A stretch of DNA of 64,000 nucleotides from NCBI GenBank assembly GCA_003864495.1, contig ML133455.1, positions 1,178,001 to 1,242,000 on the forward strand, in the 5' to 3' direction. Numbering within the stretch: position 1 is the stretch's first letter; each line of letters opens with the position of its first letter. This stretch comes from Nemopilema nomurai. Lineage: Eukaryota; Cnidaria; Scyphozoa; Rhizostomeae; Rhizostomatidae. The position numbers and the translations under genes were made by a program. This document shows positions 1-64,000 of this stretch, piece by piece. Below the pieces are notes generated by a model that had not been told where the DNA came from, ran no database searches, and saw nothing but the letters and a program-made list of their open reading frames with translations.

Positions 1-3000
1 CAAAACCAGTCAAACAAGTCATTGGAAACTACACTTGTCTTACAATAGTAGTGCAGCCTTTTGATGTAGCAAAAACGTTTAGGAAGTCTCAATTCTAAGT
101 ATCTTGAAATGTTGTTTAGCCTGGTTGTTTCTAGATTCCGTTTCTCGATTGAGGGGCGACCAACCTTAGGAGCTTCCAATTAAGAGGCCTTGCATGGCTC
201 CACTGCTTCGTTTCTTCCGACTTGTTCTTTGATTATGGTTTTGGAGACCTCTGCCATCGCATGCACATTTTTGCGGAAGGGATGAGGACAACAGTGACCT
301 GCTCAGCGAAGTAATTGAAACAATTATCACAAACTAAAAACTTTTTCAAAACTGTGCATAGATCTGTTGACCTTTGCAGCCATCCCCAGGCCCCGCTGGA
401 AACAAAGATCAAGCGATTGGCAGCCAAAACAATGCACTGACCTGAGTACCAGTCCATGCTTCGCTGGTCGCCTGCCTTTCTTCACGCATGCGCATAGGCT
501 TGTACTCTCCTACCATTAATACCTACCTACATACCAAGCCAGCGTTTGGAAGATATTCTTCTCATAAATATCAAGCCCAGTGCTGTGGTCGCCGTCATTT
601 ATATGCCAAAATGTAGCGGGAAATTCACTTGTTCTTATTCACTCGCCGCTTACTATGACACGATTGTTTTTGAGGTGTACGCTGTGACAAACTGGAAATT
701 CTTTGAACACCTTGCGCGGCTAGAAGATGACCAAATTGAAAATAGGCAGATACTACGAGATGAAATCGACAGGATGGGATTGCAATATCGAGGTATGTAC
801 GAGCTGCTTTACTGCGACTTTTGGATGCACAAAGTTTGTAATCGGGCCTAGTCGAATCACGGTCCCGTTTTGCTTTGATTTGGTGGTTTACAGGTAGGAC
901 AGACTAAGCTATGGGCTGCTCATACCAGACAATCGTTCCAATTGCTTGCGTGTGATTTCATCTATATCCTCTTTAAGTGTTGGGACATCGTTTTTTCGGA
1001 CACAATAGTAAGCCGTGCACCATATCATATGTGCTTGAGACAACTTTATGTTGATGACAGTTTTCAAACGATCAGCTTGGATCGCTTGAATGCTGACATA
1101 GCTCTACCGCTGGTATTCTTATAAACAAAAACATTTCTTATGAAGTGAAGAACCCATATACTAAATACCAATATACCGAAAGTACCATATACTAAGGTTT
1201 CTGCCTTCTCAAACTTCAAATTTTCTTAAGCAACCCCACTCCGTGATTGTGACAGCAGGATGCCCCAAGAGCCGGCCTAAGAAAACCCAGGCGGAATTCT
1301 TGATTTTTGATTGTTTGAGAACGATCGGACCTGGGGTTAGCAACTACTTCATCTGAAAGCAGCGTAGAAGTGGCTTCAAAAGTTGTTTTACAAGTTGAAG
1401 CTCTATTTATGAATACCAGAAAATAAAGCAATTAGCAGCCGGCTGGTGGCAGTGACTGGTTATTCGAAAAGCTCACGAACGGGCATTGGTATTTGTGAGT
1501 CGAAAACATGACACCTTCGCGTAACGAAGCACAGTATCAGTCCAATTTATACGGTGGCTATTGAAACGAAATGGGTCGATTTTTACTGTAAAGTCGACCT
1601 GTTGGTCCTTCAATCATTTCTACCTTTGGTCTGTTGGAGCCTGAATGGAGGCTGATTGTAGCAAGACAAGGTTGTCAGTGAAGCCGAAACGAGGCTTTTC
1701 AAACAGCAATAAAGAATCAAATTCAAGACCGATTGTAAACAAAGACGTCAGGGCCTATTAGCGTCTGTGTTTGGCCAAAGACTTCTTCGAATTGACATGG
1801 CTTTTCGACAAATTGAAAAGAAGATGGTGTCGGCTGGCATGTCTTTACTGTGCTTGACGTGCTTGAAATTACTAACTTTATTGCTTTATTCCTAAGGTTT
1901 ATGCCAACCCCTCGGTAAATATTGTAAGGCCAGTGAATTATTTGGCAAGTGTCGTGGCTTATTTTTGAATTTTCATCGAGTGAAGAACCCAAATATAAGG
2001 CCTCTGTTCGGTGGCACACTGGATGCACCCAGCATTAGAATTTCAGCCTCTCGTATTAGTGAACGGATGTTAGCCACTTAAGCTGTTTGGTTACTTCATA
2101 GAAATACCTGTGGATTATTTCGCTTTAGTTTGGTCTCTTAAGGCTGGCGCTCACTGTTGTGTCTTTAAGCAGCTGCTTTCCTGCTTTTATAATCATGAAC
2201 ATTTCAAATCAGATACTGTTTTTTGATTAAATAAGTAATGGAACTAAAAGGATTCTCTTGGCTCTTTGTTTGCGTATCCAAGCTTCCCAAAGCAACAGCT
2301 TTAAAGAAATGCAGTAAATGCTATCAATCGTCAACTTCCTGTGTGTTTGGTTCTTATTTCTCATAAGAGACATAGGAATTTGGGGTGCACTGAATTAGTT
2401 GCGCACGAGGGACAGAGACAAAAGTCATCTGCACCAGTGAAGACGCGAGGGGGTGCATTGTGGCATGCCTAGTTGGAACATCGGCTACTTTTCAATTGGA
2501 ATATCGATTATAATACAATAGGGCTTATTCACATCTTGATGTTCCGCGCAAATCATCTTTGGTGGTGCATCTCTTTCGTTAATGCAGTCATGGGCAGGGA
2601 TGTGGCGCGCGCTAAAGATCCAATTGTCTCAGACATGAATATTTAAGAAGGATATGTGCCCCATGGTATTAGAGAATATATTAGTGCTATTCATAACTGC
2701 ACAGAATGCTGAATTCCCACGAATCATGAAACTACGCGAGCACCGGCCTTAAAAAGAAGCAATACACCAGGTCCCTTTGAGCGTTTTGCTGTGAGAACTT
2801 GTGATAGAGTGGCTCGCGAACAAGCATTAGTATCAGGTTTGTCGCTGTCAAACAACGAGGGTATTCAAGAAAAGTGGACCATGGTAACTATGAATTATGT
2901 CTCTTAGCGGAAGCCACGCACGCTAATCTGGATATCACCAAAGCTTGCTACGCCCAGGGTTAATCCGATTTCTAGAGAGGTTTTTAGATTGAAACTCCAT

Positions 3001-4680
3001 TGTATCCGCAGTTGGGTGGATTGAGTTTCAAATAGAAGTGGGCGGTGATGGGAAAATAATTGGTGTACTACTTGCAAATGGCACTATTTCTTTACACTTG
3101 GAGTAAATTACTATTCAGCTTCGTATTTCTGGGTTTTGCCGTTAATCGATTTTTATGCTAGTATTTTCTTTTCATTGGTCTGTAATAGTCAAATTGAAGG
3201 AACCTTGCTGATAAAAAGGCACAAAATAATTAAGTTGCACGACTTTCTTGTTCAAAGGGCAAGCAAATCGGAAACAACAGGGTCTCTTTATTGAGACTGG
3301 CTGCCAATCAACCATAAATAAGCGTTTTTATCGTGGAATTTTGTGCTTTCAAAGTTATCAAAGAAAATGAATATTCAAGCCACTAATGCATCTAAGGTAA
3401 TAGAATTTCATTTTCCACTTGCAAGAAAAAATTTTGCAATTTTTTCAAGAAAGCCAGTTTTTCATTGAATCAAACAGATTCAAGTCGATCAATCATTTGC
3501 ATTTACAATTAGGCAAAGTAAGATGATATGTGATTGTTGAGAAGTTTTTTACAAACTAGATTCGATTGTATATACGAAACTTTAAATTTCTGCAGGATTC
3601 CCTCTAGATGGAGGTGAAAGGAAGCCTCGTGAGGTTTTCATTACTCTTGGGTCAAGAAACTCTTCTGTCGCAAAATCCTTTGATTCACACCTAATTGATT
3701 AAAAGAAAATTATCTCAAAAAAATGAAAAACAACATCCTCTTTGTTTTCTGAATAAATGATATCATATTCAAAATTGTTGATACACGATAAGACCTATTG
3801 AAACATTCTTAAAAATGAAGGTTGCATTTCGATATTGTGAATCGAATGAATCAGCTATTAGCATAGCATCGAATCAATATGGACCTAGCAGTTCTGGCTT
3901 CTTAGCGACTGGTATTCTTTTGTGACGGATGAGTTTGATGCCAGAACAATTTCATGGGCTGGGGAAGGGATATGATTTCAAGCTTACGTTTGGTTTGTAC
4001 TGCAATATGACGTAGCGAGATGGCGACCTGTTGAAAACTTTTCAAATAAACTGGTTCATCGTTCATATTCCATTCTTTGTTAAAGGGCGTGTCTCTGTTT
4101 GTGTATATGTATATGTACAAATGTGTGTGTGTTTATGTGTGTTGTGTTTGGGGGGGGGGGGGGTTGGTGGTCAAGGATTGGTGGTGTCGGGCTAAGATTA
4201 TAGCAAAAAATAAGAATGTTTCTTGGCAACAGAGATGAAAGTGAACGTCAAAAAGCGTTTGCCGCAAACGTTTAAAACCAGAGAGCTCTTCGGGAAATAG
4301 CAAGGCAGTCCTTCCCAAAAGCATCCTTCCCATTTGGACATTCGAGCAAACCTTTCCGTTTGAGTTTGCCTTGACCTGCTCGTATCGGCGTTAAGCTGGC
4401 TGCCACACTTTAAGCCTCGTGAAAGGCCGCTCCATACTCACCCCTTATAACAACAAACTGTTTAAGTTGTGTTGAGCTTCTGGTCCCCTGGGACAGCGCA
4501 GACAAGTCCATTATCTTGGGACGCAGACTTGGGATGTTTCTGATTGACTCGAAATTCACACCTCCCTCTAGCGTGCTTTTGTGCTCTCGCCCGGATACAA
4601 AGAACGAAGCCGTCCATTAAAAGCGGCATGCTCCTTCCTGATGCACGAATGCTGCATTATGTAAATTAGATTTCCCCAAC
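1..4680. other. Intergenic region, no gene recognised
   Basis: I see no convincing gene in this stretch. The open frames are short, lack family resemblance and are not linked by consistent splice signals. Composition is AT-rich and typical of animal intergenic DNA. The only distinct sequence is the simple repeat and G-run at about 4.10-4.16 kb, listed separately. Confidence 0.6.
4096..4163. repeat. TG/TA-rich simple repeat ending in a run of 14 G
   Basis: A stretch alternating TG and TA dinucleotides is followed at 4150-4163 by 14 consecutive G residues. It is a low-complexity microsatellite. The homopolymer length is likely to be unreliable in the assembly. Confidence 0.85.
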
Positions 4681-4739
4681 ATCAAGCCATTGATAGCATC
4701 TTTTCACAGTCTTTATTTACTTGCATCGTATAGAAGAAA

Positions 4740-5074
4740 CGCCGGAGAAGCGTGTTGCATACAGCCAATCAGAGAGCTATCGGCCAATCAGCGAACAGGT
4801 TCGAACACCAGCCAATCACATTCGAGCGTCGCTCGCATGATTGGCCAATCGAAGCGCGCATTCGTGGTCTTATCAATCTACACGCCCCCTGGAGGCAAGA
4901 AAACCACTGTATTGCTGCAGAAGCGTGTTGTGTATAGCGAGAGCCTCAAGAATAGTGATCGATTTATTGTGTAGAAGGCATTTGGATATCGTTTGCTTTT
5001 TTTGTCAGAAACACGGACGTTAGTTATAGATGTTTTCATTCTTAATCTAGTTCGAGAAATTGCATCTCAAGAAA
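4740..5074 (+). promoter_or_regulatory. Putative PLK promoter with four CCAAT boxes
   Basis: CCAAT boxes, each followed by C, lie at 4765-4769, 4784-4788, 4812-4816 and 4845-4849. The last is part of a perfect palindrome with ATTGG (4840-4849). Start-to-start spacings are 19, 28 and 33 bp. A TTCGAA hexamer, which fits the CHR consensus TTYGAA, lies at 4800-4805 between boxes 2 and 3. Clustered NF-Y sites spaced about 30 bp apart plus a CHR are the known hallmark of G2/M genes such as PLK1, cyclin B and CDC25C. Here the CHR-like site is upstream of the last CCAAT rather than downstream, so its role is uncertain. The first ATG of the kinase is about 225 bp downstream. A 12-bp direct repeat (agaagcgtgttg) flanks the cluster near 4748 and 4919. 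Confidence 0.6.
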
Positions 5075-13709
<8,635 letters not shown>

Positions 13710-15117
13710 TGCTTGCAAGTACCGAATCCACCTGTTATCGAATCACACCGAGTGGAAAACATCACGTGATGCTTGGATTCCAGGAACGCATGCTTGACAT
13801 CGAAAGCAGAGGTCTTCTAGACCATACATCGATCGGGAAAACCAACTCTTGCAATTTCCACTAGCATTATTCCGTGTATTGGCGGTTGTGTAATTTGCAG
13901 TTGGGTAAACAAGATCGTGGAATGGCCATCGATAATGCATGCCTAGCCCTCTTCTTCCGCGGGTTCCACATCTCATACATTGTTTCCATTCTAATACAGC
14001 GTTCTAAAGCAGCTCCCTAGCAGATCTCAAAATTCTTAATGGACAATCCAGAACAGCGACGTATTCCCCACCCTATAGAAATAGCAAATTTATTTGTAAT
14101 GCAACCTCTCCACTGGGCATATCAGTTGTGAATACGCGACAGTTTTCTGAGGGATATACGTAATATATATATATAAATAGATATATATTTATTAATTGTA
14201 AATACCTGACAAGAGATAGAGATATTGTAAATTTTGTATAATTTTAGAAATTTTTAACTGTATTAATAATGGGTCCTTATCAAATAGATTTCATGCAATC
14301 ATTAAAAATCTTGTAAAAATAGGAGTCATGTTTGCCTGTGCTTTCTTCAGACTTAGAAATTTGGGAAGAGACAGTCATTGGCATGTTTTTCAAGTTTTTA
14401 TGTAAAATATGAACGCATAGGGATACAAAGCAAGACAGTTCCTGTTTGCTGGAAAGCTAGTGATTTTCGTCGGGCTAAGAAAATGAAGAACTGTGGAAGA
14501 AACAAAGCCTCTAAGGTTATTTTCAGAAGGATTGATTAAAGCATTATTGGTGATGCTTCAAAGAACCATAGCGTGATGGAGCCCTAGAAAGGCTGCTGAA
14601 AAAAGCATAAGCAACAAAGAAAAAAAAAGGCGCACTACTGGATGATAAAGATCACGTGACGTTGAGAGGAGCAACAATAGAAAGACCAGGTTCTCTAGAG
14701 AATCAAGGTACAAAAAATGACGATCTCCAAAACATATATGTATGTTTCTTGAAAAAAACAAAATTGTTGTGGCGACAACACACCAAACAAATATCAAGAT
14801 TTCTAAGGCCAAATTAGGAAGCATACGACTTGCGCTCATATCATCAAACGACTTGACTGCAACAAACTATAGTCTCTTGGTTTAACATAAAATATCACAT
14901 TCAAGAATAAATGACAAACTTATAACTTTCTTGAAATGATGGGAAAAGCATTGAAGCAAACAAGTTATTACTAGTTATACTTGATCCAAGATCTCAATTT
15001 AAAACTAAATGACTTGGAAAAACAGAGATCAGAGAAAAAGAAATACATTAATGAAATGCTAACAATCTTTAGCTCTACTATTACGAATCATAATTCAACT
15101 TTAAGCAGAAACTGGTC
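13710..15117 (+). other. PLK 3' flank and intergenic DNA
   Basis: AT-rich, with a (TA)n tract at about 14,160-14,200. A possible polyadenylation hexamer ATTAAA lies at 14301-14306, and an AATAAA further on near 14,909. I cannot tell which, if either, ends the PLK transcript. No gene is seen. Confidence 0.4.
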
Positions 15118-18100
15118 AATTTAGGATGGCAATAGCCTTGGTATTTTTGCTTGCTTCAGAAACTACAATCAAAACTTCATAACTCTGGAAGTAATGCTCG
15201 TATAGGCACGTTCTTGCCAACAAAATACTTCCAATTGAATAATATACGCATTCAAGCCATATTTACGAAAGCCAACTTTAATCCAGAAATGCCCACTTTA
15301 GCAAAGCTACACAGACACGTAATTACCACCAAAATTCAACGTTCTATCTATTCAGGTCATATTTGCGATCTATCACAGTAATTTTGGGTCCAAAAATGGC
15401 CCCTTTAGCAAGGCTATAGCCTTGGTGTTTTGGTTAACTTCAGAAGCTGCAATCAAAGCTTCGTAACTCTGAAAGATAATGCTCAAATAGAAACGTAATT
15501 GCCACGAAAATGCTTCCAATTCAACGTTCTATCCATGTAGGTCATATTTGCGAAATGCAATTGTTGGTCCAAAAATGGCCCCTTTAGCAAGGCTATAGCC
15601 TTGGTGTTTTGGTTAACTTCGAAAGCTGCAATCATAGCTTCTTAACTCTAAAAGATAATGCTCAAATAGACACGTACTTAACACAAAAATGCTTCCAATT
15701 CAACGCTATACCCATTCAGGTACTTTTTGCGAAATGCAATTTTTGGTCCAAAAATGGCCCCTTTAGCAAGGCTATAGCCTTGTTGTTTTGGTTAACTTCG
15801 GAAGCTGCAATCAAGGCTTCGTAACTCCGGAAATATTACTCATATAGACATGTATTTACCGTCAAAATGCTTCCAATTCAACGTTCTATCCATTCAGTCA
15901 TATTGCGAAATGCAATTTTTGGTCCAAAATGGCCCTTTAGCAAGGCTATAGCCTTGGTGTTTTGGTTAACTTTGGAAGCTGCAATCAAAGCTTCGTAACT
16001 CTTGAAATATTACTTATATAGATACGTAATTGCCACCAAAATGCTTCCAATTCAACCGTCTATATATTCAGGTCATATTTGCGAAATGCAATTTTTGGTC
16101 CAAAAATGGCCCCTTTAGCAAGGCTATAGCCTTGGTGTTTTGGTTAACTTCGGAAGCTGCAATCAAAGCTTCGTAACTCCGGAAATATTACTCATATAGA
16201 CACGTAATTACCACCAAAATGCTTCCACTTCAACGTTCTATCATTTCAGGTCATATTTGCGCATGCAATTTTGGGTCCAAAAAATTTAGCAAGGCCTATA
16301 GCCTTGGTCTTTTGGTAAACTTTGGAAGCTGCAATCAAAGCTTCGTAACTCTGGAAATATTACTCATATAGACACGTAATTACCACCAAAATGCTTCCAA
16401 TTCAACGTTCTATCCATTCAGGTCATATTTGCGAAATGCAATTTTGGTCCAAAAATGGCCCCTTTAGCAAGGCTATAGCCTTGGTGTTTTGGTTAACTTT
16501 GGAAGCTGCAATCAAAGCTTCGTAACTCTGGAAATATTACTCATATAGACACGTAATTACCACCAAAATGCTTCCAATTCAACGTTCTATCCATGTAGGT
16601 CATATTTGCGAAATGCAATTTTTGGTCCAAAAATGGCCCCTTTAGCAAGGCTATAGCCTTGGTGTTTTGGTTAACTTCGGAAGCTGCAATCAAAGCTTCG
16701 TAACTCTGGAAATATTACTCATATAGACACGTAATTACCACCAAAATGCTTCCAATTCAACGTTCTATCCATTCAGGTCATATTTGCGAAATGCAATTTT
16801 TGGTCCAAAAATGGCCCCTTTAGCAAGGCTATAGCCTTGGTGTTTTGGTTAACTTCGGAAGCTGCAATCAAAGCTTCGTAACTCTGGAAATATTACTCAT
16901 ATAGACACGTAATTGCCACAAAATGCTTCCAATTCAACGTTCTATCCATTCAGGTCATATTTGCGAAATGCAATTTTTGGTCCAAAAATGGCCCCTTTAG
17001 CAAGGCTATAGCCTTGGTGTTTTGGTTAACTTCGGAAGCTGCAATCAAAGCTTCGTAACTCTGGAAATATTACTCATATAGACACGTAATTACCACAAAA
17101 TGCTTCCAATTCAACGTTCTATCCATTCAGGTCATATTTGCGAAATGCAATTTTTGGTCCAAAAATGGCCCCTTTAGCAAGGCTATAGCCTTGGTGTTTT
17201 GGTTAACTTCGGAAGCTGCAATCAAAGCTTCGTAACTCTGGAAATATTACTCATATAGACACGTAATTACCACAAAATGCTTCCAATTCAACGTTCTATC
17301 CATTCAGGTCATATTTGCGAAATGCAATTTTTGGTCCAAAAATGGCCCCTTTAGCAAGGCTATAGCCTTGGTGTTTTGGTTAACTTTGGAAGCTGCAATC
17401 AAAGCTTCGTAACTCTGGAAATATTACTCATATAGACACGTAATTACCACCAAAATGCTTCCAATTCAACGTTCTATCCATTCAGGTCATATTTGCGAAA
17501 TGCAATTTTTGGTCCAAAAATGGCCCCTTTAGCAAGGCTATAGCCTTGGTGTTTTGGTTAACTTCGGAAGCTGCAATCAAAGCTTCGTAACTCTGGAAAT
17601 ATTACTCATATAGACACGTAATTGCCACCAAAATGCTTCCAATTCAACGTTCTATCCATTCAGGTCATATTTGCGAAATGCAATTTTTGGTCCAAAAATG
17701 GCCCCTTTAGCAAGGCTATAGCCTTGGTGTTTTGGTTAACTTTGGAAGCTGCAATCAAAGCTTCGTAACTCTGGAAATATTACTCATATAGACACGTAAT
17801 TACCACCAAAATGCTTCCAATTCAACGTTCTATCCATTCAGGTCATATTTGCGAAATGCAATTTTTGGTCCAAAAATGGCCCCTTTAGCAAGGCTATAGC
17901 CTTGGTGTTTTGGTTAACTTTGGAAGCTGCAATCAAAGCTTTATAACTCTGGAAATATTACTCATATAGACACGTAATTACCACCAAAATGCTTCCAATT
18001 CAACGTTCTATCCATTCAGGTCATATTTGCGAAATGCAATTTTTGGTCCAAAAATGGCCCCTTTAGCAAGGCTATAGCCTTGGTGTTTTGGTTAACTTCG

Positions 18101-21100
18101 GAAGCTGCAATCAAAGCTTCGTAACTCTGGAAATATTACTCATATAGACACGTAATTACCACCAAAATGCTTCCAATTCAACGTTCTATCCATTCAGGTC
18201 ATATTTGCGAAATGCAATTTTTGGTCCAAAAATGGCCCCTTTAGCAAGGCTATAGCCTTGGTGTTTTGGTTAACTTCGGAAGCTGCAATCAAAGCTTCGT
18301 AACTCTGGAAATATTACTCATATAGACACGTAATTACCACCAAAATGCTTCCAATTCAACGTTCTATCCATTCAGGTCATATTTGCGAAATGCAATTTTT
18401 GGTCCAAAAATGGCCCCTTTAGCAAGGCTATAGCCTTGGTGTTTTGGTTAACTTGGAAGCTGCAATCAAAGCTTCGTAACTCTGGAAATATTACTCATAT
18501 AGACACGTAATTACCACCAAAATGCTTCCAATTCAACGTTCTATCCATTCAGGTCATATTTGCGAAATGCAATTTTTTCCAAAAATGGCCCCTTTAGCAA
18601 GGCTATAGCCTTGGTGTTTTGGTTAACTTGGAAGCTGCAATCAAAGCTTCGTAACTCTGGAAATATTACTCATATAGACACGTAATTGCCACCAAAATGC
18701 TTCCAATTCAACGTTCTATCCATTCAGGTCATATTTGCGAAATGCAATTTTTGGTCCAAAAATGGCCCCTTTAGCAAGGCTATAGCCTTGGTGTTTTGGT
18801 TAACTTTGGAAGCTGCAATCAAAGCTTCGTAACTCTGGAAATATTACTCATATAGACACGTAATTACCACCAAAATGCTTCCAATTCAACGTTCTATCCA
18901 TTCAGGTCATATTTGCGAAATGCAATTTTTGGTCCAAAAATGGCCCCTTTAGCAAGGCTATAGCCTTGGTGTTTTGGTTAACTTTGGAAGCTGCAATCAA
19001 AGCTTCATAACTCTGGAAATATTACTCATATAGACACGTAATTACCACCAAAATGCTTCCAATTCAACGTTCTATCCATTCAGGTCATATTTGCGAAATG
19101 CAATTTTGGGTCCAAAAAAGACCCCTTTAGCAAGGCTATAGCCTTGGTGTTTTGGTTAACTTTGGAAGCTGCAATCAAAGCTTCATGACTCTGGAAATAT
19201 TACTCATATAGACACGTAATTACCACCAAAATGCTTCCAATTCAACGTTCTATCCATTCAGGTCATATTTGCGAAATGCAATTTTGGGTCCAAAAAAGAC
19301 CCCTTTAGCAAGGCTATAGCCTTGGTGTTTTGGTTAACTTTGGAAGCTGCAATCAAAGCTTCATAACTCTGGAAATATTACTCATATAGACACGTAATTA
19401 CCACCAAAATGCTTCCAATTCAACGTTCTATCCATTCAGGTCATATTTGCGAAATGCAATTTTGGGTCCAAAAAAGACCCCTTTAGCAAGGCTATAGCCT
19501 TGGTGTTTTGGTTAACTTTGGAAGCTGCAATCAAAGCTTCATGACTCTGGAAATATTACTCATATAGACACGTAATTACCACCAAAATGCTTCCAATTCA
19601 ACGTTCTATCCATTCAGGTCATATTTGCGAAATGCAATTTTGGGTCCAAAAAAGACCCCTTTAGCAAGGCTATAGCCTTGGTGTTTTGGTTAACTTTGGA
19701 AGCTGCAATCAAAGCTTCATAACTCTGGAAATATTACTCATATAGACACGTAATTACCACCAAAATGCTTCCAATTCAACGTTCTATCCATTCAGGTCAT
19801 ATTTGCGAAATGCAATTTTGGGTCCAAAAAAGACCCCTTTAGCAAGGCTATAGCCTTGGTGTTTTGGTTAACTTTGGAAGCTGCAATCAAAGCTTCATGA
19901 CTCTGGAAATATTACTCATATAGACACGTAATTACCACCAAAATGCTTCCAATTCAACGTTCTATCCATTCAGGTCATATTTGCGAAATGCAATTTTGGG
20001 TCCAAAAAAGACCCCTTTAGCAAGGCTATAGCCTTGGTGTTTTGGTTAACTTTGGAAGCTGCAATCAAAGCTTCATAACTCTGGAAATATTACTCATATA
20101 GACACGTAATTACCACCAAAATGCTTCCAATTCAACGTTCTATCCATTCAGGTCATATTTGCGAAATGCAATTTTGGGTCCAAAAAAGACCCCTTTAGCA
20201 AGGCTATAGCCTTGGTGTTTTGGTTAACTTTGGAAGCTGCAATCAAAGCTTCATAACTCTGGAAATATTACTCATATAGACACGTAATTACCACCAAAAT
20301 GCTTCCAATTCAACGTTCTATCCATTCAGGTCATATTTGCGAAATGCAATTTTGGGTCCAAAAAAGACCCCTTTAGCAAGGCTATAGCCTTGGTGTTTTG
20401 GTTAACTTTGGAAGCTGCAATCAAAGCTTCATAACTCTGGAAATATTACTCATATAGACACGTAATTACCACCAAAATGCTTCCAATTCAACGTTCTATC
20501 CATTCAGGTCATATTTGCGAAATGCAATTTTGGGTCCAAAAAAGACCCCTTTAGCAAGGCTATAGCCTTGGTGTTTTGGTTAACTTTGGAAGCTGCAATC
20601 AAAGCTTCATAACTCTGGAAATATTACTCATATAGACACGTAATTACCACCAAAATGCTTCCAATTCAACGTTCTATCCATTCAGGTCATATTTGCGAAA
20701 TGCAATTTTGGGTCCAAAAAAGACCCCTTTAGCAAGGCTATAGCCTTGGTGTTTTGGTTAACTTTGGAAGCTGCAATCAAAGCTTCATAACTCTGGAAAT
20801 ATTACTCATATAGACACGTAATTACCACCAAAATGCTTCCAATTCAACGTTCTATCCATTCAGGTCATATTTGCGAAATGCAATTTTGGGTCCAAAAAAG
20901 ACCCCTTTAGCAAGGCTATAGCCTTGGTGTTTTGGTTAACTTTGGAAGCTGCAATCAAAGCTTCATAACTCTGGAAATATTACTCATATAGACACGTAAT
21001 TACCACCAAAATGCTTCCAATTCAACGTTCTATCCATTCAGGTCATATTTGCGAAATGCAATTTTGGGTCCAAAAAAGACCCCTTTAGCAAGGCTATAGC

Positions 21101-22400
21101 CTTGGTGTTTTGGTTAACTTTGGAAGCTGCAATCAAAGCTTCATAACTCTGGAAATATTACTCATATAGACACGTAATTACCACCAAAATGCTTCCAATT
21201 CAACGTTCTATCCATTCAGGTCATATTTGCGAAATGCAATTTTTGGTCCAAAAATGGCCCCTTTAGCAAGGCTATAGCCTTGGTGTTTTGGTTAACTTCG
21301 GAAGCTGCAATCAAAGCTTCATAACTCTGGAAATATTACTCATATAGACACGTAATTACCACCAAAATGCTTCCAATTCAACGTTCTATCCATTCAGGTC
21401 ATATTTGCGAAATGCAATTTTGGGTCCAAAAAAGACCCCTTTAGCAAGGCTATAGCCTTGGTGTTTTGGTTAACTTTGGAAGCTGCAATCAAAGCTTCAT
21501 AACTCTGGAAATATTACTCATATAGACACGTAATTACCACCAAAATGCTTCCAATTCAACGTTCTATCCATTCAGGTCATATTTGCGAAATGCAATTTTT
21601 GGTCCAAAAATGGCCCCTTTAGCAAGGCTATAGCCTTGGTGTTTTGGTTAACTTCGGAAGCTGCAATCAAAGCTTCGTAACTCTGGAAATATTACTCATA
21701 TAGACACGTAATTACCACCAAAATGCTTCCAATTCAACGTTCTATCCATTCAGGTCATATTTGCGAAATGCAATTTTGGTCCAAAAAGCCCCTTTAGCAA
21801 GGCTATAGCCTTGGTGTTTTGGTTAACTTCGGAAGCTGCAATCAAAGCTTCATAACTCTGGAAATATTACTCATATAGACACGTAATTACCACCAAATGC
21901 TTCCAATTCAACGTTCTATCCATTCAGGTCATATTTGCGAAATGCAATTTTGGTCCAAAAAGCCCCTTTAGCAAGCTATAGCCTTGGTGTTTTGGTTAAC
22001 TTCGGAAGCTGCAATCAAAGCTTCATAACTCTGGAAATATTACTCATATAGACACGTAATTACCACCAAAATGCTTCCAATTCAACGTTCTATCCATTCA
22101 GGTCATATTTGCGAAATGCAATTTTTGGTCCAAAAATGGCCCCTTTAGCAAGGCTATAGCCTTGGTGTTTTGGTTAACTTCGGAAGCTGCAATCAAAGAT
22201 TCGTAACTTCGGAAATATTACTCATATAGACACGTAATTGCCACCAAATTGCTTCCAATTCAACGTTCTATCCATTCAGGTCGTATTTGCAAAATGCAAT
22301 TTTGGGTCCAAAAATGGCCACTTAAGGGAGTCTACAGCATTAGTGTTCTTGCTCTCTTTGGGTATTGGATTGCAATTTTCGTAAGGCCTAGAGTACATTT
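15118..22400. repeat. Satellite array, about 40 copies of a ~178-bp unit
   Basis: The motif gcaaggctatagcc recurs at a spacing of 178 bp (179 in the first intervals, 174 in one shortened copy) from about 15.4 to 22.2 kb. The first one or two and the last copy are clearly divergent, while the centre is almost uniform, as expected from unequal exchange. Each unit contains a perfect 16-bp palindrome CAAGGCTATAGCCTTG and an inverted pair GAAGCT...AGCTTC with an 8-bp gap. Two subtypes exist: type A (tggtccaaaaatggcccc) and type B (gggtccaaaaaagacccc). Type B forms a continuous block of about 12 units from 19.1 to 21.1 kb. No protein is encoded. The true length may exceed the assembled length. Confidence 0.95.
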
Positions 22401-25061
22401 CGTTGTGATACATAAATATCATGAAAATGCTTTTAATATGTTCATAAGGATTTGCACGTGGAGCCTTTTAGCTGGCTGAATCTTCAATATACTGCTCATT
22501 TAAACGACCGTCTAGGTTTTGGTTTTTTTTAGTATACTTTTTGTTTTTTAACGAAAATTTTGACAATGAAGCAGGCTTGATGCGAATCAGTGGGGAAGGT
22601 GGGTTTGGTTGGACGGTCAGGCTCAGATATGTATATGTCACGCCCTTTAACCACGATTAATATATTAAAACTTATTGAAGGGAATCACCCCTAGGGAACT
22701 GCAACAATTTTCCCTAAATTTTGTTTTTATGTTATGGTCAAAGAAGTTTTGAAAACAATTCACTTTCATATGGTTATGTCAAAAGGCAATAAACAGTTGA
22801 CAAATCTAAATGCAAATAACCAAGAAAAAAGAAAGGAAAAACTTAGAAACAATTTTCTTCTATTTATTACTCTTTTCCATTGGCTCTTGAAAACAAGTAC
22901 AGCGCAAAAGAGAGGGTGATTTTCATGACATGCACCAACTTAAATCAGCAAAGTGAATGTTTCTGTCAGTTGTTCAATTCAGTATACTGCAGTTTACGAA
23001 CACATTTTAGCTACTTGTCAAGCATGAATAGGCTACAGAGGGGTCCAAACAATATCGATACGATTCACCTTGAATGAGGGGCATATTTGCTAATGATCAG
23101 TAGCACATATATCAACAAAGTTCCTTTTCACACGACGTGTGTTCTTCGAGAGCCAGTGCAGCATAATTGTTTGTGGCTTTGTCGTAGCAGTCATTCTACA
23201 ATACATTCCTCTTCTGCAGCTTCTAGACTTAGGCCCATCCGAAGAGTTCTTTTGAGATCAGTACCTATCTTTCCCTTCTGATCGATTGATAGTCGAACAC
23301 CAGAAGGTTTCAAAGTCAGATGAGCGAAAAGAACTTGCACTGGAAGTACGTTCATACCTTGTGATCCCTCTTTGGGAATTACAGCAGTTAAAGTATCAAA
23401 AAATTTAACCAAGATTAACTCACTCTTCTCCTCAAGCATTACTTCTGCCAAACACAAATCATTGTATCCCTAGCCAATGAAGTAAGACACTAGATTTTTT
23501 TCAATAATTAAATAATTATTGAAATAATTAAAATCGAATTTATTGTTTCCTTCAAATTTGGGAATTTATTTCGAAATAGCCTGACCAAAATATCACAAAC
23601 AATAAGTCCACGTGAAACGTCTGGCCAATCACAACCAGCTCCATTTAGTGGAAGTTATGACGTTGGTCAGGCGAGTTTCTGAGAGCCCTACATTGGCCAA
23701 AATCATAAACATATATGAAAAACTGCTACGCAAATGAATGCGCTCCAACGCAGAATAGCGGATATTTGAAAAACATTGGGAGGGATGCAAGGAATGAATA
23801 TTTTTTGTGCTTGGAGTTATTTTTCAATAGTGAAAAAATCGCTAAAAATCTTTGTCAGAGTATCCCGCCCTATGGCTTCACCACTGGCATCAAATACCAA
23901 AACAGACTATTAGGCTAGAGGTTTCCTTTGTAGTTTATCTCCTAAATATGAATGATATCCATTGCAAAGAATATTGGAAACAATGTTTTGTCGAGTATTT
24001 ACTTCTAAGGCCATTCAAAAATAGATATTACAAATCGAGAAAAAAATTACAATTAACGGTGAAAATACGATAGTGTAATACTTTGAACATACGATATCCC
24101 AATGACACAATATAAATATTCATTTACCATACAAAAACGAAGCTACAACGTGCTAATGAAATTTCACGTCCAATAATTTAGAATCAATGTTATTGACGTA
24201 AAGGCAGGATATCCATCATGTTCAAATTTAGAAAATTTTAGAAGATCAGACATCAAGCTTGGAAGATACAGCTAGGAAATACTTTGAAAGGAAACATCGT
24301 GCACAGGAAAATGCGCTGCAAATAAATGAGCTTGATATTTGAAACAACACCTCCCCAAAAGCATCTCATACATGATAACCATTTGCTTCTTTTATTGATT
24401 AAAAAAAGTTTTTTACTTTTCTCAACATCTAGGACACGCTTTACAAAGAGTTCTAAAAAATTCCATACTTTCTAAACTACACTGAACAGTTCAGCAATAA
24501 ACTTTGCAAAAAATTTCCCCAGGCTTTTAGCAGAAAACAGCTACTTGTAGGACCGCAACCCAAAATAATCCCATAAAATTCTAAGTTAATAAAAATTTAC
24601 ACATTCGCTACAATGAAGAATCTTAATGCAACTACAAAAATAATTTTATCAAATTCATTAGGTGCCTTGTTGTGAAGATGAAACCCTGTTTAAAAAATGG
24701 TTAACGTATAACAATAATGGCTAAATAACACCTTAATTAAGATCTTCATGCTCTGTAGAGGGTGTTTTGATATTGCCTTGGGTCGCCTTGTGTGCTTTGG
24801 CGAAGAATCTATCAGGCTGCTATGGATTGGATTTTGTAATAATGCTTAAGAAGACTTCTGATAAAAAGGCTTGACGATTAACAGTTGGATTAGGGGCAAG
24901 AAGATTGGCCTTACGATTTGCATTGTCTAGCTCACTTGCAAGCCATTACGAAGATAACAATTATTACGGCCATCAAGTTGATTTGCAAAAGGCAATCATT
25001 ACCAAGAAAATGATCATTTCTTTCTAAGAAGCCGAAGAACACTTACTGAAGCAAATAAATA
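22401..25061. other. Intergenic DNA downstream of gene B
   Basis: AT-rich with no recognised gene. An 88-codon frame on the - strand (23191-23457) has unremarkable composition and no family resemblance. The part next to gene B (24.4-25.06 kb) is probably its 3' untranslated region. Confidence 0.4.
24391..24396 (-). terminator. Possible polyadenylation signal AATAAA for gene B
   Basis: TTTATT on the + strand reads AATAAA on the - strand, about 670 bp beyond the gene B stop. It is the first canonical hexamer I noticed downstream. The assignment rests only on position. Confidence 0.3.
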
Positions 25062-28000
25062 TTATACCAAAGTTGAAAGTTTCGATCTTCTTCTATCCTT
25101 TGAACTCTTTATAGAGCTTCCGGGGCCTTGATCGTTGGGCCGCTTAACGAGACCTTCGTCGGTTGAATCGGACGAGCGGCTGCGTCTTCCAGTCACTGCA
25201 TAGGCACTTTCGCTGCCTTGGCGGCCAACGGGTTGGTGCTTGGCTTCATCGTGAATGGGGCTTCCTGTGATAGCAAACGACGACCCTTCACTGATAAGCC
25301 GCGACCGACTACCGGTTACAGCAAAAGTACACCCGTCTTCAGATTCAACAACGGTGTCGCTGCTAGACAACTCGGATTCTGAAACACGTTCCTTGAAACT
25401 GCCTGTAACAGCAAAGACACTGCCGTCTTCTGATTCAGTGACTGTTTCTCCTTCGGAAAAATCCGACTCTGGCAGCGGACTACCAGCCACTGCGAAAGTA
25501 CATCCGTCTTCCACTGCGAGGCTATTTTGATGTGATTGTGACCTAAACGAGGCTCTGGGAGACACACTTGGGCTGCAAGTGATGGCAAAAGCACTACCAT
25601 CCTCGGATTCTGTGAAAGTCTCGGCAGCAGAGATGTCCGAATCTTCATGGCTGCTTACTTGTGACGGAGAAGCCCTCTGTCGCTTCATCACCACTCTCGG
25701 TATATCTCTGCTATGCCGCGAGCGGGACCTTCTGAATGGTGATCTCCCAACGCTCTTTACCTCCGCGTTCTCAATCTTATTCAACACGCCATTCACAGTC
25801 TCCGACTCATCATAGGACTGCCTTCCTTTTGAAAACAAATATGCCGATACCTTAGCATCTCCCTTCAACTCTTTCAAGTCATATGGTAGCACCTCCAGAG
25901 CCGAACTTTTTCTGACGTCATCAACATCTATAATTGTAGTTGTTTTTATTTCAATGGCGTTAAATTCTTGTGACTTTGGTCTTTTATTCTCCTGCAGCCT
26001 TTTTTGCCAGCCTTCATCTAGCAACTTCCTTCTCTTCACGGAGTCTTCATCCTTCTTCTTCTTAATAGCATCATTGCCATGCTTTTTGTCTTTAAAAATT
26101 TGAGGTATCTCTAAGGCCTTTACCTTACCCGCTCTCTCTTCTCTTTCTGGCCTAAACCCTCTTAAGCTCTCTCTATTTCTTCCGTCACCTGGAGTTTCGC
26201 TATGCAGTTGAGGAATGTAATTCACTTTAATGTCTACCTCTTGGCAAAGGATTGACTTACCACCCAGACGGCCACTTGGACGTTCACATGCCATTTTCTG
26301 GTACAGCACAGATATGCTCTTTACCTGAATGGGACGTAAATCAGGCACAATACCGAGTACAACTGCTGCCTTATTCAACATGCAGTCTTCCTCATTTGTA
26401 CCTACGATGCTCAGAGCTTCTGATTCTAAACCAACAGCTAATGCACGTGACTCAAAGAACCGCAAAGAAATGGCCTTCTTTTCGAATTTCATTGGACTTC
26501 TCAGCAGTAAATACTCCGTACAGTGTCTCGTTGGATGTGACTTCGAAGAAAACAAAATGTCACTTTCCAATGTAGGCTTGTGTTTTGTAACTCCATCACC
26601 TGAATCGAATTGGTTCTCTGTTATCACATTTTCACGCAAAATTTCTTCCCCTGGTATAGTACGATGTAGTGAGTCCAAGACAGGAGCACTTTCAGAAAAG
26701 CTCTCTTCGTCACATGTTATAACCTCGGGCACTAGGCTACGCAAAATAATCTGATCGGATGTTGGAATATCATAATCAGCATATCCCGAAGAACGCGGCT
26801 GGTAATCTTTCGCCGGCATAACAAACTCGACGCTTGATTCTTTTTTGTAAACGTCACTCGATGAAAAATCTCTTCCAAGCTTAAATGTCACTGTCCTTTC
26901 TTCGACTGCAATACACTGCCCTAGAATATCCATGGTTATTTCGGACGATTCCCTGCATGTGTACATGGGTCTACGAATGGCGTGGGCCATATGATCATCT
27001 AAATAGCAGACTGAGAGGTACTTGAAAGGATTCACACTTCTAGAAGTCTCCTGGAAAAATTCTAACGTATGCTCTCTTATCTCTGGTCTCTGATCTTCCT
27101 GCATCATACTCAAATACTCTTCCACTGTCATGTCCTCCGGTTTCTGATCTTCCTGCATGATACTCAAGTACTCTTCCACTGTCATATCTTTTGGATCCTG
27201 ATCTTCCTTCATCATGCTCAAGTACTCTTCCACTGTCATATCTTTTGGCTCCTGATCTTCCTTCGTCATGCTCAAGTACTCTTCCACTGTCATGTCCTCT
27301 GGTTTCTGATCATCATTCATCATACTCAAGTACTCCTCCACTGTCATATCTTTTGTTTCTTGATCATCCTTTATCATACTCAAATACTCTTCCACTGTTA
27401 TGTCCTCTGGTTTCTGATCATCCTTCATCATACTCAAGTACTCTTCCACTGTCATGTCCTCCGGTTTCTGATCTTCCTGCATCATACTCAAATACTCTTC
27501 CACTGTCATGTCCTCTGGTTTCTGATCTTCCTGCATCATGCTCAAGTACTCTTCTACTGTCATGTCCTCCGGTTTCTGATCTTCCTTCATCATACTCAAA
27601 TACTCTTCCACTGTCATGTTCTTTGGTTTCTGATCTTCCTGCATGATACTCAAATACTCTTCCACTGTCATGTTCTCCGGTTTCTGATCATCCTTCATCA
27701 TACTCAAGTACTCTTCCACTGTCATGTCCTCTGGTTTATGATCTTCCTGCATCATACTCAAATACTCTTCCACTGTCATGTCCTCTGGTTTCTGATCTTC
27801 CTGCATCATGCTCAAGTACTCTTCTACTGTCATGTCCTCCGGTTTCTGATCTTCCTTCATCATGCTCAAGTACTCTTCCACTGTCATCTCTTTTGGTTCT
27901 TGATCATCCTTCATCTTACTCAAATATTCTTCCACTGTCATGTCCTCTGGTTTCTGATCATCATTCATCATACTCAAATATTCTTCCACTGTCATGTCCT

Positions 28001-28894
28001 TCGGTTTCTGATCTTCCTGCATCATACTCAAATACTCTTCCACTGTCATGTCCTCTGGTTTCTGATCTTCCTGCATCATGCTCAAGTACTCTTCCACTGT
28101 CATGTCCTCTGGTTTATGATCTTCCTGCATCATACTCAAGTACTCTTCCACTGTCATGTCCTCTGGTTTATGATCTTCCTGCATCATACTCAAATACTCT
28201 TCCACTGTCATGTCCTCTGGTTTCTGATCTTCCTGCATCATGCTCAAGTACTCTTCTACTGTCATGTCCTCCGGTTTCTGATCTTCCTTCATCATGCTCA
28301 AGTACTCTTCCACTGTCATCTCTTTTGGTTCTTGATCATCCTTCATCTTACTCAAATACTCTTCCACTGTCATGTCCTCTGGTTTCTGATCATCATTCAT
28401 CATGCTCAAATACTCTTCCACTGTCATGTCCTCCGGTTTCTGATCTTCCTGCATGATACTCAAATACTCTTCAACTGTCATGTCCTCTGGTTTCTGATCA
28501 TCATTCATCATGCTCAAATACTCTTCCACTGTCAAGTCCTCCGGTTTCTGATCTTCCTTCATCATGCTCAAGTACTCTTCCACCGTCATATCTTGTGGCT
28601 TCTGATCTTCCTTCAACATGTTCAAATACACCACTTTAATTGGATGCCCTTCTACTGATACATTGGTTGTAAACGTATCAATTTCAGTCGTTTCAAGATT
28701 CTCAACAGATGCCGTATATCTATTGAGACCTTGCTGGCATATGTCTAAAATTTCGTGTGAGAATATATCACGAAGAATGTTTTCGCAAACATTATCAGCA
28801 AATTGGTTAACTCTCTTTGCTAATTGTTGGCCTTGAATATCTGTTTTTGATCCGTTTATGTCGTCGTCTTGGTCCAGTAGACGCTTCTCTTCAG
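25062..28894 (-). CDS. Gene B 3'-terminal exon: 28 x 18-aa repeat and serine-rich tail
   Basis: An intact frame of about 1,277 codons follows a good acceptor (TTTTTCTCCTAG|CTGAAG at 28894/28895) and ends with TAA at 25062-25064. It contains no ATG until inside the first repeat, so it is an internal start, not a gene start. Order from the N-terminus: about 90 residues with a helical segment (LAKRVNQFADNVCENILRDI), then 28 tandem 18-residue units of consensus DMTVEEYLSMMQEDQKPE, then about 330 unique residues, a Lys/Glu-rich segment (KDKKHGNDAIKKKKDE), an SR-rich part, and six copies of a motif like EDGSAFAVTGSP before a basic end (SSKDRRRSKLSTLV). I recognise no domain. The phase expected by this exon (one base carried in) does not match the two bases left by the exon at 30311, so a small exon may be missing. 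Confidence 0.75.
27085..28620 (-). repeat. 54-bp tandem repeat encoding 18-aa Y-L-S-M units (28 copies)
   Basis: I count 28 complete in-frame units, then one degenerate unit (QEDQRPEIREHTLEF). TVEEYLS is nearly invariant and the flanking positions vary (QED/KED/NDD/KDD; DMT/EMT/NMT). 23 units have Tyr-Leu-Ser-Met, three have YLSI and two YLSK. A block starting with an NDDQ...SKM unit, followed by KDDQEPKEM, KED, QED and QEDH units, occurs at copies 5-9 and again at 13-17, so about 8 units (432 bp) were duplicated together. Unlike the 573-bp array, this array has no frame break. Confidence 0.95.
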
Positions 28895-30310
28895 CTAGGA
28901 GAAAAACATGCACCGAATTTATTAAGGGTATCAGAAATTCTGCGCAAAGACTCGCAAAGTTTTCAAAATAGGGATGTTGCGCGCTACGTGAACACTTTCC
29001 GATGGCTCTTTAAGGGGAAACCAAACAACTGCAAGATTTCACCGCCATAAAGCTTAGAAAAGGTGGCAGATAATAAAAGAAGACACAGAAAATGACAGCC
29101 CTAGGCCTAGCCAAACCGTCTAGAAGCGACTCGCTTAATCTCTGTACTCTCGATTCATGGAACCGAATAAAAATTTCTGTTACTAACAAACATAAAAACA
29201 ACCACAACTATAAACACAAATAATCATCCCATGGGCACTTTAGTTGGATCATACCTTATTTATATCCAGCCTAGTCAGCCGAATCAGAAAAACACGTGCT
29301 AAATAGAACTTGAAACATATTCTGTGAGCAGTCATTTTCCAATTCACATTAAGAAAGCAGAGCAGCAAAAATGCCACTGTTCACTTCTTCCGCTCATCTT
29401 GTGATTCACTTAAATGTAACCCTGTGACTTGTATAGCCACGCTTTACGCACTAATTCTTAACTTGCGAAACTAGCATCGCCAATTCTTATGCAAAATCAG
29501 ACATGCAATAATCTATACCAATGCTTCTACCTCACGGCAACTTTTCTCGAATGTTTCTTGGGTGCAACAGTAATTTAACGATCGCAACAGAAAGGTTACA
29601 GTCGCGATCACAGGACCCAAATCGAGAATCCTTATTTTAGGACGCACAACCAAGAAAAAGCCCTCGGTTAAATATGCAAAACCCATATTTCAGATGTCAA
29701 TAGGAAAGTGATGACTATTTTCTATTGTTGTCTTTATATTGGTACCTGTCTGATGAAAAAGCTTTGGTAAGCTCTTCAAAACGCATTCTCAAAGCGCGGG
29801 AAAATGTCAAGCAAATGGCACAAGATCAACATTTAAATTCAATTTATAATAGTCAGAGTATGAGGTAATGAACGATCAAAATAAAGCAATATGCTGGAGC
29901 TGACCCTGACAGATAACGCAACGTCTTGCACAGTGTTCAAAAGCAAGTCTACGCAGCGAATGTACAAACGCTAAAAGCTTGACGCTCTCAGAAAATTACA
30001 CCAAGCTAGCAGAAGTGACCTTGCTATCCATCAAAACTGTCCATCAAAACATTAAAACTCACATTTTTGTCTTGGGTGCAAATAAATAGTTGTTTATCGA
30101 ACTTTAACCACTAAAATTACACAAAGGTGCAGGTTAGTATGTTAAGTGCCTGGGCCAGCCATAAAGTGTTGCGTGTAAGGATGAACGTTTTTGCACGAGC
30201 GGGTGTGCACGCATTGAGAATCTCTCGCGTGGTGTTGGCGTGTGTGTGCGTGTATGGGTACGATGCCTTTGTTGCTCGAACGCATGATAGATAGTCACAA
30301 AATCACGTAC
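28895..30310 (-). other. Intron of gene B between two large exons
   Basis: About 1.4 kb with no obvious exon. A very short candidate near 29,253-29,268 (acceptor GACTAG, donor AAG|GTATGA) would accept the phase left upstream but not deliver the phase needed downstream. I see nothing else. Confidence 0.4.
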
Positions 30311-32069
30311 CCTGGCTTTTTCTCACTGTTCTCTGGCCCTTTTGTTGACTTGGTTTCGACATCAATTGCAACCTCTCTATAGGGCAACACGTTCACACCC
30401 CCAAATACCCAGGACCTGCGATTACTAACCGGGCGGTGACCAACACCAGTTAATTCAGCCAAACTTCCAAGAGATTTGGTCCGGCTCAGTTGCCGTACTT
30501 CTCGGAGCTCCCCCATACTTGAAGTACTGTATCTTTGCTCCTTCGCAGGACGAAATACATTAGTTGGACGCTGCCTTGCCACGCGCACATCGTCAAGCTC
30601 CACTTTTCTTTCAGACGCGGAACTCTGCCTGGAGCGCCTCTCCTGCAATACATCAACATAGTTGCGTTCAGCTCGAATGCGCCTCACTTCCCCAATCTCT
30701 TTCCTCCTCTCGTCTGTCTCGTTTGGATTCGGTTTCTTTGGCGTGTGACCAAAGCTCTCTCTAAGCTGTCTGACCATCGATAGCTCTCGTTCGATTTCAG
30801 CTTTTCTCTCCTTCGCAGCGCGCATAACGCTGCTCTCAGCCATGTCTTCTTGCGTACCTTGCTCCGATTCATTCAGCAACGAGGTATACCTGAAATCAAC
30901 ACCATCTTGCGTATGATCAGCTGATCGATCACGGATCAACTGCAACTCCCTCAACACTTCTTGCTTCCTCTGCTGTAATGAGCTTTCGAATCGAAAACTA
31001 TATTGAAAACTGGCCGAACCCATGCTTTGATTGATCATCTCCAACTCCTCTTCAAGCTTCGCGTACCTCGTGCTTATTCTTCCATCGACACTCGAGTCAT
31101 CAGTCGACTCAGAATCAAAGCTCATGCTCCTGCGAAGCTCTCGAACCACATCGAGCTCTTTGTCAACTTGAGCCCTGTGAGTTGAGCTAGCAATCGTCGA
31201 ACTTGCAACTGTGTCTACAAATATTTCGTCGCTTGAATCTGATTTGAATGAAGACACACGTTCACTTCGCCTTCCTTCAACGTCAGTGGCCGAACGATGC
31301 AGATCCGCATCCACGTTTTCCGTGGATCCAAAAGGCGACGTTCCGGTCAAAGACCCTCTCTCTCTTGCCTTTCTAACCAAAGAGATTTCCTCCTCTAACT
31401 CAGCACGTTTCAAACTTCGCCTTCTTGACCGCTCCTCAAACTCCAGCTCCCGCAAAGTGTTTTCCCGCATTTGCCTTACCAACTGCAGCTCCCTCCGTTT
31501 CTCTTGTTCCGAAATTCGCTGTGTCCTCCGTTTGCTTTCAGTATGCATGTTAGCATTAGTTCCCTTTCTTAAATTCCTAACATTTGCCAACTCCATATCA
31601 ACTAGTTGTGCCCGGGTTAATGGTTTAACGCGTCCTCTCCTTTCATTCATAGACATCCCTGGGATGCTAGCGATATCTGTAGAAACCGCCAAATGCCCTT
31701 GTTTCTTTGTTATCTTTTCTCTATTTGGTGTGCTTGAAGATAACAAATTTACGTAAGATTCAATCTTGTCTAGAGGAAAAAGACTTCCATCCAATTCGTT
31801 ATCTGACGGGACCGAGCATGAACTGGAACTGACAATCTGTGGTTCACAAGCATGCAAGCTATCCATCGTGGTTTCTCTCCAACTCGACTTTGTGTTATTA
31901 TTGCAAATCAACTCTTCGTCAGCTGAGAAAGACACAGTTAGAATGATGTCCTCTACAGCATCATCATTACCTATACCAAGTATTTCACATTCAATAGTCG
32001 TTCCATCTCTGACACAATCAAACTGGTCATCCCTAATCTTGAGGTCATCTTTACCTACAACCTCGCGAT
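30311..32069 (-). CDS. Gene B internal exon: repeated E-L-x-x-V-R motif
   Basis: An intact frame of 585 codons bounded by acceptor TTTATTGCAG|ATCGCG and donor CCAGG|GTACGT. Its entry phase (needs one base) matches the donor at 36063 (GAAAATG|GTAAGT), giving LDEN joined to DREVVGKDD. After an acidic start it is dominated by about ten copies of a charged helical motif of the form R-x-x-(I/L)-x-x-E-L-x-x-V-R-x-(L/M)-R, for example RRELQLVRQMREN, RAQVDKELDVVRELRRS and RKAEIERELSMVRQLRES. The motif is spaced irregularly, with serine-rich linkers such as SFDSESTDDSS. The pattern predicts short amphipathic, possibly coiled-coil helices. I do not recognise the family. Confidence 0.8.
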
Positions 32070-35000
32070 CTGCAATAAATAGCAATCAGTGATAAACGAG
32101 ACAATCTCAGCAGCGCCGTAAAATCAACACTGTCCCTACCACTGGTAAGTCCGTCTCGAATATTAGGCCCGGCAGCCCAGCACAACAACAAAAATAAACG
32201 GAGCATGACTTACTGTTAATAGTGCAAAGTTTATGGTTAACAGTGCATGAATAAGTTATAAATAATTGTATTTAGAATGGTAAAGGACCAAAAGTGGATC
32301 GAATGGATAATGAAAAGAAGCAGAGGCTATTCGTTCTCTGAGGAGCGCGTACAAATCCCCTCTAGGCCTTCTGTTGTTGCGAAGTTCGACCGTATCTGCA
32401 AACTTGATATGTTATTTTTTATGTTTATCTCAAGCGCTGTTTGAGAGCTGCTTACGAAACCGGCTTACAAACAACGATACCAAGTTTATAGTAGACGACG
32501 CAAAGGCTTTTCATAAAGAAGCCCAAGAGATAAAAGAACTGAATGAAGTTATTGAAAACACAATGATGAGGCACCGGGGAACCGACAGAACAAATGCAAC
32601 ACGCTGAATTTTCTTTCGCAGTAGCGACCTTATCAAAACCAGTGTCTGGGAAAGTATTAGCTCTGTAAACAAAACGAATTCGCCGAAATTGTTCGTCTAC
32701 ATTCAAGAAAGTTAATGACTTTATAGGATTTTTGGAATACTTGAAAGGAGAAATGTCTAGTTTCGGTAACCAATGCACAGTGATCCAGAAGGGGCGTAAA
32801 CGCATAGAGGATATTTATGAGGAAGGGGGAGGGGAAGGGTTAAGGTTTGCATGAGGCGTAATATTTATTGCTCTCTGACGAAGCGAATCTTCTGGACGAT
32901 CTAATTTATGCTTGCATATTTTGGCATTTTGCCACAGTTACGCCTTGACCGAATAATAATTGGGCTTTTCAACTTCCTTTCAAATCGTTTTTTCGAGCTT
33001 CAGACTGCGTCGCTATCAGTGGTCGCTAGTGTGTCCCACCCACCCAAGGCTGTTCCGATAATAATTAATTCAATTCAATTACATTCAATTCATTCAGTCT
33101 TTGAGAGCAGGTTACATGATCACTAAATTATTTAGCTAAGGCCGTGGAATCCGGGGAGTCGGGGGTGGGGGGGGGGCAATCACCCCCATTTTTTAGTAGA
33201 GGAAAATAAGGCAATATAGAAACATGATGGGGTTTTTAACTAAACACTTCATTTTGCCTCCCCTTCCTCACTTTCAAATACAAATTGCCACTATATGCTT
33301 CGACTCTGTCATGTCCAGGCTATTATTTCTTCGTAAACCACAATAAGAAGTGGCAGCACTCAATCATGTCGAGACAACAACAAACTAATCATGTGAAATG
33401 TCGATAAAATGCGGCTCATCACAAAAGTACAAATGACACAAGATTCATTGACATTAGCACAATTAAGATTTATTGATCTGCGCAGTGACAGGGTGGATGA
33501 AAATTTGCAAATTGGATACTTAGTCGCGTTCAGTCTCACTTCGAAATGTCCTGAAAATTTGCTTTTTACAAAACAATCCACGATTCTTGCTGTAAATTGT
33601 CGACTTTTCACACACTTTTCTGAGGTTGCACGGAGCAACACCATTTCGTGTGGTTACTTTCAAGGAAAAAGTTTCGGAAAAAAATTTGAAATACGATGAA
33701 CGAGCTGGATATGACTTTGGTTTTACGAGCCATCGGGTTAAAAATGCATCTTGGCAATGAATGACTTGCGATAAGACTACCAGGCGAATTGCAGCGGGCC
33801 TAAATTCAACTGGCTTGCATACTGGAATAAGAGGGCGTGTAGAATCAGTAAAGAAATTGGTTACCCGGCGAACGAGCAAAACGCTGCCTATGGTATGATG
33901 GAGAGCTGCCATGATAATTAAGAAAAAAGATCAAATGCTTACCAGCATCAGTGCAAACGCGAAAGTCGATCAAAAGTGTGTATTTCTCGTAGAGCCTTGG
34001 CTGCACTTGTGCTTCCCTAGCAATTCTATGCCCTTTTATGCCACAAAAAGGTGGTTAATTAGGGCTTAAAGCTCGAGCAATCAGCCGTAGCAGGTATAAC
34101 AAAACGCTTATCAATGAACTGTAGGAAGGTGAAGGGTCTCACGATATCTAGAAGAACCACGATTCCATTCACAACTGACCAGCAAATGAAAATTACACAA
34201 CCAGTTGGCCCGAGATTAGGCCCAAACGGAACTCGATTGGCAGGGTCAACAACAGCGCCCCGATCAACACTCGCCCCGGTGATCAATCAACGCCGAATTC
34301 CTCTTCCGCAGTCAATTTGGCCCAAGCCTGGGTTATTTAAGTTTTTTAATGCACTAAAACGATTTTCCAATTGCTTCCCTTTTTCTATCTTATACCATTT
34401 GCTGAGCCCTTCGCGAAGTCAGTGCGTTCGTTTAGATTTAAGGTCAGAAAAACGCCTTTCCATTAAAAGTGGAACATCGAAAAGATATCTTGAAGCATAC
34501 GCATGTTTGGACATTGAACATGGTGACAAAGTAATCACTGGATAAGTAGTTCTATTTATTAAAAGGACAACTAAATTAAATTTGGGATGGGGTATGTGCC
34601 TAGCACCGTTTCCCCGAGATAGCACTCACATTAGTCGAACTATCAGCTTCACAAATAATATGGAAGCTCCAAGGCAAAGGAACAAGAATATACATAATTG
34701 AGATCAATGCTAGCTCACTTATTTTAAGACAATATCAAGTATGGTGATAAGGTGATCAATCCACTGCTTTGGACAATTATTGAAAGACAAACTTCCAATT
34801 ATTTAAAGGGTAAATGACGCTTTGCATGGACTCGTTAATATTAACAAATATCATACTAGTAGTTCTTGTTCTTTTTTATCTCTCCTCTGCATTGCGTGAT
34901 AAAAAGCGTGGTGAGAATAAAGGATAGGCTTTGATAAACGAATTGAAAGGAAAAATAGTTTTCAGTCAGGTATCATAAAACGGGGGCCCTACGAAGTTGT

Positions 35001-36062
35001 TTAAAACTCCCTTGGTACAAGAGGGCCACACAGAACGATGTGCCACATTCCGATAATTCTAAGGGCAATCGGGGCTCCTCGAAGAAGGCGATGACAGATA
35101 TTGAAAAATAGGAAAAACGAGAGATTGGATAAGAAGAAGGGAAGAGAAAGGCTTTTTTGATAACATCGTGAAGCAATTTTCAATTGAAGTAATATCACTC
35201 TTTCCTTTTCCCCTCATCTGACATTTTTTTAAAGTAGTTTCATTGTTTTAGTAGCGGTATTCTAAGGCGAGACTCACGTCCCCCATCAAAGCTTCTCTCC
35301 TAAAATCGTTTCCCTGTGGCTCATGCGCGCTGCAGGCTCTTCATTGACCCTTTTTGCTGGACTCGGCGCCTCATCTTGCGCGTGCGCAGAGCCAGCAATG
35401 TTGGAGGAATGATCAAACGATCCAACATATCACTTCGAAACATTGCTGGGGGTCGGCCGCCAACATTTTTTATCTCAGACATATTTTGTTCAACAAGTTT
35501 ACGATGTTGAGTGACCCAACAAGATGGTCAAACGATCCAACATTTCGCTCAACACTATGTTGGATAAAATGTTGAATAGTTTGACCAGGGTTTTAACTTC
35601 TCAAAAGACAATGTCGGACAATGTGGTGGTCGTCCTGCGATCGTCACACTAAAACATTAATCCAAGAAATAAGCTAAAGTTAAGGGGGGAAAATTTCTAG
35701 ATAACTATTTAAATTGTGCTTTATGCTTGTCAGCCTGGCACAATCTGGAGATAAAGTATATTTCTTTAATATTTTGACGAGTTCCTTGATGCAGATGCGT
35801 CGCATTACAAAACTATACGCAAGAATTCCTCTTCATCTCTCGATTCCCACCACCATCTTCCAGGAACTGGCCATCATGAAAATCCCCATGGCAAGTAAAT
35901 CTTTCACGAAGACCGCGCGACAGCAACCGCCCGCACGTAAAAAGTCAACCGCCGCCGCATTAGCATAACAATAAACAATCTACGATACGAAGGCTGAAGG
36001 TAGAAGTCAATAAGCCCAAGATGCTATTAGCCATCGATTAGAGAATGAACTGAAACACTTAC
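32070..36062 (-). other. Intron of gene B, about 4 kb
   Basis: Joins the donor at 36063 to the acceptor at 32069. It contains C/G-rich runs near 33,160-33,190, a short ATTCA-like microsatellite near 33,070-33,100 and the dispersed element at 35.32-35.64 kb. Short + strand frames here have no supported exons. Confidence 0.6.
35316..35640. mobile_element. MITE-like dispersed element rich in CAACATTG motifs
   Basis: Contains CCAGCAATGTT (35391-) and its inverse AACATTGCTGG (35440-) about 40 bp apart. It also has two direct copies of gtcaaacgatccaacat-like sequence at about 35,411 and 35,526, plus further atgttgga/tccaacat words. This density of short direct and inverted words is typical of non-autonomous DNA transposons. 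I recall similar CAACATTG-rich repeats from cnidarian genomes, but I could not check. Exact ends and target duplications are not resolved. Confidence 0.4.
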
Positions 36063-39000
36063 CATTTTCATCGAGAGACACAGCATCGTCAGCCAATATC
36101 CTCTGATCCGAGCCTTTGTTGTTCGCAGGCTGACTTTGCAATTCCACATCGCCAAAGGTACCAACGCTAGCCTCGGCGAAAGAAACAACCTCACAGACGG
36201 CGTAATCCTCGCAAACCTCAGAAGCAACAAGCAGCTCAGGCTCCTCTCTTAGCAGAACTTCCAAGCAGTGTGTCTTCATATCCTTAGCATGAGGACAAAA
36301 CGATTCTAGGCAGACTTCCGCTGGCTCAACAGAACATGCACCAAACACAAATGAATCTCCGTCCTTTGGATAGTCAGCATCAACAACCAGAGAATTATCA
36401 CCCGAAAGATAACTATCCAAAATGTCTCCTTCCTCTTCAACTTCCAATGAAGGTGCGGACGATTCGCTGTCTGTTTCGACTTCTTCGAGGTCTCGCAAAT
36501 CAAATTCAGTCGACTCTTCTACTGCAATATCAATGTCCTCAGAAATAACAGCTTTAGGCACCATGTCCAGGATGTCTTCTTCCTCTTCTTCTTCCAATGA
36601 AGGTGTGGACGATTCGCTGTCGGTTTCGACTTCTTCGAGGTCTCGCAAATCAAATTCAGTCGACTCTACTACTGCGATTTCAATCTCCTCAGAAATAACA
36701 GCTTCAGGCTCCATGTCCAGGATGTCTGTTTCCTCTTCTTCTTCCAATAAAGGTGTGGACGATTCGCTGTCTGTTTCGACTTCTTCGAGGTCTCGCAAAT
36801 CAAATTCAGTCGACTCTACTACTGCGATGACAATGTCCTCAGAAATAACAGCTTCAGGCTCCATGTCCAGGATGTCTCTTTCCTCTTCTTCTTCCAATGA
36901 AGGTGTGGACGATTCGCTGTCTGTTTCGACTTCTTCGAGGTCTCGCAAATCAAATTCAGTCGACTCTACTACAGTGATGTCAATGTCCTCAGAAATAACA
37001 GCTTCAGGCTCCATGTCCAGGATGTCTCTTTTCTCTTCTTCTTCCAATGAAGGTGTGGACGATTCGCTGTCTGTTTCGACTTCCTCGAGGTCTCGCAAAT
37101 CAAATTCAGTCGACTCTACTACTGCGATGTCAATGTCCTCAGAAATAACAGCTTCAGGCTCCATGTCCAGGATGTCTTCTTCCTCTTCTTCTTCCAATGA
37201 AGGTGCGGACGATTCGCTGTCTGTTTCGACTTCTTCGAGGTCTCGCAAATCAAATTCAGTCGACTCTTCTACTGCAATGTCAATGTCCTCAGAAATAACA
37301 GCTTTAGGCACCATGTCCAGGATGTCTTCTTCCACTTCTTCTTCCAATGAAGGTGTGGACGATTCGCTGTCGGTTTCGACTTCTTCGAGGTCTCGCAAAT
37401 CGAATTCAGTCGACTCTACTACTGCCGCGTCAATGTCCTCAGAAATTACAGCTTCAGGCTCCATGTCGCCAATGTCAAGAGTCACTCTGACCATTGGAAG
37501 AGCAGACCCGCCGTCATCGTCGTCATCGACACCGTCTTCACTGTCTGTAATGCTCACAGGTTGCAGTCTCAGCGGCTGTACCGAAAAGCGCTCTTCTTCT
37601 GCCGTTATTTCGCTCAGTTGCGGCTCTTTTTCGTCTCTAGATCCTCTGAAGATTCGTTTTATCCGTCCTGTAACTCTCCCAGAAATGGTCCTGACGAGAC
37701 CACCTTGTGGGATTGTTTCTTCTTCAACGCTCTCGATTTTGTAGTCCGGAGATGTTTCCCTGCCTTTCAACTCTGAGAGAGGATCATCTTCATGTTCTTC
37801 TGACTGCACGATTTTCTCTCTGAAAACAACCCTTCTGGGGACGACTTCTGTGGAGAAAGTTTCAAAAGTCGGCTCCTCGTCGTCTTTGTCCAGAATGTCT
37901 TCTTTCTCTTCTTCTTCCAATGATGGTGCGGACGATTCGCTGTCTGTTTCGACTTCTTCGAGGTCTCGCAAATCGAATTCAGTCGACTCTACTACTGCCG
38001 CGTCAATGTCCTCAGAAATTACAGCTTCAGGCTCCATGTCGCCAATGTCAAGAGTCACTCTGACCATTGGAAGAGCAGACCCGCCGTCATCGTCGTCATC
38101 GACACGGTCTTCACTGTCTGTAATGCTCACAGGTTGCAGTCTCAGCGGCTGTACCGAAAAGCGCTCTTCTTCTGCCGTTATTTCGCTCAGTTGCGGCTCT
38201 TTTTCGTCTCTAGATCCTCTGAAGATTCGTTTTATCCGTCCTGTAACTCTCCCAGAAATGGTCCTGACGAGACCACCTTGTGGGATTGTTTCTTCTTCAA
38301 CGCTCTCGATTTTGTAGTCCGGAGATGTTTCCCTGCCTTTCAACTCTGAGAGAGGATCATCTTCATGTTCTTCTGACTGCACGATTTTCTCTCTGAAAAC
38401 AACCCTTCTGGGGACGACTTCTGTGGAGAAAGTTTCAAAAGTCGGCTCCTCGTCGTCTTTGTCCAGAATGTCTTCTCTTCTTCTTCCAATGATGGTGCGG
38501 ACGATTCGCTGTCTGTTTCGACTTCTTCGAGGTCTCGCAAATCGAATTCAGTCGACTCTACTACTGCCGCGTCAATGTCCTCAGAAATTACAGCTTCAGG
38601 CTCCATGTCGCCAATGTCAAGAGTCACTCTGACCATTGGAAGAGCAGACCCGCCGTCATCGTCGTCATCGACACGGTCTTCACTGTCTGTAATGCTCACA
38701 GGTTGCAGTCTCAGCGGCTGTACCGAAAAGCGCTCTTCTTCTGCCGTTATTTCGCTCAGTTGCGGCTCTTTTTCGTCTCTAGATCCTCTGAAGATTCGTT
38801 TTATCCGTCCTGTAACTCTCCCAGAAATGGTCCTGACGAGACCACCTTGTGGGATTGTTTCTTCTTCAACGCTCTCGATTTTGTAGTCCGGAGATGTTTC
38901 CCTGCCTTTCAACTCTGAGAGAGGATCATCTTCATGTTCTTCTGACTGCACGATTTTCTCTCTGAAAACAACCCTTCTGGGGACGACTTCTGTGGAGAAA

Positions 39001-42000
39001 GTTTCAAAAGTCGGCTCCTCGTCGTCTTTGTCCAGAATGTCTTCTTTCTCTTCTTCTTCCAATGATGGTGCGGACGATTCGCTGTCTGTTTCGACTTCTT
39101 CGAGGTCTCGCAAATCGAATTCAGTCGACTCTACTACTGCCGCGTCAATGTCCTCAGAAATTACAGCTTCAGGCTCCATGTCGCCAATGTCAAGAGTCAC
39201 TCTGACCATTGGAAGAGCAGACCCGCCGTCATCGTCGTCATCGACACGGTCTTCACTGTCTGTAATGCTCACAGGTTGCAGTCTCAGCGGCTGTACCGAA
39301 AAGCGCTCTTCTTCTGCCGTTATTTCGCTCAGTTGCGGCTCTTTTTCGTCTCTAGATCCTCTGAAGATTCGTTTTATCCGTCCTGTAACTCTCCCAGAAA
39401 TGGTCCTGACGAGACCACCTTGTGGGATTGTTTCTTCTTCAACGCTCTCGATTTTGTAGTCCGGAGATGTTTCCCTGCCTTTCAACTCTGAGAGAGGATC
39501 ATCTTCATGTTCTTCTGACTGCACGATTTTCTCTCTGAAAAACAACCCTTCTGGGGACGACTTCTGTGGAGAAAGTTTCAAAAGTCGGCTCCTCGTCGTC
39601 TTTGTCCAGAATGTCTTCTTTCTCTTCTTCTTCCAATGATGGTGCGGACGATTCGCTGTCTGTTCGACTTCTTCGAGGTCTCGCAAATCGAATTCAGTGA
39701 CTCTACTACTGCCGCGTCAATGTCCTCAGAAATTACAGCTTCAGGCTCCATGTCGCCAATGTCAAGAGTCACTCTGACCATTGGAAGAGCAGACCCGCCG
39801 TCATCGTCGTCATCGACACGGTCTTCACTGTCTGTAATGCTCACAGGTTGCAGTCTCAGCGGCTGTACCGAAAAGCGCTCTTCTTCTGCCGTTATTTCGC
39901 TCAGTTGCGGCTCTTTTTCGTCTCTAGATCCTCTGAAGATTCGTTTTATCCGTCCTGTAACTCTCCCAGAAATGGTCCTGACGAGACCACCTTGTGGGAT
40001 TGTTTCTTCTTCAACGCTCTCGATTTTGTAGTCCGGAGATGTTTCCCTGCCTTTCAACTCTGAGAGAGGATCATCTTCAATGTTCTTTTCTGCTGCACGA
40101 TTTTCTCTCTGAAAACAACCCTTCTGGGGACGACTTCTGTGGAGAAAGTTTCAAAAGTCGGCTCCTCGTCGTCTTTGTCCAGAATGTCTTCTTTCTCTTC
40201 TTCTTCCAATGATGGTGCGGACGATTCGCTGTCTGTTTCGACTTCTTCGAGGTCTCGCAAATCGAATTCAGTCGACTCTACTACTGCCGCGTCAATGTCC
40301 TCAGAAATTACAGCTTCAGGCTCCATGTCGCCAATGTCAAGAGTCACTCTGACCATTGGAAGAGCAGACCCGCCGTCATCGTCGTCATCGACACGGTCTT
40401 CACTGTCTGTAATGCTCACAGGTTGCAGTCTCAGCGGCTGTACCGAAAAGCGCTCTTCTTCTGCCGTTATTTCGCTCAGTTGCGGCTCTTTTTCGTCTCT
40501 AGATCCTCTGAAGATTCGTTTTATCCGTCCTGTAACTCTCCCAGAAATGGTCCTGACGAGACCACCTTGTGGGATTGTTTCTTCTTCAACGCTCTCGATT
40601 TTGTAGTCCGGAGATGTTTCCCTGCCTTTCAACTCTGAGAGAGGATCATCTTCATGTTCTTCTGACTGCACGATTTTCTCTCTGAAAACAACCCTTCTGG
40701 GGACGACTTCTGTGGAGAAAGTTTCAAAAGTCGGCTCCTCGTCGTCTTTGTCCAGAATGTCTTCTTTCTCTTCTTCTTCCAATGAATGGTGCGGACGATT
40801 CGCTGTCTGTTTCGACTTCTTCGAGGTCTCGCAAATCGAATTCAGTCGACTCTACTACTGCCGCGTCAATGTCCTCAGAAATTACAGCTTCAGGCTCCAT
40901 GTCGCCAATGTCAAAGTCACTCTGACCATTGGAAGAGCAGACCCGCCGTCATCGTCGTCATCGACACGGTCTTCACTGTCTGTAATGCTCACAGGTTGCA
41001 GTCTCAGCGGCTGTACCGAAAAGCGCTCTTCTTCTGCCGTTATTTCGCTCAGTTGCGGCTCTTTTTCGTCTCTAGATCCTCTGAAGATTCGTTTTATCCG
41101 TCCTGTAACTCTCCCAGAAATGGTCCTGACGAGACCACCTTGTGGGATTGTTTCTTCTTCAACGCTCTCGATTTTGTAGTCCGGAGATGTTTCCCTGCCT
41201 TTCAACTCTGAGAGAGGATCATCTTCATGTTCTTCTGACTGCACGATTTTCTCTTGAAAACAACCCTTCTGGGGACGACTTCTGTGGAGAAAGTTTCAAA
41301 AGTCGGCTCCTCGTCGTCTTTGTCCATGTCTTCTTTCTTTCTTCTTCCAATGATGGTGCGGACGATTCGCTGTCTGTTTCGACTTCTTCGAGGTCTCGCA
41401 AATCGAATTCAGTCGACTCTACTACTGCCGCGTCAATGTCCTCAGAAATTACAGCTTCAGGCTCCATGTCGCCAATGTCAAGAGTCACTCTGACCATTGG
41501 AAGAGCAGACCCGCCGTCATCGTCGTCATCGACACGGTCTTCACTGTCTGTAATGCTCACAGGTTGCAGTCTCAGCGGCTGTACCGAAAAGCGCTCTTCT
41601 TCTGCCGTTATTTCGCTCAGTTGCGGCTCTTTTCGTCTCTAGATCCTCTGAAGATTCGTTTTATCCGTCCTGTAACTCTCCCAGAAATGGTCCTGACGAG
41701 ACCACCTTGTGGGATTGTTTCTTCTTCAACGCTCTCGATTTTGTAGTCCGGAGATGTTTCCCTGCCTTTCAACTCTGAGAGAGGATCATCTTCATGTTCT
41801 TCTGACTGCACGATTTTCTCTGAAAACAACCCTTCTGGGGACGACTTCTGTGGAGAAAGTTTCAAAAGTCGGCTCCTCGTCGTCTTGTCCAGAATGTCTT
41901 CTTTCTCTTCTTCTTCAATGATGGTGCGGACGATTCGCTGTCTGTTTCGACTTCTTCGAGGTCTCGCAAATCGAATTCAGTCGACTCTACTACTGCGTCA

Positions 42001-45000
42001 ATGTCCTCAGAAATTACAGCTTCAGGCTCCATGTCGCCAATGTCAAGGTCACTCTGACCATTGGAAGAGCAACCCGCCGTCATCGTCGTCATCGACACGG
42101 TCTTCACTGTCTGTAATGCTCACAGGTTGCAGTCTCAGCGGCTGTACCGAAAAGCGCTCTTCTTCTGCCGTTATTTCGCTCAGTTGCGGCTCTTTTTCGT
42201 CTCTAGATCCTCTGAAGATTCGTTTTATCCGTCCTGTAACTCTCCCAGAAATGGTCCTGACGAGACCACCTTGTGGGATTGTTTCTTCTTCAACGCTCTC
42301 GATTTTGTAGTCCGGAGATGTTTCCCTGCCTTTCAACTCTGAGAGAGGATCATCTTCATGTTCTTCTGACTGCACGATTTTCTCTCTGAAAACAACCCTT
42401 CTGGGGACGACTTCTGTGGAGAAAGTTTCAAAAGTCGGCTCCTCGTCGTCTTTGTCCAGAATGTCTTCTTTCTCTTCTTCTTCCAATGATGGTGCGGACG
42501 ATTCGCTGTCTGTTTCGACTTCTTCGAGGTCTCGCAAATCGAATTCAGTCGACTCTACTACTGCCGCGTCAATGTCCTCAGAAATTACAGCTTCAGGCTC
42601 CATGTCGCCAATGTCAAGAGTCACTCTGACCATTGGAAGAGCAGACCCGCCGTCATCGTCGTCATCGACACGGTCTTCACTGTCTGTAATGCTCACAGGT
42701 TGCAGTCTCAGCGGCTGTACCGAAAAGCGCTCTTCTTCTGCCGTTATTTCGCTCAGTTGCGGCTCTTTTTCGTCTCTAGATCCTCTGAAGATTCGTTTTA
42801 TCCGTCCTGTAACTCTCCCAGAAATGGTCCTGACGAGACCACCTTGTGGGATTGTTTCTTCTTCAACGCTCTCGATTTTGTAGTCCGGAGATGTTTCCCT
42901 GCCTTTCAACTCTGAGAGAGGATCATCTTCATGTTCTTCTGACTGCACGATTTTCTCTCTGAAAACAACCCTTCTGGGGACGACTTCTGTGGAGAAAGTT
43001 TCAAAAGTCGGCTCCTCGTCGTCTTTGTCCAGAATGTCTTCTTTCTCTTCTTCTTCCAATGATGGTGCGGACGATTCGCTGTCTGTTTCGACTTCTTCGA
43101 GGTCTCGCAAATCGAATTCAGTCGACTCTACTACTGCCGCGTCAATGTCCTCAGAAATTACAGCTTCAGGCTCCATGTCGCCAATGTCAAGAGTCACTCT
43201 GACCATTGGAAGAGCAGACCCGCCGTCATCGTCGTCATCGACACGGTCTTCACTGTCTGTAATGCTCACAGGTTGCAGTCTCAGCGGCTGTACCGAAAAG
43301 CGCTCTTCTTCTGCCGTTATTTCGCTCAGTTGCGGCTCTTTTTCGTCTCTAGATCCTCTGAAGATTCGTTTTATCCGTCCTGTAACTCTCCCAGAAATGG
43401 TCCTGACGAGACCACCTTGTGGGATTGTTTCTTCTTCAACGCTCTCGATTTTGTAGTCCGGAGATGTTTCCCTGCCTTTCAACTCTGAGAGAGGATCATC
43501 TTCATGTTCTTCTGACTGCACGATTTTCTCTCTGAAAACAACCCTTCTGGGGACGACTTCTGTGGAGAAAGTTTCAAAAGTCGGCTCCTCGTCGTCTTTG
43601 TCCAGAATGTCTTCTTCTCTTCTTCTTCCAATGATGGTGCGGACGATTCGCTGTCTGTTTCGACTTCTTCGAGGTCTCGCAAATCGAATTCAGTCGACTC
43701 TACTACTGCCGCGTCAATGTCCTCAGAAATTACAGCTTCAGGCTCCATGTCGCCAATGTCAAGAGTCACTCTGACCATTGGAAGAGCAGACCCGCCGTCA
43801 TCGTCGTCATCGACACGGTCTTCACTGTCTGTAATGCTCACAGGTTGCAGTCTCAGCGGCTGTACCGAAAAGCGCTCTTCTTCTGCCGTTATTTCGCTCA
43901 GTTGCGGCTCTTTTTCGTCTCTAGATCCTCTGAAGATTCGTTTTATCCGTCCTGTAACTCTCCCAGAAATGGTCCTGACGAGACCACCTTGTGGGATTGT
44001 TTCTTCTTCAACGCTCTCGATTTTGTAGTCCGGAGATGTTTCCCTGCCTTTCAACTCTGAGAGAGGATCATCTTCATGTTCTTCTGACTGCACGATTTTC
44101 TCTCTGAAAACAACCCTTCTGGGGACGACTTCTGTGGAGAAAGTTTCAAAAGTCGGCTCCTCGTCGTCTTTGTCCAGAATGTCTTCTTCTCTTCTTCTTC
44201 CAATGATGGTGCGGACGATTCGCTGTCTGTTTCGACTTCTTCGAGGTCTCGCAAATCGAATTCAGTCGACTCTACTACTGCCGCGTCAATGTCCTCAGAA
44301 ATTACAGCTTCAGGCTCCATGTCGCCAATGTCAAGAGTCACTCTGACCATTGGAAGAGCAGACCCGCCGTCATCGTCGTCATCGACACGGTCTTCACTGT
44401 CTGTAATGCTCACAGGTTGCAGTCTCAGCGGCTGTACCGAAAAGCGCTCTTCTTCTGCCGTTATTTCGCTCAGTTGCGGCTCTTTTTCGTCTCTAGATCC
44501 TCTGAAGATTCGTTTTATCCGTCCTGTAACTCTCCCAGAAATGGTCCTGACGAGACCACCTTGTGGGATTGTTTCTTCTTCAACGCTCTCGATTTTGTAG
44601 TCCGGAGATGTTTCCCTGCCTTTCAACTCTGAGAGAGGATCATCTTCATGTTCTTCTGACTGCACGATTTTCTCTCTGAAAACAACCCTTCTGGGGACGA
44701 CTTCTGTGGAGAAAGTTTCAAAAGTCGGCTCCTCGTCGTCTTTGTCCAGAATGTCTTCTTTCTCTTCTTCTTCCAATGATGGTGCGGACGATTCGCTGTC
44801 TGTTTCGACTTCTTCGAGGTCTCGCAAATCGAATTCAGTCGACTCTACTACTGCCGCGTCAATGTCCTCAGAAATTACAGCTTCAGGCTCCATGTCGCCA
44901 ATGTCAAGAGTCACTCTGACCATTGGAAGAGCAGACCCGCCGTCATCGTCGTCATCGACACGGTCTTCACTGTCTGTAATGCTCACAGGTTGCAGTCTCA

Positions 45001-48000
45001 GCGGCTGTACCGAAAAGCGCTCTTCTTCTGCCGTTATTTCGCTCAGTTGCGGCTCTTTTTCGTCTCTAGATCCTCTGAAGATTCGTTTTATCCGTCCTGT
45101 AACTCTCCAGAAATGGTCCTGACGAGACCACCTTGTGGGATTGTTTCTTCTTCAACGCTCTCGATTTTGTAGTCCGGAGATGTTTCCCTGCCTTTCAACT
45201 CTGAGAGAGGATCATCTTCATGTTCTTCTGACTGCACGATTTTCTCTGAAAACAACCCTTCTGGGGACGACTTCTGTGGAGAAAGTTTCAAAAGTCGGCT
45301 CCTCGTCGTCTTTGTCCAGAATGTCTTCTTTCTCTTCTTCTTCCAATGATGGTGCGGACGATTCGCTGTCTGTTTCGACTTCTTCGAGGTCTCGCAAATC
45401 GAATTCAGTCGACTCTACCTACTGCCGCGTCAATGTCCTCAGAAATTACAGCTTCAGGCTCCATGTCGCCAATGTCAAGAGTCACTCTGACCATTGGAAG
45501 AGCAGCCCGCCGTCATCGTCGTCATCGACACGGTCTTCACTGTCTGTAATGCTCACAGGTTGCAGTCTCAGCGGCTGTACCGAAAAGCGCTCTTCTTCTG
45601 CCGTTATTTCGCTCAGTTGCGGCTCTTTTTCGTCTCTAGATCCTCTGAAGATTCGTTTTATCCGTCCTGTAACTCTCCCAGAAATGGTCCTGACGAGACC
45701 ACCTTGTGGGATTGTTTCTTCTTCAACGCTCTCGATTTTGTAGTCCGGAGATGTTTCCCTGCCTTTCAACTCTGAGAGAGGATCATCTTCATGTTCTTCT
45801 GACTGCACGATTTTCTCTGAAAACAACCCTTCTGGGGACGACTTCTGTGGAGAAAGTTTCAAAAGTCGGCTCCTCGTCGTCTTTGTCCAGAATGTCTTCT
45901 TTCTCTTCTTCCAATGATGGTGCGGACGATTCGCTGTCTGTTTCGACTTCTTCGAGGTCTCGCAAATCGAATTCAGTCGACTCTACTACTGCCGCGTCAA
46001 TGTCCTCAGAAATTACAGCTTCAGGCTCCATGTCGCCAATGTCAAGAGTCACTCTGACCATTGGAAGAGCAGACCCGCCGTCATCGTCGTCATCGACACG
46101 GTCTTCACTGTCTGTAATGCTCACAGGTTGCAGTCTCAGCGGCTGTACCGAAAAGCGCTCTTCTTCTGCCGTTATTTCGCTCAGTTGCGGCTCTTTTTCG
46201 TCTCTAGATCCTCTGAAGATTCGTTTTATCCGTCCTGTAACTCTCCCAGAAATGGTCCTGACGAGACCACCTTGTGGGATTGTTTCTTCTTCAACGCTCT
46301 CGATTTTGTAGTCCGGAGATGTTTCCCTGCCTTTCAACTCTGAGAGAGGATCATCTTCATGTTCTTCTGACTGCACGATTTTCTCTCTGAAAACAACCCT
46401 TCTGGGGACGACTTCTGTGGAGAAAGTTTCAAAAGTCGGCTCCTCGTCGTCTTTGTCCAGAATGTCTTCTTTCTTCTTCTTCCAATGATGGTGCGGACGA
46501 TTCGCTGTCTGTTTCGACTTCTTCGAGGTCTCGCAAATCGAATTCAGTCGACTCTACTACTGCCGCGTCAATGTCCTCAGAAATTACAGCTTCAGGCTCC
46601 ATGTCGCCAATGTCAAGAGTCACTCTGACCATTGGAAGAGCAGACCCGCCGTCATCGTCGTCATCGACACGGTCTTCACTGTCTGTAATGCTCACAGGTT
46701 GCAGTCTCAGCGGCTGTACCGAAAAGCGCTCTTCTTCTGCCGTTATTTCGCTCAGTTGCGGCTCTTTTTCGTCTCTAGATCCTCTGAAGATTCGTTTTAT
46801 CCGTCCTGTAACTCTCCCAGAAATGGTCCTGACGAGACCACCTTGTGGGATTGTTTCTTCTTCAACGCTCTCGATTTTGTAGTCCGGAGATGTTTCCCTG
46901 CCTTTCAACTCTGAGAGAGGATCATCTTCATGTTCTTCTGACTGCACGATTTTCTCTCTGAAAACAACCCTTCTGGGGACGACTTCTGTGGAGAAAGTTT
47001 CAAAAGTCGGCTCCTCGTCGTCTTTGTCCAGAATGTCTTCTTCTCTTCTTCTTCCAATGATGGTGCGGACGATTCGCTGTCTGTTTCGACTTCTTCGAGG
47101 TCTCGCAAATCGAATTCAGTCGACTCTACTACTGCGCGTCAATGTCCTCAGAAATTACAGCTTCAGGCTCCATGTCGCCAATGTCAAGAGTCACTCTGAC
47201 CATTGGAAGAGCAGACCCGCCGTCATCGTCGTCATCGACACGGTCTTCACTGTCTGTAATGCTCACAGGTTGCAGTCTCAGCGGCTGTACCGAAAAGCGC
47301 TCTTCTTCTGCCGTTATTTCGCTCAGTTGCGGCTCTTTTTCGTCTCTAGATCCTCTGAAGATTCGTTTTATCCGTCCTGTAACTCTCCCAGAAATGGTCC
47401 TGACGAGACCACCTTGTGGGATTGTTTCTTCTTCAACGCTCTCGATTTTGTAGTCCGGAGATGTTTCCCTGCCTTTCAACTCTGAGAGAGGATCATCTTC
47501 ATGTTCTTCTGACTGCACGATTTTCTCTCTGAAAACAACCCTTCTGGGGACGACTTCTGTGGAGAAAGTTTCAAAAGTCGGCTCCTCGTCGTCTTTGTCC
47601 AGAATGTCTTCTTTCTCTTCTTCTTCCAATGATGGTGCGGACGATTCGCTGTCTGTTTCGACTTCTTCGAGGTCTCGCAAATCGAATTCAGTCGACTCTA
47701 CTACTGCGTCAATGTCCTCAGAAATTACAGCTTCAGGCTCCATGTCGCCAATGTCAAGAGTCACTCTGACCATTGGAAGAGCAGACCCGCCGTCATCGTC
47801 GTCATCGACACGGTCTTCACTGTCTGTAATGCTCACAGGTTGCAGTCTCAGCGGCTGTACCGAAAAGCGCTCTTCTTCTGCCGTTATTTCGCTCAGTTGC
47901 GGCTCTTTTTCGTCTCTAGATCCTCTGAAGATTCGTTTTATCCGTCCTGTAACTCTCCCAGAAATGGTCCTGACGAGACCACCTTGTGGGATTGTTTCTT

Positions 48001-48800
48001 CTTCAACGCTCTCGATTTTGTAGTCCGGAGATGTTTCCCTGCCTTTCAACTCTGAGAGAGGATCATCTTCATGTTCTTCTGACTGCACGATTTTCTCTGA
48101 AAACAACCCTTCTGGGGACGACTTCTGTGGAGAAAGTTTCAAAAGTCGGCTCCTCGTCGTCTTTGTCCAGAATGTCTTCTTTCTCTTCTTCTTCCAATGA
48201 TGGTGCGGACGATTCGCTGTCTGTTTCGACTTCTTCGAGGTCTCGCAAATCGAATTCAGTCGACTCTACTACTGCCGCGTCAATGTCCTCAGAAATTACA
48301 GCTTCAGGCTCCATGTCGCCAATGTCAAGAGTCACTCTGACCATTGGAAGAGCAGACCCGCCGTCATCGTCGTCATCGACACGGTCTTCACTGTCTGTAA
48401 TGCTCACAGGTTGCAGTCTCAGCGGCTGTACCGAAAAGCGCTCTTCTTCTGCCGTTATTTCGCTCAGTTGCGGCTCTTTTTCGTCTCTAGATCCTCTGAA
48501 TTCGTTTTATCCGTCCTGTAACTCTCCCAGAAATGGTCCTGACGAGACCACCTTGTGGGATTGTTTCTTCTTCAACGCTCTCGATTTTGTAGTCCGGAGA
48601 TGTTTCCCTGCCTTTCAACTCTGAGAGAGGATCATCTTCATGTTCTTCTGACTGCACGATTTTCTCTCTGAAAACAACCCTTCTGGGGACCACTTCTGTT
48701 GAAATGGTTTCAAGAGTATCGTCTTTGTCGGTCTCGAAATCTTCTTTCTTACCTTGCATGGTAGAGTCGGTTGAATTTGTATGATTCATATCTTTTTCAC
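36063..48800 (-). CDS. Gene B giant exon: 191-aa and 50-aa repeat region
   Basis: This is the continuation of the exon that starts at 50726. From high to low coordinate it has one divergent lead copy (GKKEDFETDKDDTLETISTE), about 20 units of 191 residues, a run of 50-residue units, and a unique 120-residue acidic tail with several Cys (VCLESFCPHAKDMKTHC). It ends at a consensus donor GAAAATG|GTAAGT (36063/36062). The 191-residue unit has, in order: an acidic stretch, SPDYKIESVEEETIPQGG, a basic segment SGRVTGRIKRIFRGSRDEK, AEEERFSVQPLRLQPVSI, DRVDDDDDGG, and the E/D/S-rich DLRDLEEVETDSESS part. As assembled the frame is broken in many copies, so no continuous protein is readable. The lowest 2.4 kb (36007-38382) is one open frame. 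The protein is probably disordered and very acidic. The family is unknown. Confidence 0.7.
36410..37450 (-). repeat. 150-bp tandem repeat, about seven copies of a 50-aa unit
   Basis: The word agaaataacagc recurs exactly every 150 bp, at 36541, 36691, 36841, 36991, 37141 and 37291, and as agaaattacagc at 37441. The 50-residue unit (DMEPEAVISEDIDIAVVEST... ending EEEEDIL) corresponds to the C-terminal part of the 191-residue unit, so a piece of the larger unit was amplified on its own. The copies differ by substitutions (SSTP versus SSAP, EPE versus VPK), not indels, and the frame stays open. Confidence 0.95.
37320..48720 (-). repeat. 573-bp tandem repeat, about 20 copies
   Basis: A fixed landmark (caggttgcagtctcagcgg) recurs near 37,557, 38,130, 38,699, 39,272 and so on to about 48,410, giving 20 copies with a mean spacing of about 571 bp. 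Full copies are 573 bp. Apart from one base near 37,533 versus 38,106 (C/G, Gly/Arg codon), the lower-coordinate unit and the others are almost identical. Most differences are small indels, for example an extra A near 39,541, a missing T near 39,664, an extra A near 40,785, shortened CTCT near 41,252 and a missing T near 41,631. These indels break the frame repeatedly. Confidence 0.95.
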
Positions 48801-50726
48801 CCAGCATTTCATTTCTTGTTCCGTTTTAGAAGTTGGTAGGATAATTTTATCCTGATGAAAATTTGTTCGTACTTGATCATACTCCATCGGGATAATCCAT
48901 TCATCTTGGACAGTCGTCGCTTCCTTATCTTGGTAGTCGAATCGCCTCCAGTCTCCCTTAGCCGCTTCTTTTTGGTTATTATCCATCTGTTCGCTTACTG
49001 ATTGCTGCCTTATTGTATTCAACAAGAGAGGCTGTATAGAGATGTATTCTTCCTCTGCTCGGCAATCCGGCTCAATACCTTGCTGGCTGAACTTTTTGTC
49101 GGGACCCGGAAAGAGAGATCGAAAAGCGTTAGAAAACCTCGACCGTAAGGAACTTGTTGTTTGCTTGTTTAAACGCTCTTCCTCCAAAATGAACACTTTG
49201 ACGTTGTCTCTGTTCTCATCCGTGTTATTATTGAAGATCTGGACTATGTCCTCCATATGGTTGTCGAATGGAACAGGTCGGTCAAACTTTAGCTCTTTGT
49301 CAATATATACAGTTGACGCTGGTTCGCGCTTCTGCGTGCCATTTTTCAGACGGGTTTTCGGTCCTTCTTTCTTTGGCGTGCTTGTTTGAACAGCAGAAGT
49401 ATTACCATTTTGCTCAAGAAAATTCTGAACGATGACATAATCTTCTTTTGTCGTGGTCTTCTCTCCGATGTCTATATCAACAGCGACAGGCTTCGGAAAA
49501 TGAAGAATCTCTTCACACGACTTAGAAAAATCACCAGACAATGTGAGTTTAGATTTTATTCCCGGGTTGCTTTCATTCGTGAAAACAATTTCGTATCCTG
49601 TATTCTGATTTTTTCCGTTTCCATCGCGCGATTCGTTATCGGTAAACACATCTAAATCTTCATATGAGATTGACGCGGTTTTGATCTTTGTATAGTGACG
49701 TTCCTTCGGCCTCGTTCTTCTTGGCTTGATCTTCTTCACCGGTTCTTCGTCAACAAACTCGATACTGTATTCTGTGCTCCTTTGGAAGGAATCCTCTCCA
49801 TAATTAGAGCTACCACGCCTGGAACCGGTGCCACTTAAACTTCCACAGCTAACTGATAAAAGGCTGGGGGTTTTGACTTCAAAAGAGCGTGTGAAGTCGG
49901 CGGATAATGAAAGCGTTCTCAGTTCTCTGTTCTCCTTCTCATCGATGAAGGAGATCTGGTATCCTTCTTCTGATGCAGCATAGCTGTGGAAGAACTCCGA
50001 GCCTTCCTCATCTTCCTCTTCATCAGTGACTAAAGACAATCTGCTATCATTTTTGTCCACATATATACGGAAAGATTCCTCATGGTTCAGTTCTTCAGCG
50101 ACCATCTTCGTTTCGAACTCCTTCTCAAATTCGGTAATCTGTATTCTTCTTCCTTTTGAGAACAGCTTAAAAACAACACTAAAAGGGCAAATGTAATACC
50201 AATATCTTGTCCTGCAAATCAAAACTCTGACCTGTCTTCTTAGCAAATATATTGCAAAACAGCAATAATTAATCCATTCTTCGCGCCTTATCAGAGCACA
50301 CTTTTCAGCGTCTCGGCGCTTTTTACTAAGAAAGACAGTCACTGAACTGGTTACCGTCCTTTGGCGACGGAAATGCCGCGAGTTGCATTGGCAAAGAATC
50401 AATACAGACCCACCAGTGGAAGAATCCTGCAAATCCTCTTCATCTGACAAAAAGTCAATTACAACATACTCGAGATCATTATCACTTTCGACTTCTTCCT
50501 CTTCTTGAATGTAGTTTTTTGATATCTCCGTTGCCTGTCCGATGGATGCTTCAAACTCCCGACTATGTTCGTAAATCGGGCCGACATCAGATCCGACTCC
50601 ATCGTCATCTACATATGAAGACGATACACTACTCGGCCTGATCTTCAATGATCCAGTTAAGTCGGCTGTGATTTCGATGTGCAGGTCGTGAGTTCGGTTG
50701 ATTGCAGCTTTGTATTCATCTGCCAT
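48786..50726 (-). CDS. Gene B N-terminal region (start of giant repeat protein)
   Basis: Starts at ATG 50726 (MADEYKAAINRTHD), preceded in frame by TGA 15 bases upstream, and runs 646 codons to a TGA that is probably artificial. One A missing at about 48,810 (gaaatgaaatg) would join it to the repeat frame below. Features: acidic region, three related segments of the form G-Y-x-I-x-F-x-(D/N)-E...L-S-x-D-F-(T/S)-x-S (GYQISFIDEKEN with SLSADFTRSFE; a partial YSIEFVDEE; GYEIVFTNES with TLSGDFSKSCEEIL), TSTPKK, and a basic segment LRSRFSNAFRSLFPGPDKK followed by EEEYISIQPLLL, which resembles the 191-aa module. Residues about 105-190 are basic, aromatic and Cys-rich, unlike the flanks, and are probably an unspliced intron (GTGGGT donor at 50413). 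The same motifs in the same order occur in gene A. Family unknown. Confidence 0.75.
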   Translation of the reverse strand: MADEYKAAINRTHDLHIEITADLTGSLKIRPSSVSSSYVDDDGVGSDVGPIYEHSREFEASIGQATEISKNYIQEEEEVESDNDLEYVVIDFLSDEEDLQDSSTGGSVLILCQCNSRHFRRQRTVTSSVTVFLSKKRRDAEKCALIRREEWINYCCFAIYLLRRQVRVLICRTRYWYYICPFSVVFKLFSKGRRIQITEFEKEFETKMVAEELNHEESFRIYVDKNDSRLSLVTDEEEDEEGSEFFHSYAASEEGYQISFIDEKENRELRTLSLSADFTRSFEVKTPSLLSVSCGSLSGTGSRRGSSNYGEDSFQRSTEYSIEFVDEEPVKKIKPRRTRPKERHYTKIKTASISYEDLDVFTDNESRDGNGKNQNTGYEIVFTNESNPGIKSKLTLSGDFSKSCEEILHFPKPVAVDIDIGEKTTTKEDYVIVQNFLEQNGNTSAVQTSTPKKEGPKTRLKNGTQKREPASTVYIDKELKFDRPVPFDNHMEDIVQIFNNNTDENRDNVKVFILEEERLNKQTTSSLRSRFSNAFRSLFPGPDKKFSQQGIEPDCRAEEEYISIQPLLLNTIRQQSVSEQMDNNQKEAAKGDWRRFDYQDKEATTVQDEWIIPMEYDQVRTNFHQDKIILPTSKTEQEMKCWVKKI

Positions 50727-53494
50727 GCTGGTTATTTCTCATTGATCTAAAAAGGAAACTTACAATTAAATTTAGCAGCAGTCACATCTAGTGTTGGATT
50801 AAGGATCACAGCAAGTCGAGGCGGGCGACTAAAATCCACCCACGATTTTTCGTCGGTCATGGCGGACATTGTGAAATCGTTGGTCATTTTGGGCTTCTCT
50901 CGGTCTCCCTTTCCAAGCTCCAATTGGCTCTTTAATGAAGAGGCTGCTGCTAATAAGAGTGCCGAGCCCTAACATGAATGACAGAACTGCCGCATCAAAC
51001 TGAGCCGTCCTTTCCAGTTGACATTTATACTTGCAAAACAGACAATAAAAGTCTGTTGGAGAAAAAGACAAAAAGGCAGACTAACTTAATAAACTTGTGT
51101 CTCCCTTTTGTAACGTTGTTTCCTTCAACGATATGCAGCTTTCCCGTGGAAACTTCACACTTGACTAACTTGAGTTTTGAGTTGAGGTTAATGCAACAAG
51201 TGTTGGTGAGATATTCCTCTATCTTTATCTTACCTATCGCCGGCTTTATCAATTACCGCAAAAGCAAAACAGTCTTTTCATGGAACGTAGATACGATACA
51301 ATGAAGAGCGAAAATTTAAGGACTGCAAAAGTTGAAAAGACTTATTCTAACCCCTATGAAGCGGCCAAGACACTAGTACTAAAGATAATAGGATGGCAAA
51401 GGGTGTGTAATCGGCGAGCCAGACTAGTGGCCACAAAGACGGGGGTCGACTTTACTGTTTCTGCTTTGGAGTTGCCACGGGTAGGATTCATCTCTAAGAC
51501 AATTCTTTAGTGTAATTTTGAATGGACGTTTTTCTTTTTGCAAACCAGGGACCATGAGTTCGAGCCTTGCTCGGGTCGGTTAATTGTCCGCATTCTCTCC
51601 TTGACGTCTTCAGAAATGCTGTTGCTTATGACAGTTTTCCTTTACAATACTCTGAGATGTTAAATATATCGATTTTAACATATCTTCTTGAATTTCTTAA
51701 TTCATTTTGATAGAGATGAAATTTTTCCATAAATTCAACTGGATGACGAAATAACGTGGTGGACTTAAGTTGCTCAAGAAAAAAGAGACTTTTTACCGAT
51801 ACTTTTAAGAGACTTTTAAATTCACCTAACATTTCCGTAAAGCTTAGCGTTTTGCGTTTGAAAGTTATTATTTACTTAGTTCAAACATATGATTCAATAT
51901 AGGAAATATAGGATAGGAAATCAATCATGAAAAATTTAAGAATTATCCCAACCTTGAGAGGTACCTACTATTTAGGGGATAATTATGTCAAATCAGCATT
52001 TATGAAAATCGTTAGCAAATGAAAATGCTCTTCTCATGTCATTCTTACAGTTAAAAAAGCTCCTTGTCTTGAACTCTCAAACAGTTCATGTTATATGAAG
52101 AAAAGGGCAAGGCATTATTACATGCAGTCTGCAATTGAAAACGTTACCCAAAACAACCCAACAGACAGCAACCGTAGCCTTACCTTTCACAACAATTAGC
52201 TTCTGACTTTGAGTGGATTATACAAACTGTGAATCCTTGAATGGTTTCGCTTACGTATCCAAAACAATGATAAACTAAAGATAAAGGCAAAGGGAAAGCA
52301 TCCCTTAATCCAACCACATGTGCGCAAAACATCTTTGAAGGTCTTTAATAAGTTTTATGCAGTCAAAGCCGTCAGAACCCCGAAGTTCCTGCGCGAAATT
52401 TCTTTTGTCAATGACATCTCTATGAGATCTTACAAACAACAAGATCAAAGATCCTTGTTCTGGGAGGCCCTCGATTTTATCCAAGAAAGCGAGACTGTGA
52501 AAAAATGAGAGACTGAAGGCAAACACGGAGAGTCTAAAACTAAAATAATCTAGCTCAAACTAAACACTCAATGGGACTATGAAAGAGAAGGATTTGCAGG
52601 CATCGGCGCGTCGAAAGAAGCCCCCGCTGCGGGAATAGAAACATTTCAAGAAAGAGGTGGAGGTTGAAGATAATAAAGAAGATAACAAAGTTAATCATTG
52701 AAGGGGTTATTCGGAGACGATAAAAGAAGAACTGATCATCTCATGAAATATTAAGAGATTTAGGATTTTGAAAAAGTATGTTGAGAATTGACAATATTGG
52801 GGCTGCCTTTTTTAAGATCACAAACGAAAATCTAATTAAAAGTTATCCCCCAATAGAAGAATCAATCTTTCAAGGGGCATTTTCATTTCTGGAAGGGCAA
52901 TCGCAAAATTTTGGGGTGAAGTAGGATTGGTTGGGGAAGCAACTGACCTCAGCTTGCTTCGTGTTCTCTTCATCAGCATCTGATCACGTGACTTGGCTTG
53001 CTGTTCAACAAAGAGCCAGGGCATGCGGTTGATTTGAATCTTAGAATAAGTCTTCGACATATGGATTCGAACAAGTAGACGATATGGATTATAGGTTTAA
53101 AGAGATAGAGAAGTATAAGAGGATTGCACAAATGCTTTTCATTTAGCTTGAGTGCCAAGTGAGGGTACTCAATTAGTGAGGGTACCAAAATAGGGAGGGT
53201 ACGCAAATAGGGGTGGTACGGGGGTCTGCCCTTTTAGAATACCATTTTCGCCTGCATGTTGCAAATACTATCATAACCACGAACATTAAATTTTTATAGA
53301 AGATCTTGGATTGTTTATCAGCTTAGAGATTGTAGCCTAATTCATTTGAACATAGTCATGTTTGTCATGTCATGTTGTTGTCAAAATTGTAATGTTTTTT
53401 ATAATCTTCATTTCGAACTGTGTTGTAGACGTTCTGTTTGGGCATGGTAAGAATGTAAAGAGAGCGCCATTTTAACAATCAGGTGGTTTTAAAA

Positions 53495-53602
53495 GGCTAT
53501 AGCTCACGGGGGCTTCGCCCCCTGCTCCCCCATATCGGCGTTGCCCCTAGACCCTAGACCCCTCCCTGCATACCCACTTCTGCAACTCACGCTACGCCAC
53601 TG
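53495..53602 (-). mobile_element. Possible hAT-like element end (CAGTGGCGTAGC)
   Basis: On the - strand, 53602 downward reads CAGTGGCGTAGCGTGAG, resembling the CAGNGGCGTAGC terminal repeat seen on many hAT-group transposons and their deletion derivatives. It is followed by a G-rich stretch and a perfect hairpin (gggggcttcgccccc) near 53,508. I found no matching opposite terminus, so it is a fragment or a partial copy. Confidence 0.35.
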
Positions 53603-56600
53603 TCTGCTAGAAAATGGCAATTACGATCCATATAATTAAAGCAGAGAATGTCATGAGAGTGGAATGGAACGTATCCATGTGCGTTTGATGTTGACCATCC
53701 TAACTTAGCAACAACGACAATATCTGTCGCCCTGCCCATCAGAACAGTCGGTGTAGTTGGATTTTGACGTTCCAACTACAGACACAAGCCACAAGCCATA
53801 GAAACATCTTTCACGTCAAATGTGAAATATAATATTGTTGAAAGGACTTACCAGGACTTCTCACCAAAATCCACGTCGTCGGAATTCCATCACGTTTTAG
53901 TGACCTGGGAACAAAGGGATCTTGTTTACAGCACAGAAGCAGAGCAGAATAGCGTAAATAAAGCCAAGCAAAACAAAATTGTGTTGCTTTAAAAGGACTG
54001 CTAAGTTATCTTTGTTTTCGAATTCAACCCATGAAAGCAGAGCAAAAACAGTCGCCAGCAAACGCCCTTATCCAAGTATCATCTTACAAAAAGAATTTTC
54101 AAACCAAATATTTATAGAGAACGGGGAGTTGCATGCCGCGAAAGAGCGGGCAAATACTGATAGTAAAGAGCGTTTTCTTGGTTTGTTTGGCCCTGAATGA
54201 TCTTTTAGAAAAGGCTCCTTTTCAAAGGTTCTTTTATCGACTGACCACATAGTTTAAACACATTTTAAGAGAAATCATGTACATGATTTTTTTTATAAGA
54301 AAACTCTAGAATACTAAGGGGTGGACGTTATTTTGGAAGTTTGGCCAAGTTTGCATCGTCTTGCTTAAAAACTAACCCAGAGTCCAGAAAATTTTTTAAC
54401 CTTTCTCCGGCTACAATTCTTATTATCCAATAAACCTTCCTCAAATATGATATTAACCTTCCTCCGGCCCTCAGCCGTAGAGCCGTCAATCTTTCTAGAC
54501 TCTGACGTAACCTAACTTAAAATAACTTTTTGAAATTTTTCGAGTGTTATTAAGGAGCAGAGCACAGACAGGTGGATTAAATTTCAAGTTTCAAGGTACT
54601 TTGTGTAGGAAGCACGATTTGATCATTATGCTGTTCTGTATAAGCCCTCTTCCCCCTTCTAAAAAGTCCATATCCGTGGTATCAACATTGACAAGAACTT
54701 CAAAACCAAAGAGCAGGGCAACTCTCGGGTTAGCACCCCAGCATTAATATTAACAGAAAAACTTTATTGCCATGAAAAGACAGGCAATATTGGATTGAGG
54801 ATACCATTAAAACCTGTAATTGCTCTTGACACTAGGCAATGGCGGCCTAATTATTGGGATTTGGTAATCAATGTCTATGGGAACCACGCATCAGGATTCC
54901 ACTTAAAATTGCCAAAATTAACATTATCAGACGAATCCCTTGGAAGCATGCGTGTGTGCGTGACGTCATTGCCACCTATTTCTTTATTGTCTGAAAAGCA
55001 TTCCCACGAACCGCACCCTGGGAATAAATATGCGGGATTTTGCAAGACAGGTAGGGATCTCGTTACATCAACACCGTTTTGTCTAGATGCAGAGCCCAGA
55101 CCAAACCTCCTTGATAAATCGTGAAATCTGTTCGTGCTTTTGCTGATGATGGTGGTCATATCAGTGTGGCTTGGATGGTTGTGGTTTTGAAGACAGATAA
55201 ATCATGCTATGACTTGTTTATCGTGTTGAGATAGCCAGCCGCACCCCAGGAGCATAACATATAGAGACCGATGGCACAGTCAGATTCAGTGTTACAGCAA
55301 CAACATTTTGCTCGCTCGTCTCGGTGCCCGCTCATTTCCCACACGCTCTCTCAATTCAAAAATCACATCAACCATTGTATGAAAGACATTTATTTTCAAT
55401 ACGATGAACTCAGGCCCATTTGAATTGCAACAAAGACCCTTTCCTTCTGTACAGTAATGCTCGATATATGCAAGGGAAAAGTCAAATCGTGTATAGAAAA
55501 CCATCACTTCTGTGAAATATTGACAAAACCAAACGAAACATTTGAATAAGAACTGCATATTCCACCTGGTGTTATTAACGTTGGACATGGAAGAACCCTT
55601 TATTAAAAAAAGTCAACTATCTAAATAAATTGCCTTTTCGTTGAACTAGAAAATGTAATTCCAGCGTGTTTCACCTGCCCTGGGTAAACAGTAAAGTGTC
55701 CAAATTTTTGTTGACTGAAAGGGGGAGGGCTTAAGAGACTTAAGTTGATAAACCAGAGCTGGTGCTATGACCAAAACAGAGTGGGCATCTATGCCCAACG
55801 AACGCCCTTGGTTAGAAAACACAGCGAGCAAGAATGAATTCAAACAACCACAGATGGTTGCTTTCTATTATTTTCAAACAGGTTTAACGGCCTATGTAAA
55901 CAAGTTTTCGTTATTGCAATGTACACATGTACGATTATGACGCAGCTGACTGAATATGACAGGATCTTGCGTTTGACCAAGTCCACCTGTCTAGCAGCTA
56001 GCTGGAGCTTCCTTCAAGCAAATGGCTCACAGGCAAATGGCAGCGAAAAGAAGCACCCAGAACATGGACATCAGGGAAAGAAGGAGCTTCTACTATTTAG
56101 CAATAAACTGATAGGGAATGCCGCATCAAATAATACGCTTTGTAAACACAACATTTGGGAGAAGAGGGCCTACCTTTCAAATTTTAAAACTTACTTCTCG
56201 ATATAAAAAGACTCTGCTCTAGAGAAGTCAGCTGTAAAGGCTTCTAGTATCTTTCTAGGAGATGTACTTATTTGAAATGTTCAGCGAAACACAGAACATT
56301 CCAATGCAGCGAAACACAAGGCGGTATGAAAATTAGATTTATGACTTGAAAAACCTATCGTCGGCACTTTGTGAGCAGTGAAAAACAAACCAAAAGCGGA
56401 TCTTGAGCCTCGTATACCGTTAACACAAATAACGTAGCTTCCAAGAGGTAAACACAGGCGATTCGAGTCTTGGGATTAAGTTGACGATTAAAAAAATTAC
56501 GTATTACGTAAATGCAAACTTACTTCATCTTTGTGCGCTGGCTGTGCGAGTGAGTTTAAAGCGAGCATGCTGCTTCCTTGTGTGTTCGACTGGACTGCAC

Positions 56601-58381
56601 TGAAATGATTTCAAACAGTAATGTGAGTGTAGCGAGAGGTTAATTGCGTTGTCCTCTTGCGATGCATAACAAAGCGCCCGGCCATGTTGTGCATCAGACT
56701 GTGTCAACTGTTGGCCCTGGCCTTTTCAATTCGCAAATTAATCGACCTCAGAAACAAAGAGCAAGCTCCTCTGTTCTGTTCTTCTTGCAAAAGAAGTTTG
56801 CAGTCATCTTTTATGACCCACCGAAGGGTTCCCAGAGGAGCTACCGAGCGTTATTCTGTTGACAGACATGCGAGCCTCCACAAGCCGCGGATATGGGTTA
56901 AATTACTCCACAGAATGGGGAATAGAAGCAACGGTACTAGTCTGCAAGGCTTATACATCGAAGTAATAGAAGCCTTTAGACTAAATGAATTAGCTAGTCT
57001 GGACTTGTTATTAAAGTTAACGAGGCATTGACTTTATCACATTGGAATGAAGTGAATTGTTGTACTGAGGACTCGTGCAGTTATCATGTTATATGAATAT
57101 AGGAATCGGTGAAATACATCATCATTACTATCGGCCGAAATGCTAGAACATACTGCATCCTTCTTGTTTTAGGTTTGAAATTGTTGAGAAGTTGCGAAAA
57201 AATCGAATGAGCTTGTCATCTGAAGACACAAATAGATTTGCTTGCTGAATAGAAAAGTGATTAGAGTGATGGCTTGTAGGATTTTCCAAAAGCGACCAAA
57301 AGCATAGGATGTCCCCCTGAGCTGCAAAAGGCGACACACAATATTTCCGCCAAAGTAATATTGCCCAATGGAGCAAGGAGATTTCTTAAGCCTTTGCGCC
57401 TAACTAAACAAATTATCCTGTCAAACAAATTATTTAAACTTGCGAACTAGGCACCGCGCATTTGGTATAATACACCCTAGAGGAATGCAAAGTTCCCTCA
57501 TTTATAAAAATTCACTAGGCGGTCCAATTGCTTAAGGGGTATTAAACACCCAAGATGACTTGATTCTGTCACAGAAGTCACTGAAAAGAGGCCGAAACAC
57601 CGCTAGAAATGAAAAAATGCGCACCCCCTCGATCCGAGTTGAACAATCAACCCCTTCGGGCTGACTTTTTTACAATGTTGACTTCAAAAGGGATTTCACA
57701 AGAAGGATTAAATGTAAAGTTTCTGCCAAAAGAAGTTGGAATCGAGAGAAATTTGTGATTTTGTGATCCGCGTTATTCCAGTGTTTTATCCCCCCCCCCC
57801 CTCAACCAACCTAGGATCGTTAGGTGTAAGCCATCGCTACATTGGAATTCATCACTTTTCGTTGATTCGATTACCCACTTTTCTGCTGTACAACATTGTT
57901 TGAGAAGCGAGGTGACTTTGCAGCGATTGCAAAGCGGCCGATCTCAAACGATAGATTGTTAACCGCTAACCAATAAGAACAAGACTGAAACATTATCATA
58001 TTGTTTGACAAAGTGGCTTTTGGAACCCAAAAACCTCCGGTTCAAGCTTGAGACTTGATTTGAGGGTTTCCTCATAAGAGCTCGCCACATACTTGGCCAA
58101 AACATGTTGAAGAGCTTTCTACTTGAAATGTTTTGATATAAATTTTGAATGACTACCAGTTGCAATATTGCGAAAAGTTGCTCGATAATGTTTGAAGGAT
58201 CAAAACGACACGGTAAAAATTGATATAACTGCACAAAAAGACGTGCCTGTGAAAATCTAAAGGCCCCGGTTCTTCATTCCAAAAGATTAAACGGGGAGAG
58301 ACAAAATACGTTTCACTGCAGCCGTCTAGTATCTTTATTAGCAATTAACACATTACAGATGAGAACAAGCAAGTTCTAAAT

Positions 58382-58455
58382 AGGGCGCTTATTAGTCGCT
58401 TCCTACTTGGGGCGGCAAACGACATGGGCGTTAAAAAGCTAATAAGCGCTTAGTT
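58382..58455. repeat. Inverted repeat, 11-bp arms
   Basis: GCGCTTATTAG near 58,384 is matched by CTAATAAGCGC near 58,439, with about 45 bp between. It could be a small transposon remnant or a chance hairpin. Confidence 0.4.
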
Positions 58456-59777
58456 TTATCATAACTTCAATAAAAGATGTATCTATACCTTCTAACTAAA
58501 GTAACAAAGCTATATTACAAAATAGGCAAACATTTTCTATAATACAAAAAACACCTTCCCTCTACGTTTGATAAGACGTTAAACGATTCTACAAATATCT
58601 GCTTAGTATAGGCTATAGATAGAATTATTTAAAAGATTTAGATAAAAGGTGTTAAAGGACTAGAACAAAATTTTTTCACTACGGTAAAAATTCTATCAGC
58701 AAATCTAGAAATAGGTTAACGGAACCTAAGAAAACATAAAATCTATAACTAAAAAATTCCATATATATAAAATAATGCAACACCATTAATTAAATATTGG
58801 CTTAATTGGTCATTTCTGGTAAATGGGACAGATAATTACTTCTGTGTCTTGTTGCAGGGAGGGAATGAAAGGGAATTCGGACCAGAAGCCACGATTATCA
58901 ACAACTGGAAGGCTAAGTTCGAATAGGAAGAATTGCCACGTGACATCTTCAATTTCATTGGACTGAGACAAATTCACCTGATTGGGCCGCCTCTTTGCAA
59001 TGAAAATTCCAGTCGACATTGAGCGCAAATGTACAAAAGCCAGATGGCTTGTAACCTCACCTCGAAGGTGTTATATGACATACGATATAATTTGGAAACG
59101 AAAAGAGGTAGCAGAAAAAGGGGGGTTGAAATACACAGATGATGATGTTGCTTTTACAGGCATGCAGAGATGCAAAGGCAAGCTAGGGTTTCCTTGTTTT
59201 GACTGTTTGGCGCCAATTCTAATAATGGCCTAAGCGCCCAAACCAAAGCAACAACGAAAACGCGATAAGCTTTGCCCTCAGACAGATCCAGCCACGACCC
59301 AGAGTATAACTACAACATCACGAGTAATGAAAAGAAAAAAGTCACGTGGCACTGTATTTTGGCTTGGTGGGGCTGTTCTGTGCAGTTCTATTTGCTTCGA
59401 CATAATTGCCCCTCAACACGGTGTTGGGTTATCATATGACAGACTAAAACGATCGTTGTTATAAAAGAAGGATAAAATGTAGTGAATCAGGGCATCACCT
59501 AGGCATCGGCTAATACAACAAAAGGGAAGATACCTTAATGGGATTCTGAAAACCAGCCTTGGTAACACCATTACGAACAACTTTAAAAGCTTTGAAATGG
59601 CGAAGAATAAAATAAAGTGTCGCCTAGCAACAATCGCGGAAAAAATCAAAGGACGTCACGAGCCTCGGTTCGATGGCCTTTTTAATCAATAAGAAGCTTT
59701 ATCTTTTAAACAAAATTTACTGCTTCTTGTTTAACAGATTAACACGCCTTTCTGTTTTTGCTAGGTTGACAAGCAAC

Positions 59778-59904
59778 TACCCTGGGTACCTGACTCACTA
59801 TATTTAAAATAATAGAGATTAATATCGGCACATTAGAACGAGAATGGGGCGCACTAGACCAGACTTTCTATTTCATACATAGTGAGTCTGGTAACCAGGG
59901 AATC
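59778..59904. mobile_element. MITE-like element with imperfect terminal inverted repeats
   Basis: The left arm accctgggtacctgactcactat and the inverse of the right arm atagtgagtctggtaaccaggga match at 20 of 23 positions, enclosing about 80 bp. The word caagcaac occurs just outside both ends (about 59,771 and 59,907) and could be part of a target duplication. There is no coding capacity. Confidence 0.5.
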
Positions 59905-60477
59905 AAGCAACCCAAAGACTTGCCAGAAGTTTTTGAAACAGTGACTTAATAACTTTGGAGGGAACACTAAAATTGTTTATGTTCAAGGTGATCACGACAT
60001 AATGATGAATCTGGAAGGGGTGGTAGTTGTTCAACGGTTGACAGCTTCTTACTTGACGCAGTTCTTTTAGGGCAAAGCTAATAATAACCTACACAGAAAA
60101 GCACAATGGACTATTTTCAAAGCATCAAGAACTCACTATTAAAAACTTCAGTTAAGTATTATAGCTATTAGAGTTTAGAATTATAAATCATATTAGTTTG
60201 GGAGGAAGATAGGCCTGAAAATCGAAATTAAAACAGCTTAGGGACGAATTCAAAAGTAAACAGCCGAAATCTGTACTAAAAGATTGCAAACATAACCCTA
60301 ATCTTTGACTCCTGCATTCCATTTCAAGGTTTTGCAAAACTATGTAACCTTGACTACTTTAACAAAAACTTTCAATATTCATTAGGCCATAAAATTCAAA
60401 TTCAAAATTCTCAAAACAACCCCCGCAGGATACTTTAGTTTCGCTGTGCAAATCCACGATTGAATCCAATATGCATT

Positions 60478-63400
60478 TCAGATAAGCACGACTCTTTCGT
60501 GCTGCAGGAAGATTCGTATTGTCTCCGTGCGGATATGCTTCTCTCCATAATCGCTTTTCATTCTATAAACTTTATTCAAACTGAATGGCAACCGAATTAC
60601 TCCCTCTCCATCACCTTCAGAAAGTTCAGTCGCATCCCTGATACAATCACAATTATGATCAACATGAAAGCATTTATTGTAAGCCTCGCTTTCGACTCTC
60701 TTTGCAAATATAGCCTCATTTTCATTTTCCTCCATAGGGTTACATTTCGTTTCACTTTCTGTTGTCTCTGCTGAATGATTAACATCGTATGAAGTTCTAC
60801 TTGTATCATCAAAGGCTCCTATCTCTTCGTCAAGATCTGGCTCCGGCCAAGGGAATATGCAAATAGTTCCTTCATAATGAACTTCACATGGATTCCTCTT
60901 TTGCTTGAGCTCTTCCTCAATATCCTCTCTCATCGGTCTTTTCCTGGAGAAGAATCGCCTTATAAATGACTTTAATCGCGATTTTTTTCCAGAAACGTTT
61001 TGTTCCAGAGTAACTCCATTAGAATTCGCGTCACCTTCCTTTATGATAGAAATTTGATAAAACCTCCCGTGATGCATTGCGGGGTGGCTCTCAAGTTCAT
61101 TTGCATTTCCATCAATAGGTTCCTCTTCCCCGACAGAATTCTCACCAGATTCTTCAATCTGTTTCCCTTCTTTATCCCTAACTGGTAAGTCATTATTTTC
61201 TTCGACTATTTTACAGTCTGTTAAGTCGAGTTCCTCCGTTCTGATAATTTCTCTTGCTTCGTTCCCCACATTCGTAAACACTTCTGGCCTTACTAGAGAT
61301 GCAGTAAGCACATGACCGTACTGAAAATCATCTTCCACCTCTTCCTTAAAACCATCATCTTCCTCATCAACCCTTTTAACTCCCAATTCACCAATCTCGC
61401 TTTCTTCTCCTAATCGTTCGTCAACATCTGCAAAAGAGTAGTTACTTTCATTGCAGTCATCTGATCTATCTTGCCGTTCAACCTCAACTTCAGGAAGCGA
61501 AGGCTTGCTAGAATCGGTTGCTTCCCCATCGATGCTTTTCTCTTCTGCAACTGCATTCTGTGCATTGATACCAAAAGAATCCACATTGTCCTCCACCAAA
61601 GGCCCTTCATCCTCAGATGGGCATTCTAACGGCGATGGCCTAACTTCATTGGCCACTGCTACGTTCTCACACGCATTGTCCACGATACTTTCATCAAAAC
61701 CCTCACAACCATCTGCTTCATTGCTGGTTTTTTCTTCGTCAACGACTTCTATGCCACCAGTTTCAACCCTTGCTAAATAACTCCCAATAAAGAGGTCTCC
61801 TTGTACATATTTCTTTTGGATGTCTTCTTCATTTGTTTGGCTGATCATTTCTGCATTTGAATCAACTGTGTTGTTGACGTTGTCATCTATGACTACGTCT
61901 CCATTGCGATGTAGGATCACATCTGGATGTTTGTTTATCTCTACATCGGCGCTGGGTGTGCTCGATCGGCTTGTCTGGTCACAAAGTCCATTTCCACTAG
62001 CCTCTTTGGGACTTCCAACGCTCTCCTTCCCATCTGCCTGCTGCTGATCCCCTGTGACGTAAAGATATGCCTTTGCTCTTGCAGACAAATTACATTCTCC
62101 ATCATCATCAGCATCTTCCGGCCCTTCCCCATTTGAAAGTTCTCTCGTCTGTTGATGGTTTTCCCTCGTCATATCAGATGGACTGACGTCATCAATAAAG
62201 ATTTCATTTAAATCGACACAGCCAAATCTGGTGCTGTCCCTCCTCGTTAAAGTGAATGGAGAGTCTCCTTCTACATCTTTTGAAAGCCATTTTGCCGAGA
62301 CAGCTGCAGTTTCTTCGGAGTTGCCTGCCGCTTTTGAATCTAAGTTCCTATCAATGTCTCCAATACCATTTCTGCTTGCACCACCTTCCTCAATCAATGA
62401 ATCTGCCTCCAAATGTTTAGGTTCATGGTTTAAAGAATTCATTGCATCGTCATCTTTGATATGAGCCTCGCCTTCACCATTGGATGCGAGGTTTAGAATA
62501 GTGACTGGCCTTTCACTTTCTGCTTCGCTTCTCCCTCCATTGAGTTGATAACCATGGCTAGCTGCTTTCCCCTTTGCATTTTTACTTATAAATCGGGGTT
62601 CAATTCCAGGGAGAGCAGATTGGACATCCTCCACCCTAGGCTTGATTTTCTGCGGTGTGCTTGTTATGAAACTGTCATTAATCATGTCATCATCAAATAC
62701 ATCGCCGTCAATAGGAGCAGTTTCATCAGCATCTACTTCGAGGTCGTCTAGAGCCAAGGGGCTCAGAATCTCTTCTCCAGAAGCAGATAAGTCTGAAGAC
62801 AATGACAGCCTCGTTTTCCGGTCCGGCAGGCTTTCGTCAGTAAAGGTTATCTCATAACCCCGCTTCGCTTTGAAACGCGCGTGCCTGATGTCTTCGTGGC
62901 TCTTGTATAATCGGGAATCCCCGTTGTTCCTGTTCAGTGAGCCAAAGTTATCAGACATACTCAAAATGTTCTCCTCAGAACTGGACTTTGGCCCTTGGCT
63001 TCCATTATAGTCAATGTCAACAATAAGCAAGTCGTTATCGTCTTCGAACGTTTCTTCGTACGAGTGTGTGAAATCTGCCGAATAGGTCAACTTGGACGAC
63101 GACTCCTTCCTCTGGCCTTTGTACCTGACTTCATAGTCGCTGATTGTCTTGTGCAGGCTCTGTTTGGCTCTCCGGTTCTTTGGGGACACACTAATGACCT
63201 CCTCTACACTTTTGAACCTCCTAAGCCCAAATTTCGGCCGCTGTTTGCTATAGCTGTTGCTGAGGCTGCCACTCCGTGATAGAGATTCCGGTGAATCACA
63301 GCCCCCCTGGGTGCCCTCTGCCCCTTTGTTCTCTTCCCCGTAGTCGATGTCAACAATCAAGATGTCGTCTTCATCCTCGAACGACTCTTCATATGACCGT

Positions 63401-63516
63401 GTGAAGTCAGCTGATAGAGTCAGCCTTGAAACTTTCGACTCCGCTGCTTCTTCTTTAAAGGAAATCTTGAAGCTTTTGTTTGTGTCCTTCAACTTGGTAA
63501 TAACTTCAGAGCTCAT
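60478..63516 (-). CDS. Gene A: large acidic protein, paralogue of gene B N-terminus
   Basis: An intact 1,012-codon frame from ATG 63516 (MSSEVITKLKD), with an in-frame TGA 12 bases upstream, to TGA 60478. A possible 5' UTR intron is suggested by GCAG|GTGAGC about 70 bp upstream and TTCAG just before the ATG. The first ~260 residues hold three ~105-residue repeats centred on RLTLSADFTRSYEESFEDED, KLTYSADFTHSYEETFEDDN and RLSLSSDLSASGEEIL. The first two are followed by LIVDIDY and the third by LEVDADE. Next come STPQKIKPR, about 550 acidic disordered residues, a basic segment SRLKSFIRRFFSRKRPMRED and a Pro/Trp piece (ICIFPWPEPDLDEE). The same order appears in gene B. There are no membrane segments or signal peptide. 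The family and function are unknown. The last codons could instead be read into an intron, so the 3' end is less certain. Confidence 0.78.
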   Translation of the reverse strand: MSSEVITKLKDTNKSFKISFKEEAAESKVSRLTLSADFTRSYEESFEDEDDILIVDIDYGEENKGAEGTQGGCDSPESLSRSGSLSNSYSKQRPKFGLRRFKSVEEVISVSPKNRRAKQSLHKTISDYEVRYKGQRKESSSKLTYSADFTHSYEETFEDDNDLLIVDIDYNGSQGPKSSSEENILSMSDNFGSLNRNNGDSRLYKSHEDIRHARFKAKRGYEITFTDESLPDRKTRLSLSSDLSASGEEILSPLALDDLEVDADETAPIDGDVFDDDMINDSFITSTPQKIKPRVEDVQSALPGIEPRFISKNAKGKAASHGYQLNGGRSEAESERPVTILNLASNGEGEAHIKDDDAMNSLNHEPKHLEADSLIEEGGASRNGIGDIDRNLDSKAAGNSEETAAVSAKWLSKDVEGDSPFTLTRRDSTRFGCVDLNEIFIDDVSPSDMTRENHQQTRELSNGEGPEDADDDGECNLSARAKAYLYVTGDQQQADGKESVGSPKEASGNGLCDQTSRSSTPSADVEINKHPDVILHRNGDVVIDDNVNNTVDSNAEMISQTNEEDIQKKYVQGDLFIGSYLARVETGGIEVVDEEKTSNEADGCEGFDESIVDNACENVAVANEVRPSPLECPSEDEGPLVEDNVDSFGINAQNAVAEEKSIDGEATDSSKPSLPEVEVERQDRSDDCNESNYSFADVDERLGEESEIGELGVKRVDEEDDGFKEEVEDDFQYGHVLTASLVRPEVFTNVGNEAREIIRTEELDLTDCKIVEENNDLPVRDKEGKQIEESGENSVGEEEPIDGNANELESHPAMHHGRFYQISIIKEGDANSNGVTLEQNVSGKKSRLKSFIRRFFSRKRPMREDIEEELKQKRNPCEVHYEGTICIFPWPEPDLDEEIGAFDDTSRTSYDVNHSAETTESETKCNPMEENENEAIFAKRVESEAYNKCFHVDHNCDCIRDATELSEGDGEGVIRLPFSLNKVYRMKSDYGEKHIRTETIRIFLQHERVVLI

Positions 63517-64000
63517 TCTGAATGATCACTCTGGCGTGAACTGAACTTTCCCTTTGACTCTACTCAATTAAGGCCCCCTTTTGCTCACCTGCAACGAAAC
63601 TGACTGTGTTCATATGCCTTTAGGTTTATTAGGTGCATATACGCTTGTAATTAGCATAGAATGACCAGTGGTCTGTGATTCACGGCGATCAGACAACAGA
63701 ATGTTACGATTCGAAGTAATCATATGCTTGCTTATGACGATCTCACAATCGCATGCTGCTGCGCAACAGCTGCATAATCACGGTGACGCAGCGACACAAT
63801 GATTAATAAAGTCAACAAACACGATCGCGTCTTCAATGCTCACCACAATTAAACTAGGCCGAAAGGCATATAGTGAAACTGATAAAGAAGTGGTCGACAG
63901 TGTTCATTAGCTATGTGCTCTTATAGTCGCCCTTAACAATCCAGATTCCATTCTTATGGACATTTGACATAGGACAATTGACGGAACACACACCCTTGAA
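63517..64000 (-). promoter_or_regulatory. Upstream region of gene A
   Basis: This is the 5' flank of gene A. It probably includes the transcription start and a short non-coding exon ending at the GCAG|GTGAGC donor near 63,590. I do not see a TATA box or CCAAT cluster comparable with the one at the PLK gene. Confidence 0.35.

What the first reader, a model, noticed from the sequence alone, without database searches (positions are those of the whole stretch)
25062..50726. A giant, unrecognised protein gene built from four separately amplified modules
Splice phase links a ~14.7-kb 5' exon (50726-36063) to the exon 32069-30311, and strand, openness and lack of internal starts link the exon 28894-25062. 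The predicted product, about 6,700 residues, contains 191-aa (x20), 50-aa (x7), ~16-aa E-L-x-x-V-R (x10) and 18-aa Y-L-S-M (x28) repeats plus six FAVTGS-like repeats. Independent amplification of so many modules in one gene is unusual, and I recognise none of them.
Basis: partly seen in the sequence, partly recalled or inferred. Interest (0 to 1): 0.75.

Follow-up and report, generated by a model that had tools for sequence, protein, structure and literature searches.

The report
Giant repeat protein of a jellyfish
This looks like a real but uncharacterised jellyfish gene for a very long, probably unfolded protein built from tandem-repeat arrays; its long first exon and its last exon belong together, but the middle exon cannot simply be inserted between them as proposed, and the long exon is broken in this assembly, perhaps by sequencing errors.

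Summary
The repeats are real. The main joint holds: the exon with the 191-aa array splices in phase to the terminal exon 28894-25062, and two predicted relatives, Rhopilema esculentum LOC135694323 isoform X1 (2724 aa) and P0019, carry the same order and C-terminus. Four corrections. (1) The 14.7-kb exon is not open as assembled: 19 complete units show 0 substitutions but 33 indels, 29 frameshifting; I read these as long-read consensus errors, though some recur at the same places. (2) Exon 32069-30311 is in phase with the array exon but not with the last exon; spliced in, it meets TGA at once, and it is absent from both relatives. (3) The 50-aa module is the end of the 191-aa unit, so not independent. 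(4) A tandem paralogue, annotated as its own gene in Rhopilema, lies at 63516-60478. Units are far more alike within than between lineages. Copy numbers differ between the window and a 46-kb contig, probably the other haplotype. Best reading: a disordered, multivalent scaffold whose C-terminus, invariant in 11 of 11 sequences at four positions, looks like a PDZ ligand. Function is inferred, not shown.

The parts
48789..50726 (-). 5' non-array part of the long exon (ATG at 50726), with YxIxFxDE...LSLSADFTRS-type motifs; membership in the giant gene likely but not proven
   Evidence: Open frame; homologous to the paralogue at 63516-60478 (hhalign probability 97.4, E 1.3e-11; protein search of the own genome E 9.3e-4). 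The frame changes between 48825 and 48789, just before the array. Not in P0018 or P0019, whose models start inside the array.
37468..48740 (-). Array of 573-nt (191-aa) units, 20 copies; limits approximate
   Evidence: 19 complete units: 0 substitutions, 33 indels, 29 frameshifting. Related units in P0018 and P0019.
36422..37467 (-). 50-aa mini-array, 7 copies counting the end of the last 191-aa unit; 5 copies counted the same way in contig C195
   Evidence: counted by eye in the translations.
36063..36421 (-). Unique tail of the array exon, ending in splice donor AATG|GTAAGT (phase 1)
   Evidence: a 45-column stretch aligns with the Rhopilema tail, score 63 against a maximum of 48 in 500 shuffles; the donor is also in C195.
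30311..32069 (-). Middle exon with nine ELxxVR-like motifs; alternative or differently joined, not in frame with 28894-25062
   Evidence: 596-codon stop-to-stop frame; splice sites; direct joint to 28894 gives TGA at once; found in the own genome only here and in C195.
28701..28862 (-). Helix just before the YL array (contains LAKRVNQFADNVCENILRDI)
   Evidence: AlphaFold2 model residues 12-65, pLDDT means 84-89 in residues 21-50; counterpart in relatives is variable.
25062..28894 (-). Terminal exon of the giant gene (acceptor phase 1, stop codon 25062-25064)
   Evidence: 8 relatives at E <= 1 among 7987 candidates scored; joined to 191-aa-type units in P0018 and P0019; dN 0.014, dS 0.041 against C195 after the YL array.
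27081..28629 (-). 18-aa DMTVEEYLSMM repeat array, 28 copies (19 in C195); the four repeats modelled are each one short helix
25179..25598 (-). Region of six EDGSxFAVTGS-type repeats; limits approximate
   Evidence: conserved in relatives.
25065..25082 (-). C-terminal end KLSTLV; K-L-x-T-x-V invariant in 11 of 11 sequences; class I PDZ-ligand-like (motif recalled)
60478..63516 (-). Neighbouring paralogous gene with one coding exon here, orthologue of Rhopilema LOC135694324; not part of the giant gene
   Evidence: 8 relatives align from near the start to the end, P0009 (1072 aa) with the same start and a matching C-terminus. Equal 'longest contig' lengths pair P0009 with P0018, P0010 with P0001 and P0013 with P0002.

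Best explanation
The minus strand carries two tandem paralogous genes of a jellyfish. The giant one has a long exon (probably with the 5' part, then 191-aa array, 50-aa mini-array, tail) spliced directly to a terminal exon (helix, 18-aa YL array, conserved low-confidence region, FAVTGS repeats, PDZ-ligand-like C-terminus). Shown: the sequence features, the in-phase joint and its match to two predicted relatives, and conservation of the terminal exon and its last residues. Inferred: (1) the frameshifts in the array are assembly errors and the cell reads it through; (2) the arrays change length by unequal exchange and are homogenised; (3) the product is an intracellular, mostly disordered multivalent scaffold: the C-terminus docks on a PDZ protein, the chain of 19-42 near-identical short YL helices presents many copies of one docking site, and each 191-aa unit adds a basic-hydrophobic stretch (SGRVTGRIKRIFRGSR) that could touch acidic membrane or calmodulin; copy number sets reach and valency; (4) inclusion of the middle exon ends the protein early and removes the YL/PDZ half.
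For: Joint: donor 36063 and acceptor 28894 both phase 1 (by hand); P0018 runs from 191-aa-type units through a related tail into the YL exon; P0019 has units, a long acidic stretch, then the YL exon. Constraint: terminal exon open in both contigs; after the YL array 18 synonymous and 22 non-synonymous differences, dN/dS about 0.35; 30-51% identity to ten relatives, K-L-x-T-x-V invariant. Error reading: 0 substitutions against 33 indels in 19 units, 28 of 33 deletions; 12 against 43 in 22 units of C195, 40 of 43 deletions. Homogenisation: P0018 units 90-99% alike, window to P0018 66-68%, window to P0019 38%, P0018 to P0019 36-37%; one fixed and one nearly fixed difference between window and C195 units. 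Disorder: mean pLDDT 31.3 over the last 666 residues; one helix in each of 4 of 4 YL repeats modelled, at low to middling pLDDT (block means 45-61). Basic stretch net charge +6, +6, +5 in one unit each of window, P0018, P0019.
Against: No transcript was examined; P0018 and P0019 are predicted proteins and both start inside the array, so the 5' part is not shown to belong. Some array indels recur: in C195 three single-base deletions occur in 10, 8 and 7 of 22 units, in the window one 2-base deletion in 4 of 19, which inherited indels spread by homogenisation would also give; and the unique coding stretch after the YL array shows 0 gaps in 2004 nt between the contigs, so errors would have to be confined to the repeat. 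Low pLDDT with 11 sequences shows no predicted fold, not disorder as such. No signal-peptide or localisation test was run. No partner is known; PDZ, membrane and calmodulin binding are motif readings, and the moment of the basic stretch is not clearly above shuffles (0.09-0.16 as high in the three units). C195 could be a duplicated locus. Copy numbers in near-identical assembled arrays may be wrong.
Confidence: 0.55

Rival explanations
1. The three large exons belong to three different genes or transcripts; only strand and closeness unite them.
For: The middle exon is out of phase with the last exon and missing from P0018 and P0019; the neighbouring homologous exon 63516-60478 is annotated as its own gene in Rhopilema.
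Against: 191-aa-type units and terminal exon are one protein in P0018 and P0019, with a related tail at the joint in P0018. So the rival holds at most for the middle exon and possibly for the 5' part.
Confidence: 0.12
2. The array is decayed in this animal: the frameshifts are real and the gene is dead or split here.
For: Only 6 of 19 window units and 2 of 22 C195 units are exactly 573 nt; 29 and 41 frameshifting indels; some indels recur at the same place in many units, as inherited indels would. The unique coding stretch after the YL array has no gaps between the contigs.
Against: Zero substitutions with 33 indels in 19 units is an unlikely course of decay; 17 of 33 and 37 of 43 indels are single-base deletions, and recurrent sites can also be systematic consensus errors; the unit consensus is 191 open codons; the terminal exon is open and constrained; related units exist in two other lineages.
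Confidence: 0.13
3. The giant protein is an A-kinase anchoring protein: the helix before the YL array docks PKA regulatory dimers and the C-terminus ties it to a PDZ scaffold.
For: A helix is predicted with pLDDT 84-89 in its core; 8 of 12 sequences match an RII-anchor consensus (recalled) before the array, against 1 match in 7815 residues of the paralogue family; window and C195 helices are strongly amphipathic, 0.001-0.002 of shuffles as high.
Against: The window's own helix meets 5 of 6 positions, as do C195 and P0006; the strict match of P0019 lies elsewhere; 1-18% of shuffled pre-array segments match by chance, depending on the sequence; 4 further matches occur in the post-array parts. 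The moment is not above shuffles at 0.05 in 8 of 9 relatives tested.
Confidence: 0.12
4. A spring-like or cortical filler protein whose length matters more than binding, comparable in role to titin PEVK or AHNAK (recalled).
For: No predicted fold, acidic repeats, copy numbers differing between the two contigs: YL 28 and 19, 50-aa 7 and 5, 191-aa 20 copies and at least 22 complete units.
Against: The stretch after the YL array and the last six residues are conserved, which length alone would not need.
Confidence: 0.2

Closest known systems
Rhopilema esculentum LOC135694323 isoform X1 (P0018) and predicted protein Seg2340.11 (P0019; Aurelia by recall of the name style)
   Same: Same order of 191-aa-type units, YL repeats, FAVTGS repeats and K-L-x-T-x-V end; taken as orthologues.
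   Different: Fewer units (8 MEPEVVI starts in P0018), no 50-aa mini-array in P0018 and no ELxxVR exon in either (read); both models start inside the array.
Rhopilema LOC135694324 family (P0009-P0016), the tandem paralogue
   Same: Shares the YEITFTDE...LSLSSDL module with the 5' part of the long exon.
   Different: About 800-1070 residues with its own conserved start region and end, no arrays like those of the giant gene.
Giant repeat proteins such as AHNAK, giant ankyrins, titin PEVK (recalled)
   Same: Very large exons, long repeats, disorder.
   Different: No ankyrin, ZU5, Ig, PDZ or other credible Pfam domain in the exons scanned; no sequence relation seen.
Tandem-repeat-rich cnidarian proteins (Nematostella survey, PMC2805694; abstract and outline seen)
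   Same: Tandem-repeat coding units, few shared with other proteomes; repeats often readable on more than one frame.
   Different: Units there are mostly 5-20 residues; this gene adds a 191-aa unit shared between species.

Membership tests
LOC135694323 orthologue group | Terminal exon with YL array, RRSRSRxSRDxPRVV-type stretch, FAVTGS repeats, K-L-x-T-x-V end | tested here: met
LOC135694323 orthologue group | 191-aa-type units joined in frame to the terminal exon | tested here: met
   Phases; P0018 and P0019. No transcript seen.
LOC135694323 orthologue group | One uninterrupted reading frame through the array | tested here: not met
   Frameshifts in the assembly; read as errors, which needs accurate reads.
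A-kinase anchoring proteins | Amphipathic RII/RI-binding helix | tested here: inconclusive
   8 of 12 strict, window 5 of 6 positions; moments above shuffles at 0.05 in 3 of 11.
A-kinase anchoring proteins | Binding to PKA regulatory subunits | not testable with these tools
   Needs a binding assay.
PDZ-ligand proteins | C-terminal S/T-x-hydrophobic end, conserved | tested here: met
   11 of 11 end K-L-x-T-x-V; binding not tested.
Giant ankyrin, titin, AHNAK, plakin | Their Pfam domains | tested here: not met
   In the exons scanned, families above their cut-off had their best stretch on the YL repeats only and are judged spurious.

The most novel reading that the evidence does not exclude
A jellyfish scaffold whose valency and reach are set by three coding arrays that differ in copy number between two alleles of one animal and are homogenised allele by allele, with an alternative exon that swaps the YL/PDZ half for a short ELxxVR end: a natural length-and-valency series in one gene.
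Probability: 0.25. Interest if true: 0.6.

Novelty: new member of a known kind. Interest (0 to 1): 0.42.

Why it matters
It appears to be an undescribed protein family (by the searches) with a repeat anatomy shared between jellyfish lineages and an invariant C-terminus, and a plain case of coding arrays that assemblies break and gene models cut short (both predicted relatives start inside the array). If the two contigs are alleles, it also lets one test how coding arrays are homogenised.

Tried and rejected
Pfam hits to VPg, FF domain, IF4E, Phage_int_SAM_4, DUF6240, SUS_N (above cut-off) and weaker ones on the terminal exon, and VPg and IF4E on P0018, were rejected: their best stretches lie on the YL repeats. 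Solved-structure searches gave nothing credible: profile of the alignment best E 0.021 (Calsenilin), three array units 0 hits at E <= 1, middle exon best E 0.86. No Rfam family at gathering score, no tRNA. The region after the YL array gave mean pLDDT 31, so no fold search was run. The YxxM (PI3K-like, recalled) reading of the YL repeat was dropped: it is in 23 of 28 window copies and in many copies of P0001, P0003, P0005, P0007 and P0018, but in none of P0002, P0004, P0006, P0008 and P0019. A link of the 191-aa unit to the basic stretch of the paralogue is suggestive only: hhalign score 24.6 to the paralogue profile (no shuffle control) and 28.5 to the 5' part, with 20 shuffles of the 5' part up to 21.7. 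Treating 63516-60478 and C89:1246279-1248456 as further exons of the giant gene was my first idea; it was dropped for the former after and is untested for the latter. The middle exon has 5 substitutions to C195, all non-synonymous, and 3 nt of indel in two places: too few to prove constraint. Count: the reference was the commonest 573-nt window unit; the 3'-most array copy and the first partial unit lie outside the 19 complete units, and the 3'-most copy does differ in some residues (translation). Literature: no paper holds LOC135694323 or Seg2340 with Aurelia and genome; the listings showed no title on this gene.
Full report
Where it is. The window is C89:1178001-1242000 of a 212.9-Mb, 226-contig genome. 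The named relatives found are Rhopilema esculentum proteins, a scyphozoan of the order Rhizostomeae. The genome size resembles Nemopilema nomurai (213 Mb, 255 scaffolds, PacBio reads assembled with FALCON; PMC6441219, passages seen), but the species was not identified. The stretch from about 0.2 to 48.7 kb is covered a second time by C195 (46,187 bp), collinear and reversed, 97.6% identical over its longest block of 18.8 kb, with one end inside the array. I read it as the other haplotype; a duplicated locus is not excluded.

The observation. The named repeats are there. The long exon is not open: stop-to-stop pieces change frame again and again between about 48.8 and 37.3 kb. Against a 573-nt reference unit, 19 complete window units carry 0 substitutions and 33 indels (28 deletions, 5 insertions; 29 frameshifting); 22 C195 units carry 12 substitutions and 43 indels (40 deletions, 3 insertions; 41 frameshifting); 6 of 19 and 2 of 22 are exactly 573 nt. 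Indels without substitutions are what unpolished long-read consensus leaves in a repeat; that is my inference, since no reads were at hand. Two facts cut against it: in C195 three single-base deletions recur in 10, 8 and 7 of 22 units and in the window one 2-base deletion recurs in 4 of 19, and the unique coding stretch after the YL array has no gap in 2004 nt between the contigs. Systematic errors confined to a repeat would do both, but so could real indels spread by homogenisation. The unit consensus is 191 open codons.

The modules are not independent. The 50-aa repeat is the last ~50 residues of the 191-aa unit repeated alone, 7 copies in the window and 5 in C195, each count including the end of the last full unit (by eye). 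In the own genome, the 96 listed matches to three units all lie in this locus or in C195 (79 of 85 candidates scored).

Splicing. The donor at 36063 and the acceptor at 28894 are both phase 1, so the array exon joins the terminal exon directly in frame. P0018 (Rhopilema LOC135694323 isoform X1) has this joint: units, a tail of which 45 columns align to ours (score 63; maximum 48 in 500 shuffles), then the YL exon. P0019 has units, a long acidic stretch and the YL exon (Aurelia by recall of the locus style). The middle exon is in phase with the array exon at 32069 but ends in phase 2 at 30311; joined to 28894 it meets TGA at the next codon. I do not find it in P0018 or P0019 (by reading). It is a stop-to-stop frame of 596 codons with nine ELxxVR-like motifs, 99.5% identical in C195 against 96.4% for the intron before it, but its 5 substitutions are all non-synonymous and two indels total 3 nt. 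An alternative end of the protein, an unseen small exon after it, or a nested gene all remain possible.

The 5' side. The 5' part (50726-48789) is homologous to the exon 63525-60481 (hhalign probability 97.4, E 1.3e-11). That upstream exon matches a protein annotated as a gene of its own, Rhopilema LOC135694324; eight relatives align from near its start to its end, though starts and last residues vary between them. Whether the 5' part belongs to the giant gene is open: the frame changes at 48825-48789, C195 does not reach it, and P0018 and P0019 start inside the array. A third open frame beyond the window, C89:1246279-1248456, has a faint resemblance (hhalign E 0.0021 to the 5' part, 0.18 to the paralogue profile, 0.66 to the unit).

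Conservation and change. A search with the last 666 residues found eight relatives at E <= 1 among 7987 candidates scored, and two more with a longer carrier. Over that part the ten are 30-51% identical to the window, and K-L-x-T-x-V at the end is invariant in 11 of 11. Between window and C195 the part after the YL array has 18 synonymous and 22 non-synonymous differences, dN 0.014, dS 0.041. YL copies: 28 in the window and 19 in C195; 19-42 in ten relatives by strict pattern. Units are 90-99% alike within P0018 (15 pairs), 66-68% between P0018 and the window, 38% between P0019 and the window, 36-37% between P0018 and P0019 (two window, six P0018 and one P0019 unit met the pattern). Window and C195 units differ at position 380 wherever it can be read and at 476 with one exception in C195, window units with a deletion there being unreadable; both change the residue. 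This is the mark of concerted evolution.

What it may do. The last 666 residues gave a model of mean pLDDT 31. In 172 residues before and in the YL array, one helix is predicted with confidence (84-89 in its core) and each of the four YL repeats modelled is one short helix at low to middling pLDDT. No credible Pfam or solved-structure relative was found. With no recognised domain, a conserved C-terminus that looks like a class I PDZ ligand (recalled motif) and many near-identical short helices, a multivalent intracellular scaffold is the likeliest role; I put that role itself near 0.4. No signal-peptide test was run. The helix could be a PKA anchor (AKAP helices are short amphipathic motifs in disordered proteins; PMC4516873, passages seen), but the test is inconclusive: 8 of 12 match the recalled consensus strictly, the window itself 5 of 6 positions, and 3 of 11 helices exceed shuffles at 0.05.

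Verdict. Tandem-repeat proteins are common in at least one cnidarian (PMC2805694, abstract and outline seen), so this is a striking new member of a known kind. On re-checking, one figure moved: the decayed-array rival rose from 0.10 to 0.13 for the recurrent indels.

Noticed in passing
15333-22323: Satellite array of a 178-bp unit, 39.4 copies at 97%; C195 appears to hold a shorter version in the matching place.
   Followed up: no
8845-13706, plus strand: Exons of a polo-like kinase gene: a protein kinase match and two POLO_box matches.
   Followed up: partly
C89:1246279-1248456 (L003:4279-6456, minus): Open frame of 726 aa upstream of the paralogue with SIEFLDE-type repeats, perhaps a third tandem relative; no Pfam match at E <= 0.01.
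   Followed up: partly
36413-37744 and 27066-28658, plus strand: Long antisense open frames over the 150-nt and 54-nt repeats, whose periods are multiples of three; read as by-products.
   Followed up: no
50420-50150, minus strand: Hydrophobic, Cys-containing stretch inside the acidic 5' part, with a similar-looking stretch in the frame at C89:1246279-1248456; may be an in-frame intron.
   Followed up: no
C89:1249935-1252570, plus strand (L003-L004): Three adjoining open frames that look like a hAT-type or ZMYM-like transposase (by recall, not tested).
   Followed up: no
C195:18271-20026 against window 30311-32069: Two indels totalling 3 nt put about 12 residues of the middle exon on another frame in one of the two contigs.
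   Followed up: no
C195:31382-37413 against window 9000-15000: In this 6-kb flank the contigs differ by 35 mismatches but 44 gap openings, more gap openings than in the other stretches compared.
   Followed up: no
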